Positions 1 through 55,130 of a stretch of DNA of 55,130 nucleotides are shown in pieces; positions within the stretch are counted from its first letter, which is position 1; every line of letters begins with the position of its first letter. The notes beneath the pieces are model-generated. The model worked only from the letters and a program-made list of their open reading frames with translations, was not told the origin of the DNA and ran no database searches. Position numbers and translations under genes: made by a program. Source of the stretch: Bacteroidales bacterium (GTDB lineage Bacteria > Bacteroidota > Bacteroidia > Bacteroidales > F082). The DNA lies in assembly GCA_017553625.1 (NCBI GenBank), contig JAFZKP010000015.1, positions 1 to 55,130 on the forward strand, given 5' to 3'.

Positions 1-650
1 CTGTCGAGTTCTTTCTGAATGTCTTTTTCATGACATTTCAGCTCTGCCAGATGGCGCTCTTTCTTCTCAATCTCATATCTCAAAGCATCGATTTTCTTCT
101 CGACAGTCGAATAATCGCTTTCCGGAGCAGGGAGTTCCTTCAACGGAAATTCATAGTTCTCATCATCGGAAACCACCACGAAATAAGTGTACGCGCCGAC
201 GGTCGAGACTTCACTCAAAGCGTACTGCGACTGCCATTCAGGATTCATCGCTGAAGTCTTTGCCTTGTAGAAATGCAACTTCAGACCGCGTTCCTCGAGT
301 TTCTTGAAGTTATTGATGTTGAACTTGCCCCAAGGTTTGAGTTCCTCCCACTCTTTCACAAGCTGATTCACCTGCGCCTCAGCCATTTCTTTCTCATTGA
401 TAGTATCAATGACGTTGGAAGCGAGGTCACCATAAACCTTTTCGGCAAATTCCGCAGGTGTCACATCCTTCAGCAATGACAAGGCTTTGCGGAAGGTTCC
501 CGCTTTCGATGACAGATATTCAGACTTCTCATCGACAGGCTTGGTTGAACGGGTGATGTCGACCACGCCCACGCCCTGCAGTTTCTTGAGAAAATCCTCG
601 ATGTCGCCGCTCAGCAGGATGAAATTATATTTCGTCATTTCAGTTACCAT
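1..650 (-). CDS. atpI: V-type ATPase subunit I, N-terminal part (runs off left edge)
   Basis: This is the membrane stator subunit I (a-subunit homologue) of the V/A-type rotary ATPase, which links the peripheral stalk to the proton or sodium path. About 216 codons are visible, and the gene continues beyond base 1, so the membrane half is not seen. The visible part is the cytoplasmic N-terminal region: it opens with the family-like MVTEMTKYNFILL and a GVGVVDITRS stretch, then becomes a charged helical coiled-coil ending in KEKxRHLAELK-type sequence. The ATG at 650 overlaps the subunit D stop by 11 bp; an in-frame ATG at 638 would avoid the overlap and is a reasonable alternative. It is the last visible gene of the operon; subunit K (the proteolipid) is expected just outside the window. 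The family assignment rests on the N-terminal sequence plus operon position. Confidence 0.85.
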   Translation of the reverse strand, partial: MVTEMTKYNFILLSGDIEDFLKKLQGVGVVDITRSTKPVDEKSEYLSSKAGTFRKALSLLKDVTPAEFAEKVYGDLASNVIDTINEKEMAEAQVNQLVKEWEELKPWGKFNINNFKKLEERGLKLHFYKAKTSAMNPEWQSQYALSEVSTVGAYTYFVVVSDDENYEFPLKELPAPESDYSTVEKKIDALRYEIEKKERHLAELKCHEKDIQKELD

Positions 651-1254
651 GCTCTGCCTCCTCTTCTTCAAGTATGTGTTTGTTTTTCACGATTTTCTGA
701 GAAGCTTTGGAGAGGTTCTCCTCATCCTCCATAAATCGTTTTATCTTACGTATGGCTTCGTTATAGCCAGGTATCTGCACCTTTTCATAAAGGTTGACTT
801 TCTGAGTGGTCTTTTTTCTCTGGTAATCCAAAACCCGACTCACTTCGATGTAGATTTCAGACTCAATGCCAAGCTGTGCAAGGTTTTTCAAGATTTGTAC
901 GCCGTCGGCATACCACATCGGCTTGGTAAAGAGGTTGATGTCTTTCACATCGTAAAGCACCTCTTCCAACGCCGGCACCGCCACGCCAGCCACTTTCACA
1001 GTCTTAAGCTTGACATCGGTCACGGAAATCAGTCCTGGCTCAAACTCATTCCAAAGGCGAACCATGTACTCATACGATTTGAGCTCGGTCTCCAGTTGCG
1101 CGACAAGACTCTCTGAATGTTTCTTTGCTTTCTTCACCTCAAGGCGCAACGCACTCTCCTTGCTTTTCAGCGTCGGAAGCGCACGAGTACGCGTCTTGAG
1201 CTGTTTGTTCAGCTCGTTCAGCGAATTCTTGTTATATTGGAATTTTATTGCCAT
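640..1254 (-). CDS. atpD: V-type ATPase subunit D (central stalk)
   Basis: A 204-residue protein with the expected length and shape of the V/A-ATPase D subunit, the rotor shaft turning inside the A3B3 catalytic head. The first ~70 and last ~80 residues are long charged helices (N-terminal KNSLNELNKQLKTRTRALP, C-terminal EEENLSKASQKIVKNKH-like), which form the antiparallel coiled coil; the middle ~80-120 is the globular tip. The N-terminal MAIKFQYNK is typical of Bacteroidota members. It lies 29 bp after subunit B and overlaps subunit I by 11 bp, in the order A-B-D-I usual for the phylum. The 29-bp gap to B is made almost entirely of a heptamer repeat (see the repeat at 1261-1288). Confidence 0.93.
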   Translation of the reverse strand: MAIKFQYNKNSLNELNKQLKTRTRALPTLKSKESALRLEVKKAKKHSESLVAQLETELKSYEYMVRLWNEFEPGLISVTDVKLKTVKVAGVAVPALEEVLYDVKDINLFTKPMWYADGVQILKNLAQLGIESEIYIEVSRVLDYQRKKTTQKVNLYEKVQIPGYNEAIRKIKRFMEDEENLSKASQKIVKNKHILEEEEAEHGN

Positions 1255-1260
1255 AAAATA

Positions 1261-1288
1261 GTTTAAAGTTTAATGTTTAAAGTTTAAA
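1261..1288. repeat. Four tandem GTTTAAA heptamers
   Basis: The atpB-atpD junction consists of four heptamers, GTTTAAA GTTTAAT GTTTAAA GTTTAAA. The right end enters atpB, and the TAA stop of atpB (1284-1286) is part of a heptamer. Seen directly; function unknown. Confidence 0.85.
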
Positions 1289-2615
1289 GCTTGGCTTCGC
1301 CTTTCCAATATTTTTCGATCAATTTCTCTTTAAGACCTGTTTCAGCCTTGGTGAAATACTTACCAAACAACTCCCAGGCAGTGTCGAGCATCTCTTCGAT
1401 GGAGATGTTGACATCGATAGCGAGGAGTCTGGTTGCGTATTCCTTAGCGTAGTCGAGGCAGCGCAGGTCGTAGTCGCTCAAGTCGAAGCCGTTTTCAAGC
1501 TTCGTTTTTGCGTTGGCGGCATCGGCGTAGAGACGAACCGAAGTGTTCATCACGGCGCTGTGGTCCTCACGTGTCTTCTTGTTCTGCACCAGCTGTTTCA
1601 AACGTGACAGCGAGCGGAACGGGTCAACGATGACCTTGCCGGAATCCGGGTCGGCACGCAGGAAGAGCTGTCCCTCGGTGATGTAACCGGTGTTATCCGG
1701 GATAGCGTGCGTGATATCGCCGTCGTTCAAAGTGGTGACAGCGATGATGGTTATGGAACCGCCATCAGGAAGCTGCACCGCCTTCTCGTAAATCTTCGCC
1801 AAGTCAGAATAGAGCGAACCAGGCATTGAGTCCTTCGAAGGAATCTGATCCATACGGTTCGACACGATACTCAGAGCGTCGGCGTAAAGCGTCATATCTG
1901 TAAGAAGCACAAGCACTTTCTCGTTTTTATCGACAGCGAAATACTCAGCGGCGGTCAGTGCCATGTCAGGAATCAAAAGACGCTCGACAGGCGGCTGGTC
2001 GGTGGTATTCACGAAGCTGATGATTTTATGTAAAGCACCAGCGCTCTCAAATTCATGTTTGAAAAACAGGTAATCGTCATTGGTCAGACCCATACCGCCA
2101 AGGATAATCTTATCGACATCGGCGCGGAGAGCCACCATGCTCATCACCTGGTTATATGGCTGGTCAGGGTTGGCGAAGAAAGGAATCTTCTGACCTGTCA
2201 CCAGCGTGTTGTTCAAGTCGATGCCCGCGATACCTGTAGGAATCAGCTGTGAAGGCTGACGACGTTTGTAAGGGTTCACGGAAGGACCGCCAATCTGGCG
2301 TTTCTCGCCTTCCACGGCAGGACCGCCATCGATAGGCTCGCCATAGGCGTTGAAGAAACGTCCCGCGAGGTCGTCGCTCACGTTCAGTGACGGCGGCTCG
2401 CCAAAGAAAGTCACTTCGGCATTGGTTGGGATGTCCTCTGTGCCACCGAACACCTGCAGCGTCACGTTCTTGTCCTTGATTTTCACGACCTGTGCCAGAC
2501 GACCTGCCACAATAGCGAGCTCATCGTTTGCAACTCCTTGAGCCTCAAGGGTTACTGTCGCCTTAGTAATGGCGGTCAGCTTGGTATATATGCGTTGAAA
2601 GGCTTTCTCACTCAT
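1284..2615 (-). CDS. atpB: V-type ATPase subunit B (non-catalytic nucleotide-binding)
   Basis: A 443-residue B subunit of the V/A-type ATPase, alternating with subunit A in the hexameric head. The fold order is N-terminal beta barrel (1-75), RecA-like domain (about 75-350) and C-terminal helical bundle. It has no Walker A: where A has GxxGxGKT, this protein reads FFANPDQPYNQV, as expected for the non-catalytic subunit. Family motifs include GRFFNAYGEPIDGG, IPTGIAGID and DMTLYADALSIVSNR. The start MSEKAFQRIY overlaps the end of subunit A by 8 bp, indicating translational coupling for the 3:3 stoichiometry. The stop codon falls in a heptamer repeat array. Confidence 0.96.
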   Translation of the reverse strand: MSEKAFQRIYTKLTAITKATVTLEAQGVANDELAIVAGRLAQVVKIKDKNVTLQVFGGTEDIPTNAEVTFFGEPPSLNVSDDLAGRFFNAYGEPIDGGPAVEGEKRQIGGPSVNPYKRRQPSQLIPTGIAGIDLNNTLVTGQKIPFFANPDQPYNQVMSMVALRADVDKIILGGMGLTNDDYLFFKHEFESAGALHKIISFVNTTDQPPVERLLIPDMALTAAEYFAVDKNEKVLVLLTDMTLYADALSIVSNRMDQIPSKDSMPGSLYSDLAKIYEKAVQLPDGGSITIIAVTTLNDGDITHAIPDNTGYITEGQLFLRADPDSGKVIVDPFRSLSRLKQLVQNKKTREDHSAVMNTSVRLYADAANAKTKLENGFDLSDYDLRCLDYAKEYATRLLAIDVNISIEEMLDTAWELFGKYFTKAETGLKEKLIEKYWKGEAKL

Positions 2616-4353
2616 GTTTAAGTTCCTCCTTTAACTGTCCAAGATATTTTTCAAATTGCTCTGACTTGTATTCCGAATAGTTCATCTGACGGCAGATGTT
2701 AATCAAGCCCTTGAAATACGTAGTGCATTCCTCGAAGTTGTCGAATTTGAATGAACGGTCGCAGATTTCAAGAATCAAATCAAGCATGAATTTCTGACGT
2801 TCCAATGGCGTTGAGCTGTCGATTTCGTCGAAAGCGTCTTGCTGAAGTATCACAAAATCAACAAGTTCCGACTTCCAATACTGTTCATGGTATGACATCG
2901 GCACGCCGTCGTCGCCCAAGATGTTGATTTGCTCGTATGCATCTTTACCTTTGCGGATGACATATTTCGTCTTGATGACTTTATCGACCCAGCCTTTTTC
3001 AATCTTATTGTCAAGATATTCAATAATTTCAGGATATTCGAGATATTTTGAATAAGAATCGACAGGGTCGACTGCAGGATAACGTTTCTTATCGGCGCGG
3101 TTCTGCGAAAGTCCGTAGAAGCAACGTGCAGCCTTCTTCGTCGACTCGGTGACAGGCTCTTTCAGGTTACCGCCAGCCGGCGACACTGTTCCGATGAATG
3201 TGATTGAACCCGACTGACCGTTGTTCAATTTAACGTAACCCGCTCTCGCATAGAAGTTTGAGATGATTGCCGAGAGGTCGACCGGGAAGCCGTCCTGACC
3301 TGGAAGCTCTTCCAGACGGTTACTCATCTCGCGCAATGCCTGTGCCCAACGTGATGTGGAGTCAGCGAGCAGAAGCACCTTCATTCCCATGGCGCGGTAG
3401 TATTCGCCGAGAGTCATTGCGGTGTAAACAGACGCCTCACGGGCAGCCACCGGCATGTTGGACGTGTTGCAGATGATGATGGTACGTTCCATCAACGAAC
3501 GACCGGTGTGTTTATCTTTAAGTTCCGGAAATTCCGTGAATATCTCCACCACCTCGTTAGCACGCTCGCCGCATGCCGCCATGATGATGACGTCGGCGTC
3601 GGCTTGTTCAGCGAGGGCGTGTTGAAGCACTGTCTTGCCGCATCCGAAAGGTCCCGGGATGAAGCCCGTGCCGCCTTCCGCGATGGGGTTCAACGTGTCG
3701 ATGGTACGCACGCCTGTCTCCATCACCTTGAACGGGCGCGGTTTCTCGACGTAGCCGCCGATAGCGACCTTGACAGGCCATTTCTGCATCATCGTGACGT
3801 TCACGTCTTCGCCGTCGGCGTTTGTCAAGACTGCGATGGTGTCTGTGATTTTGTATTGTCCTGCATCCGCCACCTTTTTCACGGTGTAAGTTCCTTCGAA
3901 CGCGAACGGCACCATGATTTTATGAGGCAGCCAGCCTTCCTTCACCTCGCCGAGCCAGTCGGAAGCGACGACTTGGTCGCCAGCCTTTGCCAAAGGCGTG
4001 AAATCCCAAAGCTTCTCCTCGTCCAGCGGCTTGGTGTATTCGCCACGTTTCAGGAAGACGTCTTCCATGGTGGCAAGGTTGTTCTGCAGACCGTCGTAGT
4101 TGCTCGAAAGCAGACCAGGTCCGAGTGTGGCTTCAAGCATGTAGCCCTTGAATTCCACCGGACAGCCTATCGTCAGTCCGCGGGTGCTCTCATACACCTG
4201 CACCGACGCCTTGTTGCCGTTCACCTTGATGACTTCCGCCATCATCTTGACCCCGTTGAGGTCGATGAGGCAGATTTCATTCTGTGCCACAGGGCCGTTC
4301 ACCTCTACGGTGACCAGGTTTGCAATGATTCCTGTAACTTTTCCTGTTGTCAT
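2608..4353 (-). CDS. atpA: V-type ATPase catalytic subunit A
   Basis: A 581-residue catalytic A subunit of the V/A-type ATPase, which binds and hydrolyses (or makes) ATP at the cytoplasmic head. The order is N-terminal barrel (1-70), the A-specific non-homologous bulge (about 110-195), the nucleotide-binding domain with Walker A GPFGCGKT at 234-241, the conserved DSTSRWAQALREMSNRLEE segment, and the C-terminal helical domain. Length is normal for bacterial A-type subunits. It follows DUF2764 with a 76-bp gap containing a hairpin (4384-4412), and overlaps subunit B by 8 bp. The direction of ion flow and the coupling ion cannot be read from this subunit. Confidence 0.97.
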   Translation of the reverse strand: MTTGKVTGIIANLVTVEVNGPVAQNEICLIDLNGVKMMAEVIKVNGNKASVQVYESTRGLTIGCPVEFKGYMLEATLGPGLLSSNYDGLQNNLATMEDVFLKRGEYTKPLDEEKLWDFTPLAKAGDQVVASDWLGEVKEGWLPHKIMVPFAFEGTYTVKKVADAGQYKITDTIAVLTNADGEDVNVTMMQKWPVKVAIGGYVEKPRPFKVMETGVRTIDTLNPIAEGGTGFIPGPFGCGKTVLQHALAEQADADVIIMAACGERANEVVEIFTEFPELKDKHTGRSLMERTIIICNTSNMPVAAREASVYTAMTLGEYYRAMGMKVLLLADSTSRWAQALREMSNRLEELPGQDGFPVDLSAIISNFYARAGYVKLNNGQSGSITFIGTVSPAGGNLKEPVTESTKKAARCFYGLSQNRADKKRYPAVDPVDSYSKYLEYPEIIEYLDNKIEKGWVDKVIKTKYVIRKGKDAYEQINILGDDGVPMSYHEQYWKSELVDFVILQQDAFDEIDSSTPLERQKFMLDLILEICDRSFKFDNFEECTTYFKGLINICRQMNYSEYKSEQFEKYLGQLKEELKHE

Positions 4354-4383
4354 ATTATATGGTATTTTTATTTTCTTTTTAGC

Positions 4384-4412
4384 CCCCAGGTCGCGCTACG
4401 CTTGACCAGGGG
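4384..4412. other. Intercistronic hairpin between DUF2764 gene and atpA
   Basis: Nine-base arms (CCCCAGGTC at 4384-4392 and GACCAGGGG at 4404-4412, one mismatch) enclose an 11-base loop. It lies inside the operon and has no T-tract on the transcribed strand, so it is more likely an RNA-processing or stabilising hairpin, or a repeat, than a terminator. Confidence 0.6.
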
Positions 4413-4420
4413 TAATTATT

Positions 4421-4439
4421 GTATCGTCTCTACGAGACG
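4421..4439. repeat. Partial palindromic element supplying the DUF2764 stop codon
   Basis: GTATCGTCTCTAC followed by GAGACGG forms a hairpin CGTCTC-TAC-GAGACG. It carries the CGTCTCTAC end found in the 28-bp palindromes elsewhere in the window. On the gene strand, the TAG stop of the DUF2764 gene (4430-4432) lies in the hairpin loop. It could be a remnant of a longer element. Confidence 0.5.
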
Positions 4440-5023
4440 GTTTTTACTCCCGCGAAGGTTCCGCGAACCTCCTTCACCAACTTCCTGAACATCTCCTCTC
4501 CTTTTTCCTTGTCGAGCTCAGCCCAACGTTGCACGGTCTTGGCTTTCGCCAGAAATGCGAGGATGGTGTTCATGTTGAAATTATCCAATCGTGCTATGTC
4601 GCTCGCCTTTTCCCACTTCAGCTCGTCAATCTTCTGCTCACGAAGCACGAAGTCGGCGTTGGCAAGGATTTCTTTAATCTGGCTCTCCTCATCGAAATCG
4701 GCTTCAGGCATAGGCACAAAGTAATCGTCGCCCTGCTTGCCGAGACGCTTTGCGAGATACGCCACCTTCATGTTGCGCAACCTGCCGTCGAAGTCGAAAT
4801 ACTCGCGAATGAAACGGTTCTTGCTTGCTGCAGCCTTGGCGTAGAAATCAGCACCCAGAGTCTCCTCATTGAAGCCTTCTTCAAAGAGCTCTACCAGCTG
4901 TTGGTCTTTCTCAGAAAGAAGCTCCATTATAGACTCCTTCGTGGCAGCATAGTCGAAATTCGTGTTCTCGAAACCTGCTGTCAGCTCCGGCAGACTCGCC
5001 ACTATATAGACATAGTTATCCAT
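4430..5023 (-). CDS. DUF2764 family protein of the V-ATPase operon
   Basis: A 197-residue soluble protein without signal peptide, rich in charged helices, opening MDNYVYIVASLPEL. It resembles the DUF2764 family, which in Bacteroidota sits between V-ATPase subunits E and A; the position here is the same. Its role is not established. By position and helical content it may act like subunit C (the socket linking rotor and membrane ring), which is otherwise missing from these operons; this is inference. Start and stop are tightly coupled: its ATG shares one base with the stop of subunit E (TGATG). Its last residues (VKTVS) and the TAG stop come from a CGTCTC/GAGACG hairpin resembling the window's palindromic elements. 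Confidence 0.85.
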   Translation of the reverse strand: MDNYVYIVASLPELTAGFENTNFDYAATKESIMELLSEKDQQLVELFEEGFNEETLGADFYAKAAASKNRFIREYFDFDGRLRNMKVAYLAKRLGKQGDDYFVPMPEADFDEESQIKEILANADFVLREQKIDELKWEKASDIARLDNFNMNTILAFLAKAKTVQRWAELDKEKGEEMFRKLVKEVRGTFAGVKTVS

Positions 5024-5634
5024 CAGCCGAAGAGGATTTTCTTTGTTGCCGGGCGCAAGTAATTGGCTATGAGTTGCATAAACTCATCGTCGGTGAACTG
5101 TATGACGTAGCCGCCGTCTTTCGGAGCCACCTTGAAGCCGCCGCCGAGTTTCTTGTTGAAGCTCACGTTGACCTCGCTCTTGAACATCTTGCCGATTTCA
5201 TTTTTCACAAAAGGCTCAACCTCGGCTTTCATCGCCTCAGGCAGAATGAGATCCAATGCCACTGGCGAGGCGTTGTCAGGGTTGAACGCCTTCACGATGT
5301 CTTTCACCAGTTCCTTGACGAAATCGGCGGAGCTTAGATTTGTTTTAACACCTTGTTCTGCGGCGCTCGTCACCACCATCTTCTCAATCTCCTGCTTAGT
5401 GACGGCGATGCTCTGTGTCGCTGCCATCTTCACATCTGCGTTGACTTTCGTCTTGAGTTCCTCAGCCTCTTTATTAGCCTGATTTACAATACGTTCAGCC
5501 TCGGCTTTTGCGTCGTCGAGAATCTTCTCGGCCTCTTTTTTGGCATTTTCCACGATTTCAACAGCGTCGTGATTAGCCTTTTCGACACCCTGTTCGTAGA
5601 TTTTCTTTGTTAAAATATCAAGTTTGTTATCCAT
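5023..5634 (-). CDS. atpE: V-type ATPase subunit E (peripheral stalk)
   Basis: A 203-residue subunit E. The first ~75 residues form a long Ala/Glu/Lys-rich coiled coil (NAKKEAEKILDDAKAEAERI region), the peripheral stalk helix that pairs with subunit G/H or the I subunit. The C-terminal ~90 residues form the globular domain contacting the top of A3B3. Length and layout match the family. It starts 11 bp after the gyrB stop, so the V-ATPase operon is probably read from the gyrB promoter unless an undetected promoter lies inside gyrB. Its TGA stop overlaps the next ATG by one base. Confidence 0.9.
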   Translation of the reverse strand: MDNKLDILTKKIYEQGVEKANHDAVEIVENAKKEAEKILDDAKAEAERIVNQANKEAEELKTKVNADVKMAATQSIAVTKQEIEKMVVTSAAEQGVKTNLSSADFVKELVKDIVKAFNPDNASPVALDLILPEAMKAEVEPFVKNEIGKMFKSEVNVSFNKKLGGGFKVAPKDGGYVIQFTDDEFMQLIANYLRPATKKILFG

Positions 5635-5645
5635 AACTGTAAGTT

Positions 5646-7601
<1,956 letters not shown>

Positions 7602-7646
7602 TTAACTATATTCTTTCAATTATTATTTCAATTTTCTAAAACCATG

Positions 7647-7676
7647 CAAAGGTAAGAAATTTCTTTGAAATAACAA
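7647..7676 (-). promoter_or_regulatory. Bacteroidota-type promoter of gyrB
   Basis: On the minus strand, TTG (7674-7676), a 19-base spacer and TACCTTTG (7647-7654) match the Bacteroidota consensus TTTG-N19-TAnnTTTG. The predicted transcript would start about 40 bases before the gyrB ATG. Confidence 0.75.
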
Positions 7677-7737
7677 TAAAAAAAATGACGTATTTTTAGC
7701 TTTTTTTGCCCAAAAAAACGTCGTTTTAAGAAAAATT

Positions 7738-9429
7738 TCAGAAGCGGTATTTTATACCGACGAAAGCCTCAAAACCAAGGCTCGGATAGTCGTAATAAAG
7801 CTTGTATTTGTCGTGGATAAGGTTGTGTATTTCAATGAAAGCCGTGAAATCGTCCTTGATCTGATAATCTGCGCCAAGCTGTATGTCGTAGGCAGGTCCG
7901 AAACGCACCTCCCTCTTGTCGGTCGTCACAGCCCAACGTCTGCCCAACACCTTCATGGCGGCATTGAGTTTCCAGGCCTCGGCAAGCTGGTAATCCCCCC
8001 GCAAAGTAACGGTAAATGTCGGTTTGTACCACGCCTTCCCGTAAAGATATTCCTCTTCAGGAGCCAAATCTTTAATCACCGGATGTGTCGTGAAGCTGTT
8101 AAATGAAAAATCAGCTGCAAAACTCAGCTTCTCCATTGCTTTCCAACGCACATCGGCAAGAAAACTAACAATGTCCCAATCCTGGAAAACCAAATCAAAA
8201 GTCTCAAGATGATAAATCGTCTCGTCTTCATCGTAAGAGGCATAAAAATCATAGTCAGGCACAAAGAACACGCTGTTTTTAATATCACGGTAACGCACGC
8301 CCACATGCGCGTCAATATTGTTGGCAATCTTAGCCTTGACACCACCTTGGAAGTCAATCTTGGTCTTCTCGTAACCGAATTCGCTGAAGTTCGAGAAATT
8401 CGTCGTCACAAAAGGATTCTCGGACACGATATCGGCAAAAGTGTTGATTTTCGTTTTTCCGCCAAACTTTGCATAGAACTCAAGCACGTTGTCAAGCACA
8501 AAAATGCTGCCCCAAACATCGGGATAAAGCCCCACATTGTCGCCGGTCTTGAAGTCGATGCGGACACCGGCATGGAGATGGTAGAAATCACCGCTCATCG
8601 TGAAATACGGATTCACCGAGAAAAGCATCTGCCCCTGATAAATGTTGTTGTAATTCAACTCCACATCAGCCGCAAAAGTCTGCAAGTCGTTGACATTCTT
8701 GTCACTGATCCAGTTGTCGGAATAAGCCAGATAAACATTCGCGTTGAACTGGTTCTCCCTGGTGCCGCCCATAATCCACGTGGTACGATAATCACCGCCG
8801 ATTTCATTGTAAATGTTACGGTAGCTCGAACCGCTCGCGAGCCATTTCGCGCCAAGATTCAGAGAATGGATGTTACGTCCGTGCGGATTTTCACCCTCGT
8901 AAGCGCGCAGATGGTACATGTCGTATTTGTAATCGACAAAAGAACGCAGCTGCCCTCTCTTGAACTTGTTGACAGCCATCACGTTAAAGTTGTTATTCAT
9001 GAACGACGACTTTTTATAGTCGTTCATTTCGAGCCACGACGAATAATGCTTCACACCCACGCCAAGGCTCATGTTTCTCGACAAATCGGAGTAATGACGG
9101 AACAGGAACACTGGCGAGAGATTCGTTCCGATGGCGGCTTTCAGGAAATTGTCCTTCCCTTCCACGCCGTAGTCCGCCTTATAGCTGACTGCGCTCATCG
9201 TCTCGACATCCATCTTGTAATTGTAGTTGAAATCCCTTGCGTCGACTTTATATGCAGGGATGTCAAACTCGTTTTCAGGCATCTCCGGCATCTTCAGCAA
9301 ACGCTCGGAACGTTTAATCTGAGGGCGGTATGAGCTTTCCACCGTCACCTGCTCGTTATGCTGCTGTGCGACGGCAACGATTCCGATAAAAACGAATAAT
9401 ATACTTATTATCAATGATTTGTTTTTCAT
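7738..9429 (-). CDS. Outer-membrane beta-barrel protein (TonB-receptor-like, no plug)
   Basis: A 563-residue exported protein: a signal peptide (about 1-21, cut near VAVAQQ), a short proline-rich N-terminal segment (QVTVESSYRPQIKRSERLLKMP) and then alternating beta strands to a terminal aromatic GIKYRF typical of outer-membrane barrels. Many database relatives are called TonB-dependent receptors, but there is no recognisable plug domain or SusC carboxypeptidase-like domain, so I call it only a barrel protein. Its ATG overlaps the TGA of the upstream TPR gene (ATGA), so the two are translated together and probably act together at the outer membrane. Substrate unknown. Confidence 0.75.
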   Translation of the reverse strand: MKNKSLIISILFVFIGIVAVAQQHNEQVTVESSYRPQIKRSERLLKMPEMPENEFDIPAYKVDARDFNYNYKMDVETMSAVSYKADYGVEGKDNFLKAAIGTNLSPVFLFRHYSDLSRNMSLGVGVKHYSSWLEMNDYKKSSFMNNNFNVMAVNKFKRGQLRSFVDYKYDMYHLRAYEGENPHGRNIHSLNLGAKWLASGSSYRNIYNEIGGDYRTTWIMGGTRENQFNANVYLAYSDNWISDKNVNDLQTFAADVELNYNNIYQGQMLFSVNPYFTMSGDFYHLHAGVRIDFKTGDNVGLYPDVWGSIFVLDNVLEFYAKFGGKTKINTFADIVSENPFVTTNFSNFSEFGYEKTKIDFQGGVKAKIANNIDAHVGVRYRDIKNSVFFVPDYDFYASYDEDETIYHLETFDLVFQDWDIVSFLADVRWKAMEKLSFAADFSFNSFTTHPVIKDLAPEEEYLYGKAWYKPTFTVTLRGDYQLAEAWKLNAAMKVLGRRWAVTTDKREVRFGPAYDIQLGADYQIKDDFTAFIEIHNLIHDKYKLYYDYPSLGFEAFVGIKYRF

Positions 9430-12400
9430 TCCGCATCCTCCTCATTTTTAGTTTCATTTCTTTCGATATCCGCAAGTTTCTTCTCAGCCAGAGTCTTGGG
9501 CTCGCCTCCAGGATAGTTGTCGATTATGCTTTTCAAAGTCTCCTTCGCCTGGAAAACATTGTCCTTCGCCACGTAAACGTCGCTCAACGTCACGAACGAC
9601 ATCGCCACATAATAGCTGAACGCGCCGAAGTTGTCGGATATGTAGAACACTTTCTCTTCTGTGTCGTTGAGCTTGCCGAGTTTCCAGTTGGAAAGCACCA
9701 CGTAATAAGCTGCCTCAGCTCCCATCTCCGTCCTGTCTTTCAGCGAGCACTGCTCAAGTTTCGGCAATGCCGACACGTAATCGCTTTTCTTAAACAGCGA
9801 CACTCCCACGACGTAGTTCACAAAGTTACGCTTGTTTTGCGACAATTCCTGCATTCCTGCGAGCATGTTGCCGTTCTCAATGGCGCCGTCATAATCCTCA
9901 AGCTTAAAGTCACAATCCATCACACCTTCCAACGCCTGCATCTTAAGCTTCTGATTTTCAGTGATATTGGCAAGTCTCTGATAATAACCCTTCGCCTTTT
10001 CCAACTCATTTTCCGATTTCTCCATGTTAGCAATCTTAAGCAAGGCATTGTCGGTGTAGTCGTTGTCAGGCATCGAAATTATCGTTTCAAGATATGGTCT
10101 GGTCTCGCTCGCCCTTCCGAGTTTTTCCAATGATGTCAATCCATAATAGTTGATTTTCAAAAGATAAGCCCCTTTCGGGAAATTCCTGACATATTGTTCA
10201 ACAGCGCTCAAGGCGTTTTCATATTGTCCTTGCTGGAAGAAGTTCTCCGCTGTGGCAAACGATATCGAGTCCTGCTCCGTGACGCTCGTGGCGATTCCGT
10301 TTTCGTCAGCGTATTTGAAGAACTCGCTGGTTCTGTTTGTCTCCATGTAGATGTTTCTTATGATATTCAGTGCCTCACGCGACTCTTCAGTATTCTGGTA
10401 CTCGTCGACAACTATCTTAAGATTCGTCAACGCCTCGTCATATTGGTTGTTGTTGTAATAAAGCATACCGATTTTCATCTGTCCCTGGCGCGCGAATGTC
10501 GACCTCGGGCGCTCGTTCACAAGACGTCTGAACGCCGATATTGCGGAACGTTCGTCGTTGGTGCTCAGATGCGCCATGCCCGTTTCATACAAAGCCCTGT
10601 CGTAGAACGACGACGTGGTGTATTGTTTTGTCAGCTCGTTCATGCAATTCACCTTTGCGTTCATGTCACCGAGAGCGCCGTGACCCATTCCCTGCTGGAA
10701 CAAGGCGTAATCGCCGCTGCGCTTGTCGAGTTTCATCGCGTTTTCATATCCGATGATGGCTTTCTGGTAGTTGCGTTCCATGAAATAGCAGTCGCCGACA
10801 CGCATCCATGCATCCGCCTCGTATTCCTTGTCGCCTTTCGTCATGTTGATGAAATAGCTGAAATTCTTCACCGCTGCCGGGAAATTGCCTTTCGAATATG
10901 AGATATAGCCCATGTTATAATAAGCGAACGACGGCATATCCGTTTGTCCCGAGCCTTCCGACTTCAGAAACGCCGCAAAATATTTCTCCGCGTTGGCGTT
11001 GTCTTTTTTCTGCATGTAGCTGTCAGCGAGCCAATAGCACGCCTCAGCTTTCAGCTTCGGTGTCGCCTGTCTGTTGTTGATGGTCTTCAAGAAACTGCTT
11101 ATCGCGTTGTCGTAGTTGCCTGCGGCATAGCTCTCAGTGCCGAGGTTATACGTCAGCTGGGCATAAATCTGCTCCATCTCGCTGTTCATCTCAGGATACA
11201 TCTCCAACGCCTTGATGGCTTTTCCACTGTCTTTCGAATTGAGGTAGAGATGAATTATCATGAGACGCGCCTCGTCTTTTCGTGGCGAGTTCGGGTTTTT
11301 GTCGATGTAATCTTCCAGTTGCGTCACCGCCTCGTTAAACGGGTCGACACCGCTGATGAAACTCAACTTGGCGTAGTTAAACAAAGCGTCCTCGCTCAAC
11401 TCATGGTCGAAGTTGTCTTTATAGGCTGTGAGATACGCGTTGCGTGCAAACTTCTCCTGATTTGTCTTCATGTAGCACTGCGCGAGATAATACGAGGCGT
11501 GCTGCGCGAGTTCGTCGGTGCTGTTTTTCTTCGTCACGTTCTGGAAATTGCCGATGGCGTCGTTGAAATCGTTTTGCTTCATCTTGCAGAAGCCGATTCT
11601 GAACTCCACCTCGCGAGGGAACGAGCGGCGTGTGCTCATGCGGGCGATGTCGAAATAGTATAGAGCCCTCTTGTAATCGTTCTGCTGGTACCACGACTCA
11701 GCGATTAACAATGCGAGATCCGACTTGCGCTGCCCCGACTGGCTGGCAAGAATCCTGTCAGCATCCTGGGTCACAGAGGTGTATTTTCCATCAACGTAAT
11801 CGATCTGCATCATGTAAAGAGGCACCACATCCTTGTATTTCGGCACTCTCTCTATCTTCTTAAAATGGAATCTCGCATCATCATACTTCTTGTTAACATA
11901 TTGAATATGAGCATAATAATAACGGGCATCATCTTTGTAAGGGCTTTCTATAAATGCTGATTTGTAAAACAACGGAGCCGCTTTTTCAATATTATTCGTC
12001 TGGTAATAAGCGAGACCTTGCTTGAAATAAAACTCCGCTTTTTCCTGTTCCGTGAGGCACTCGTCATCTATCGACTCGTATTTCTTGATTGCATCGCGGT
12101 ATTTCTTGTTTTTGAAAAGCATGTTGGCATAAAGGAAATCTGCTTTCGGGGCGAATGTGCTCGTCGGGTTCTCTTTCGAGAAAAGCATCAGCTGTTGTTC
12201 GCCTGCGCCGATATAAGAAGAGCAGGCGGCCTCGTAAAACTTGGCTTCCACGGTCTTTTGAGCGCTCTTGTCCTCTGCAAGTTTAAGATACTTGTGGAAA
12301 AGCTCCGCCGCCGAGGCGTAATTCTCGTTGTCGAACAGCGTCTTAGCCTCAAGGAATATAGCCTCAGGCTCATAGTCATCCAACCTCTTCTGTGCTGATA

Positions 12401-12461
12401 ATGAAGCTGTTACAACAAATATAGACAGTATTAAAGCTAATATTTTTTTGTTACCCGACAT
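9426..12461 (-). CDS. Secreted tetratricopeptide-repeat protein, 1011 aa
   Basis: An N-terminal signal peptide (about 1-23, ending SLSAQ) is followed by TPR units over nearly the whole protein (AEFYFKQGLAYYQTNNIEKAA and many similar 34-residue helix pairs such as YNNNQYDEALTNLK and KSDYVSALPKLEQC), ending in a charged ERNETKNEEDAE tail. No enzymatic motif was found. It is probably a periplasmic or outer-membrane-associated scaffold. It is translationally coupled to the barrel protein downstream (ATGA overlap), suggesting a two-component outer-membrane assembly or transport module. A -7 box (TATTTTTG at 12487-12494) lies in front. What is assembled or moved cannot be told. Confidence 0.85.
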   Translation of the reverse strand: MSGNKKILALILSIFVVTASLSAQKRLDDYEPEAIFLEAKTLFDNENYASAAELFHKYLKLAEDKSAQKTVEAKFYEAACSSYIGAGEQQLMLFSKENPTSTFAPKADFLYANMLFKNKKYRDAIKKYESIDDECLTEQEKAEFYFKQGLAYYQTNNIEKAAPLFYKSAFIESPYKDDARYYYAHIQYVNKKYDDARFHFKKIERVPKYKDVVPLYMMQIDYVDGKYTSVTQDADRILASQSGQRKSDLALLIAESWYQQNDYKRALYYFDIARMSTRRSFPREVEFRIGFCKMKQNDFNDAIGNFQNVTKKNSTDELAQHASYYLAQCYMKTNQEKFARNAYLTAYKDNFDHELSEDALFNYAKLSFISGVDPFNEAVTQLEDYIDKNPNSPRKDEARLMIIHLYLNSKDSGKAIKALEMYPEMNSEMEQIYAQLTYNLGTESYAAGNYDNAISSFLKTINNRQATPKLKAEACYWLADSYMQKKDNANAEKYFAAFLKSEGSGQTDMPSFAYYNMGYISYSKGNFPAAVKNFSYFINMTKGDKEYEADAWMRVGDCYFMERNYQKAIIGYENAMKLDKRSGDYALFQQGMGHGALGDMNAKVNCMNELTKQYTTSSFYDRALYETGMAHLSTNDERSAISAFRRLVNERPRSTFARQGQMKIGMLYYNNNQYDEALTNLKIVVDEYQNTEESREALNIIRNIYMETNRTSEFFKYADENGIATSVTEQDSISFATAENFFQQGQYENALSAVEQYVRNFPKGAYLLKINYYGLTSLEKLGRASETRPYLETIISMPDNDYTDNALLKIANMEKSENELEKAKGYYQRLANITENQKLKMQALEGVMDCDFKLEDYDGAIENGNMLAGMQELSQNKRNFVNYVVGVSLFKKSDYVSALPKLEQCSLKDRTEMGAEAAYYVVLSNWKLGKLNDTEEKVFYISDNFGAFSYYVAMSFVTLSDVYVAKDNVFQAKETLKSIIDNYPGGEPKTLAEKKLADIERNETKNEEDAE

Positions 12462-12486
12462 AAAGAAAAAATTTTTTGCGAATTTA

Positions 12487-12494
12487 CAAAAATA
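12487..12494 (-). promoter_or_regulatory. -7 promoter box of the TPR/barrel operon
   Basis: TATTTTTG on the minus strand matches TAnnTTTG, 26 bases before the ATG. No clear -33 TTG was found at the expected spacing. Confidence 0.5.
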
Positions 12495-12523
12495 AAACGA
12501 GAGATGGTAACATTTATTATAAA

Positions 12524-12563
12524 ATTTTTGCCTCCGGATTCATGTAAACCCAGAGGCAAAAAA
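12524..12563 (-). terminator. Terminator of rnpB
   Basis: A hairpin directly after the RNase P RNA: TTTTTGCCTC and GAGGCAAAAA arms, with a CCGG/CTGG extension and a short loop, followed on the minus strand by TTTT. It fits an intrinsic terminator overlapping the mature 3' end. Confidence 0.65.
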
Positions 12564-12928
12564 TGAAAGGCATAAGCGGGATTCTGTTTATGATTGTCAT
12601 TTCTCTAATCCTGATGTCGCCGTCAGGCTTTAGCAACCTACCCTCCCGGCTCTGGCGAGCAACCTTCTGTAGAGACGTCATATTATGGCGTCTCCACACG
12701 CCGGTATATTTGGTTTTGCAGCCCATAAGGTTTACCTCCATCACATGTCACCATGCCATGGCGTGAGCTCTTGCCTCGCGTTTTCACCCTTACCCTTGCG
12801 GGCGGTAGTTTTCTGTGGCACTTGCTGTCGCCGTCTCCGGCGCCTTCCCGTTAGGAAGTATGGTGCTCTGAGCTGTCCCGACTTTCCTCACGCAGACTCA
12901 TCGTCTGCCCGCGACAATCGCCTTTCGG
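12563..12928 (-). ncRNA. rnpB: RNase P RNA (class A)
   Basis: The catalytic RNA of RNase P, which removes the 5' leader from tRNA precursors. On the minus strand the conserved P4 block GAGGAAAGTCGGGACAGC lies near the 5' end, and the 3' region carries GGGTAGGTTGCTAAAGCC and ACAGAATCCCGCTTAT, matching the universal J-P4/3' core. P1 can be formed between GAAAGGC (5', 12920-12926) and GCCTTTC (3', 12565-12571), which sets both ends. About 366 nt is normal for class A. In the P15-P17 region the RNA contains a hairpin, GTGGAGACG...CGTCTCTAC, matching the window's palindromic element family (12669-12697). Several chance ORFs overlap this RNA and should not be annotated. Confidence 0.95.
12669..12697. 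repeat. Palindromic element inside rnpB
   Basis: GTAGAGACG...GGCGTCTCCAC, 29 bp with near-complementary ends (one G/A mismatch in the outer arm). It has the same ends as the 28-bp family and lies in a peripheral helix of the RNase P RNA, where it folds as an RNA hairpin. Confidence 0.7.
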
Positions 12929-12932
12929 GCTG

Positions 12933-12964
12933 CAAAAATACAAAAAAAATCTTGACTCCGTCAA
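12933..12964 (-). promoter_or_regulatory. Promoter of rnpB
   Basis: TATTTTTG (12933-12940) with TTG at 12962-12964 and 21 bases between; transcription would start at about 12926-12928, agreeing with the P1-defined 5' end. The -33 element lies in the stem of the preceding terminator. Confidence 0.65.
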
Positions 12965-12973
12965 GATTTTTTT
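12942..12973 (-). terminator. Terminator between the beta-CASP hydrolase gene and rnpB
   Basis: AAAAAATCTTGAC, loop TCC, GTCAAGATTTTTT: a perfect 13-bp stem with A- and T-tracts, able to work in both directions. It ends the minus-strand transcript from 13097-17.5 kb and overlaps the rnpB promoter region. Confidence 0.85.
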
Positions 12974-13096
12974 AATGTGCTGCTGCGCAGAATGTCACGC
13001 TACGCTAATGTGAAAAATGTGTTGCCAATGGCAATTGAGGCAAAGCCTCCACATTCCGCGAAGCGGCACATTTTTCACATTCGCCGCAGGCGCACA
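12974..13096. repeat. Nested-hairpin intergenic repeat (copy 1)
   Basis: A gene-free stretch built from short hairpins (CTGCTGCGCAG, TTGCCAATGGCAA, GAGGCAAAGCCTC, CCGCGAAGCGG, CGCCGCAGGCG) separated by AATGTG/CACATT spacers that are themselves complementary. The core TGAGGCAAAGCCTCCACATT recurs in the stretch at 32252-32348. No coding potential seen. Confidence 0.7.
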
Positions 13097-14500
13097 TTAT
13101 ATTTTGAAAGTTTCTCCCGGCTCTGGAATCACAATATTCTCGAACCCGTTGTTTTTCTTAAGGTAGGCGGCGTATCTCTCCTGCACTTTCTTCTCGCCGT
13201 GCACGATAAACACCTTCTTCACCTTGTCAGGACTCTGGCATTTCAGGTATTCCGCCATCTCCTTGTAGTCTCCGTGACCGCTGAAAGCGTCGATGCTGTA
13301 AACGTCGGCGTTCACCTTGTGTGGCGTGCCGAAAATGGACACGTCCTTCTCACCTGCCACGATGCGGGCACCGAGTGTCGTAGGGGCGCAATAACCGACA
13401 GAGAGAATCGAGTTCTTCTTGTTGTCGATATTGTTCGCCAGATGATGCTTCACTCGTCCCGCCTCCATCATGCCCGATGACGAGATGATGATGCAGGGCT
13501 GCTTCGTCTCGTTGAGCGCCTTCGACTTGTTAACATCAGTGATGTAACGCAGACTGTTGAAACCAAACGGGTCGTCGTCATATTCAAGAACCTTCGCCAC
13601 ATCCTTGTTAAACTGGTCGAGGTGCATCTTGAAAATCGTCGTGGCGTTGGTCGCCAACGGACTGTCAACGTAAACAGGAATCCTCGGCAGCAAGCCGGCA
13701 TTGTAGAAATTGTTCAGGATATACACTATCTCCTGTGTCCTGCCAATGGCAAACGACGGGATGATGAGCTTGCCTTTCTTCTCAACGCAAGTATGCCTGA
13801 TGATCTCCAAAAACTCGTCCTCGGCACCTTCCTTGTCCTCGTGCAAACGGTCGCCGTAGGTACTTTCCGTGATGAGATAGTCGCATTGCGGAAAAGCATT
13901 CGGCGCTTTGAGCAGATAGCTGTTGTAACGTCCGATGTCGCCAGTATATGCAATGCGTGTCACCTCGCCGTTCTCGTCAATCATGATGGTGGCGCAGGCG
14001 CTGCCAAGCATGTGACCGGTGTTGTAAAACTTAACGCTGATGTTGTTGTCGATATAAAACCTGCGGTTTATCTCCGTGGTGATGAAAAGCTCCATACACT
14101 CACGGGCGTCTTTCTCGGTGTAAATAGGCTCCACAGGCTTCAATCCCTGACGTGAACGTTTCTTGTTAAACCAATGAGTATCATTCTCTTGGATAAAGCC
14201 ACTGTCAGGAAGCATTATAGAACACAACTCGCGGGTTGCCGTTGTACATATAACAGAGCCTCGGAATCCTCTCTTATAGAAATAAGGTATCAGACCCGAA
14301 TGGTCAATGTGTGCATGCGTCAAAATGATGCAGTCGATTTCCGACGGATCAATCATTGTGTTGCGGTTCATGGCGTCGGTCTCTAAACCCTTGCCCTGAA
14401 ACATTCCGCAGTCAAGAAGTAGCTTCTTGCCCTTGTCGGTGACGATAAGATGCTTGCTTCCCGTCACCTCGTTTGCTGCGCCTATAAACTTGATTTTCAT
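13097..14500 (-). CDS. MBL-fold/beta-CASP RNA metallo-hydrolase
   Basis: A 467-residue cytoplasmic metallo-beta-lactamase-fold hydrolase of the beta-CASP group (related to archaeal/bacterial CPSF-like ribonucleases and to YsaA/Exo-type proteins). The zinc motif HAHIDH is at 62-67, further metal ligands lie around GHMLGSA and the TGDIGRY segment, and beta-CASP motifs include ITESTYGDR, IPSFAIGRTQE and the C-terminal SGHGDY and FIVHGE. Expected activity is RNA endo- or exonuclease action in RNA processing; specificity is not predictable. The ATG shares a base with the TAA of the C25 protease gene upstream (TAATG), an odd operon partnership between a cytoplasmic nuclease and a secreted protease. 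Confidence 0.9.
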   Translation of the reverse strand: MKIKFIGAANEVTGSKHLIVTDKGKKLLLDCGMFQGKGLETDAMNRNTMIDPSEIDCIILTHAHIDHSGLIPYFYKRGFRGSVICTTATRELCSIMLPDSGFIQENDTHWFNKKRSRQGLKPVEPIYTEKDARECMELFITTEINRRFYIDNNISVKFYNTGHMLGSACATIMIDENGEVTRIAYTGDIGRYNSYLLKAPNAFPQCDYLITESTYGDRLHEDKEGAEDEFLEIIRHTCVEKKGKLIIPSFAIGRTQEIVYILNNFYNAGLLPRIPVYVDSPLATNATTIFKMHLDQFNKDVAKVLEYDDDPFGFNSLRYITDVNKSKALNETKQPCIIISSSGMMEAGRVKHHLANNIDNKKNSILSVGYCAPTTLGARIVAGEKDVSIFGTPHKVNADVYSIDAFSGHGDYKEMAEYLKCQSPDKVKKVFIVHGEKKVQERYAAYLKKNNGFENIVIPEPGETFKI

Positions 14501-17500
14501 TATCTTAACACATTAAGGATTCTTACTAAACTACCTTTCTCAGTGACGACATTGACCAAATACATTCCATTGCCGAACGAGCTCATGTCAATCACAACTT
14601 CATCATTGTCAACATCTTGCACCATCACAACCTGACCGATTGCATTGATTATAGTGACTTTCTGCATCTTCTCCGCCTTGATTGTCACATTTCCTGAAGT
14701 AGGATTCGGATAAAGCTCGGCTTTGATTGCCCAATCCTCGCCGACAGATGTCACAACCAACTGAATATCAACAGGATCTGATTCACATTCATTCTGATAG
14801 AAAGCTATGATTCTGTAGTAATAGTCGCCAGCATCTTCAACAATGTCAACACATTCGTAATGGGTGATTGAAGGGGTGTTCACAATACGTTTCACCTCCT
14901 CAAAATTCTCACCGTCGGTGCTTCTGTAAATCTCGAATCTGTCGAGTGTAAACTCATAATCCGCTCTGTCCCACGCGAGTCTTGCACCGAATTCGCCTTC
15001 ATCGTAATAATACTCTCCCGTGAAGTTCTCAGGTGTCGGGCAAACGACAGGAGCAGGCTCTTCTATCGTCACAGTGACCGCATCTGATTTTGGAGATGTA
15101 ACTCCGTTGTAATGTGTAGCAACCTCAAAGGTGTATGTTCCAGGAGCGTTGTTCGCCTTGGTAAACGTTGTCGTTGTTATGTTGTTGCTAATTTCAAAAC
15201 CTGCGAGATAAACTGAATATGTCGTTGCAGGATCGGCGGCATCCCAACTGAGCACGATGTCGGTCTCGTTTTCAACCGTCGCCATGAGGTTTTCCGGGGC
15301 GTTCACCACTTCCACTGTGACGGTCTTTGCATTTGACAATCCTGCGCTCGAAACGGTGCAGGTGTATGTTGTCGTAACCGTTGGCGTCGCCGTTGGAGAT
15401 GCGATATTTGCGTTGTTCAACGATTCTGCCGGTGACCAGCTGTATGTAAACGTACCGTTGCCTCCTGTGGCAATCGCGTTGAGTTGTGTGCTCTCTCCGT
15501 TAGGGATGATAGGATTTGCCACGCTCACCGTCACATTGACCGGGTCTGGTGTCGGTGCGCCGCCAGAAATATTAACAGTTGTAACGTAAGTCTTTTTATT
15601 GTATCCAAACACTGTCAACGTGGCTGTTCCTGAAGCGCCCGGAGCAGTGAATGTAATGTTGGCGGTTCCGTTGTTGATGGTTGCCGAGCCCATGATTTCG
15701 CCGTTGCGTGTCAGTGTCGCCAATGCGCCGTTTGCATTGGTCGCGCTCACCGTAAAGCTTGTGGCCGTGGTGCTCATCGACGAAGCGGCTGTCACCGTCA
15801 TAACTTGTGGAACAGCAGTGCGCAATGTCAAAGTAGGGTCGCCGTACAGAATCCAGCAGTTATACGTTCCTTTCTTGTCATTTTGTGTCGCGCCCTGGTC
15901 CAGAACCTTCATGTTTCCGTTGATTGACACGCCACCCATGGTGCGACGGATGTTGTTGGTGTACGACTCAATCAAAATGTCGACCATCTCGTCCTGTCCG
16001 TACATTGGCGGAACCCAAGGCTGTGAGATGTATGAGAACATTCCGCCGATGGCACCTGTCGGATTTCCAGTGCTGTTGTTTGTGGCACGCATCCAAGCCT
16101 CAGCGAAGCAACCGCTGCTGTAATCGTATTTTCCCACAAGACAAGCCACTGAAATAACGTATGGCAGCTTGTAATCGTTGGTCAAAGCGTTGACGTGCGA
16201 GTTGCTGTAGCTGAACACGCCCCAGCCCGTCTCTGAACCGTGGTTGCAATAGTTGATGATGCTCACACCGCCGTTGATATGCTGGCTGACAACACTTGCA
16301 CTTGATGCTGTTGTGCCGCTAACGCTCTGATAATCACGATAAACGTTGGTATAACCATAGCCAATCAGGTCTGTTCTGAGATTGTCAACATGCTGATAGT
16401 CGTCTTCATTGAAATGACCGCCGCTACCTGCCGAAGTCGAGATACCCTGACCTGTTGTTATCCATGTTGCTGTCTCATCCAAATCTCTTTCGTAATTCAA
16501 AACCTTGTTGACATGATTTGTCACCTGAGCCGCTGTCTCGCAGCAGAAACGTCCAACAAGAACTTCGTTGTAGCTGTCATTTCCTGCCAATTGTCCGTAT
16601 GGAAGGTCGCCATAGCCTGAATATCCCGAATAACCTGAACCTGCCGAGACATACACTCCTGGAATCTGAGCCACGTCACCGACAAGCAGAATGTCCGTCA
16701 AATTCGGATGTGAAGCATAATATGTCTGAATGTATGATTGGATTGCAGCAGCTGTTGTGCCAGATGTAGTTGTTCCAACCATTGTAGTAGGACGACCTAT
16801 CTGTTTCTTCCATGCCACAAAAGGCTCCATCGCTGTCATGAAAGCGTCATGGCAGATGATGAGAAGCTCGCCGTTTTCAGCAATCGAAGTGTATCTTGAC
16901 ATCGACTCGGCGTAATTGATGTATCTGCTTTCGTAAATCTTGTTGAATTCACGGTCTAAAGCGATAGAATTTGTGCGGTTTTCATAGACATTTCTGCTGT
17001 CAACGCCCACATTTTTCATCTTAACAACGAGGTGGTTGTAAACTCTCAATGTCTTTGTCACAGGATTATATAAATAAGGTGTGACAACCAAGTTCTGACC
17101 TCTCAAGTCACGATGGATGTAAGGCTCGTCGAGACGTGCAACCTGTGCCGGATAGAATGCATTCTCCTGATACATAGCGCCGTAGGTGTAAGGCACGTCC
17201 TCCGGATTGATGCTTCTTGGGAAATCGCCTTTCGACGGTGCCACTTCAATATTCTGATAATCGACATATTGGGCTTCAATAATCTCAACATCCATCAAGG
17301 CGTTGTCGCCGATGACTACCGGAATCACTGCGCTCGGCACGTTAGGCTCTCCAGCCTGTGCCATCAGCATCATTTTCTTGTTTGTGATAACGACAGCATC
17401 ACCATTGGGAGTCGTCACATTATTTGAAATGTAACCATCCACGTTGAGTTCCACAACGATTTCTTTCTCTGTTGATGAAACGAGACTTGCGTTCCATCCC

Positions 17501-17559
17501 TGTGCGATTGCGAATTGCATGCACATCATGCTTATTGCAAAAAATAACAGCTTTTTCAT
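14500..17559 (-). CDS. Gingipain-like C25 cysteine protease (Rgp-like) with T9SS sorting domain
   Basis: About 1019 residues. A signal peptide (MKKLLFFAISMMC...AIAQG) is followed by a propeptide containing the gingipain-type APSKGDFPRSINPEDVPYTYG stretch, then the C25 catalytic domain with His near 440 (NYCNHGSETGWG) and Cys near 473 (SVACLVGKYDYSSGCFAEAW), closely following Arg-gingipain motifs. Then come Ig-like/PKD-like and fibronectin III-like modules and a T9SS type A tail (ELYPNPTSGNVTIKAE to the end). It is predicted to be exported through the type IX system and act as a surface or secreted endopeptidase; Arg specificity is only inferred. Start choice: a TTG 18 bp upstream lies inside the -7 promoter box, so ATG 17559 (or 17565) is preferred. 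It is joined to the hydrolase gene by TAATG. Confidence 0.93.
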   Translation of the reverse strand: MKKLLFFAISMMCMQFAIAQGWNASLVSSTEKEIVVELNVDGYISNNVTTPNGDAVVITNKKMMLMAQAGEPNVPSAVIPVVIGDNALMDVEIIEAQYVDYQNIEVAPSKGDFPRSINPEDVPYTYGAMYQENAFYPAQVARLDEPYIHRDLRGQNLVVTPYLYNPVTKTLRVYNHLVVKMKNVGVDSRNVYENRTNSIALDREFNKIYESRYINYAESMSRYTSIAENGELLIICHDAFMTAMEPFVAWKKQIGRPTTMVGTTTSGTTAAAIQSYIQTYYASHPNLTDILLVGDVAQIPGVYVSAGSGYSGYSGYGDLPYGQLAGNDSYNEVLVGRFCCETAAQVTNHVNKVLNYERDLDETATWITTGQGISTSAGSGGHFNEDDYQHVDNLRTDLIGYGYTNVYRDYQSVSGTTASSASVVSQHINGGVSIINYCNHGSETGWGVFSYSNSHVNALTNDYKLPYVISVACLVGKYDYSSGCFAEAWMRATNNSTGNPTGAIGGMFSYISQPWVPPMYGQDEMVDILIESYTNNIRRTMGGVSINGNMKVLDQGATQNDKKGTYNCWILYGDPTLTLRTAVPQVMTVTAASSMSTTATSFTVSATNANGALATLTRNGEIMGSATINNGTANITFTAPGASGTATLTVFGYNKKTYVTTVNISGGAPTPDPVNVTVSVANPIIPNGESTQLNAIATGGNGTFTYSWSPAESLNNANIASPTATPTVTTTYTCTVSSAGLSNAKTVTVEVVNAPENLMATVENETDIVLSWDAADPATTYSVYLAGFEISNNITTTTFTKANNAPGTYTFEVATHYNGVTSPKSDAVTVTIEEPAPVVCPTPENFTGEYYYDEGEFGARLAWDRADYEFTLDRFEIYRSTDGENFEEVKRIVNTPSITHYECVDIVEDAGDYYYRIIAFYQNECESDPVDIQLVVTSVGEDWAIKAELYPNPTSGNVTIKAEKMQKVTIINAIGQVVMVQDVDNDEVVIDMSSFGNGMYLVNVVTEKGSLVRILNVLR

Positions 17560-17574
17560 AGACATAATTTTTCG

Positions 17575-17582
17575 CAAAAATA
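17575..17582 (-). promoter_or_regulatory. -7 promoter box of the first C25 protease gene
   Basis: TATTTTTG on the minus strand, directly after the terminator of the next gene. It excludes the upstream TTG as start and implies a very short leader. Confidence 0.5.
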
Positions 17583-17620
17583 ATAAAAAAAAGGACGCCT
17601 TTTACGACGTCCTTCATATT
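17583..17620 (-). terminator. Terminator of the second C25 protease gene
   Basis: AAGGACG/CGTCCTT stem (17591-17597 with 17608-17614) followed on the minus strand by a run of T. Confidence 0.8.
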
Positions 17621-17636
17621 TTTTTCAAAAAATCAA

Positions 17637-20600
17637 TTACTTAACAATGACTTTCTGAACTTCAGCGTTGCCGTTAGCGACGACTTTCAGGAAGTACACG
17701 CCGCTGTTGAGCTCGCTCACGTTGAGTTTCACGCTGCCTTCTGCATTGCCTGACATAACGACCTGGCCGATGCTGTTGACAATCTGATACTCATAGTTCT
17801 TAGCGCTTGTCACGATGTTGAGCACGTTCTCTGTCGGGTTAGGATAGATGCCGAAACTCACCTCTTTTTCACCGACACCGTCATATTCAACGATGACGAA
17901 CACTGAAACAGGAGCTGACATTGAACCGTTTTCTTTAGCAGCGCACACTGAATATCTGTATGTGCCGTAATTATCAACAGTGTCATCGAATGTTGTAGCT
18001 GTTGTTGTTCCAATCACTTCGCCGTCACGTTTCACGACGTATGAATCAGCGTCAGCTGATGCTGTCCATGTGAGGTTCACATTGTATCCTTCAACTGTTG
18101 CCTCGAGGTCTGTTGCAGGAGCAATGAATGTGATGACATTGGTTGGTGGGAACAGGATGTTGTCAACCCATGCGCAGTCTGAACCGCTGTTCACTGAGCT
18201 GTCCTTGGTGTAGCTCCACTTGAATGTGTGCTGACCCACTGTCACAGCCTGTGTAAACTCTGTCCATGCCACTGTACCTGACCAAACGCCCTTCTCCTGG
18301 TTGTCCATGTAGAAGTGAAGTTTGTCGTAGTTGTTCTCTGATGAGACCTTGTACATGAATGTGAGCTCGCCAGCTGCCAGAACATTGACTGTCAATGTCA
18401 TGTTATAGTCAGAATTTGCAATGCCTTCATTCATTGATTTTGCGCATTTCGAACCCTCAACACCTGCACCGTCAACGATTGTCCATGAGCCGGTCTGGCT
18501 GAATGTCCAGTCGCTGCTGAATGAGCCTGACTCAAAGTCTTCCTGGATGGCACCGTAGCTAAGCACAAAGATACCTGACTCATCAAGGAGACCTGTTGCG
18601 AAGTCGTATGCAACCTCAAATGTTGTACCTGGCTCAACTGTCTCAGCAACTGTGTAATATGCTGCGATATCAATTGATTCACCACCAGGGACTTCACCAT
18701 CATAGATGATTGTTGCAGGATCAAACACGAGGTCTGGTGAGCAGCTTACCATAGAGAGCTCACCGCCAAAGAATGAAGCTGAACCGCCATTCTTGAATGA
18801 GAATATTACAGCGTCTTCCTCTTTGTCAATACTTTCCAAAACGAGAGTTGGAGCGTGCATATCAACCATAATCTTGCCTGTCCAAGTGTTTGTACCGTCA
18901 GTCATTGTAGCGTCAATCTGAGCTTTTGTTCCATCAGGAACGTTTTCTGCCACTGCGAACTGGAAGCCTTCTATTGTTGCTGTTGCACCTGCTGCAAGTG
19001 ATGCCACTGTGCCTTCAGCTGAAATAATGTCGACATATTCGTTTTCTGTTGAAAGTGTCACAACAACATTGTTTGTTGTCTCAACACCGACGTTCTTAAC
19101 GTCAACAAGCAAGTCGATTGTCTCGCCATAGTTTGCAGGGCCGCTCATTGCGTAATCGTTGATGGTGACGTATGCACCTTCTGCAGGAACAACCTCGATT
19201 GTGCCCATGTAAGCCTCTTTGTTGAAACCAACGATAACGAGTTCTGCATTGCCAACATTTGACAAAGCTGGGAACTGCATATTGCACTGACCGTTGATGA
19301 CTTTGCTTGATGCAAGAATCTCACCGTCCATCGACAATGTTGCAATAGCATAGTCAGCATCAACTGTAAGGTCGAGTTCTGACATGCCGAGCATCAACAC
19401 TGATGGAGATGCAGAAACATTCATAGCTGTTGGGATGTCTGTACGGAGCAACAATGATGGGTCGCCGAAGAGGAGCCATGTGTTGAATGTCTGGTATGAA
19501 TCGCCTGGAGACATATCAAGGACATACATACTTCCGTTCAATGAAGAGCCGCCCATTGTGTGGTTAAACAGGTTGGTGCTGCGCCATTCGCACAAGATGT
19601 TAACCATCTCGTCCTGACCGTACATTGGCGGAATCCAAGGCTGTGAGACGTATGAGAACATACCAGCAACAGCACCTGTAGGATTGCCGTTTTGGTTAGC
19701 GCGGAGCCATGACTCTGCGAAACATGTGCCAGTGTCGAACTGTCCGTTCAAGCAAGCCACTGACCATACGATAGGAAGCATGCCGTTGTTTGTCAAAGCT
19801 GCAACGTTGCTGGTGCTGTAGTTAGCGACACCCCAGCTTGTAACTGAACCGTGGTTGCAGTAGTTGATGATGCTGATACCCTCGTTGATGGTACCGCTGA
19901 TTGTTGAAACGCTTGCGTCACCACCGCTGCCGCCGTGATGCTCTGTAACTGTAGCGTATGTGTAGTGCATGAGAGAGTCGCGGATGAAGTCGATATGCTG
20001 GTAGTCATCCTCGCCATAGTGACCGCTACCTGCACCGTAATATCCGATACCCATACCTTTATTGCACCATGAAGCACCTGCCAAAACGTCGCGCTCGTAG
20101 TAAATGGTCTTATTCACCTGCAAATCTGCGTCAGCGGCGTTTGCAACCGAGAAACGACCGACAAGAACCTCGAGGTAGTCATCGTTTCCTTCAAGTTTGC
20201 CAAGATAGTTGTCTGAGAAACATGTTCCACCTGAACCTGAACCATAGTTCTTTGGTGTGATGTCGCTGTACTCACCGACAAGGAGAAGGAACTCAAGGTT
20301 ATGAGCTGGGTCATTGTAGAAGTTGCTGACATAAGTCTTGATGCTTTCGATGCTGTTACCACCAGCTGTTGAAAGGCTTACCAATGTTGTTGGACGGCCT
20401 GACTTGTTCTTCCATTCAACCAATGGCTGCAAGTTGCTCATATAAGCATCAGCGCAGATGATAAGCAATTCACCAAAGTCCTCGTCGAAAGTGTATTTTG
20501 CACCATTTTCACCGAAGTTGATGAAACGCTTTTCATACATTGCCTTCTGTTCCGGATCAATCTTGATAGTGTTGCTCTTGCGGGCGAGTTTCTGGTTCTC

Positions 20601-21200
20601 ACCATTGTCGCTGACCTTTGTCATGGCGATTGTCATGCTTGTATAAACACGCAATGTCTTTGTCACAGGGTTGTAAGCGAATGGGCGAACCATGATGTTC
20701 TGGCCACGGAAGTCTCTGATGATGTATGGAGCTTCAAGTGTAGCCTGTGCTGCCGGCCAGAATGCGTTCTGTGAATACATCGCACCGTAGGTGTAAGGAA
20801 CATCCTCCGGATTGACTTGACGGCTGATGTTACCCTTTGAAGGGGCAACTTCAACATTCTCAAAATCAACGTAAGTTGAATTAACAACAGCCACATTCAT
20901 CTCTGCCAAGTCACCAATCATGACTGGAATGACTTCGAATGGAAGCTGTGGTGCACCTGCTTCAAGCTCAACACCCATGCCATCTACGCTGACATTGAAC
21001 TGTTTGCCGTCAGGTGTTGTCACACTCTGTGTGTAGAAACCGTCGAGGTTAACATTGACGACGATCTCATTTTCAGTTGAAGAGACCAAGGTCTTCTTCA
21101 TCTTTGTCGGGGAATCACTTGTGATTCCATGCCATTCCTGGGCGAATCCCATAAATGAGAACACCAGGAACAAAGCTGTTAGTAATGTTGTTCTTTTCAT
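17637..21200 (-). CDS. Gingipain-like C25 cysteine protease (Rgp-like) with adhesin, FnIII and T9SS domains
   Basis: 1187 residues. Signal peptide 1-20 (FSFMGFAQ), gingipain-type propeptide (APSKGNISRQVNPEDVPYTYG around 119-139), then a C25 catalytic domain with His450 (NYCNHGSVTSWG) and Cys483 (SVACLNGQFDTGTCFAESW). After it come a CARDB-like module (NYGETIDLLVDVKNVG), a cleaved-adhesin/jelly-roll module beginning EDFESGSFSSDWTFSQTGSW, a fibronectin III module (LEATVEGYNVNLTWTASADA) and a T9SS type A tail (FGIYPNPTENVLNIVTSA, ending VQKVIVK). It is predicted to be a surface endopeptidase. The C-terminal half is closely related, partly identical at DNA level, to the next gene, indicating duplication with recent exchange. 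It has its own promoter box and terminator. Confidence 0.95.
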   Translation of the reverse strand: MKRTTLLTALFLVFSFMGFAQEWHGITSDSPTKMKKTLVSSTENEIVVNVNLDGFYTQSVTTPDGKQFNVSVDGMGVELEAGAPQLPFEVIPVMIGDLAEMNVAVVNSTYVDFENVEVAPSKGNISRQVNPEDVPYTYGAMYSQNAFWPAAQATLEAPYIIRDFRGQNIMVRPFAYNPVTKTLRVYTSMTIAMTKVSDNGENQKLARKSNTIKIDPEQKAMYEKRFINFGENGAKYTFDEDFGELLIICADAYMSNLQPLVEWKNKSGRPTTLVSLSTAGGNSIESIKTYVSNFYNDPAHNLEFLLLVGEYSDITPKNYGSGSGGTCFSDNYLGKLEGNDDYLEVLVGRFSVANAADADLQVNKTIYYERDVLAGASWCNKGMGIGYYGAGSGHYGEDDYQHIDFIRDSLMHYTYATVTEHHGGSGGDASVSTISGTINEGISIINYCNHGSVTSWGVANYSTSNVAALTNNGMLPIVWSVACLNGQFDTGTCFAESWLRANQNGNPTGAVAGMFSYVSQPWIPPMYGQDEMVNILCEWRSTNLFNHTMGGSSLNGSMYVLDMSPGDSYQTFNTWLLFGDPSLLLRTDIPTAMNVSASPSVLMLGMSELDLTVDADYAIATLSMDGEILASSKVINGQCNMQFPALSNVGNAELVIVGFNKEAYMGTIEVVPAEGAYVTINDYAMSGPANYGETIDLLVDVKNVGVETTNNVVVTLSTENEYVDIISAEGTVASLAAGATATIEGFQFAVAENVPDGTKAQIDATMTDGTNTWTGKIMVDMHAPTLVLESIDKEEDAVIFSFKNGGSASFFGGELSMVSCSPDLVFDPATIIYDGEVPGGESIDIAAYYTVAETVEPGTTFEVAYDFATGLLDESGIFVLSYGAIQEDFESGSFSSDWTFSQTGSWTIVDGAGVEGSKCAKSMNEGIANSDYNMTLTVNVLAAGELTFMYKVSSENNYDKLHFYMDNQEKGVWSGTVAWTEFTQAVTVGQHTFKWSYTKDSSVNSGSDCAWVDNILFPPTNVITFIAPATDLEATVEGYNVNLTWTASADADSYVVKRDGEVIGTTTATTFDDTVDNYGTYRYSVCAAKENGSMSAPVSVFVIVEYDGVGEKEVSFGIYPNPTENVLNIVTSAKNYEYQIVNSIGQVVMSGNAEGSVKLNVSELNSGVYFLKVVANGNAEVQKVIVK

Positions 21201-21262
21201 TTTTTATTAAATGGTTTAATTAATTTTTAATCAATTTTACACCTTATTTAATTAATAGCTTG

Positions 21263-21270
21263 CAAAGATA
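21263..21270 (-). promoter_or_regulatory. -7 promoter box of the second C25 protease gene
   Basis: TATCTTTG on the minus strand, 63 bases before the ATG; it abuts the terminator of the upstream gene. No -33 match was found. Confidence 0.5.
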
Positions 21271-21271
21271 T

Positions 21272-21303
21272 AAAAAAAAAGGATGCCGAAAGCCGACATC
21301 CTT
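21272..21303 (-). terminator. Terminator of the Kgp-like protease gene
   Basis: AAGGATG/CATCCTT stem (21279-21285 with 21297-21303) followed by nine T on the minus strand. Confidence 0.8.
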
Positions 21304-21323
21304 AATTTTTTTTGAAAAAATCT

Positions 21324-24300
21324 TTACTCGACAGTAACTTTTCTTACTTGAACAGCACCGTCAGCAACGATTCTCAAGAAGTAAACACCATTGAGTTCGC
21401 TCACGTTGACAGATGTTCTGCCGTTTGCGTTGCCGCTCATGACCACCTGACCTACGCTGTTGATGAGCTGGTACTCATAGTTGTTTGCATTTGTAACGAT
21501 ATTCAAAACACCGTTAGCTGGGTTTGGATAAACATTGAGTTTAACTTCCTGGTTGTCAATGACATTGTCAAATTCAGCTTCAACTGTCACTGTTACAGGC
21601 ACTGAGAGCTGACCAGCGTTCTTTGCTGCATACACTGCGTATGTGTAAACACCGTCTTTTGGAAGTGCATCCTCAAATGTTGTACCTGTTGTCTCGCCTA
21701 ATGTCTCGCCGTCACGTTTCACGACATACTTGTCAGCGTCGGTTGATGCTGCCCATGTGAGTGTAACGTTTCCGCCATCAACCACAGCTTCGAGTTCTGA
21801 AGCAGGATCGATGAATGTGATGACATTTACTGGTGGGAAGATGATGTTGTCGATCTTTGCGCAGTCGTCGCCCGAGTTCACTGAGCTGTCCTTGGTGTAG
21901 CTCCACTTGAATGTGTGCTGACCCACTGTCACAGGCTGTGTGAATTCTGACCAGTTGACTGAACCTGACCAAACGCCCTTCTCCTGGTTGTCCATGTAGA
22001 AGTGGAGTTTGTCATAGTTGCTCTCTGATGAAACATAGTACTGGAATGTGAGCTCACCAGCTGCCAAGACGTTGACTGCAAGAGTGATGTTGTAGTCTGA
22101 GCTTGCCATGCCTTCATTCATTGATTTAGCGCATTTCTCGCCCTTGACACCGCCACTGACGATTGTCCATGAGTTAGCCTGGCTGAATGTCCAGTCTGTG
22201 CTGAATACGCCTGACTCGAAGTCTTCCATGATTGTACCGTATGAAAGTACGAAAATGTCTTCGATTGTGAAGAGACCTGTTGTCATCATGTATGCAACTT
22301 CAAATGTTGTACCTGGTTCAACTGTCTCAGCAATTGTATAACCACTGTTCAATGTGATTGTCTCATCGCCTTCAACAACATCTTCAAATGTGATTGTTTC
22401 TGGGTCAAACACGAGGTCTGGTGAGCAGCTTGTCACTGTGAATGTGCCGCCATAGAATGGAGCTGAACCTGTGTTCTTGAATGTGAATGCCACATTGTCG
22501 TCTGTCTTCTGGATTCCGTCGAATGCGAGAACTGGGGCGTGGAGTTCAACTTTGAACTTGCCTTCCCATGTGTCTGTACCGTCTGTCACATTGAGGAAGA
22601 ACTGAGCTTTTGTCTTATCTGGAACGTTGCTTGCAACTTCAAACTGGAAGCCTTCCATTGTTGCTGTTGCATTTGGAGCCAAACTTGTCACTGAACCTTC
22701 AGCTGCCAAGACTGTCACATATTCGCAGTCAGTTGTAAGTGTAGCGGTAATGTTGCTTGCTGCCAAAGTACCGACGTTCTTCACTGTGATGTCCATGTCG
22801 ATTGTCTCGCCATAGTTAGCCTGAGGAGCGCTCAATTCATAGCTGTCAACTGCCACGTATGCACCTGTCATTGCTGCGGCTGGAACAACAGCGATGTAAG
22901 GCTGACGCTGTGGATGTGTCACAACGATTTTCACGTCACCACCTGATGTAACAGGCTCGATTGGAATAACAGCTGTTCCTTCTTCACCGATTTCACCAGC
23001 ACCGTAGAGGACACCGTCCTTTGAAATACCAACGTATGAACCCGGGTCAGCTGAGACCTCGTATGTGTCCATTCCGATAGGAAGTGTTGGCATGTGTGAA
23101 ACTGTGTTTTCAATTGGGTTTACATGGAATGGGCAAACAGAAGCGTCACCAAGTACGTGATATGCTTCCCAGTAGTACTGGTTGGTTGCTGTTGAGCTGC
23201 TTGGGTATCCACCTGCGTGTGCGTATGCCACTGCGAGGTTACCAACGAATGGGACTGATGTCACGCAGTTCCAGTCATCACGGAACTGAGCATCGTAAGT
23301 ACCCATTGAAGAACCTTCGTATGTAGGCATTGCATTCATTGTGTTGGTTGCACCAACGCCGAAGTAGTAGTCTTCATACCAATATGTCTCAACAGGTGAG
23401 CCGATGTATGCGTATGCGCCCTTGTCCTGACCGACGAGCAAAGCCTCACCCAAGCTCTTGCTTGAATAGCCCCAGTTTGCAGCCAAGCAGCAGTTACCCA
23501 TTGCGAGGAATGGCTTTCCGCTGTTTGTCAATGAGTTGGCGTTGCTGACTGAGAATGATGGGTCTGACCAGCTTGTGTCACCACCGTGAGCGGTGTAGTT
23601 CACGAAATTGACACCAGTGTTCATGCTTGCGTATGGGTTGTTGTAAGGAGTTTGGAGGAACTCATAAACGTTAACGAAACCATGTTCTGCATTGTAGTAG
23701 TAGTTTGTAGCATACTGGATGGTTGGTTTACCAACTTTCGGGTTCCATGATGAATCCCAACCTGCGATGAGAAGGACATTGCTCAGATATGTCGGATCCG
23801 GCATTGTGTACTGCTCATACATCAAAGATTTGTTGAGAGCATTCTGCATCTCCTGAACTGTCTCGCATGTGAAACGGCTGTGGAACATATCTCCGAACAC
23901 GTCGTTACCTGCAACTGCATAGTAGTAAAGGTCTGTAACCTTGTTTGTGGATGAACCCATCTGTGACTGTGGAACCTGTCCCTGGTCACCTAAGATGATG
24001 ATGAATGTAGGAGCCTGACCGTTTGCAACACCTTCATTATATTTGTTGGTGATGAAGGTCTTGATAGCTGTTGCGTTTGTTCCGATTTCATCGGTGTAGT
24101 TGACATCGAGATAGAAACCTTTTTCTGTCTTCCATTCAATCCATGGCTGCATAACATCTTCGAACATGCGGTTTGCAACGACCAAAACCTTTACTGGCAC
24201 TGCCCAGAGGTCAGGGTGCTCATCGTAGATGTCACGGATAGCCTCTTCATTGAACAATGCTGCATAGACTGTTCTGAAGTAAGGGCTGTAGGTGTTGACC

Positions 24301-24941
24301 AATGTCTTCTCTGTGAGAGCGAGGTCGGCATTTTCGAATGTCACCTCAACGTCGATGTTGTTGTAAACGCGGAGTGTGTTCTCTGAAGCATTGTATCTCA
24401 CATTGTTGAGCTGCAAAGCGCCAATCTGGATACCACGCATTGTTCCCATAACTTCAACCTCAGCGAGTGGACGGCTCTCATCGAAACCTTTTGCTGAATA
24501 AGCTGCCTCGTTATAAACGAACTTAGGATCTTTCTCGCTCTTGCTCTGTGAAGGCTGCATTGGGTAAAGTTTCTCAATGCCATAGTCAGCGAGGTTGTAC
24601 TCATTGACTGTGTAGTTCTTAACTGTCACCACTGGAGTTGCTCCGAAAGGAACGGCGATAAGTCTACGAGTTACAAGAACCTGTGGCTCACCTTCATTAC
24701 CTGCGGCAACTGTGTTGTCCATTGAGATAACAGAGAATTCACCTCTTTCTGTAGAAACCAATTCACTCTCAATACTATTGTAAGAGAATGAAGCCGAGAA
24801 TCCGGTCATTGTCACATTTTCCGCCTTCTGAGAATTTCTTCCCATAGGTGTAAGGTCGATACGGCCTTGTGCAAAAGCCTGGAAGCCAAACATAATGACT
24901 ACCAATGCCATTGCGAGTTTTTTGAGTTGAAATTTTTTCAT
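21324..24941 (-). CDS. Lys-gingipain-like C25 cysteine protease (Kgp-like) with adhesin, FnIII and T9SS domains
   Basis: 1205 residues. Signal peptide 1-24 (GFQAFAQ), a propeptide, and a C25 domain whose catalytic blocks match Lys-gingipain rather than Arg-gingipain: NYTAHGGDTSWSDP with His452, and FLAMGNCCLAANWGY with the Cys484/Cys485 pair. Then come a CARDB-like module (NYGETIDMDITVKNVG), a cleaved-adhesin module (MEDFESGVFSTDWTFSQ), FnIII (LEAVVDGGNVTLTWAAS) and a T9SS type A tail (LNVYPNPANGVLNIVTNA, ending VRKVTVE). It is predicted to be a surface endopeptidase; lysine preference is inference from the motif. The C-terminal modules are shared with the gene at 17637, while the catalytic domains are of different subtypes. 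It is first of the three tandem proteases in transcription order. Confidence 0.95.
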   Translation of the reverse strand: MKKFQLKKLAMALVVIMFGFQAFAQGRIDLTPMGRNSQKAENVTMTGFSASFSYNSIESELVSTERGEFSVISMDNTVAAGNEGEPQVLVTRRLIAVPFGATPVVTVKNYTVNEYNLADYGIEKLYPMQPSQSKSEKDPKFVYNEAAYSAKGFDESRPLAEVEVMGTMRGIQIGALQLNNVRYNASENTLRVYNNIDVEVTFENADLALTEKTLVNTYSPYFRTVYAALFNEEAIRDIYDEHPDLWAVPVKVLVVANRMFEDVMQPWIEWKTEKGFYLDVNYTDEIGTNATAIKTFITNKYNEGVANGQAPTFIIILGDQGQVPQSQMGSSTNKVTDLYYYAVAGNDVFGDMFHSRFTCETVQEMQNALNKSLMYEQYTMPDPTYLSNVLLIAGWDSSWNPKVGKPTIQYATNYYYNAEHGFVNVYEFLQTPYNNPYASMNTGVNFVNYTAHGGDTSWSDPSFSVSNANSLTNSGKPFLAMGNCCLAANWGYSSKSLGEALLVGQDKGAYAYIGSPVETYWYEDYYFGVGATNTMNAMPTYEGSSMGTYDAQFRDDWNCVTSVPFVGNLAVAYAHAGGYPSSSTATNQYYWEAYHVLGDASVCPFHVNPIENTVSHMPTLPIGMDTYEVSADPGSYVGISKDGVLYGAGEIGEEGTAVIPIEPVTSGGDVKIVVTHPQRQPYIAVVPAAAMTGAYVAVDSYELSAPQANYGETIDMDITVKNVGTLAASNITATLTTDCEYVTVLAAEGSVTSLAPNATATMEGFQFEVASNVPDKTKAQFFLNVTDGTDTWEGKFKVELHAPVLAFDGIQKTDDNVAFTFKNTGSAPFYGGTFTVTSCSPDLVFDPETITFEDVVEGDETITLNSGYTIAETVEPGTTFEVAYMMTTGLFTIEDIFVLSYGTIMEDFESGVFSTDWTFSQANSWTIVSGGVKGEKCAKSMNEGMASSDYNITLAVNVLAAGELTFQYYVSSESNYDKLHFYMDNQEKGVWSGSVNWSEFTQPVTVGQHTFKWSYTKDSSVNSGDDCAKIDNIIFPPVNVITFIDPASELEAVVDGGNVTLTWAASTDADKYVVKRDGETLGETTGTTFEDALPKDGVYTYAVYAAKNAGQLSVPVTVTVEAEFDNVIDNQEVKLNVYPNPANGVLNIVTNANNYEYQLINSVGQVVMSGNANGRTSVNVSELNGVYFLRIVADGAVQVRKVTVE

Positions 24942-25009
24942 CTTTTTTTAAATTAGTTAATAATTATTTTCCTTTTTTCAAATGGATTAAGTTTAAATTT
25001 TACAAGCTA

Positions 25010-25017
25010 CAAAAATA
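25010..25017 (-). promoter_or_regulatory. -7 promoter box of the Kgp-like protease gene
   Basis: TATTTTTG on the minus strand, giving a leader of about 60 bases, in an AT-rich 127-bp gap with no gene. Confidence 0.5.
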
Positions 25018-25068
25018 CACAAAAATTCAAAACGTGTATCCATTTTTTTACATTTTTTTAAAGAGCCG

Positions 25069-26658
25069 TCATTTTCTCAACAACTTGTTGTACTCCTTTT
25101 TGGAATTCAATATCTCGACAGCTTTCTGAATCATCCTGTCATCCTTGAAGACAACCTGATAGAACTTGTCGATATCCCACAAATCTTGAGCTATCATCGC
25201 CTTGATTCTCAATTTAATCCACGACTCAGAACGGGCAAATTGCTCATCGTCCCACTTCACATCCTTGCTCTCGGCAATCCTCTTGAATTCCTCTATCATA
25301 ACGCTGTCAACCGTGAATTTATTGTTAAAACTCTCGAAATTCGGGTAATCCTGATTGATTTTCTCCCTGTTTTTCAAGACAAAGTCGATGCAAAAAGCGT
25401 TAAAAATGTTCTTTCTGACCAGATTGGTGAAAAGCTTTGTTGAGTAGGTGGTGTCGACAGGCATGAAAATGTCGGGCATGATGCCACCGCCGCCATAGAC
25501 CACACGACCGCTGTTTAGCGTGTAATACTTAAGGGAATCAGGGAATTGAATGCTGTCGGCATGGTAATACTCGCCGTGTTTGAGACGTTTGTTCATCTCC
25601 TCGAAATAGTCTTCAGTGCCTTTCTCGTAGGAGCGTTGTATGCAACGGCCTGTAGGTGTGTAATAACGCGCCGTGGTGAGACGTATCTGTGCGCCGTCAG
25701 GGAGGTTAAACGGTCTTTGTACCAGTCCTTTGCCGAAAGAGCGGCGACCGATGAGCACGCCTCTGTCCCAGTCCTGTATGGCGCCCGACACAATTTCGCT
25801 CGCCGACGCGCTGCCTTCATCGATTAAAACCACCAATCTTCCGTCACGGTAGTTGCCTTTCAAATCGGTGTTGAAATCCGTCCTCGGACTCTTCATACCT
25901 TCAGTGTACACAACGGTTTTATTGCTTTCTAGGAACTCGTTGCTGAGCCCGAAAGCGGTCTGGAGATAGCCGCCGCCATTACCCCTGAGGTCGAAAATCA
26001 GCGATTTCATTCCACGTTTCCTCAAATCGGCGAGAGCGTTTTCAAATTCCTCGACTGAGTTTTTAGAAAACTGGTCAAGCTTGATGAAACCGATTTTTTT
26101 GTCAATCATGAAATACGTGTTGATTGACTTCAATGGAATTTTATCTCTAATGATTTCAAAATCAATCAGTTCCGGGTCATCACCGCGTTTGATACCGAGG
26201 ACGACCTTGGTGCCTTTCTTGCCGCGAAGATGTTTCGTGACATATTCGTTATTGACTTTCTTACCGAAGGCATCCTCCCCGTCTATCGTCACGATTCTGT
26301 CGCCAGCCATGATTCCGACTTTCTCGGAAGGTCCGCCCGGGACGGCTGAAACCACCAGAATAGTGTCGCGAAGAATCTGAAATGTCACGCCTATGCCCTC
26401 GAAGCTGCCTTCAAGACCTTCGTTGGCTTTCTGCACGTCCTTTGCAGCTATGTAGGTGCTATGCGGGTCAAGGGCTTTCAGCATGGCGACTATCGCCTCT
26501 TCCGTAATCTTAGGCATATCCGTGCTGTCAACATAAAAATTGTCGATGATATACATTGTGGTGGCGATTTTCTGCGATGTCTCGGCAGGACTCACCTTGT
26601 TCTGCGCAAAACAGAAAACGCCGGAAACCAATAAAACAATTAAAAATATTTTTTTCAT
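25069..26658 (-). CDS. S41 C-terminal processing peptidase (CtpA/Prc family)
   Basis: A 529-residue periplasmic serine protease. Signal peptide 1-19 (GVFCFAQ), an N-terminal helical part ending in the family block LDPHSTYI (63-70), a PDZ domain (about 85-160, FEGIGVTF...GIMAGDRIVTIDG), then the S41 fold with the strongly conserved DLRGNGGGYL (223-232), the catalytic serine in EGSASASEIVSG (281-292) and the lysine in RSFGKGLVQ (K310). These enzymes cleave or tail-trim periplasmic proteins and can regulate murein hydrolases. It follows the TsaC gene by 52 bp, and that gap is largely a 28-bp palindromic element (26678-26705). It is third in an operon GT9-TsaC-S41. Confidence 0.95.
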   Translation of the reverse strand: MKKIFLIVLLVSGVFCFAQNKVSPAETSQKIATTMYIIDNFYVDSTDMPKITEEAIVAMLKALDPHSTYIAAKDVQKANEGLEGSFEGIGVTFQILRDTILVVSAVPGGPSEKVGIMAGDRIVTIDGEDAFGKKVNNEYVTKHLRGKKGTKVVLGIKRGDDPELIDFEIIRDKIPLKSINTYFMIDKKIGFIKLDQFSKNSVEEFENALADLRKRGMKSLIFDLRGNGGGYLQTAFGLSNEFLESNKTVVYTEGMKSPRTDFNTDLKGNYRDGRLVVLIDEGSASASEIVSGAIQDWDRGVLIGRRSFGKGLVQRPFNLPDGAQIRLTTARYYTPTGRCIQRSYEKGTEDYFEEMNKRLKHGEYYHADSIQFPDSLKYYTLNSGRVVYGGGGIMPDIFMPVDTTYSTKLFTNLVRKNIFNAFCIDFVLKNREKINQDYPNFESFNNKFTVDSVMIEEFKRIAESKDVKWDDEQFARSESWIKLRIKAMIAQDLWDIDKFYQVVFKDDRMIQKAVEILNSKKEYNKLLRK

Positions 26659-26677
26659 AATAATGATTTTGCATCCT

Positions 26678-26705
26678 GTACTGACAAGGCAGGCCCTGTC
26701 CCTAC
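26678..26705. repeat. 28-bp palindromic element (degenerate), intergenic
   Basis: GTACTGACAAGGC...GCCCTGTCCCTAC followed by GGGA, in the gap between the TsaC and S41 genes. It is the same class as the in-gene copy at 36137-36164 but with several mismatches. Confidence 0.7.
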
Positions 26706-26710
26706 GGGAA

Positions 26711-27280
26711 TTATGAACGTACTATCTCAAATGTGTTATCGTCGTTGATTTTGATTATCGTCGATGCTTTAGGCTTTACAATCACATCATGATACAGGCT
26801 TACGACGTAATCCGCCAACCTCTTCATATTCTCTGAAATGTCAACGAAATTCGACGGTGACGGCTCGCCGCTGAGGTTTGCTGATGTCGACGTTATCGGG
26901 CGTCCGAGTCGGCGTATGACCTCCTTGCAGAACTCGTTTGTGGTGACGCGGATGCACACGCTGCCGTCGCCGCTGAGGTTTTTCGCAAGCCCCATCGAAT
27001 CCTTATATATAATACTCAGCGGGTTTTTCGCCGCTTTTATCAAATCAGCCGCTATCGGCGACGGATTCTTGACATAATCCTTGATACGCTCAACGGTGTC
27101 AACAAGGATGATGAGCCCCTTGCCGGCTGGACGGTTTTTTATCTTGAAAATCTTGTCGATAGCCTTAGCGTTGGTGGCGTCGCACCCGATTCCCCAGATG
27201 GTGTCGGTGGGATAAATGAACACCTTACCCTCTGAAAGCAGCTTCACGCAAAGTTCGACTTCTTGGTCAAAAGTATTCAT
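26711..27280 (-). CDS. tsaC: L-threonylcarbamoyladenylate synthase (Sua5/YrdC/TsaC)
   Basis: A 189-residue YrdC-domain enzyme that makes threonylcarbamoyl-AMP from threonine, bicarbonate and ATP for the t6A37 modification of ANN-decoding tRNAs. Recognisable blocks are YPTDTIWGIGCDA near 22, the KNRPAGKGLIILV nucleotide-binding segment, CIRVTTNEFC and the PITSTSANLSGEP motif near 130. The length matches the single-domain TsaC type without the Sua5 extension. Its ATG overlaps the glycosyltransferase stop by 4 bp (ATGA). Confidence 0.95.
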   Translation of the reverse strand: MNTFDQEVELCVKLLSEGKVFIYPTDTIWGIGCDATNAKAIDKIFKIKNRPAGKGLIILVDTVERIKDYVKNPSPIAADLIKAAKNPLSIIYKDSMGLAKNLSGDGSVCIRVTTNEFCKEVIRRLGRPITSTSANLSGEPSPSNFVDISENMKRLADYVVSLYHDVIVKPKASTIIKINDDNTFEIVRS

Positions 27281-28263
27281 AATCTGTCTGTAAGTTCTTT
27301 TATTTCAATAAAATTCGCGCAGTTGAAATGACCTTTAGGACATTCTTTATAACCATGCAGGCCGCACGGACGGCATTTCAGGTTACGGTTCTCCTCCACC
27401 ACTACCGAGTCGTCTGAAAGCGGACCGAAGCCGAAATCGGTTACTGTGGAGCAGAAGACAGCGGTAATCGGGGCGTTTTGCGAGCTCGCGAGATGCATTG
27501 GCGACGAGTCGCATACAAAATTCATCGCAGCGTCACGCATCAGGGCAGCCGACTCCAAAAGGTTGAGATGACCCGCAAGGCTCTCGATATGCTTGTTCGG
27601 CACCTGAGCTATGATGCGGTCGCAAGTCTGGTTGTCTTCCATTCCGCCAAGGAGATATACCTTCAAATCATCAGGAACGAGCCTCAAGAAATGAACCCAA
27701 CGGTCTTCCGGGAACTGCTTTGTAAACCATAAAGAGCATGGAGCCACACAAATATATCTGTCTGATTTATAATGCTTTACCTTCTCCAATACAGCATCGT
27801 CAGGATACAACACCGGACGTGCCGCCTTGGCATCGGTGATATGCTCAATAAGTTTCTGGTTTCTATCCACTTCATGCAAACCATGCACGCCAATCTCATG
27901 TTTGATTCTATGAGTAAAGAATCTGCTGAACGGATTCTTGTCGAAACCCGCGGTCTCCTTCGCCTTTCCAAAAGCGGTGACAAAACCTGTGGCAGCATAA
28001 CGTTGCACATTGACAATCATGTCATAACGCTCGGCGCGAATCTTCATCAGATTGGAGATGAGGCTGCTGTATTTATGCCGTTTCTTATCCCAGGTCAACA
28101 CCTTATTTAAATAAGGATGATTTTGGAAAAGGCTCTCATAACCTTTCTTTATCATCATATCTATTTGACTGTCAGGGAAATACGCATGCAATTTCTCCAC
28201 AACTGCCGTTGCAAGAATGACATCGCCAATCGATGCGGTCTGAATAACCAAAAACTTTTTCAT
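27277..28263 (-). CDS. Glycosyltransferase family 9 (heptosyltransferase-like)
   Basis: A 328-residue cytoplasmic GT-B glycosyltransferase of family 9, the ADP-heptose:LPS heptosyltransferase group. Blocks include QTASIGDVILATAVVEKL at the N terminus, VAPCSLWFTKQFPEDRW (nucleotide-binding) near 170, LLGGMEDNQTCDRI and FVCDSSPMHLASSQNAP near 250 with the donor-binding Asp-Ser-(Ser)-Pro-His pattern, and the Cys-rich CRPCGLHGYKECPKGHFNC near the end. It probably adds a sugar to lipopolysaccharide core; donor and acceptor are not predictable. It is the first gene of the operon, driven by a TAATTTTG box, and divergent from the vWA gene. Confidence 0.88.
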   Translation of the reverse strand: MKKFLVIQTASIGDVILATAVVEKLHAYFPDSQIDMMIKKGYESLFQNHPYLNKVLTWDKKRHKYSSLISNLMKIRAERYDMIVNVQRYAATGFVTAFGKAKETAGFDKNPFSRFFTHRIKHEIGVHGLHEVDRNQKLIEHITDAKAARPVLYPDDAVLEKVKHYKSDRYICVAPCSLWFTKQFPEDRWVHFLRLVPDDLKVYLLGGMEDNQTCDRIIAQVPNKHIESLAGHLNLLESAALMRDAAMNFVCDSSPMHLASSQNAPITAVFCSTVTDFGFGPLSDDSVVVEENRNLKCRPCGLHGYKECPKGHFNCANFIEIKELTDRL

Positions 28264-28280
28264 AACATTAAAATAAGCTA

Positions 28281-28288
28281 CAAAATTA
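28281..28288 (-). promoter_or_regulatory. -7 promoter box of the GT9-TsaC-S41 operon
   Basis: TAATTTTG on the minus strand, 18 bases before the GT9 ATG. No -33 match at the usual spacing. Confidence 0.5.
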
Positions 28289-28321
28289 AGAATTTAACTC
28301 GCAACATTGAACAAAAATCAT

Positions 28322-28329
28322 TATTTTTG
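28322..28329 (+). promoter_or_regulatory. -7 promoter box of the vWA-slyD-queA operon
   Basis: TATTTTTG matches TAnnTTTG. It lies downstream of the TTG that would open the longest reading frame, so the ATG at 28352 is the likely start. It is divergent from the GT9 promoter, 33 bp away. Confidence 0.55.
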
Positions 28330-28351
28330 CAAAAATTTTTTCTTTTCAGAT

Positions 28352-30448
28352 ATGTGGTTGATTATAATCGCATTAGCGATAGGTTTGATATATGCTTCGC
28401 TGCTGTATTTGTTTTCGAAAAAATACGGCAAAGGGCTGACGGCGTTATTGTTCGCGTTGAGGACAATAGTTGTAGCCACCATCCTGATGCTATTCATCAA
28501 TCCGTATATCAAGCAGAGAATCAACAAGATAGAGCAGCCGATCATAGTATTCGCGCAAGATAACTCGGAATCAATAGTTTTGACAAAAGACTCGGTCTTT
28601 TACAAAGAAAAATATCCAAAACTGATTGATTCGATTGCAAATGAGCTGGAAAAGGAATACGATGTTGAAACCGTTCTTTTTGATGGAGGATTTCTCACTG
28701 CGTTCGAAATGACGCATACTGGGCAATACACTAATATTTACAACGCTTTGAGCACCATTCAGCGCCAGTATTACAAAAAGAACGTCGGAGCGGTTGTATT
28801 GTTATCTGACGGTATTGTAAATCAAGGTGTTAACCCAGAATTAAACATCGAGAAATACCCTTCCCCGATTTATTCAGTTACGCTTGGCGACACTGTTTCA
28901 TACCCAAGGACGAGCATCTCGGATGTGAAATACAACAAGACCGTCCAGGCGAACATGCTTTTCCCGCTTCGTGTGACAGCCAATGCATTGAATTACAAGG
29001 GAAAAGAGATGAATGTGATGGTAAAAATGGATGGTGTTGAGGTCGAAAACGCCAGTGTTGCCGTCACATCGAACCGGTTCTCGAAAACATTTGATTTCAA
29101 TATCGATTCCGGAGAAGAAGGCACGAAACAGATTGACATCGTTGTTGGTGATAAAACGCGCCGTGTCTTCATCAACGTGACCGACAAAAAACACCGCATC
29201 CTCTGTGTAGCCAAGGCTCCGCATCCCGACATCGCCGCGATAAAATCGGCATTGGACGACCATTTTGAATTTGAAACATGTTATTTTAACGAAAACAACA
29301 ATGAAAACGATGTAAAGACGCGTTTAATCGCGTCTCTACACGACCAAGATTTGGTGATTTTGCATCAATTATATGTACAGGCAAATGATGATTTGAGGGC
29401 AAATAATGATTTGAGGGCAAATAATGATTTGCCCCTACCGAAAATGATGATTATCGGTCCGGGCACAGATTTCGACGCGTTTAACCAATCGCAGAAAATG
29501 GTGACGATAAAACATGGTGCGACAAACACCAATCTTGACGTCCGCGGGCGTTTCAACAACGGCTTCGGACTGTTCACGATAAATTCTGACATAAAAAACG
29601 AGATACAATCGTATCCGCCGCTGTCGTTACCGCATTCGGAAATAACGTTCAACACCCAGCACAACGAGCTTTTGCGCATGGAAATCATGGACTTGGAAAC
29701 TCCCTACCCTCTCATGGCATTCGCCAACGACAATGACGGAAACAAAAACGCATTCATCTTCGGGACAGGCTGCTGGCGTTGGAAACTCTACGAATATTAT
29801 CATCACAAAAACCATGACGGCTTCAACGAGATTATCAATAAGACGATAAAATATCTTCTAACAGAAAAGGATAAAGAATTGACTGTCAACCACAAAGACA
29901 ATTATCTCAACACAGAAAACATCAATATCTCGGCAGAATTGAGGAATCCGAGCATGGAATTGGTGAATGAACCAGATTTGTATATCACAATCACGCAAAA
30001 AAACACGAGTAAAGATGCGATTAATCGCGTCTCTACGATAGCATCATCATACGATTATGTGTTTTCAAAAGGGGAAAACAATTACAATCTGAACATTGGC
30101 ATGCTTCCTGAAGGCATCTACAAATACCACGCAAACGCTTCGCTTGGCGGCATCGAATACAACGCCGACGGCACCTTCACGGTGGAGGCAACAGGCATCG
30201 AGGCACAAGACCTCACAGCCGACATCGAAAGGATGCGCTCTTTGGCATCGCAGACAGGTGGCAGACATTATTATATCACTGAAATACAGCAACTTACAAG
30301 AGACTTACAAAAAGACGAGAGAATAACATCCATTTCAAGGCAAGAAACACGCTATGACGATTTGATAAATCTCAAGTGGTTGTTTTTCAGCATTTTAGCA
30401 TTGATAACGACGGAATGGCTGTTAAGAAAAATATTTGGAATTTATTAA
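28352..30448 (+). CDS. Membrane-anchored von Willebrand factor A domain protein carrying palindromic insertions
   Basis: About 698 residues. Two N-terminal membrane helices (LIIIALAIGLIYASLLYL and LFALRTIVVATILMLFI), then a vWA domain with MIDAS motif DNSES and the VVLLSDGIVNQG strand, an Ig-like periplasmic region, and a C-terminal membrane helix (LKWLFFSILALITTEWLL). It resembles Bacteroidota vWA proteins often compared with glutamine amidotransferase-like membrane proteins; function unknown. Three repeat insertions are read through in frame: 29312-29339 (VKTRLIASL), 29375-29438 (three QANDDL/RANNDL units) and 30009-30036 (SKDAINRVST). The first and third copies of the same palindrome are read in different frames, so they encode unrelated peptides. 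Start chosen at ATG 28352; a TTG at 28307 lies before the promoter box. Confidence 0.85.
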   Translation: MWLIIIALAIGLIYASLLYLFSKKYGKGLTALLFALRTIVVATILMLFINPYIKQRINKIEQPIIVFAQDNSESIVLTKDSVFYKEKYPKLIDSIANELEKEYDVETVLFDGGFLTAFEMTHTGQYTNIYNALSTIQRQYYKKNVGAVVLLSDGIVNQGVNPELNIEKYPSPIYSVTLGDTVSYPRTSISDVKYNKTVQANMLFPLRVTANALNYKGKEMNVMVKMDGVEVENASVAVTSNRFSKTFDFNIDSGEEGTKQIDIVVGDKTRRVFINVTDKKHRILCVAKAPHPDIAAIKSALDDHFEFETCYFNENNNENDVKTRLIASLHDQDLVILHQLYVQANDDLRANNDLRANNDLPLPKMMIIGPGTDFDAFNQSQKMVTIKHGATNTNLDVRGRFNNGFGLFTINSDIKNEIQSYPPLSLPHSEITFNTQHNELLRMEIMDLETPYPLMAFANDNDGNKNAFIFGTGCWRWKLYEYYHHKNHDGFNEIINKTIKYLLTEKDKELTVNHKDNYLNTENINISAELRNPSMELVNEPDLYITITQKNTSKDAINRVSTIASSYDYVFSKGENNYNLNIGMLPEGIYKYHANASLGGIEYNADGTFTVEATGIEAQDLTADIERMRSLASQTGGRHYYITEIQQLTRDLQKDERITSISRQETRYDDLINLKWLFFSILALITTEWLLRKIFGIY
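29312..29339. repeat. 28-bp palindrome inside the vWA gene (copy 1)
   Basis: Arms GTAAAGACGCG and CGCGTCTCTAC (one mismatch) around TTTAAT. Read in frame as VKTRLIASL. Confidence 0.9.
29375..29438. repeat. Expanded palindromic element inside the vWA gene
   Basis: The outer ends are GTACAGGC and GCCCCTAC. Between them the unit GGCAAATAATGATTTG(AG) occurs three times in tandem, at 18-bp spacing. It encodes ANDDLR, ANNDLR, ANNDLP. It looks like a GTAGGGGCAAAT...ATTTGCCCCTAC element whose centre has been tandemly copied. Confidence 0.85.
30009..30036. repeat. 28-bp palindrome inside the vWA gene (copy 3)
   Basis: GTAAAGATGCGAT...ATCGCGTCTCTAC; nearly the same sequence as the copy at 29312 but read in another frame as SKDAINRVST. 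Confidence 0.9.
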
Positions 30449-30460
30449 ACACATTTTATC

Positions 30461-30997
30461 ATGAAAGTAGCAAACAATACTGTTGTAACATTGACTTACA
30501 CGTTGCACAACGACACAAAAGAAGGCGCGGTCATCGACCAGGCCACAAAAGAGAAACCGCTTGAGGGCATTTTCGGACACGGAATGTTCCTGCCTCGTTT
30601 TGAGGAATGTCTGCAAGGTCTCGAGCCGGGCGACACTTTCGGTTTCCACCTCACGCCAGCCGAGGGTTACGGCGAATACAACAACGAGATGGTTTACACC
30701 GTCAAAAAAGACATGTTCCTTGACGAGAAGGGCAATCTCAGCGAGCTTTGCAAAGTCGGCAACACGTTGCAGTTCAACGTTGGTGATGGTGGCATAGTGC
30801 CAGGCACAATTAAAAAAGTAAGTCTGGAACTTGTTGAAATCGACTTCAACCACCAGTTGGCGGGCGTGCCGTTGTATTTTGAGGGCGAGATTTTGAATGT
30901 GCGCGAGCTCAAAGAAGAAGACTTCGGCGGAGGCTGCGGCCATTGCGGTGGCAGCTGTGAAGGAAGCTGCGACAGCGGTTGCGAGGGATGCAAATAA
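30461..30997 (+). CDS. slyD: FKBP-type peptidyl-prolyl isomerase SlyD
   Basis: A 178-residue cytoplasmic SlyD-type protein: FKBP halves at about 1-70 and 125-150 split by the insert-in-flap chaperone domain (about 70-125), and a C-terminal metal-binding tail rich in Cys and His (GGGCGHCGGSCEGSCDSGC, near 155-176). SlyD isomerises prolyl bonds and delivers nickel to hydrogenase or urease maturation in other bacteria. The tail has seven cysteines in CGHCGGSC/CDSGCEGC pairs, so metal binding is expected. It starts 12 bp after the vWA gene and is followed by queA 21 bp later, so the three are probably cotranscribed. Confidence 0.95.
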   Translation: MKVANNTVVTLTYTLHNDTKEGAVIDQATKEKPLEGIFGHGMFLPRFEECLQGLEPGDTFGFHLTPAEGYGEYNNEMVYTVKKDMFLDEKGNLSELCKVGNTLQFNVGDGGIVPGTIKKVSLELVEIDFNHQLAGVPLYFEGEILNVRELKEEDFGGGCGHCGGSCEGSCDSGCEGCK

Positions 30998-31018
30998 AAC
31001 ATTTCGTATCGTTTCGAC

Positions 31019-32251
31019 ATGATTTCCAACGTTCAGAACATCAACATCGCAGAGTACGACTATCCGCTGCCTGATGAGAGGATTGCGAAATATCCGCTTG
31101 CGGAGCGAGACTCGTCAAAGCTCTTGGTGTTGAAAAACAATGAAATATGTGAAGACCATTTCCGTAACATCGGCGATTATCTTCCCGAGAAATCGGTTTT
31201 GGTCTTCAACGAGACGAAAGTGGTTCGTGCGCGTCTTCAGTTTGTGAAGGACTCGGGGGCCGCCATCGAGGTGTTCTGCCTTGAGCCCGTCACTGGCAAC
31301 GGCGACTATCAGCTGGCGTTTACCGCCAGTTCACCTGTCGAATGGCATTGTCTTGTCGGCAATTCACGCCGTTGGAAAGACGGCGCGTTGTCCATGCCGC
31401 TGAATATCAAAGGCAAAGACGTTGTTTTAAAAGCCGAGCGTATTGAGAAGACAGACGCGTACTCCCTTGTGCGTTTCTCATGGGAGCCTTGCGCCATCAG
31501 TTTCGCGGAGGTTCTTGAGGCTGCCGGAGAGATACCGTTGCCGCCGTATCTGCATCGCGAGGCGGAGCCGAGCGATAGGGAGCGTTATCAGACCGTCTTC
31601 GCCAAATATGAAGGATCTGTGGCTGCCCCGACAGCGTCGTTGCATCTCACCAAGCCATTGATAGCCAAGCTCAAAGAGATGGGACACACAATACAGGAAG
31701 TGACGCTCCACGTAGGTGCCGGCACGTTCCGTCCCGTCGCGTCCGACACCATCGGCAAACACGAGATGCACTCGGAATCAATAATAGTGAAACGGCAATG
31801 CATTGAGAATCTGAGAGATAACATTGGGCGGACGATAATTCCCGTTGGAACGACAAGCATGCGCACCATAGAATCGCTGTATTGGATTGGCGTGATGCTT
31901 CTCGAACAAGGCTTTGAAGAACGTAACCTGCATGTAAACCAATGGTTTCCTTACAACGACAGGACGTCGTTGCCTTCAGCGAAAGAAAGCCTGGAAGCCA
32001 TCATAAAATACCTCGACATGTATCATCTCGACGCTCTTCATGCCACCACCGCATTGATGATAGCTCCTTCATGCCCAATTAAAATAACGAAGGCGTTGAT
32101 TACGAATTTCCACCAGCCGAAAAGCACCTTGCTGTTGCTGGTGTCAGCGTTAATCGGCGAGCGTTGGAAAGAGGCGTACAAATATGCCCTTGAGCATGAT
32201 TTCCGGTTTTTGAGCTACGGAGATTCATGCTTGTTTTTACCAAATTTGTAA
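31019..32251 (+). CDS. queA: S-adenosylmethionine:tRNA ribosyltransferase-isomerase
   Basis: A 410-residue QueA, which transfers and isomerises the ribosyl moiety of SAM onto preQ1-modified tRNA to form epoxyqueuosine at wobble position 34. Family blocks are YDYPLPDERIAKYPLAERDSS at the N terminus, VLVFNETKVVRARL, GEIPLPPYLHR, YQTVFAKYEGSVAAPTASLH, LHVGAGTFRPV and the C-terminal TNFHQPKSTLLLLVSALIG. Length is somewhat long compared with the usual ~340-350 residues, as seen in other Bacteroidota QueA. It is the last gene of the plus-strand operon; the nested-hairpin repeat region begins just after its stop. Confidence 0.97.
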   Translation: MISNVQNINIAEYDYPLPDERIAKYPLAERDSSKLLVLKNNEICEDHFRNIGDYLPEKSVLVFNETKVVRARLQFVKDSGAAIEVFCLEPVTGNGDYQLAFTASSPVEWHCLVGNSRRWKDGALSMPLNIKGKDVVLKAERIEKTDAYSLVRFSWEPCAISFAEVLEAAGEIPLPPYLHREAEPSDRERYQTVFAKYEGSVAAPTASLHLTKPLIAKLKEMGHTIQEVTLHVGAGTFRPVASDTIGKHEMHSESIIVKRQCIENLRDNIGRTIIPVGTTSMRTIESLYWIGVMLLEQGFEERNLHVNQWFPYNDRTSLPSAKESLEAIIKYLDMYHLDALHATTALMIAPSCPIKITKALITNFHQPKSTLLLLVSALIGERWKEAYKYALEHDFRFLSYGDSCLFLPNL

Positions 32252-32348
32252 AAATGAGCAGCCTTCGGCTGAATGTGGCTCCCTTCGGTCGCAATGTGAG
32301 GCAAAGCCTCCACATTTCGCATAGCGACACATTCTGCGAAGCAGCTGA
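32252..32348. repeat. Nested-hairpin intergenic repeat (copy 2), convergent gene end
   Basis: CAGCCTTCGGCTG, GCTCCCTTCGGTCGC, GAGGCAAAGCCTC, TCGCATAGCGA and CTGCGAAGCAG hairpins are interleaved with AATGTG and CACATT. The central TGAGGCAAAGCCTCCACATT is identical to that at 12974-13096. It fills the whole gap between the convergent queA and polyprenyl synthase genes and may act as a bidirectional terminator, though there is no T-tract. Confidence 0.7.
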
Positions 32349-33323
32349 TTATTTAATTCTATTATAAAGGTAATCGGCGTAGTTTCTCAAAACCGTCTTG
32401 TTTTCCTCTGGAACATCTATTTTATCAAGGTGTTTCAGAGAATTTTTATAGTAGTCTGTCATGAGATTTGCAACAATCTCCCTAACATTGTACTTGGCGA
32501 AGATGTCAAGAACCGCTTTCATTTTTTTGTCGTCACGACCCTTAGGCATTGAGAAATAATCACTTAAGAGCTTCTTGTCTTCAGGAGTCGCGAGTTCCAA
32601 AGCCTTGAGATAAAGATACGTTTTTTTATTGTCGGCAATGTCACCCCCAGGCATTTTGCCAAAGACTTTCACGTCGCCATAGCAGTCGAACAAGTCATCT
32701 TGAAGCTGGAACGCCAGACCGAGGTCTATGCCAAAGTCGTAAACCGCCTGTTTGTCAGACTCTTTTGCACCAGCGACGATAGCGCCGATTTTCAAGACAG
32801 AGCCAAGAAGAACAGCTGTCTTCAGACGAATCATCTCAATATATTCATCAAGGGTGACATCATCACGGGTCTCAAAATTCAAATCATATTGCTGGCCTTC
32901 ACAAACCTCAAGAGCAACCTTGCAAAGCTCGGCGAGAATGTCTTGCGAATATAACTTATTAGTACTCAATGCATATTGAAAAGCCTTGATAAGCATGGTG
33001 TCGCCGGAAAGCAGTGCAATATTTGAATTCCATTTATGATAAACCGTTTCAAGACCGCGACGCAGAGGAGCCTCATCCATGATGTCATCGTGAAGCAGCG
33101 TGAAATTGTGGAAAATCTCAGCTGCCACAGCAGGAGTCAGACAAGTCTGGATGTCGCCGCCAAACATCTCGCACGAAAGAAGCGCAAGGGTCGGGCGCAT
33201 GCGTTTTCCTTTCTGGCTCATCGTATAGTCGATGGGAGCGTACAACTCGGTCGGGACTCCCATAAAATCCTGTGAATCAATGAATTTAGTTATCAGTTCT
33301 TGAATTTTATCAACAGATGTCAT
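32349..33323 (-). CDS. Polyprenyl (geranylgeranyl/octaprenyl-type) diphosphate synthase
   Basis: A 324-residue trans-isoprenyl diphosphate synthase. The first aspartate-rich motif DDIMDEAPLRRG is near 78 and the second DDLFDCYGD near 208, with GKRMRPTLALL at the N-terminal substrate site. It condenses IPP onto allylic diphosphates to make a quinone side chain or other polyprenyl precursor; chain length cannot be fixed from the sequence. Its ATG overlaps the TGA of the RND transporter (ATGA), so it is the second gene of a two-gene operon. Confidence 0.92.
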   Translation of the reverse strand: MTSVDKIQELITKFIDSQDFMGVPTELYAPIDYTMSQKGKRMRPTLALLSCEMFGGDIQTCLTPAVAAEIFHNFTLLHDDIMDEAPLRRGLETVYHKWNSNIALLSGDTMLIKAFQYALSTNKLYSQDILAELCKVALEVCEGQQYDLNFETRDDVTLDEYIEMIRLKTAVLLGSVLKIGAIVAGAKESDKQAVYDFGIDLGLAFQLQDDLFDCYGDVKVFGKMPGGDIADNKKTYLYLKALELATPEDKKLLSDYFSMPKGRDDKKMKAVLDIFAKYNVREIVANLMTDYYKNSLKHLDKIDVPEENKTVLRNYADYLYNRIK

Positions 33324-35623
33324 ATCTTTTTCCTATTAAATGTCAAAACCAAAGCAGGAAGCACTAAAACATTGGTTATCAATGCAATAAGTAAAGTAAA
33401 CGGCACAAGGAAACCAACGATTTTTGTTCCGCCGAACGATGAGAAGGCAAAAATCAGGAAGCCACAGATGAGGATGCTGGCAGAATAAATCATGCTCGGA
33501 CCCGTCTCCAAAACTGCCGCCATCACCGATTTCTTTATGTCTTTATTGTTAACTTTCATTTGAAGCCTGTAGCGCGCAAGGTAATGAATGGTGTTGTCGA
33601 CGCTGATTCCAAGCGCGATGCTGAACACCAGAATCGTCGACATTTTCAGCGGGATACCGCAGATTCCCATGACACCTGCCGTGAAAAACAAAGGTATCAG
33701 ATTGGGTATCAATGAGATGACAACCATTTTGAAGTTATGGAACGTAATCACCATGAGCAGAGCAATCACGATGAACGCCAGCACAAGCGAATATGACAGG
33801 TTTTTGATAAGATAGTTTGTGCCTTGCAGCGTCACCATTGAACTACCCGTCATGACGACATCGTATTTCTCTTTCGGGAAAATGCTGTTTATTTTAGGTT
33901 GCAGCGACCTGCTGATGCTGTCGATTTTCGGTGTCGTGACGTTTGCCATCTGCACTGAAATTCTTGTGCATCGCATGTCTTTATCGACATATTGTGTGAC
34001 AATCTCCGGCAGCTCCCCGCCTTTCGTATCAGGCATGTATTTCATGATAAAGCCGAACTCATTGTTATTAGGCACCTTATATTGGTCGCGTTTGCCGTTG
34101 TAGAAGCCCTGACGTGCGAATTTCACCACTTCGGCAATCGACAAAGGCGCGCTAAACTCCTGATACACAGACAAAGTGTCCTGAAGCTGCTGAATCTTAC
34201 GGATAAACGAGGCGTTCATTATGCCTTTCGGCTTCCTCGTGTCGACAGATATTTCAAAAGGCATCACGCCGCCGACATTTTCCTCAAAAAACATAATGTC
34301 TTTATAAAGTTTGTCGTTCTTGGCAATGTCATCGACAACACGACCCGACGTCGACATTCTCGTGGCACTCCACCCGCACAGAAGCAGGAGCGTGCACAAA
34401 ACAGCATAAATGTATCTGCGACGGGTCATCACAATGCCTGAAACCTTCGCCACAATGGTGTTTATGTTACCGTTTTCAAGATAATTGGTATTCTTTTCGC
34501 TCGGTTTTTTCTGATAGCTGAAAAATGTCGGAAGCAACACCATTGTCAACACGTAAGTCAGCATGATACAGACACTTGCAAGGATTCCAAACGGTACGAG
34601 CAACACGTTTCGCGTGATGATGAAAGATGCGAAACTAACAGCTGTTGTCGTGTTGGTCAGGAAATTCGCAGGTCCGATGCGCATCACCACGTTTTTCAAC
34701 GCCTGCATCTTGTCTTTGCAGATGTTATACTCGCGATGATATTTGTTCAGCATGAAAATGGAATTTTCCACCCCGATAATAATCAGCAATGGCGGAAGAA
34801 CTCCTGTAAGAATGGTGACATCGAAATTAAGCAGCACCATGATTCCAAACATGTAAACCACTGATATCAAGACAATTGCGATGACAGACACCAGCACTCG
34901 CCATGAACGGAAAAACATGTAAAGTATCAACCCTGCCACAACAATAGAGAGGAGACTGAAACCAAGGATTTCCTTCACCATCTTTTGAGTAGTAATCTCG
35001 CGAATATATGGCATTCCTGAGAGTCTCATCTCAACGTTGTGAGCCTTACCATATTGATTTACAATGGTTCTGAGCTCCGAAATCATTTTCGGACGCTTCT
35101 TCGACGCCACATAGTCATTGTCGACGGTAACGACCATCATCGAAGCACTTGTCTCCGTGTTGAAAAGAAGCCCGTCGTACATGGCGAGGCTCATGATTTC
35201 ATCTTTTATCGCATCAACCTCTTCCTGCGTTCCAGGGCGATGTTTCACAACCTTCACAAGCTCGAATTTCTTGATGCTGTCGTTCTTTTTCAGATTGTAA
35301 ATCCTTGATACCGAGAGACATTCGTTGATACCTTCGATATTTTTTATATTTTCGCAAAGATCATAATAATCGAGAAAATGGTCAAGTGTAAAGAGGTTTT
35401 CATCTTTCATTCCGATAAAAATGGAGCGTCCGTCTTGCCCATATTTTTCAAGGAACTGACGATAAACAACCATCGTGGAGTCGTTATCAGGCAGGGTACT
35501 GGCAATGTTATGACCCATTTTAAGCCCAAACATCTTCATTCCTAAAAAAACCAATAGAATTGAGACAATAATCAGGTTCGGAATACGATATTTCAGTATA
35601 TAATCAGCTATTTTATCCCACAT
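33320..35623 (-). CDS. RND/MMPL-family transporter
   Basis: A 767-residue inner-membrane protein with the twofold RND layout: TM1 (LIIVSILLVFLGMKMFGL), a periplasmic loop of ~170 residues, five helices ending near LTYVLTMVLLPTFF, then TM7 (YIYAVLCTLLLLCG), a second loop and five helices including VFSIALGISVDNTIHYLARY and the closing TLLIALITNVLVLPALVL. The sterol-sensing-like pattern GVENSIFMLNKYHRE and ISVDNTIHYLARY mark the MMPL/HpnN/YdfJ group, which move lipids or hydrophobic compounds. Coupling to a prenyl synthase gene suggests a lipid or isoprenoid substrate; this is inference. Confidence 0.9.
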   Translation of the reverse strand: MWDKIADYILKYRIPNLIIVSILLVFLGMKMFGLKMGHNIASTLPDNDSTMVVYRQFLEKYGQDGRSIFIGMKDENLFTLDHFLDYYDLCENIKNIEGINECLSVSRIYNLKKNDSIKKFELVKVVKHRPGTQEEVDAIKDEIMSLAMYDGLLFNTETSASMMVVTVDNDYVASKKRPKMISELRTIVNQYGKAHNVEMRLSGMPYIREITTQKMVKEILGFSLLSIVVAGLILYMFFRSWRVLVSVIAIVLISVVYMFGIMVLLNFDVTILTGVLPPLLIIIGVENSIFMLNKYHREYNICKDKMQALKNVVMRIGPANFLTNTTTAVSFASFIITRNVLLVPFGILASVCIMLTYVLTMVLLPTFFSYQKKPSEKNTNYLENGNINTIVAKVSGIVMTRRRYIYAVLCTLLLLCGWSATRMSTSGRVVDDIAKNDKLYKDIMFFEENVGGVMPFEISVDTRKPKGIMNASFIRKIQQLQDTLSVYQEFSAPLSIAEVVKFARQGFYNGKRDQYKVPNNNEFGFIMKYMPDTKGGELPEIVTQYVDKDMRCTRISVQMANVTTPKIDSISRSLQPKINSIFPKEKYDVVMTGSSMVTLQGTNYLIKNLSYSLVLAFIVIALLMVITFHNFKMVVISLIPNLIPLFFTAGVMGICGIPLKMSTILVFSIALGISVDNTIHYLARYRLQMKVNNKDIKKSVMAAVLETGPSMIYSASILICGFLIFAFSSFGGTKIVGFLVPFTLLIALITNVLVLPALVLTFNRKKI

Positions 35624-35643
35624 AAAATCAATTTAAGAAGTCG

Positions 35644-35651
35644 CAAAGATA
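35644..35651 (-). promoter_or_regulatory. -7 promoter box of the RND/prenyl synthase operon
   Basis: TATCTTTG on the minus strand, 20 bases before the RND ATG. Confidence 0.5.
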
Positions 35652-35690
35652 CGAATTTTGACAAGAAGATTGAAAAATGACAAAAGATTT

Positions 35691-36986
35691 TTATTGAGGA
35701 AGCGGATTATATTTCCGACATAGGATAATTATTCTATTATCCCCCATTGCCGTCGTACCGAAAACATAGTTTTCATCACTTTCTTTAAGATTTAGGTTTT
35801 TCCTTAAATCATTGGCGCTCAACAGGAAATTGCGGGTAGCGACAGATGCTTCTGAAATATTTTTTAACAATTCTTTTTTGATTTTTTTGTTGAAAGGCGC
35901 AAATCCGACGACCTCGAAAACGCGTCCCGGAAAATCCGGAACAAGGTTGTCGGATGTATATAAATGGCTGTTAACGTGCAATTTATCGATTTCAAAACGC
36001 TGTGAAATCAATTTAAAGGCACCAGATTTCATCAAGGCGGCATTCGGTTCGTATAAATATTTTTTAACGGTTGATGAAAATGATGGGATGGCGGATTTTT
36101 CTTCTGATTCGACGAATTGAAAAACCATTTCAACCTGTTGGGACAAGGCATGCCTTGTCCCTACGGGATTCAAATTCACACAAAAATATTTTATTTCCCC
36201 TTCAAATCCTGGTTCAATTTTAATCAAAACCTCCTTGCATTCGTTTTTAACTGCCACGATGTGGATTTCCGAAATATTTTTCAATTCGTTGGTAATCAAG
36301 GAAATGTCTAACATCGGGGATGCCTTTATCAAATATTGTAAAGACGTGCCATGGCGCGTCTCTACGAGGTTTTCATACAGGTTTCGTTGTAATACAATAA
36401 CATCGGGCGAACAATCGTGCAGGGAAACCATTTTGCGGTTGTAAATGTCGCGCCTGGCGGGATCAATGTATAGGACAATGCATGCATTGTCCCTACGGGA
36501 TGGCAAATTGTCACATCCTGTGGTGGCAAGACATGTCTTGCCACAATAAAAATTATTTAAAAATGTTTCCGCATCGGAATTTACAACCGTGATTCTCCGT
36601 CCTAAAACATCAAAATTATGTTCTGCCAAATCGCATAATTCTTTCTGATTTTCAACGTAATAGGAGGTTTTGAATTTCTCAGAAAGGAAATATGAATCTA
36701 TGCCCAGACCGCCAGTCAGGTCGACAAAGGTATCACCACCTTCGATGATTGATGCCTTGTACTTCGCGGTAAGCTCCGAGGAACATTGCTCGATTGAGAG
36801 ATGTTTCGGAAATAGCAAATCGGGATTGGAAGCCCACGACGGCACTTTCTTCGACAGAAGCTGTCGCGCCTCTATCTGATTGAGCACCAACATTTTATCG
36901 ACATCGTTAGGGAATTTCTGCAACGCCAGCTGGCGCACGTCATCCTTCAGATGTTTCTCGATAAAATCTCGTGTGGCAGCGTTCAT
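35691..36986 (-). CDS. THUMP-like class I SAM methyltransferase carrying four palindromic insertions
   Basis: 431 residues. The Rossmann SAM-binding motif TFVDLTGGLGIDSYFLSEK is near 90-108, the catalytic-type VLYIDPARRD near 170-180, and the C-terminal THUMP-like domain ends in VFGTTAMGDNRIIILCRK. It belongs to the Bacteroidota methyltransferase family with PF18096-type tail; the RNA target is unknown. Between 36137 and 36544, four palindromes are read in frame: CGKTCLAT (36523-36544), RRDNACIVL (36468-36496, immediately before the conserved YIDPARR), VETRHGTSL (36338-36365) and VGTRHALSQ (36137-36164). The ATG at 36986 shares one base with the cstA stop (TGATG); an in-frame TTG just before is not used. 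It may be functional because the motifs survive. Confidence 0.85.
   Translation of the reverse strand: MNAATRDFIEKHLKDDVRQLALQKFPNDVDKMLVLNQIEARQLLSKKVPSWASNPDLLFPKHLSIEQCSSELTAKYKASIIEGGDTFVDLTGGLGIDSYFLSEKFKTSYYVENQKELCDLAEHNFDVLGRRITVVNSDAETFLNNFYCGKTCLATTGCDNLPSRRDNACIVLYIDPARRDIYNRKMVSLHDCSPDVIVLQRNLYENLVETRHGTSLQYLIKASPMLDISLITNELKNISEIHIVAVKNECKEVLIKIEPGFEGEIKYFCVNLNPVGTRHALSQQVEMVFQFVESEEKSAIPSFSSTVKKYLYEPNAALMKSGAFKLISQRFEIDKLHVNSHLYTSDNLVPDFPGRVFEVVGFAPFNKKIKKELLKNISEASVATRNFLLSANDLRKNLNLKESDENYVFGTTAMGDNRIIILCRKYNPLPQ
36137..36164. repeat. 28-bp palindrome in the methyltransferase gene (copy 4)
   Basis: GTTGGGACAAGGC...GCCTTGTCCCTAC with GCATGC centre; one mismatch. Reads VGTRHALSQ on the gene strand. 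Confidence 0.9.
36338..36365. repeat. 28-bp palindrome in the methyltransferase gene (copy 3)
   Basis: GTAAAGACGTGCC...GGCGCGTCTCTAC with CCATGG centre; two mismatches. Reads VETRHGTSL. Confidence 0.9.
36468..36496. repeat. Palindrome in the methyltransferase gene (copy 2)
   Basis: Perfect 20-bp core (GGACAATGCA and its complement, 36473-36492) followed by CTAC; one end has an extra base. Reads RRDNACIVLY directly upstream of the conserved IDPARR. Confidence 0.85.
36523..36544. repeat. 22-bp palindrome in the methyltransferase gene (copy 1)
   Basis: Perfect palindrome GTGGCAAGACA/TGTCTTGCCAC; reads CGKTCLAT. Its ends differ from the GTAG type. Confidence 0.85.
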
Positions 36987-38437
36987 CAAAGCGCGTTTTT
37001 AGCGTATTTTCTATGCCAATTAAAGAACAAAACCGTAAACAGAATCGTGATGCAGCCTGCGATTATCGGGGCGACGACACCCGAGAATCCCACGCCTTCG
37101 ATGTATTTTCCGGCAGGGAACTCAAAGATATACGTCATCGTGACCATCGTCATGAACATCGCTGGGATGAGACTGAAGATGTAGTTTTTCTTTTCCTTGG
37201 CGAGATAAACCGTTATCGCCCAAAGAGTTACCATTGCAAGCACCTGGTTCGCCCATGCGAAATAACGCCAAATCATGTCGAAACCTTTCGCGTCGGCGAG
37301 ACTGTAAACCAAGATGACCGCTGTCACGGCGAACATCGGGATGGCGACGATCAAACGGTTTTTGATAGGCTTCTGGTCGAAGTGCAGGAAGTCGGCGATG
37401 ATGAGGCGTGCCGAACGCAAGGCTGTGTCGCCCGAGGTGACGGCTGCCGAGATGACGCCGAGGATGGTAATCACAGCAATCACTGGGGTAAACCAAGTGT
37501 TGGCGATCACACCAACGATGGCGGCTCCGCTCATTCCGCTGACGTTGACCACGCTATCGGGACCGAAGAAATATGCCGCCGCAGCTGCCCAAATCAAGGC
37601 AACGACGCCTTCGGTAATCATGGCACCGTAGAAAATCGGACGGCCTTGCTTCTCGTTGACCATGCAACGTGCCATCAAAGGCGACTGTGTGGCATGGAAA
37701 CCGCTGATTGCGCCGCACGCGATGCTGATGAACATCATCGGGAAGATTGGACTGTGAGCCGCGTTAGGATGACGGTTCTGCAATCCGCTCCAAATCTCCG
37801 GAATCTCTGGCTGATACATGATAAACGCCACGAAGATAGCAACAGCCATACCGAGCAAAAGTATTCCAAAAATCGGGTAAATTTTTCCGATTAATTTGTC
37901 GATTGGCAGCAAAGTGGCAATCAGATAATAAGCTAAGATGATGATAACCCAAACGTATGGATTCCAACCTGGTGTGAAGTTGTTGATTAACAGCGTTGCC
38001 GGGGTGTTGACGAACACCACGCCGACCAAAATCATCAATATTACTGTGAATCCGCGCATAAACTGTTTCACTCCGTTGCCGAGGTACATTCCGTGAATCT
38101 CAGGCAGACTCGCGCCTTTGGTACGCAGCGAAATCATGCCGGCGAGGTAGTCGTGGACGGCACCAGCGAAGATGCTGCCAAGCACAATCCACAGGAACGA
38201 CGCCGTCCCGAACTGCGCTCCCATGATAGCGCCGATGATTGGACCGACGCCGGCGATATTCAGAAACTGAATCAAGAAGATGCGCCAAGGCTTCATCGGC
38301 ACGTAGTCGACGCCGTCAGCCATAGTGACAGCTGGCGTTTCACAATCAGGGTCAGCGCCGAAGAGCTTCTCTATAATTTTTCCGTAAATCAAATAGCCAA
38401 CAATCAAGACGGCAATAGCTATAAAAAATGTTGTCAT
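36986..38437 (-). CDS. cstA: CstA-family carbon starvation/peptide-pyruvate transporter
   Basis: A 483-residue inner-membrane protein with many helices (FFIAIAVLIVGYLIYG at the start; WRIFLIQFLNIAGVGPIIGAIMGAQFG; LWAITVYLAKEK near the end). The motif GVDYVPMKPWRIFLIQFLNIAG and AVHDYLAGMISLR are characteristic of the CstA family. E. coli CstA (about 700 residues) imports peptides or pyruvate during carbon starvation; this shorter ~480-residue form is the common one in anaerobes and lacks the C-terminal extension. It starts 8 bp after the prfB stop and is coupled to the methyltransferase gene by TGATG. Confidence 0.93.
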   Translation of the reverse strand: MTTFFIAIAVLIVGYLIYGKIIEKLFGADPDCETPAVTMADGVDYVPMKPWRIFLIQFLNIAGVGPIIGAIMGAQFGTASFLWIVLGSIFAGAVHDYLAGMISLRTKGASLPEIHGMYLGNGVKQFMRGFTVILMILVGVVFVNTPATLLINNFTPGWNPYVWVIIILAYYLIATLLPIDKLIGKIYPIFGILLLGMAVAIFVAFIMYQPEIPEIWSGLQNRHPNAAHSPIFPMMFISIACGAISGFHATQSPLMARCMVNEKQGRPIFYGAMITEGVVALIWAAAAAYFFGPDSVVNVSGMSGAAIVGVIANTWFTPVIAVITILGVISAAVTSGDTALRSARLIIADFLHFDQKPIKNRLIVAIPMFAVTAVILVYSLADAKGFDMIWRYFAWANQVLAMVTLWAITVYLAKEKKNYIFSLIPAMFMTMVTMTYIFEFPAGKYIEGVGFSGVVAPIIAGCITILFTVLFFNWHRKYAKNAL

Positions 38438-38445
38438 AACTTTAA

Positions 38446-39556
38446 TTATTTTTGTCCAAACATCATTAAATACGACTTGATAAACTCATCGATTTTTCCG
38501 TCCATCACCGCCTGCACGTTGCTGGTCTGGTAGTTGGTGCGGTGGTCTTTCACGCGGCGGTCGTCGAACACATAAGAGCGTATCTGCGAGCCCCATTCTA
38601 TCTTTTTCTTCGACGCCTCGATCTTGTTTTTCTCCTCCATACGATGCTGTAACTCCTTGTCGTACAATTGCGATTTCAGCAGTCGCATAGCGTTTTCCTT
38701 GTTTTTCGGTTGGTCACGCGTCTCGGTGTTTTCAATCAGAATCTCCTCTTCGTGACCGTCGTATGGGTCTTTGTATTGATATCTCAAACGCACTCCCGAC
38801 TCCACCTTGTTCACGTTCTGACCGCCAGCGCCGCCACTGCGGAATGTGTCCCATGTCAGTCTTGACGGGTCGATGACGATTTCGATGGTGTCGTCGATCA
38901 AAGGTGACACAAACACCGAGCTGAACGACGTCATTCGTTTGCCTTGGGCGTTGAATGGTGACACGCGTACGAGGCGGTGCACTCCGTTCTCGCCTTTGAG
39001 GTAACCGTAGGCGTAGTCGCCGTCGATTTCCATGGTACACGACTTGATTCCGGCATCGTCGCCTTCCAAAATGTTACTGATTCTCACCTTATAGTTATGA
39101 GCCTCGGCGTAGCGCATGTACATTCGCATGAGCATGTCCGCCCAGTCCTGCGACTCTGTTCCGCCCGCGCCCGCGTTGATTTTCAGCACGCAGCTCATCG
39201 AGTCCGCTTCCTCGTGAAGCATGTTGCGGAATTCGAGGTCTTCGACGAGTTTCACCACGTCGGCGTATTGCTTGTCTACTTCCTCTTCTGTAGCCTCGCC
39301 TTCCTTGGCGAAATCGTAAAGCACTCCGAGGTCGTCGTTAGCCTTCGCAATCTCGTCGTAAGCCGTCACCCAGCTCTTCACGTCCTTGATCTGGCGCATG
39401 ATGACCTTGCCGTTTTTCGGGTCGTCCCAAAAGCCGTCAACCTTCGTTTTCTCTTCTAATTCAGCTATTTTCGACAGTTTGGTGTCGATGTCAAAGATAC
39501 CTCCTCAAGGCATCAATCCTCTTACTAAGTTCTTTTATGCTGTCTAAAGTGACCAT
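38446..39556 (-). CDS. prfB: Peptide chain release factor 2, with programmed +1 frameshift
   Basis: Release factor 2 (UGA/UAA). Translation starts at ATG 39556 (MVTLDSIKELSKRIDALRRYL), reaches an in-frame TGA at 39491-39493, and shifts +1 at CTT-T to continue DIDTKLSKIAELEEKTK through to the stop at 38446. The shift site has the classical SD-like AGGAGG just upstream and the CTT TGA C core, so RF2 autoregulates: high RF2 terminates at the TGA, low RF2 allows the shift. The catalytic GGQ is in RSGGAGGQNVNKVESG, and the anticodon-like SPF motif in VSPFNAQGKR. A reading frame starting at MRQIKD (39399) alone would miss the first ~50 residues. It is followed 8 bp later by cstA. Confidence 0.97.
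39490..39505 (-). promoter_or_regulatory. +1 frameshift signal of prfB
   Basis: AGG AGG TAT CTT TGA C: SD-like element, slippery CTT, and UGA in weak context, as in RF2 genes generally. Confidence 0.95.
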
Positions 39557-39599
39557 ATTAATATAAGGTGTTGTTTATTTAAAATTTAAAATTATTTTA

Positions 39600-39639
39600 A
39601 GATTTCTCCACTACGCTTCGCTTCGGTCGAAATGACAAT
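39600..39639. repeat. GTCATT-type intergenic repeat (copy 1)
   Basis: Minus strand: GTCATTTCGACCGAAGCG AAGCGTAGTGGAGAAATCTT. It has the same frame (GTCATT..CGA ... GGAAATCT) as the element at 42977. It lies just after the DUF4421-like gene. Confidence 0.6.
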
Positions 39640-39643
39640 CACG

Positions 39644-40675
39644 TCACAACCTTATTCCAACGAAAAGAAAAACCTGATATTGGCTGTTGCCGGTTTTCAG
39701 CTTTTTGGAATTGACATTCGACCAGTTGAGTTGTCCTGTAGCTCCGGCAAACCATCTGGCATTGAAGTCATGCACGATGGCAGCTTTTCCTATGATGAAC
39801 ACCTCTGGAAAATCGGCTGTCACGCTGTGTCCGTCGCCTTGCATGTAATTTCGCACGGTGGTTCTGCTATGAAGTACAAGGTAAGGAAGTACCGATGCGT
39901 GAATGAGCCAGCGATGTGGCAGCACAAGGTTATATCCATAGCCAACGCCAAGACCGTATGTCACATTGGTGAGCCTAAAAAGTTCATCATTATCAATAGT
40001 GTCACCAATATTTATGACATTCACATGAAGCTCGCCTCCTACAAGCAAACTGCCCGCGCTCTTCTTCTGGATAAACATCTGTGTGAATGCCGCCGGATAT
40101 GAGAATTTCTTATTGTTAAATGCATAGTAAAAATTGAAGTTAAAGACCGCCTGCGAGACTTTCCCTTCCGGCACTTCAAACTCAAGAGGCAAAGGAATAA
40201 CGATACTTCCATCATCGCTGGAAATACTTGGCATCCCAGGAATGTCAAAAATATAATTTCCATGCAGACTCTCAATGCCGCTCAATCCGAACTCGAAGCC
40301 GAATTTCTTGCCGTACATATTGAGTTTTATGTCGAAGTCCCTGTCCTGACCGCCTTTTAACTTATTGAAACTGATGCCTCCGGCGAGGGCGATGCCCATA
40401 TATCCCACCTGAACATTGAGTTTCGGCTTCAATCCGGTGCTCAGATTCGACTCGAACCTGGTGCCTTCAAACTCACCTTTGGTGTGGAATGTCTGCATCA
40501 GCGTCATGGTTCTCAACTTGAATGTCCATTTGCAGTTTGGACGCATGATATAGTCGGTGTCGTAGGTGATTCTGTTGTATCTGCGACTCAAGAAATTTCC
40601 GTCAAGTTGAATCTCCTGAGACATAGCCACCATGCAAACAAACAGCGAAATTATAGTCAGTAACAGTTTCTTCAT
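39644..40675 (-). CDS. DUF4421-like outer-membrane/exported protein
   Basis: 343 residues, signal peptide 1-20 (FVCMVAMSQE), then beta-strand-rich sequence (FKLRTMTLMQTFHTKGEF, LNVQVGYMGIALAGGISFNKLKGGQ, VQVFLFVGIRL) ending in a strand, as in small beta-barrel outer-membrane proteins. I recognise it as resembling Bacteroidota DUF4421 proteins, which have no established function. It is a single gene with its own -7 box upstream and a GTCATT repeat just after its stop. Confidence 0.65.
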   Translation of the reverse strand: MKKLLLTIISLFVCMVAMSQEIQLDGNFLSRRYNRITYDTDYIMRPNCKWTFKLRTMTLMQTFHTKGEFEGTRFESNLSTGLKPKLNVQVGYMGIALAGGISFNKLKGGQDRDFDIKLNMYGKKFGFEFGLSGIESLHGNYIFDIPGMPSISSDDGSIVIPLPLEFEVPEGKVSQAVFNFNFYYAFNNKKFSYPAAFTQMFIQKKSAGSLLVGGELHVNVINIGDTIDNDELFRLTNVTYGLGVGYGYNLVLPHRWLIHASVLPYLVLHSRTTVRNYMQGDGHSVTADFPEVFIIGKAAIVHDFNARWFAGATGQLNWSNVNSKKLKTGNSQYQVFLFVGIRL

Positions 40676-40694
40676 ATATCCTAATTTATCGATG

Positions 40695-40702
40695 CAAAAA
40701 TA
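40695..40702 (-). promoter_or_regulatory. -7 promoter box of the DUF4421-like gene
   Basis: TATTTTTG on the minus strand, 19 bases before the ATG. Confidence 0.5.
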
Positions 40703-40720
40703 TGAAAATTTCTTTTTAAA

Positions 40721-41167
40721 CTAAAGATTTTTAACAGTTTCCCAAACCAGTCCCGGTTCATAGCCTTTCTGTTTAGCGTATTGCGCCAGTTTCGCCTTAC
40801 GTTTATATGGATCTGTCTCGTTGATTTTCTTGGCTTTCAGGACTTTTATCAATTCCTCTTTATAAATCTCGGGGTCGATTTCTGATAAGGCATTGCTAAT
40901 AATCTCATCGCTGAGGCCTTTCATTTTCAATGCCATTTTTATCTTGTTCACGCCCCATTTTTTGAGATGAATCTTGCTTCTCACGAATGTGGAGGCATAA
41001 CGCTCATCGTCGAGATAACCTTCATCCACAAGGAGTTTCAAGAATTTATCCTTCTCGGAATCGGGCATGTCGAAAGAGGCGAGCTTCGTTCTCACCTCGT
41101 GCGTGCACCGGTCCTGATAGGCGCAATAGTGCAACACTTTTTTTAATATAGCGTCATTTGTCTCCAT
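40721..41167 (-). CDS. recX: Regulatory protein RecX
   Basis: 148 residues, three-helix repeats typical of RecX (HYCAYQDRCTHEVRTKLASF; LVDEGYLDDERYASTFVRSK; WGVNKIKMALKMKGLSDEII; YKRKAKLAQYAKQKGY). RecX binds RecA filaments and modulates recombination. Here it is downstream of the YgiQ radical SAM gene, and its ATG overlaps the YgiQ reading frame by 14 bp. recX is not next to recA in this window. Confidence 0.9.
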   Translation of the reverse strand: METNDAILKKVLHYCAYQDRCTHEVRTKLASFDMPDSEKDKFLKLLVDEGYLDDERYASTFVRSKIHLKKWGVNKIKMALKMKGLSDEIISNALSEIDPEIYKEELIKVLKAKKINETDPYKRKAKLAQYAKQKGYEPGLVWETVKNL

Positions 41168-42968
41168 AAAGTCGTCTGATCCAATCGTATTTGCCCATTT
41201 TGCGGAGCGTCTGCTTCACCCATTGTCGGTTTTCGTTTTTGTACCAGAAAAAGAAACGTTGCTGCGCGAGTTTGTCTTCCTTGTTTTTTGCAACAAATAT
41301 TGGCTTCAAAGTATACGGGTCATAGCCCGAATAATAGATTTCGGTCGCCAAAGTCATCGGCGTAGGTGTGAAATCTTGAACTTGCTCAAGATGATAGCCT
41401 AACTCCTTGGTTTTCACCGCAAGTTCCGCCATATCCATCAAGGTACAAGCAGGATGGCTCGATATAAAATAAGGTATCAGCTGCTGGTTAAGATGATATT
41501 TCTCGTTGACCTGGTCGAAGCGTTTTTTCAGTTTGTTGAACAATGCGAACGGTGGTTTACGCATGAGTTTCAACACGTTATCGCTCACTTGCTCTGGCGC
41601 CACTTTCAAACGTCCGCTCACGTGACGGCGCATCAGCTGCTCGAAATATTCGTCGTAGCCAAGCTTTCCGTCGGGGTCGTCATTTGTCAAAAACAAGTCG
41701 TAGCGGATGCCTGAACCTATTGTCACCTTTTTTACATTCGGGTTTTTGTCGACTTCCTTGTAAAGTTCAATCAGCGGATGATGGTCGGTGTTGAGATTCT
41801 TGCAAATATTCGGCTGAATGCAGGTCGGGCGCACACATTTCTCGCACAGCGATTCGTCTTTGCCACGCATTCGGTACATGTTCGCCGACGGACCGCCCAA
41901 ATCGCTGATATATCCTTTGAAATCAGGCATTTGGGTAACTTGCTCAACCTCACGTAAAATCGATTCTTTACTTCTTGAAGCCACAAATTTTCCTTGATGA
42001 GCCGAGATGGTGCAAAAAGCGCAGCCGCCGAAGCATCCACGATGTATGTTCACCGAATGACGAATCATCTCGTATGCCGGAATCGGACCGCGTTTGGCAT
42101 ATTTCGGATGCGGCATGCGTGTGTATGGCAAGTCGAAGGCAGCGTCGATTTGTTCTGTGGTGTAGGTAGGATAAGGAGGATTGATGTAAAGAGTGAAATC
42201 GCCGACATCCTGAAGCAGTCTGGCGGCGTGTTTTTTGTTCGACTCCTCCTCCACATGCTTGAAATTCGAGGCGTAAAGCTTTTTGTCTTTCAAACAGACT
42301 TCATGCGACACGAGTCTTATGTCTTGCCAAGAAGATTCAACGAATTGAGATTTCTTTTTCAAGAAAAATGTCTGCGGAATGTCGGTTATTTCATCGATTT
42401 TCTTGCCTTCGGAAAGTGCTTTAGCAATCTCGACATTGGCTAATTCGCCCATGCCGTAAACGCCCATATCAGCGTGAGAATCAACGAGAATACTGGGCTT
42501 CAATGTATCTGACCAGTAGTCGTAATGAGTCACTCTTCTTAACGAGGCTTCGATACCACCGAGAACGACTGGCACGTCGGGATAAATCTGTTTTAGGATG
42601 TTGCAATACACTATCGAGGCATAATCCGGACGAAACCCGGCCTCGCCTCCAGGGGTGTAAGCGTCGTTGGAACGAAGACGTTTGTTGGCGGTATAGTGGT
42701 TCACCATCGAATCCATGCATCCTGCCGACACACCGAAAAAGATCCGTGGCTTGCCGAACTTGCGGAAGTCGCGGAGGTCATCACGCCAGTTGGGTTGCGG
42801 AATGATACCGACTTTGTAGCCTTCCTTTTCAAGTGTGCGCCCAATAACAGCAGCTCCGAACGACGGATGGTCGACGTATGCGTCGCCGCTCACGAGCACG
42901 ATGTCAAGCTCGTCCCACCCGCGCAAGTCAGATTCCTTCTTCGTTATCGGCAACCACTTGAGATCCAT
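41154..42968 (-). CDS. YgiQ-family radical SAM protein
   Basis: 604 residues, cytoplasmic. The N-terminal B12-binding-like domain (DIVLVSGDAYVDHPSFGAAVIGR) is followed by the radical SAM core with the [4Fe-4S] motif CFGGCAFC near 315, the SDLGGPSANMYRM segment, an extra cysteine cluster (CEKCVRPTCIQPNIC) and a C-terminal domain ending MGKYDWIRRLYGDK. This matches the UPF0313/YgiQ family, whose reaction is not established. It is followed by recX (14 bp overlap) and preceded by the nucleosidase and M20 genes; a GTCATT repeat lies in the gap upstream. Confidence 0.92.
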   Translation of the reverse strand: MDLKWLPITKKESDLRGWDELDIVLVSGDAYVDHPSFGAAVIGRTLEKEGYKVGIIPQPNWRDDLRDFRKFGKPRIFFGVSAGCMDSMVNHYTANKRLRSNDAYTPGGEAGFRPDYASIVYCNILKQIYPDVPVVLGGIEASLRRVTHYDYWSDTLKPSILVDSHADMGVYGMGELANVEIAKALSEGKKIDEITDIPQTFFLKKKSQFVESSWQDIRLVSHEVCLKDKKLYASNFKHVEEESNKKHAARLLQDVGDFTLYINPPYPTYTTEQIDAAFDLPYTRMPHPKYAKRGPIPAYEMIRHSVNIHRGCFGGCAFCTISAHQGKFVASRSKESILREVEQVTQMPDFKGYISDLGGPSANMYRMRGKDESLCEKCVRPTCIQPNICKNLNTDHHPLIELYKEVDKNPNVKKVTIGSGIRYDLFLTNDDPDGKLGYDEYFEQLMRRHVSGRLKVAPEQVSDNVLKLMRKPPFALFNKLKKRFDQVNEKYHLNQQLIPYFISSHPACTLMDMAELAVKTKELGYHLEQVQDFTPTPMTLATEIYYSGYDPYTLKPIFVAKNKEDKLAQQRFFFWYKNENRQWVKQTLRKMGKYDWIRRLYGDK

Positions 42969-42976
42969 ATCAATTT

Positions 42977-43003
42977 GTCATTCCGAGCTTGTCGAGGAAT
43001 CTT
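42977..43003. repeat. GTCATT-type intergenic repeat (copy 2)
   Basis: Plus strand: TGTCATTCCGAGCTTGTC GAGGAATCT; the element touches the TAA stop of the nucleosidase gene (43002-43004). I recall the sequence as a common intergenic repeat in Bacteroidota. Confidence 0.65.
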
Positions 43004-43550
43004 ATTTTATACTAACGTTATCATAAAAAAACTCCTTCAGCCCTTCCCTTGCGTCAGCAATTTTATCATACCAATCCTTCACGGAATTCTGCCCCACCAC
43101 ATCGGTAACGTATTTCACTGAAACGAATGGGATTCCCATCTTTCGACAGACCTCGGCCTCAGCAAAGGCTTCCATATCGATGACATCGCCTTCGATATCA
43201 GCGCCTTGCGTGATAAAGGAATCGCCGGTGTTGCAGGTGCCCCAAATTGAATTTGAAAAATTTTCAAATTTTTCAAATTCAATTTCAGAATTCACACCAT
43301 CAATTTTCACCTTACGTAAATCTCTGTCAATGAATCGATTACAAACAATAATATCGCCTACCTTATGATTAATTGTTCCAGCAGTGCCGAAACTGATAAC
43401 CATGTCGGGATGATATTCGCAGATGGCGCGCATCGTATTCATGGCGGCATTCACCTTGCCCATGCCGGTTTCAACGTAAATCACTTCCGCATTGGGAATA
43501 TTGATTTCTATCTTTTCTTCAGGAATAGCGTAAACCAATAAAATCTTCAT
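43002..43550 (-). CDS. MTA/SAH-type nucleosidase-like protein with a palindromic insertion
   Basis: About 182 residues, nucleoside-phosphorylase fold. MKILLVYAIPEE opens like MTA/SAH nucleosidase; VISFGTAGTINHKVGDIIV is the GTAG substrate loop, CNTGDSF and VIDMEAFAEA the active-site segment with Met-Glu, and KYVTD ends with the catalytic-type Asp. It is shorter than MtnN (~230), so it could be a degraded or specialised form (MTA/SAH or futalosine hydrolase-like). A 42-bp palindrome at 43244-43285 reads IEFEKFENFSNSI in the middle. The start is set at ATG 43550, which aligns with the family N terminus; the longest frame starts 24 bp further up. It follows the M20 gene by 33 bp. Confidence 0.75.
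   Translation of the reverse strand: MKILLVYAIPEEKIEINIPNAEVIYVETGMGKVNAAMNTMRAICEYHPDMVISFGTAGTINHKVGDIIVCNRFIDRDLRKVKIDGVNSEIEFEKFENFSNSIWGTCNTGDSFITQGADIEGDVIDMEAFAEAEVCRKMGIPFVSVKYVTDVVGQNSVKDWYDKIADAREGLKEFFYDNVSIK
43244..43285. repeat. 42-bp near-perfect AT-rich palindrome in the nucleosidase gene
   Basis: Two perfect 20-bp arms, AAATTGAATTTGAAAAATTT and its complement, separated only by TC. It is in frame, encoding the E/F/K/N-rich peptide EFEKFENFSNSI. Confidence 0.9.
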
Positions 43551-43583
43551 AACTAAAAGCAATTTCATATTCATTTATTTTCA

Positions 43584-44756
43584 TTAAAAATCCCGTTGGG
43601 ATAACGCATGCGTTATCCATAACATCGTTTCCATTCCGATTTTCATCGCATTTTCATCAATATCAAAATTGGATGTATGTTGTTTAGAATAAATACCTTT
43701 TTCAGGATTTGAAGTACCCAGACGATAGAAACATGCAGGCACTTTATGCGAATACCAGGCAAAGTCCTCGGCAGTCATCAGCTGAGGTAAATTTTTAACC
43801 TTATTTTCACCCAGAATCTCTTTCGCGAAAGCGGCACATTTTCCTGTCAGTTTCTCATCATTTTTCAATGAAGGATAGCCTTGTTCGATGAAGACATCAG
43901 CCTTGCAACCATATTCTGACGCAACCTCTTTAGCAACCTTTAAAATATTATCTTTCAATAATTTACGCTTCTCTTCATCGAATGTGCGCATGGTGCCTTT
44001 CAGATTCACTTCGGAAGGAATCACGTTATAGGTTCCTTCCGCCATGAAACCGCCAAACGCCAATAAAACGTCGCCATTTTCAGGATACAATTCCGACAAT
44101 TTTGTCACAATTTTCGCTGCAGCGAGAACCGCATTGTCGCGCTCGGCGGGTTTTGCTGCATGACCTCCCCTGCCCTTCACGGTAATATTAACCTCATCCG
44201 ACGATGCCATGTAGGCTCCGGCATGAAAACCGACTTCACCGCAAGGCAAATCAGGGTAAACGTGCTGCCCGATAATCAAATCCACGCCATCAAGAACGCC
44301 TTCTTTAATCATCAACGAAGAGCCTCCAGGAAGTTTTTCCTCGCCAGGCTGGAAAATAAGCTTTATCGTGCCAGAAAAATTGTCTTTCAGATCATTGAGA
44401 ATGAAAGCAGTGCCAAGAAGCATCGCAGTATGGGCATCATGTCCGCAGGCATGCATCACTCCTTCGTTGACAGAACGATAAGGAAGGTCTGTGGTTTCTT
44501 GGATTGGCAACGCGTCCATGTCAGCGCGCAATGCAATTACTTTTTTGCCTGTGCACGTTCCTTTTATTGTCGCAACCACTCCATATCCGGCAACATTCGA
44601 TTGATATTCAATATTTTTTGAAGCAAGACATTTCTTTATGAGTTCTGCGGTTTCTTTTTCACAAAAGCTCAATTCGGGGTGCTGATGAAGCTGCCGGCGG
44701 ATTGCCACAACATCATCAAAATACGCGTCACTCTTGGCTTTTATCAATTGCTTCAT
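43584..44756 (-). CDS. M20 family metallopeptidase/amidohydrolase
   Basis: About 390 residues, cytoplasmic. It matches the M20D amidohydrolase group (IAA-amino-acid hydrolase, N-acetyl-diaminopimelate deacetylase): RQLHQHPELSFCEKET at the N terminus, the metal ligands in MHACGHDAHTAMLLG, the FQPGEE motif with catalytic Glu-Glu, then GQHVYPDLPCGEVG and the dimerisation domain. The substrate (N-acyl amino acid or peptide) is not predictable. The last residues (MLWITHALSQRDF) and the stop come from a 20-bp palindrome, GGATAACGCA and its complement (43599-43618). ATG 44756 is chosen; the longer frame starts at TTG 44777, inside the -7 box. It is divergent from the carboxyltransferase gene. Confidence 0.88.
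   Translation of the reverse strand: MKQLIKAKSDAYFDDVVAIRRQLHQHPELSFCEKETAELIKKCLASKNIEYQSNVAGYGVVATIKGTCTGKKVIALRADMDALPIQETTDLPYRSVNEGVMHACGHDAHTAMLLGTAFILNDLKDNFSGTIKLIFQPGEEKLPGGSSLMIKEGVLDGVDLIIGQHVYPDLPCGEVGFHAGAYMASSDEVNITVKGRGGHAAKPAERDNAVLAAAKIVTKLSELYPENGDVLLAFGGFMAEGTYNVIPSEVNLKGTMRTFDEEKRKLLKDNILKVAKEVASEYGCKADVFIEQGYPSLKNDEKLTGKCAAFAKEILGENKVKNLPQLMTAEDFAWYSHKVPACFYRLGTSNPEKGIYSKQHTSNFDIDENAMKIGMETMLWITHALSQRDF
43599..43618. repeat. 20-bp palindrome forming the C-terminus of the M20 gene
   Basis: GGATAACGCA and its complement, with near-complementary flanks GTTG/ATAAC. On the minus strand it encodes WITHALS; the stop lies 10 bp further on. Confidence 0.85.
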
Positions 44757-44770
44757 TTTTAATTTTATTT

Positions 44771-44803
44771 TTTGCAAAAATAAGAAAAATATTAGTACCT
44801 TTG
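44771..44803 (+). promoter_or_regulatory. Promoter of the carboxyltransferase gene
   Basis: TTTG (44771-44774), 21-base spacer, TACCTTTG (44796-44803). It overlaps the minus-strand -7 box of the M20 operon, so the two divergent promoters may compete. Confidence 0.75.
44775..44782 (-). promoter_or_regulatory. -7 promoter box of the M20-nucleosidase operon
   Basis: TATTTTTG on the minus strand, 18 bases before ATG 44756; it excludes the TTG at 44777 as start. Confidence 0.5.
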
Positions 44804-44847
44804 CGCTCCAAATGTAAGAGTCGAAAAAAAATTAAATAAACATAGAA

Positions 44848-46614
44848 ATGAAAAAGGAAGTTAAATTCAGTCTTGTCTATCGCGACATGTGGCAAAGCTC
44901 AGGCAAATATGTGCCTCGCAAGGACCAATTGGAACAGATTGCGCCCCTCATAATCGACATGGGATGTTTTGACCGTGTCGAGACCAACGGTGGCGCCGCC
45001 GAACAGGTGAACCTGCTTTATGGCGAGAACCCGAACCCTTCTGTACGTGCCTTCACCGCCGCTTTGCACAAGGGCGGCATAGAGTGCCACATGCTTGACC
45101 GCGCCCTCAACGCATTGAGAATGAACCCAGTGCCAGCCGATGTGCGTCAGCTGATGTATAAAGTGAAAAAAGCCCAGGGTGTCGACATCACACGTATCTT
45201 CTGCGGCTTGAACGACGTGCGCAACATCATCCCGTCGATTCAGTGGGCTAACGAAGCCGGTATGATTTCGCAGGCTGCCATGAGCATCACATATTCTCAG
45301 GTGCACAACGCCGACTATTACATCGAAATGTCGGAAAAACTCATCGAAGCGGGTGCAAAGGAAATCGCATTGAAGGACATGGCGGGCGTAGGTCGTCCTG
45401 TCACTTTGGGCAAGATAGTGAACCATATCAAGACGCAGCATCCTGATATTAAGGTACAGTATCACGGTCACACAACACCTGGTCTCTCCATGGCATCTGT
45501 CCTCGAGGTCTGCAAGGCTGGCTGCGACTACATCGACGTGGCAATGGAACCGCTCTCATGGGGCACCGTCCATCCAGACGTAATCAGCGTACAAGCAATG
45601 TTGAAAGACGCAGGTTTCCTTGTGAAAGACATCGACATGAAGACTTACATGGCGGCACGCCACATGACACAAACCTTCATCGATGACTTCCTCGGCTACT
45701 GGATCGACCCACGTAACCGTTACATCAACTCACTTTTGTTGGGTTGCGGTCTCCCAGGCGGTATGATGGGCTCGCTCATGGCCGACCTCAAGCCGGTGCA
45801 CGCCGCTATCAACATGAACCGTAAAAACCAGGGACTACCTGAACTCAGCGAAGACGAGATGCTCGTAGAACTCTTTACAGAAGTTCAGAGTATATGGCCT
45901 AAACTCGGCAACCCGCCATTAGTGACTCCATTCAGCCAGTACACCAAGAACATCGCCTTGATGAACCTCTTCGCGCTCAGCAAGGGCGAGCCTCGTTACG
46001 AATCTTCTATCGACCCTGCAGCATGGGACATGATTCTTGGCAAAGCCGGAAAACTCCCTGGCACTCTTGCTCCAGAAATCGTGGAACTCGCTAAGAAGAA
46101 AGGCTTCGAGTTCTTCACTGGCAACCCGCAGGACAACTACCCTGACGCACTGCCACATTTCATCGAGATGATGGAAAAAGAAGGCTGGGACCGCGGTCAG
46201 GACGACGAAGAGCTGTTCGAGTTCGCAATGCACGAAAAACAATATCGTGAATACAAGTCAGGCGAGGCAAAACGCCGCTTCAACCAGGAGCTCGAGGCTA
46301 AGATGCAAGCCAAGGCAGAGAAGAGCGGCATGACCGTCAACCTCGACGACCTCAGAAAGATGCGCCACCCGAATGCCGAGGCTATCACCTCACCAGTGAG
46401 CGGTCGCATCATCTGGGAACTCGACGCTTACGAGAAGTCGATACCGCCTGCGACAGGCACAAGATACAACGAAGGAGACACCTTCTGCTACGTGCAGACA
46501 CCTTACGCTCCTGAAGAAATCAAGACCAACTGGAGCGGCAAACTCGTGGAGGTCATCGCCGAACAGGGCAAGGTCGTGAAAAAAGGCGACATTTTGGCGT
46601 TTATCGAAAAATAA
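44848..46614 (+). CDS. Carboxyltransferase (oxaloacetate decarboxylase alpha/pyruvate carboxylase B-like) with a biotinyl domain lacking the lysine
   Basis: 588 residues. The N-terminal ~300 residues form a carboxyltransferase TIM barrel: YRDMWQSSGKYVPRKDQL, the KDMAGVGRP block with the Lys usually carbamylated, the metal-binding QYHGHTTPGLS, and VAMEPLSWGTVHP. Then comes the conserved C-terminal carboxylase domain, and finally a biotinyl-like hammerhead (about 505-588: TSPVSGRIIWE...GKVVKKGDILAFIEK). The usual AMKM is replaced by TPYA (FCYVQTPYAPEEIKTNWSG), so there is no lysine at the biotin site; the arginine-containing RGQN segment of the barrel is also divergent. It may use a separate biotin carrier or have lost biotin-dependent carboxyl transfer. 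A standard promoter lies in front and a 28-bp palindrome acts as terminator behind. Confidence 0.85.
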   Translation: MKKEVKFSLVYRDMWQSSGKYVPRKDQLEQIAPLIIDMGCFDRVETNGGAAEQVNLLYGENPNPSVRAFTAALHKGGIECHMLDRALNALRMNPVPADVRQLMYKVKKAQGVDITRIFCGLNDVRNIIPSIQWANEAGMISQAAMSITYSQVHNADYYIEMSEKLIEAGAKEIALKDMAGVGRPVTLGKIVNHIKTQHPDIKVQYHGHTTPGLSMASVLEVCKAGCDYIDVAMEPLSWGTVHPDVISVQAMLKDAGFLVKDIDMKTYMAARHMTQTFIDDFLGYWIDPRNRYINSLLLGCGLPGGMMGSLMADLKPVHAAINMNRKNQGLPELSEDEMLVELFTEVQSIWPKLGNPPLVTPFSQYTKNIALMNLFALSKGEPRYESSIDPAAWDMILGKAGKLPGTLAPEIVELAKKKGFEFFTGNPQDNYPDALPHFIEMMEKEGWDRGQDDEELFEFAMHEKQYREYKSGEAKRRFNQELEAKMQAKAEKSGMTVNLDDLRKMRHPNAEAITSPVSGRIIWELDAYEKSIPPATGTRYNEGDTFCYVQTPYAPEEIKTNWSGKLVEVIAEQGKVVKKGDILAFIEK

Positions 46615-46621
46615 TTTTACT

Positions 46622-46658
46622 GTAGGGGCAAAAAATTTTTCGCCCCTACATTTTTTTT
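46622..46658 (+). terminator. Terminator formed by a 28-bp palindromic element
   Basis: GTAGGGGCAAAAA...TTTTTCGCCCCTAC (46622-46649) followed by a run of eight T. The palindromic element serves as an intrinsic terminator 7 bp after the carboxyltransferase stop. Confidence 0.8.
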
Positions 46659-46659
46659 A

Positions 46660-46667
46660 TATATTTG
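46660..46667 (+). promoter_or_regulatory. -7 promoter box of the Omp28-like gene
   Basis: TATATTTG immediately after the palindromic terminator, 27 bases before the ATG. Confidence 0.55.
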
Positions 46668-46694
46668 CATGTTAAACATTTAAAATAATAGCAC

Positions 46695-49016
46695 ATGAAA
46701 AAAACTTTACTATTCATTGCAGCAATTCTGATGTCAGTATCAGTATTTGCACAGACAAGAACATCTTTCATCAGTGAGCATTTTGACGGCTCATCGATGC
46801 CATCGGGATGGCAGGTGTCAGGTTCAGGAACAAGCAACTGGAGCATTTCCGCGACACAGAACGCCGGCGGCGAAGCCAACGAGCTTCTCCTTGCATGGAG
46901 CCCGCAGTTCAACGGAACATCACGTATGGTGATGCCTGCTGTCGACCTCACAGGAGTCTCAAGTGTGGTGGTAAACTTCAAACACGCTCTCGACAACTAC
47001 TCCGGCGGCCACACCCTCGGCATCGCGACATCATCCGATGGCGGCACCACATGGAATGACGCATGGTCACAGAACTACAGCTCAAGCAGCTCATGGACAG
47101 TGTCTCAGAACATCACTACTCCAGACATGGGCAACAGCAACGTGAAGTTCTGTATTTACTACACAGGCAACAGCTACAACATCAACAACTGGTATTTCGA
47201 CGACATTGAGATTTTCTCACAAGAGAACCTCGACCTCGCCTTGAACAGCATCAACGTCAACCCGACACTGGGCGCCGGCAGCACTGATGTTAAAGTATCT
47301 GTTTCAAACAAAGGTATCACAGCAATCAACAACTTCACTTTGTCATATCAGTTTGAAGGCATGGATGAAGTTGAAGAGACCTTCAGCACAACTCTCGCCT
47401 CTCTGGCCTCAACACAGGTGACATTTGGAGTTCCTACAACTTTAACTCCAGGCACATATCTGCTTACTGTCAACGTGGTTGCAGTGAACGGCGGTGATGA
47501 CGACGACCCGTCAAACAACACCCTTGAAAAGACCATCAGCGTATCTCTTGGCTCAACACAGAGAATCCCAATGATCGAGCATTTCTCGAGCTCAACATGC
47601 GGTCCATGCGTCAGCGTGAACACCACTATGGGCAACCTTACAAATGCAAACCCTGGCAAATTCACCTATACAAAATATCAGATGAACTGGCCTGGCAACG
47701 GCGACCCATACTACACTGAAGAAGGTGGCGTTAGAAGAGTATTCTACGGCGTGAACGCAGTGCCTAATGTATGCCTCGAAGGAACAAATCTTGGCGCAAC
47801 ATCTGTATCACAAAACCAATTGGATGGGGCTTACAACACACCTTCATTTGCTGACGTGAGAGGTTCATTCAATATCAGTGGCAACACTATCACCGTTAAA
47901 GTCGACTTCATGTCATTCTATAATATGACCGCTGAAAAAGCCTTCGTTACAGTAAATGAGAAAGTGACTACAGGCAACGTCGGAACCAATGGTGAGACCT
48001 CATTCCACCACGTATTCATGAAATTCTTGACCTCATCATCAGGCAATGTCCTCAACATCCCTGCAGGCGAATGCCAACACTTTGAATTTACACAAGATTT
48101 GTCATCAACACACGTTGAGGAAATGACCGACCTCGAAGTCGCTGCTTGGATTCAGAATATTTCAACACACGAGGTTATCAACAGCCACTTCATGTATGAA
48201 TACACCGACATCCACCCGTATCCTGTTCAGAACCTCTCAGTGACATTGGATGAAGGCACATTGACAGCCACATGGCAAGCTCCTGAAGGCGGCAACGCAT
48301 TGAGCTACAACGTTTATATCAACGGCGAGCTGGCAGAAAACACCACAGCCACAGAATTCACAGCCAATGTGACATCAGATTTCAATGCCGTAGCCGTTGA
48401 AGCAGTTTACACAAACGACATGACATCTGTGAAAATGGTCAAAACAGCTCAAGCACCTGCAACAGAACTCACTCTCAGCGCAACAAACATTGTGTTCGAC
48501 GAGATGACCGAAGAGAAACATCTCACAATCACAAACAACACTGCAGAAGATGTCACAATCACAGAGATAGCTGAAAATCCAGAGACAGAATACCTCGCAA
48601 TCGAATTTGAAGGACAGATTGTTCTTCCATACGTGCTTGCACAAGGCGAAAGCATGCAGGTCAACATCGCTCCAGCATTAGTCGACAGAGCTCAGGTCAC
48701 AACATTCATCAACATAGTTTCGTCTGTTGGAACACAGAGCGTCAATGTGACCGTCGATTCTTCATGGTATGATGGCATCGGTGAAAACAACAGCAGCTAC
48801 GAAATCTATCCTAACCCGACAGAAAATAGCATCGTTGTCAAAGGCAACAACATCAACGAAGTGGAAGTCTACAACCTCTGCGGACAGAAATTGATGTCAG
48901 TCATCGGTTCACAAAACGTCAACGTCAACATGAACTCACTCAATTCAGGCGTTTACATGGTGAAGGTCATCGACAACAACGGCAACGCAACAATAAATAA
49001 AATAGTTAAAAAATAG
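46695..49016 (+). CDS. T9SS-exported Omp28-like protein with jelly-roll, thioredoxin-like and FnIII modules
   Basis: 773 residues. Signal peptide 1-19 (ISVSVFAQ-like, MSVSVFAQ), a choice-of-anchor J/cleaved-adhesin-type module (ISEHFDGSSMPSGWQVSGSG to WYFDDIEI), an Ig-like CARDB module (LGAGSTDVKVSVSNKGI), then an Omp28-type thioredoxin-fold domain opening EHFSSSTCGPCVSVNTTMGN. The CGPC motif is the thioredoxin active-site sequence. An FnIII-like module (VQNLSVTLDEGTLTATWQAPEG) and a T9SS type A tail (YEIYPNPTENSIVVKGN, ending NKIVKK) follow. It is predicted to be a surface-attached or secreted thiol-active protein; whether it is redox-active or only structural is open. It ends next to an octamer repeat array. 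Confidence 0.88.
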   Translation: MKKTLLFIAAILMSVSVFAQTRTSFISEHFDGSSMPSGWQVSGSGTSNWSISATQNAGGEANELLLAWSPQFNGTSRMVMPAVDLTGVSSVVVNFKHALDNYSGGHTLGIATSSDGGTTWNDAWSQNYSSSSSWTVSQNITTPDMGNSNVKFCIYYTGNSYNINNWYFDDIEIFSQENLDLALNSINVNPTLGAGSTDVKVSVSNKGITAINNFTLSYQFEGMDEVEETFSTTLASLASTQVTFGVPTTLTPGTYLLTVNVVAVNGGDDDDPSNNTLEKTISVSLGSTQRIPMIEHFSSSTCGPCVSVNTTMGNLTNANPGKFTYTKYQMNWPGNGDPYYTEEGGVRRVFYGVNAVPNVCLEGTNLGATSVSQNQLDGAYNTPSFADVRGSFNISGNTITVKVDFMSFYNMTAEKAFVTVNEKVTTGNVGTNGETSFHHVFMKFLTSSSGNVLNIPAGECQHFEFTQDLSSTHVEEMTDLEVAAWIQNISTHEVINSHFMYEYTDIHPYPVQNLSVTLDEGTLTATWQAPEGGNALSYNVYINGELAENTTATEFTANVTSDFNAVAVEAVYTNDMTSVKMVKTAQAPATELTLSATNIVFDEMTEEKHLTITNNTAEDVTITEIAENPETEYLAIEFEGQIVLPYVLAQGESMQVNIAPALVDRAQVTTFINIVSSVGTQSVNVTVDSSWYDGIGENNSSYEIYPNPTENSIVVKGNNINEVEVYNLCGQKLMSVIGSQNVNVNMNSLNSGVYMVKVIDNNGNATINKIVKK

Positions 49017-49020
49017 TTGT

Positions 49021-49065
49021 TCAGTTAGTCAGTTAGTCAGTTGATCAGTTAATCAGTTGACTAAC
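49021..49065. repeat. Octamer repeat array, left arm (about 5 units)
   Basis: TCAGTTAG, TCAGTTAG, TCAGTTGA, TCAGTTAA, TCAGTTGA in tandem after the stop of the T9SS gene. Reverse-complementary in unit to the right array at 49114-49193. Confidence 0.9.
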
Positions 49066-49073
49066 AAAACATT

Positions 49074-49108
49074 AAAAAAGTCTCTTGAAATCTCAAGAGA
49101 CTTTTTTT
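49074..49108. terminator. Bidirectional terminator between convergent genes
   Basis: AAAAAAGTCTCTTGA, loop AATC, TCAAGAGACTTTTTT: a near-perfect stem with A- and T-tracts, centred between the two octamer arrays. Confidence 0.9.
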
Positions 49109-49113
49109 ATATA

Positions 49114-49193
49114 TAACTGACTAATTGACTAACTGATTAACTGACTAACTGATTAACTGACCAACTGATTAACTGATTAACTGATTAACTGAA
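49114..49193. repeat. Octamer repeat array, right arm (10 units)
   Basis: Ten tandem octamers, consensus TAACTGAY. The last units overlap the 3' end of the cysteate synthase-like gene, whose stop TAA (49177-49179) and codons VQLIS are array sequence. Confidence 0.9.
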
Positions 49194-50466
49194 CGAAGTT
49201 CTTGATTTCTTCTTTGCTGGCGTTTACGCTAAAAACGTGATTTGGTTTCAGATACCACACATCATTGTGCTGTTTGAACAGCTTCTCGCCACCGCCAGTG
49301 ATGTTGAGCATGATAATGTCGTCAGCCTTAACCTGTTTGTTTTCAACAGCCTGGATGAGCGAAGCCGTCGCCACGCCTGCCGCATGGTAGATGTCGATGC
49401 CTTCGTGTTCCTCGAACAAATCGCAAGCCCTCTGTGCCTCGTCGTTGGTGACAGCAAAGAATTCGCCGTCGGTATCAACCATTGCGTCATACAATCCTCC
49501 TGCCAGCGAATACGGTGGTTTGCGGTTTGACAATACCTTTGCACAGATTTCGCTCGCGTCTTTACGCGCCTGCTCCGCATCATACGGCAGCAACGCCCTT
49601 GAATGCGCCTTCCACGCGTCATACATAGGAGTGAACGGCCTGTTCTGCGACACAAAAATCCTTGCTTTGTTCGCGCCGAAGCGTCCGTCCTCAATGAAAC
49701 GCAGGTTCGCCTCCCATGCCGCGATGGCTCCCGTGCCGCTTCCCACAGCCTGGAAATAATAATCCGGGATACGCCCGATAAACGTGGTCGCCGACATCAT
49801 CGTGGTGCTCATGCCATCACGACGCGCGATGTTCTTGGCGCCGCCCTCAGCGAAGAAGCCGTCCATCTCACAGACGATATTCCCTAAATTAATCGCATCG
49901 AAATAATCGCTGCCACTCTCGGTGCAAAGCAGTTTCACACAAGGATTCAATGGTTTCTCAAACCACAACGCGTCGATGTTATCCTCCGGAACCGTCAGCA
50001 AAAGCTTGATATTGTTGTCGGAACACACCTGAGCGAACGCACGCGCCGTGTTACCCGCCGACGACACCACCATCACCTGCTCGCGAAGCTTGTCGTCAAG
50101 ACGCGCGCATACAGTATAAGCCTCCGTCTCCTTGAAGGAGCAGGTGCGCATACGAGCGCCAATCATCGGGAAATAACCGTTGAACGTGATGTATAAGTTG
50201 TTGAGTCCTAACTTTTTAGCAAGTTTCTCACTTTTATATGTCACAGGACAAGACGCGCCTTTCAAAACGTTTTTAATCGGCATCCAGTCGGCAAAACGGT
50301 ACAATCCCTCGTTTTCCTCTTTCACCTCAAGCTGTTTTTTCTCATAAATTGCACGGATAAGGCTCGGTTTCTCGCTGTTCGGAAAGTCAAGAATCCAGCC
50401 AGTGTCATCACCAACGCGGCCGTCAGCAACGCATTTCACCTGGTATTTCGTCGGAATAAAAGTCAT
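49177..50466 (-). CDS. Cysteate synthase-like PLP enzyme (threonine synthase superfamily)
   Basis: About 429 residues, fold type II PLP enzyme. It resembles archaeal cysteate synthase (phosphoserine plus sulfite to L-cysteate) more than ordinary threonine synthase: RTCSFKETEAY with the PLP lysine, SSAGNTARAFAQV, DYFDAINLGNIV, ARRDGMSTTMMSA, YYFQAVGSGTGAIAAWEA, PPYSLAGGLYDAMVDTDG and LNITGGGEKLFK. The identification is from remembered family sequence, so the substrate is inference; threonine synthase is the main alternative. In Bacteroidota, L-cysteate made this way can feed sulfonolipids (capnine type). The start is ATG 50466: the longer frame's TTG lies in the -7 promoter box (TAATTTTG). The C-terminus runs into an octamer repeat array. 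Confidence 0.8.
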   Translation of the reverse strand: MTFIPTKYQVKCVADGRVGDDTGWILDFPNSEKPSLIRAIYEKKQLEVKEENEGLYRFADWMPIKNVLKGASCPVTYKSEKLAKKLGLNNLYITFNGYFPMIGARMRTCSFKETEAYTVCARLDDKLREQVMVVSSAGNTARAFAQVCSDNNIKLLLTVPEDNIDALWFEKPLNPCVKLLCTESGSDYFDAINLGNIVCEMDGFFAEGGAKNIARRDGMSTTMMSATTFIGRIPDYYFQAVGSGTGAIAAWEANLRFIEDGRFGANKARIFVSQNRPFTPMYDAWKAHSRALLPYDAEQARKDASEICAKVLSNRKPPYSLAGGLYDAMVDTDGEFFAVTNDEAQRACDLFEEHEGIDIYHAAGVATASLIQAVENKQVKADDIIMLNITGGGEKLFKQHNDVWYLKPNHVFSVNASKEEIKNFVQLIS

Positions 50467-50487
50467 AGTTTTTCTGTTTTGAAGCTG

Positions 50488-50495
50488 CAAAATTA
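50488..50495 (-). promoter_or_regulatory. -7 promoter box of the cysteate synthase-like gene
   Basis: TAATTTTG on the minus strand, 22 bases before ATG 50466. Confidence 0.55.
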
Positions 50496-50587
50496 GTAAA
50501 ATAATTTACTATTTTTTAAAAAATGAATAAAAAAATGAAGCGCGTTTAAATTTTTCAAAAATATGTCAGGCATTCGTTTTATTTTTA

Positions 50588-50595
50588 TATCTTTG
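50588..50595 (+). promoter_or_regulatory. -7 promoter box of the C1 peptidase operon
   Basis: TATCTTTG, 31 bases before the first C1 peptidase ATG; -33 not clear. Confidence 0.55.
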
Positions 50596-50625
50596 TAGTT
50601 TGAAAAAATCTATAAAATTTAAAAC

Positions 50626-51804
50626 ATGAAAAACTTAAAAAGTATAATTTTATTAGCGTTTGCGATGGTTATAGCCGTCCCTATGCTGGCTCAGAAAGAG
50701 GAAAAAGCCGTCTATCAGTTTACCGACGAGACGATAGCCCCTCACACTATCGTACAGAACCAAGCCCAGTCAGGTACCTGCTGGTGCTTCGCCGGAACAG
50801 GATTTGTTGAGGCGGAGATTCTCAAGAAATACAACAAGACCTTGAACCTTTCGGAAATGTTCTTCGTACGTTGGGCATACCAGCAGAAATTCAAGAGATT
50901 TGTGAGCATGCACGGCACCGTCGGTCTCAGCTGCGGCGGCGAGGTCATCGACGTGCTTTACGCCTTGAATGACGCAGGTATGATTACCGAAGAATCCTAC
51001 AGCGGACTGCTGCCAGGCGAAGAGAAACACTGCCACTGGGAACTGCAGAACGCCATCGAGAGCTACGCCAAAGTGGTGACAAAGAAAAGCAACGGGCGCA
51101 TCCTTTACGAGATTTATCCGCAAGTCGTCGAGTCAATTCTTGACGGATACCTCGGAAAACTGCCTCAAAGATTCGATGCCAAAGGCTTTGCCAAGAAATA
51201 CAAACTCAACATCGAGGATTATATCCAGTTCTCGTCATTCACCGACAAGAAACTCTACAAGCCTTTCATCCTTGAGATTCCAGACAACTGGACCAACACC
51301 ATGACTTACAACATGCAGTTTGACGAGATGATGGCGGAAGTCGACAACGCCCTCAAAAACGGCTACACAGTGGGTTGGGCACAGGACGTGAGCGACAAGG
51401 GCTTTTCTCGCAAGGCAGGCGTGGCAATCGTCCCCACCGACGATGTCAATGTCATCCGCGACAGCGACCCGAAAAAATTCAAGAAAATGACTGACGAAGA
51501 GATTCTTGAAGGCATATATTCATTTGAAAATGTGATTCCTGAAAAAGAAGTTACTGCTGAGATGCACCAGACAGCTTACAACGACTGGAGCACCGGCGAC
51601 GACCACAGCATGCTCATCGTCGGCATCGCACACGACCAGAACGGCACCAAATATTATAAGGTGAAAAACTCATGGGGCGAGACAGGGCCATACAACGGAT
51701 TCTGGTACTGTTCAGAACAGTTTGTGAAGCTCCACACCGTATTCTTCACAGTGAACAAAGCCGCTTTGACCGAAGGAATGAAAAACAAACTTTCAATTAA
51801 GTAA
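50626..51804 (+). CDS. Exported C1 peptidase (bleomycin hydrolase/aminopeptidase C-like), first copy
   Basis: 392 residues, signal peptide 1-22 (AVPMLAQ), then a papain-fold peptidase of the C1B group. The active site is Gln48, Cys52 in QSGTCWCF, His327 in GDDHSMLIVG and Asn348 in VKNSWG. C1B enzymes (PepC, bleomycin hydrolase) are usually cytoplasmic hexameric aminopeptidases; a signal peptide suggests a periplasmic or outer-membrane-associated role here. The C-terminus ends KNKLSIK; the second copy ends RKKLGIK, so the family's C-terminal tail is kept. It is followed by a paralog 82 bp downstream; that gap holds a 28-bp palindrome. Confidence 0.93.
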   Translation: MKNLKSIILLAFAMVIAVPMLAQKEEKAVYQFTDETIAPHTIVQNQAQSGTCWCFAGTGFVEAEILKKYNKTLNLSEMFFVRWAYQQKFKRFVSMHGTVGLSCGGEVIDVLYALNDAGMITEESYSGLLPGEEKHCHWELQNAIESYAKVVTKKSNGRILYEIYPQVVESILDGYLGKLPQRFDAKGFAKKYKLNIEDYIQFSSFTDKKLYKPFILEIPDNWTNTMTYNMQFDEMMAEVDNALKNGYTVGWAQDVSDKGFSRKAGVAIVPTDDVNVIRDSDPKKFKKMTDEEILEGIYSFENVIPEKEVTAEMHQTAYNDWSTGDDHSMLIVGIAHDQNGTKYYKVKNSWGETGPYNGFWYCSEQFVKLHTVFFTVNKAALTEGMKNKLSIK

Positions 51805-51821
51805 TTGCATTAAAACAACAG

Positions 51822-51849
51822 GTAAAGACGCGATTCATCGCGTTTCAAC
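51822..51849. repeat. 28-bp palindromic element between the two C1 peptidase genes
   Basis: GTAAAGACGCGAT...ATCGCGTTTCAAC, near-perfect; matches the copies in the vWA gene. It could form an RNA hairpin between the two cistrons. Confidence 0.85.
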
Positions 51850-51886
51850 AAATCGAACAATATCGTAATAATCAAATAATTAAAAA

Positions 51887-53125
51887 ATGAAATTCAGACA
51901 CTTTTTAATGGCAGCCGCTATGTTGATTAGCGTGCCAACATTCGCACAAGCTCCTGAAATGGGTGAAAAACCTGAAGAGGAAGGCTACAAATTCGAAGTC
52001 ATCAAGGAATTGAAAGTGACTCCTGTTAAAGACCAGAACAGAGCCGGCACATGCTGGTGCTACTCTACACTCGGTTTCTTCGAGGCAGAATTGCTCCGTA
52101 TGGGCAAGCCAGAGTACGATTTCTCAGAGATGTACATTGTCTACAAGACCTATCAGGATCGCGCAGAAAAGACAGTCCGCACACACGGTGACGTTTCATT
52201 CTCACAGGGCGGCTCGTTCGGCGATGTGATTTACGCCATCAAACACTACGGTCTCGTTCCAGACGCAGAGATGAGAGCCGGTCAGATGCACGGCGACAGC
52301 CTCAGCGATTTCTCAGAGTTTTCAGCCGTTTGCGACCCGTTCGTTGAAGCAGTCGCGACAAAATGCAAGACTCTCCAGCTCGGCACCGACGAGAACCACA
52401 CTCCACTTTGGAAAAACGCTCTCAATGGTATCCTCGACGCTTATATCGGCAAATGCCCAGAGGAATTCACCTATAACGGCAAGAAATACACTCCAAAGTC
52501 ATTCGCTGAGTCAACAGGCTTGAACATGGACGACTACGTGAACATCGCTTCATTCGCACACCAGCCATGGTATGAGCCATTCGTCATCGAGGTTCAGGAC
52601 AACTGGCGCTGGGGACAGGCCTACAACCTTCCTGTCGACGAGTTCATGGAGGTGATGAACTACGCCATCGACAACGGATACCCGATTGCATGGGGTGCTG
52701 ACGTCAGTGAGAAGGGCTGGCTCAGAGGCAAGATGGCAGGCGTTTGCGTCCTTCCTGACCTCCAGAACCAGGCAGCCGACAAATCAGGCACAGACTTCGC
52801 ACACTGGAACGGTCTCAGCGCCGCTGACCGCCAGAAAGAAGCCATGAGCAAGCCAACGCCACAGCGCATAGTCAACGACCAGGACCGCCTCGACGCTTAT
52901 AACAACTTCGAGACAACAGACGACCACGGCATGGTTATCTACGGCAAGGCAAAAGACCAGATGGGCAACGTCTACTTCATGGTGAAGAACTCATGGGGCG
53001 ATGCAGGCAATTACAACGGCAACTGGTATGCCTCAGAAGCTTTCGTCCGCTACAAAACCTTGAACTACGTCGTCCATAAAGACGCTCTTCCAAAAGCTAT
53101 CAGAAAGAAACTTGGTATCAAGTAA
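51887..53125 (+). CDS. Exported C1 peptidase (bleomycin hydrolase/aminopeptidase C-like), second copy
   Basis: 412 residues, signal peptide 1-20 (SVPTFAQ), active site Gln50, Cys56 in NRAGTCWCYS, His347 in TDDHGMVIYG and Asn368 in VKNSWG. It is a diverged tandem paralog of the preceding gene with an extra segment in the middle (LPDLQNQAADKSGTDFAHWN). Both are predicted to be processed and to act outside the cytoplasm on peptides, consistent with the extracellular endopeptidases of the window. The stop TAA shares its last base with the ATG of the next gene (TAATG). Confidence 0.93.
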   Translation: MKFRHFLMAAAMLISVPTFAQAPEMGEKPEEEGYKFEVIKELKVTPVKDQNRAGTCWCYSTLGFFEAELLRMGKPEYDFSEMYIVYKTYQDRAEKTVRTHGDVSFSQGGSFGDVIYAIKHYGLVPDAEMRAGQMHGDSLSDFSEFSAVCDPFVEAVATKCKTLQLGTDENHTPLWKNALNGILDAYIGKCPEEFTYNGKKYTPKSFAESTGLNMDDYVNIASFAHQPWYEPFVIEVQDNWRWGQAYNLPVDEFMEVMNYAIDNGYPIAWGADVSEKGWLRGKMAGVCVLPDLQNQAADKSGTDFAHWNGLSAADRQKEAMSKPTPQRIVNDQDRLDAYNNFETTDDHGMVIYGKAKDQMGNVYFMVKNSWGDAGNYNGNWYASEAFVRYKTLNYVVHKDALPKAIRKKLGIK

Positions 53126-53910
53126 TGAAACTGATGATATTGCTGGCAAGTATGCTGTCGTTATTCGGCGACAAAAATGACACCATCACCTCTTTCTCGT
53201 TAAGAGAAGATGGAGGAATGAGCCGTTTTAGCGGATTCAGCTACTCAATAAAAGAAACAAAAGATGGAAGGGTGAATTTCCTTTTCGACGAAGGCTATCC
53301 TGACGAAAAGGAATTCACCCTTGACGACCATTCGGTGTTTGACAGCTTGCAGCAAATCATCATCAGGTATAAGATGCACAAATATCACGGCCATTATCGG
53401 CCAACGTTCAATGTCACCGACGGAAAATCCTGGAGCCTTGATGTGCGTTATGCATCTGGCAAAAGCATCAGCGCCGGTGGCTATATGGATGGTCCGAGTG
53501 GCTACCGACAGGCCTTCCAGGATATCCGTCAGTGCCTCAAACACTGGAAAGAATTGCCCATAGCGCAAAACGAAATCGTTTCATTCCTATATGTTTATGG
53601 GAAAGAACGCTACACAATCGAGCGAAAGGACAATTACGCATTGCTGACTTTCGACAACGAGGAAACCGGAGAGCATAAAGTGTTTGAGAAAAATCTGGAT
53701 ATGCTGGAAGACTTGCGGATTGTTTTCAACATCAACGGTCTGAAAATGAACAACAAAAGAGGGAACACCGATTTTGAATGTACCCTTTGGATGTATGAAA
53801 TTAACTACAGCAACGGTGACAATTACCGCTACGAGAGTTACGACCGCGACTATAAATGCGGCTACACTAATTCATTACAAGGATTTATATCCAGATGGAT
53901 GAAAGAATAA
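53125..53910 (+). CDS. Unknown protein with N-terminal signal-like segment, coupled to C1 peptidase
   Basis: 261 residues, not recognised. The first 14 residues (MKLMILLASMLSLF) look like a short signal or membrane segment; the rest is soluble and beta-rich with many charged and aromatic residues (FNVTDGKSWSLDVRYASGKSISAGGYMDG; YEINYSNGDNYRYESYDRDY). No catalytic motif was found. Because its ATG shares a base with the stop of the second C1 peptidase (TAATG), it is translated after that peptidase and could be a partner, inhibitor or substrate-binding protein; this is inference. The end is 4 bp from the convergent YitT gene. Confidence 0.7.
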   Translation: MKLMILLASMLSLFGDKNDTITSFSLREDGGMSRFSGFSYSIKETKDGRVNFLFDEGYPDEKEFTLDDHSVFDSLQQIIIRYKMHKYHGHYRPTFNVTDGKSWSLDVRYASGKSISAGGYMDGPSGYRQAFQDIRQCLKHWKELPIAQNEIVSFLYVYGKERYTIERKDNYALLTFDNEETGEHKVFEKNLDMLEDLRIVFNINGLKMNNKRGNTDFECTLWMYEINYSNGDNYRYESYDRDYKCGYTNSLQGFISRWMKE

Positions 53911-53914
53911 CAAT

Positions 53915-54799
53915 CTATTTCTTCATCACTTCGAAACCTTTTCCATAAACACCCATCACGGTATTTACTGAAACGAAAGCCTTCGGGTCCTCCTGTTTAA
54001 CAATGCGTATGACAGGCTGGCATTCAGTCTTACGCACGACAGCCATCACAATATCGCTGTCTTGTTTGGTATACCAACCGGTACCTTTAATAATTGTGGC
54101 GCCACGATGAATCTCATTTCCGATTCTATCAGCGATAACGTTAGGTTTCGACGAGAATATAAACATCTGCACCGACTGCTTGCTTCCAGTAAAAGCGAGA
54201 TCCATGCAGTAGCTGCTCACGAAATTACCAACCAAGCTGTATATGATAAGCTCAACGCGCTGAAGCACTTCCATATCCTGAAATACGAAGAATGAGCTTC
54301 CGATAATCACAAGATTCATCGCCAAGGTAAAGCGTCCGAGCGAGATGTTACGGTATTTGTTCACCACCATAGTTATAATGTCGACACCGCCGGTGCTGCC
54401 GCCTGACAGGAATATTATTCCGTTGGCGAATCCGCCGATTCCGCCACCGATTATCGCTGCGAGGAATTTGTCGGAAATCACAGGCACGTCGCCGATGACA
54501 TTCTGCAGAAGCGAGAAGAAGAACGCCATCACCGCGATGCAATAGATTGTCTTAACGCCGAAGCGCCATCCTAATATCTTGAAAGAGAACAAGATAAGAA
54601 TCGCGTTCAGAACGAAAATCGTGATACCTGTTGAGAGTCCAGTTACCCAGTAAACGATTGTCGCGATACCGTTGACACCGCCACCAAGCATGTTGTTCGG
54701 GATGAGGAACGCCGTCCATCCGAGTGCTATGACAAACAGACACACGGTGATTATCGCGTAGTTTTTGATTTCAATCAAGATGTTTGAAGCTTTTTTCAT
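53915..54799 (-). CDS. YitT-family membrane protein (DUF161/DUF2179)
   Basis: About 294 residues. Five to six N-terminal helices (YAIITVCLFVIALGWTAFLI; LFSFKILGW region; IIGGGIGGFANGIIFLSGGSTGGVDIITM) are followed by the soluble C-terminal DUF2179 domain from about 215 (VQMFIFSSKPNVIADRIG...ATIIKGTGWYTKQDSDIVMAVVRK). This is the YitT/YqfU-type layout; proteins of this group have been proposed as transporters, but the substrate is unknown. The ATG at 54799 is chosen over a TTG 24 bp upstream. Confidence 0.9.
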   Translation of the reverse strand: MKKASNILIEIKNYAIITVCLFVIALGWTAFLIPNNMLGGGVNGIATIVYWVTGLSTGITIFVLNAILILFSFKILGWRFGVKTIYCIAVMAFFFSLLQNVIGDVPVISDKFLAAIIGGGIGGFANGIIFLSGGSTGGVDIITMVVNKYRNISLGRFTLAMNLVIIGSSFFVFQDMEVLQRVELIIYSLVGNFVSSYCMDLAFTGSKQSVQMFIFSSKPNVIADRIGNEIHRGATIIKGTGWYTKQDSDIVMAVVRKTECQPVIRIVKQEDPKAFVSVNTVMGVYGKGFEVMKK

Positions 54800-54834
54800 A
54801 ATTTTATTTTTTATTGATTGCAACTGCCTTTAAC

Positions 54835-54876
54835 AAAAAAGACTTAAAACATTGGTTGCCAACATCTTAAGTCTTT
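54835..54876 (-). terminator. Terminator after the tRNA genes
   Basis: AAAGACTTAA/TTAAGTCTTT stem (54838-54847 with 54867-54876) and T-tract on the minus strand, downstream of tRNA-Leu. Confidence 0.8.
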
Positions 54877-54888
54877 ATCTCTTTTCTG

Positions 54889-54973
54889 TACCTGAGGCCG
54901 GGGTCGAACCGGCACGTCCGAAATGGACACAGGATTTTAAGTCCGGCGCGTCTACCGATTCCGCCACTCAGGC
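54889..54973 (-). tRNA. tRNA-Leu (UAA)
   Basis: An 85-nt class II tRNA with long variable arm. Acceptor GCCTGAG/CTCAGGT (G1-U72), D-arm TGGCGGAATCGGTAGAC, anticodon loop CTTAAAA giving UAA, T-loop TTCGACC. CCA is not encoded, as usual in the phylum. Confidence 0.97.
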
Positions 54974-54984
54974 ACTTATTTTAG

Positions 54985-55057
<73 letters not shown>

Positions 55058-55130
55058 TTGGCTTTGCCAATCGGCTTTTTGTCGCGACTCGGCAATGTTC
55101 AAGCAAGCTTGTCATTGCTCTCGCTGCTCC
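55058..55130. other. Right-edge stretch with no gene, hairpin-rich
   Basis: No reading frame or RNA recognised. It contains TTGGCTTTGCCAA and CAAGCAAGCTTG hairpins and CAATG/CATTG pairs reminiscent of the nested-hairpin repeats, but too short and incomplete to assign. Confidence 0.3.

Follow-up and report, generated by a model that had tools for sequence, protein, structure and literature searches.

The 28-bp palindromes that recur throughout the window (the whole stretch of 55,130 nucleotides analysed here, from a contig of a Bacteroidales bacterium) are very probably double-foot REP elements, non-autonomous mobile DNA presumably moved by a TnpAREP transposase most like those of subclass 2.4. 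Double-foot REPs, together with REPs lying in frame within tnpAREP genes, have been described for that subclass in Cyanobacteria, Bacteroidetes and other phyla (PMC6006769). The kind of element is already known, and what is notable here is the heavy decoration of proteins by its copies.

The family itself is real, and is larger than the list originally drawn up from the window. Across the genome (2.47 Mb), 72 copies display exact ends, and a reversed control pattern returned none; at a score of at least 15, 122 copies were found in 778,546 bases, whereas a single first-order Markov shuffle of those bases gave 4, an excess of copies over chance. The scanned DNA comprised the window and 40 stretches of the same genome picked around copies, which biases any estimate of density, and the scan score favours symmetry. 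The shuffle also implies that approximately 4 of the 122 scored copies could be chance matches.

Twelve copies in the window reach the same score (Table 1). Eight of them had been listed in the original prediction, and all eight are present and palindromic or nearly so; those starting at 29411, 36469, 36520 and 43595, which pass an equal threshold, had been missed, and a supposed partial copy at 4421 fails the scan, having only a CGTCTCTAC half in common with the family. The common description that had been offered (shared ends GTAGRGRC/GYCYCTAC and a uniform length of 28 bp) holds in part: both ends are exact in the copy at 46622 only, those of the other listed copies being altered (GTAA, GTTG, GTAC, CCAC, CAAC), and all of the listed full copies are 28 bp long except that at 12669, which measures 29. 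Most copies in the window have degraded ends.

Table 1. Scored palindrome copies in the window and the open reading frames (ORFs) that carry several of them.
Feature	Position	Strand	Context
29-bp copy, GTCATATTATGGC centre	12669..12697	.	intergenic
28-bp copy, AAGGCAGGCCCT centre, degraded	26678..26705	.	intergenic
713-aa ORF, three scored copies	28307..30448	+	
28-bp copy, contributes VKTRLIASL	29312..29339	+	in frame in 713-aa ORF
28-bp copy closing a tandem array of GGGCAAATAATGATTT-like units (RANNDLRANNDLPLP)	29411..29438	+	in frame in 713-aa ORF
28-bp copy, GCGATTAATCGC centre (SKDAINRVST)	30009..30036	+	in frame in 713-aa ORF
putative methyltransferase ORF (PG_1098-like, THUMP-like), four copies	35691..36989	-	
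28-bp copy, AAGGCATGCCTT centre (PVGTRHALSQ)	36137..36164	-	in frame in methyltransferase ORF
28-bp copy, CCATGG centre (VETRHGTSLQ)	36338..36365	-	in frame in methyltransferase ORF
28-bp copy, AATGCATGCATT centre	36469..36496	-	in frame in methyltransferase ORF
28-bp copy, AAGACATGTCTT centre	36520..36547	-	in frame in methyltransferase ORF
28-bp diverged copy (AACGCATGCGTT)	43595..43622	-	C-terminus of peptidase M20 ORF
28-bp copy, exact ends, GTAGGGGC type	46622..46649	.	intergenic, 7 bp past an ORF
28-bp copy, GCGATTCATCGC centre	51822..51849	.	intergenic

Comparison with described repeats places these elements closest to the double-foot REPs of subclass 2.4 (RAYT group 4, PMC6006769), which likewise display 5' GT[AG]G and 3' C[TC]AC feet, and whose copies also adjoin tnpAREP genes and sit in frame within them. 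They differ from that precedent in that many centre subfamilies, several of them without a detected cognate enzyme, share a single genome, and in that copies are common in unrelated host genes. The GTAG REPs (PMC3733652) offer a second likeness, in their GTAG foot, short hairpin, complementary stem changes that define subfamilies, head-to-head dimers and occasional intragenic copies; in those elements, however, the GTAG is unpaired and found at one end only, whereas among 85 hairpins of this genome chosen by one intact foot, 44 pair it with CTAC at the opposite end. The remaining 41 are single-foot or decayed (the GCGATTCATCGC and GGATGNNAATCC types appear single-footed), and the genome therefore holds a mixture of double-foot copies with single-foot or decayed ones. 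Rickettsia palindromic elements (PMC10969869, PMC3733652) are similarly found in frame in protein-coding genes, but are recognized by a length of approximately 150 bp or a CGTC tag, while the present elements are 28 to 29 bp long with GTAG feet. A literature search using the end sequences returned, among the matches listed, only works unrelated by title.

The centres are palindromic beyond chance, and the body of the element can form a hairpin: in 50 copies selected by their ends alone, 249 of 300 centre pairs are complementary. The original prediction had further called for a test of whether paired centre positions covary, and took their symmetry to point to either hairpin (quasipalindrome) correction or an enzyme that needs a hairpin. 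Covariation was indeed found between subfamilies, where partner columns share a mean of 0.96 bits and other columns 0.39 bits (23 distinct centres); within subfamilies, changes are mostly one-sided, with 166 one-sided and 30 two-sided deviations from consensus among the 110 of 122 copies that could be assigned to one (12 were excluded). Hairpin-templated correction of old, immobile repeats would account for the palindromic centres, for covariation between subfamilies and for the 30 pair positions altered on both sides, but the one-sided excess arises despite a scan that favours symmetric copies, and orthologs differ in the presence or absence of copies. In addition, the CCATGG subfamily, the commonest in this genome with 19 copies, retains a T.G mismatch in 31 of 36 distinct copies (selected by a pattern fixing CCATGG and one end), and only one of the 36 is fully symmetric. 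The one-sided changes and the retained mismatch therefore speak against such repair, which is regarded as very unlikely to be what maintains the symmetry.

The other half of that prediction, a RAYT-like enzyme, fared better, being upheld by transposase homologs in the genome, by the linkage of elements to such genes across the genus, and by the matching of centres to enzymes. As had been stated, no Y1 enzyme was found on the contig of the window; a search of the genome produced matches on three others (C13, C21 and C34), and those on C34 and C21 are homologs of TnpAREP, each 43% identical to the TnpAREP of a congener (E values of 2e-40 and 1e-33, respectively). Against the subclass 2.4 motifs NH[IFV]H, WQ and YIxNNP (PMC6006769), the C34 gene reads NHVH, WQ and YIENNV and the C21 gene HHVH, QWE and YINDNV; their scores to the NF047646 profile, 48 and 40 bits, lie under its curated cut-off of 80. 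REP dimers are found on both flanks of the C34 gene and immediately upstream of the C21 gene; in both cases these are single-foot dimers rather than double-foot copies, and neither gene contains an element. The assembly, 86.7% complete, yielded no enzyme cognate to the CCATGG subfamily. The third match, on C13, is an IS200/IS605-type TnpA of the same HUH/Y1 family, with a YIKRQKEHH motif like that of subclass 1.2 (PMC6006769), and the surrounding 2.7 kb contains no element that would link the family to an IS200-type enzyme. A reading of elements without any enzyme was entertained when the Y1_Tnp profile (PF01797), used alone, matched only the C13 gene in this genome and nothing in three others (G005, G015 and G017); it was dropped for this genome, G005 and G015 after NF047646 found TnpAREP-like genes there, and the same search found none in G017.

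Linkage between element and enzyme was observed in the genus. At 30 TnpAREP loci, which represent the best match from 30 of 37 matching genomes, an element lies within 400 bp in 23 cases, as against 108 of 600 control windows drawn from the analysed genome's own DNA only; at 17 of the 30 it lies inside the stop-to-stop ORF, and at 7 no element is nearby. Elements occupy both sides of the gene in L471-L473, are found between the HuH and Y motifs in L451, L453 and L454 (as RDVPWRVST or KDVPWRVST), and include a 29-bp copy within the TnpAREP ORF of L497. Nearest-neighbour TnpAREP proteins are accompanied by the same centre in all 17 testable cases. Among 60 genus genomes, a TnpAREP match is not significantly associated with CCATGG copy number (Spearman 0.20, p 0.13; Mann-Whitney p 0.37); where a match is lacking, in 23 genomes, copies are still present in 15. 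In named genomes, TnpAREP was found at 9 of 117 fetched loci, including those of a cyanobacterium, a Chloroflexi and a Patescibacteria MAG, and at all nine an element lies inside the match or no more than about 110 bp away. Several phyla, as well as viral contigs, contain identical 28-mers.

Signs of movement are found in orthologous genes, which occur both with and without copies. No clear target-site duplication (k=2-9) accompanies 49 copies of this genome, 125 of named genomes or 118 of viral contigs, which fits the expectation for HUH enzymes. Elements of a MITE-like kind, moved by a DDE transposase that reads GTAG...CTAC as short terminal inverted repeats, would share the mutually inverted ends and dispersed insertions, and might have left the few 4-bp flanking repeats of the named genomes (4 observed, 0.8 expected); no excess at other lengths, however, stands out in all three sets, and the linkage described above points to HUH enzymes (the searches having covered Y1/TnpAREP profiles), so that this origin is judged highly improbable. 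No empty site was found that is both clean and of high identity; a capsid-protein search aimed at near-identical viral contigs produced relatives, but the comparison that followed gave no such site either.

Orthologs differ in net length by varying amounts. One candidate rule was a net gain of exactly 24 bp (28 less a tetranucleotide already in place), suggested by three findings: the difference recurs (L345_3979 versus several congeners; the window copy at 36338 versus L336 and L342; L331 versus L296); the solved homolog 3ll7 displays an 8-residue gap facing LVETRHGT of the copy at 36338; and none of 12 copies of 29 bp lies in an ORF, as do 47 of the 103 that measure 28 bp (Fisher p 0.0014). 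Such a rule is uncertain, since a difference of 24 bp was counted 13 times and one of 9 bp 19 times, with others frequent too, since many comparisons share one site or involve a second genome that holds its own element there, and since the L497 copy is a 29-bp element within an ORF.

Many copies sit inside genes: of the 122, 50 are in frame within ORFs (defined by longest-ORF tiling with a 100-aa minimum, rather than as gene calls), among them NqrA, AnmK and RibD. In nine of these 50 cases the copy falls among the first 45 codons, and the gene may in truth begin further downstream. In the window, the 713-aa ORF is conserved in the 15 congeners aligned and matches no Pfam family at E 0.001; its copy at 30009 is missing at that site in congeners reading INNxY. 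In the methyltransferase, 3ll7 displays an 11-residue gap facing YCGKTCLATTG of the copy at 36520. Outside ORFs, 68 copies with both neighbours known comprise 49 in codirectional, 16 in convergent and 3 in divergent positions, raw counts without a genome baseline, and such an arrangement would suit RNA hairpins (3' mRNA stabilisers or terminators) dispersed by ordinary duplication or recombination. That function is given a slim chance as the explanation of the family: it is at odds with the 50 copies inside ORFs, and leaves both the TnpAREP linkage and the identical 28-mers of distant phyla unexplained.

Under the preferred reading, as double-foot REPs, an element of approximately 28 bp, bounded on one side by GTAG and, if it is intact, on the other by CTAC, would fold into a single hairpin in single-stranded DNA; TnpAREP, an HUH/Y1 enzyme, would cut the single strand beside this GTAG foot and so transfer the element, the cutting and joining being modelled on published TnpAREP work, and the foot's part in this, like the way elements pass between phyla, being presumed. 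Each enzyme lineage is proposed to prefer its own centre, which would be why subfamilies differ as whole hairpins, and the need for a hairpin would preserve the palindromy of each. New copies would settle between genes, or within them if the net length is divisible by three and TAG is not read in frame; a tolerant loop would then gain approximately 8 to 10 residues.

Two features are unusual: how varied the centres are, and how sister species reuse the same protein loops. One methyltransferase loop contains an element in 10 of 14 species, with five different centres, and 8 of the 10 begin at the identical codon; two related viral contigs likewise display different centres at one site. A resident double-foot REP might act as a landing pad at which TnpAREP exchanges the centre, rewriting loops repeatedly, a tentative and rather doubtful suggestion; the loop, being tolerant, may instead have received elements independently, more than once.

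Through these observations a repeat family so far anonymous is tied to an enzyme class that is known but little studied, and a genus is described whose conserved proteins repeatedly gain peptides from short mobile DNA. The tolerance of loops, the coevolution of enzyme and hairpin, and the spread of a 28-bp sequence between phyla become testable by comparison alone.

A scan scoring both ends together with the centre identified 12 copies of the palindromic family in the window and, across 778,546 bases (the window and 40 stretches of the same genome), 122 copies, against 4 in one shuffle. All eight full copies of the original prediction were present, although only one of them is exact at both ends and one is 29 bp long; a partial copy predicted at 4421 fell below the threshold of that scan. 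Exact ends (GTAGRGRC/GYCYCTAC) occur 72 times in the whole genome (an assembly of 2.47 Mb in 52 contigs, 86.7% complete), versus 0 for a reversed control pattern, and were further found in 23 of 23 congeners of the relatives set (1 to 71 copies each) and in 7 of 16 genomes of the same order.

Of the 300 centre pairs in 50 copies from this genome, picked solely by their ends, 249 were complementary, and across 23 distinct 12-base centres the mutual information was 0.96 bits for partner columns versus 0.39 for others, with a top non-partner value of 1.00 in this small sample. The covariation implied by the original prediction is thus present between whole subfamilies, but changes to the pairs are mostly one-sided: set against 12 listed subfamily consensuses, the 110 assigned copies show 166 pair positions altered on a single side and 30 altered on both, part of the latter arising from the lumping of related subfamilies. 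It had further been suggested that symmetry is retained through hairpin repair. A pattern search for the CCATGG subfamily, over the DNA collected for that analysis, produced 36 distinct copies, 31 of which carry a T.G mismatch at the second centre pair and one of which is fully symmetric; the persistence of that mismatch counts against continuous hairpin repair, which would be expected to erase it.

Excerpts of PMC6006769 describe double-foot REPs, whose two ends read GT[AG]G and C[TC]AC, as corresponding to subclass 2.4 of the REP-associated tyrosine transposases (TnpAREP), and report them from Cyanobacteria, Bacteroidetes and further phyla, as well as in-frame REPs within the tnpAREP gene itself. 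In an excerpt of PMC8266576, TnpAREP cleaves single-stranded REP DNA at CT dinucleotides (in one system also at CA), and GTAG acts in recognition or in choice of the cut site. A T or C stands just outside the foot at 81% of ends in the window's genome, 76% in named genomes and 75% in viral contigs, and no clear target-site duplication was seen among copies from these three sources; both observations fit HUH chemistry, but do not prove it. A second scan of the genome's own stretches, for which one intact foot sufficed, yielded 85 hairpins, 44 with CTAC at the far end and 41 with another ending, so that about half are double-footed and the remainder single-footed or decayed. That proportion slightly lowers our confidence; we regard it as likely that these elements are double-foot REPs of the TnpAREP type, which are an already known kind.

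Exact-end scans returned at least 117 stretches from named genomes and at least 120 from viral contigs. The named-genome matches listed include Bacteroidetes, Cyanobacteria, Chloroflexi, Spirochaetales, Desulfuromonas, Geobacter, Zixibacteria, Cloacimonadota, Planctomycetaceae, Patescibacteria (Uhrbacteria, Moranbacteria), Methylococcales and Acidobacteria, with taxa taken from record titles and many records being MAGs, such that single cases may be misbinned contigs. Among the matches listed, centres were perfect in 78 of 126 from named genomes and 55 of 157 from viral contigs. The 28-mer GCGATTAATCGC is identical in Calothrix, Methylococcales, Moranbacteria, Bacteroidia and viral contigs, and the mismatch-bearing GCGCCATGGCAC is identical in Planktothrix and Bacteroidales. 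No clean empty sites were found. By tblastn with eight queries, TnpAREP was matched in 9 of these 237 listed loci. All nine are among the 117 from named genomes (one each from Planktothrix, Chloroflexi and Uhrbacteria, the other six from Bacteroidetes or Balneolia), with 0 matches in the 120 viral pieces, a weak negative given that these are partial contigs. In five of these loci the match contains an element, and in all nine there is one inside it or within about 110 bp; the loci were chosen for the element, so that co-presence of the enzyme is not independent, but its closeness is still informative.

Within the genome itself, 50 of the 122 copies fall inside ORFs, spread over 32 of them, with nine of the 50 in the first 45 codons. 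The frame that reads GTA GAG... is used by 30 of 47 in-ORF 28-bp copies and the other open frame by 17, the TAG-reading frame being excluded by construction. A Pfam scan of 20 of the 32 ORFs gave a family match in 18, and a copy lies inside the matched domain in at least seven (AnmK, RibD_C, NQRA_2nd, PIF1, GINT1_N and two Por_Secre_tail). Alignment of the window's methyltransferase to its solved homolog, 3ll7, sets gaps of 8 and 11 residues opposite LVETRHGT and YCGKTCLATTG. In one loop of this protein, 10 of 14 species (the window's and 13 aligned congeners) carry an element, 8 of the 10 at the identical codon, and the centres are of five types (CCATGG, GCGATTCATCGC, GCACGGCCGTGC, GTTTCCTGAAAC and a diverged GTAGGGATGTGG...); the remaining four read QNILLKN[AS]K. 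Like variation occurs in three loops of the 713-aa gene (15 congeners). All 28 orthologs have an open ORF. Peptides of VISTEAQRSGEI / VISTAVKRSGEI type, observed in the third methyltransferase loop of three loci (L336, L343, L344), suggest that a second, unrelated repeat family is likewise inserted in frame. Intragenic REPs are already known (excerpts of PMC3733652; PMC6006769); in titles and abstract openings, covering few subscription journals, neither mass in-frame double-foot REPs in Bacteroidales nor the reuse of a loop by different centres was found to be described. The placement of the present genome in Bacteroidales is inferred from the character of its proteins.

Coordinates of features in the window, the same genome (C contigs) and other fetched loci
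Feature	Location	Strand	Remarks
Putative PG_1098-like methyltransferase ORF	window 35691..36989	-	four copies
713-aa ORF	window 28307..30448	+	three scored copies
QueA-like ORF	window 31019-32251		410 aa; residues 11-405 cover positions 2-321 of a 322-position model, hence ~70 extra residues; matched by two congeners over almost equal length
Inverted repeat (AAATTGAATTTGAAAAATTT)	window 43244-43285		perfect, 20 nt, 2-nt spacer; unrelated to the palindrome family
TnpAREP-like gene	C34:18288-18737		REP dimers on both sides
TnpAREP-like gene	C21:10361-10768		one REP dimer, immediately upstream
Y1 protein	L016 747-1199 (C13)		150 aa; no adjacent palindromic elements; YIKRQKEHH motif, resembling HuH subclass 1.2 in an excerpt of PMC6006769
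Related viral contigs	L217 390; L323 4211		different centres at one site
Planctomycetaceae locus	L145 6982		part of a TTTCAGGGCGTTG-type repeat replaced by element; repeat also without element elsewhere in locus

The RAYT-like Y1 transposase originally postulated was right in kind: two TnpAREP-like genes, matching profile NF047646, lie outside the window, elsewhere in the genome, and both were confirmed with a congener's enzyme as query (43% identity). Across the genus that query matched 37 of 60 genomes; in the best-matching loci of 30 of these 37 genomes, an element lies within 400 bp in 23, versus 108 of 600 control windows of 1,350 bp from the genome's own DNA, and inside the ORF in 17. 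Y1_Tnp matches were also observed in relatives within ORFs of ~1,120 to 1,260 aa (G007:C121, G007:C104, G018:C31, G039:C8), as a Y1-like domain within very large proteins.

Related enzymes share a common centre: CCATGG at loci L470-L473, GTGCAC at L474 and L475, GCGATTCATCGC at L477 and L478, GCAAAATTTTGC at L480, L485 and L490, GCATTGAATGC at L481 and L484, and GGATGNNAATCC at L486 and the genome's own L487. Among 23 proteins compared, the nearest-neighbour enzyme had the same centre in all 17 testable cases (those with a centre occurring more than once); some loci, such as L475 and L479, hold additional centres. The number of CCATGG copies was not predicted by that of TnpAREP (60 genomes, Spearman 0.20, p 0.13), such copies were present in 15 of 23 genomes without a TnpAREP match, and no cognate enzyme for the genome's own CCATGG subfamily (19 copies) was detected in its 86.7% complete assembly. 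Either the gene lies in the missing 13%, or several centres are served by a single enzyme, or the enzymes turn over faster than the elements.
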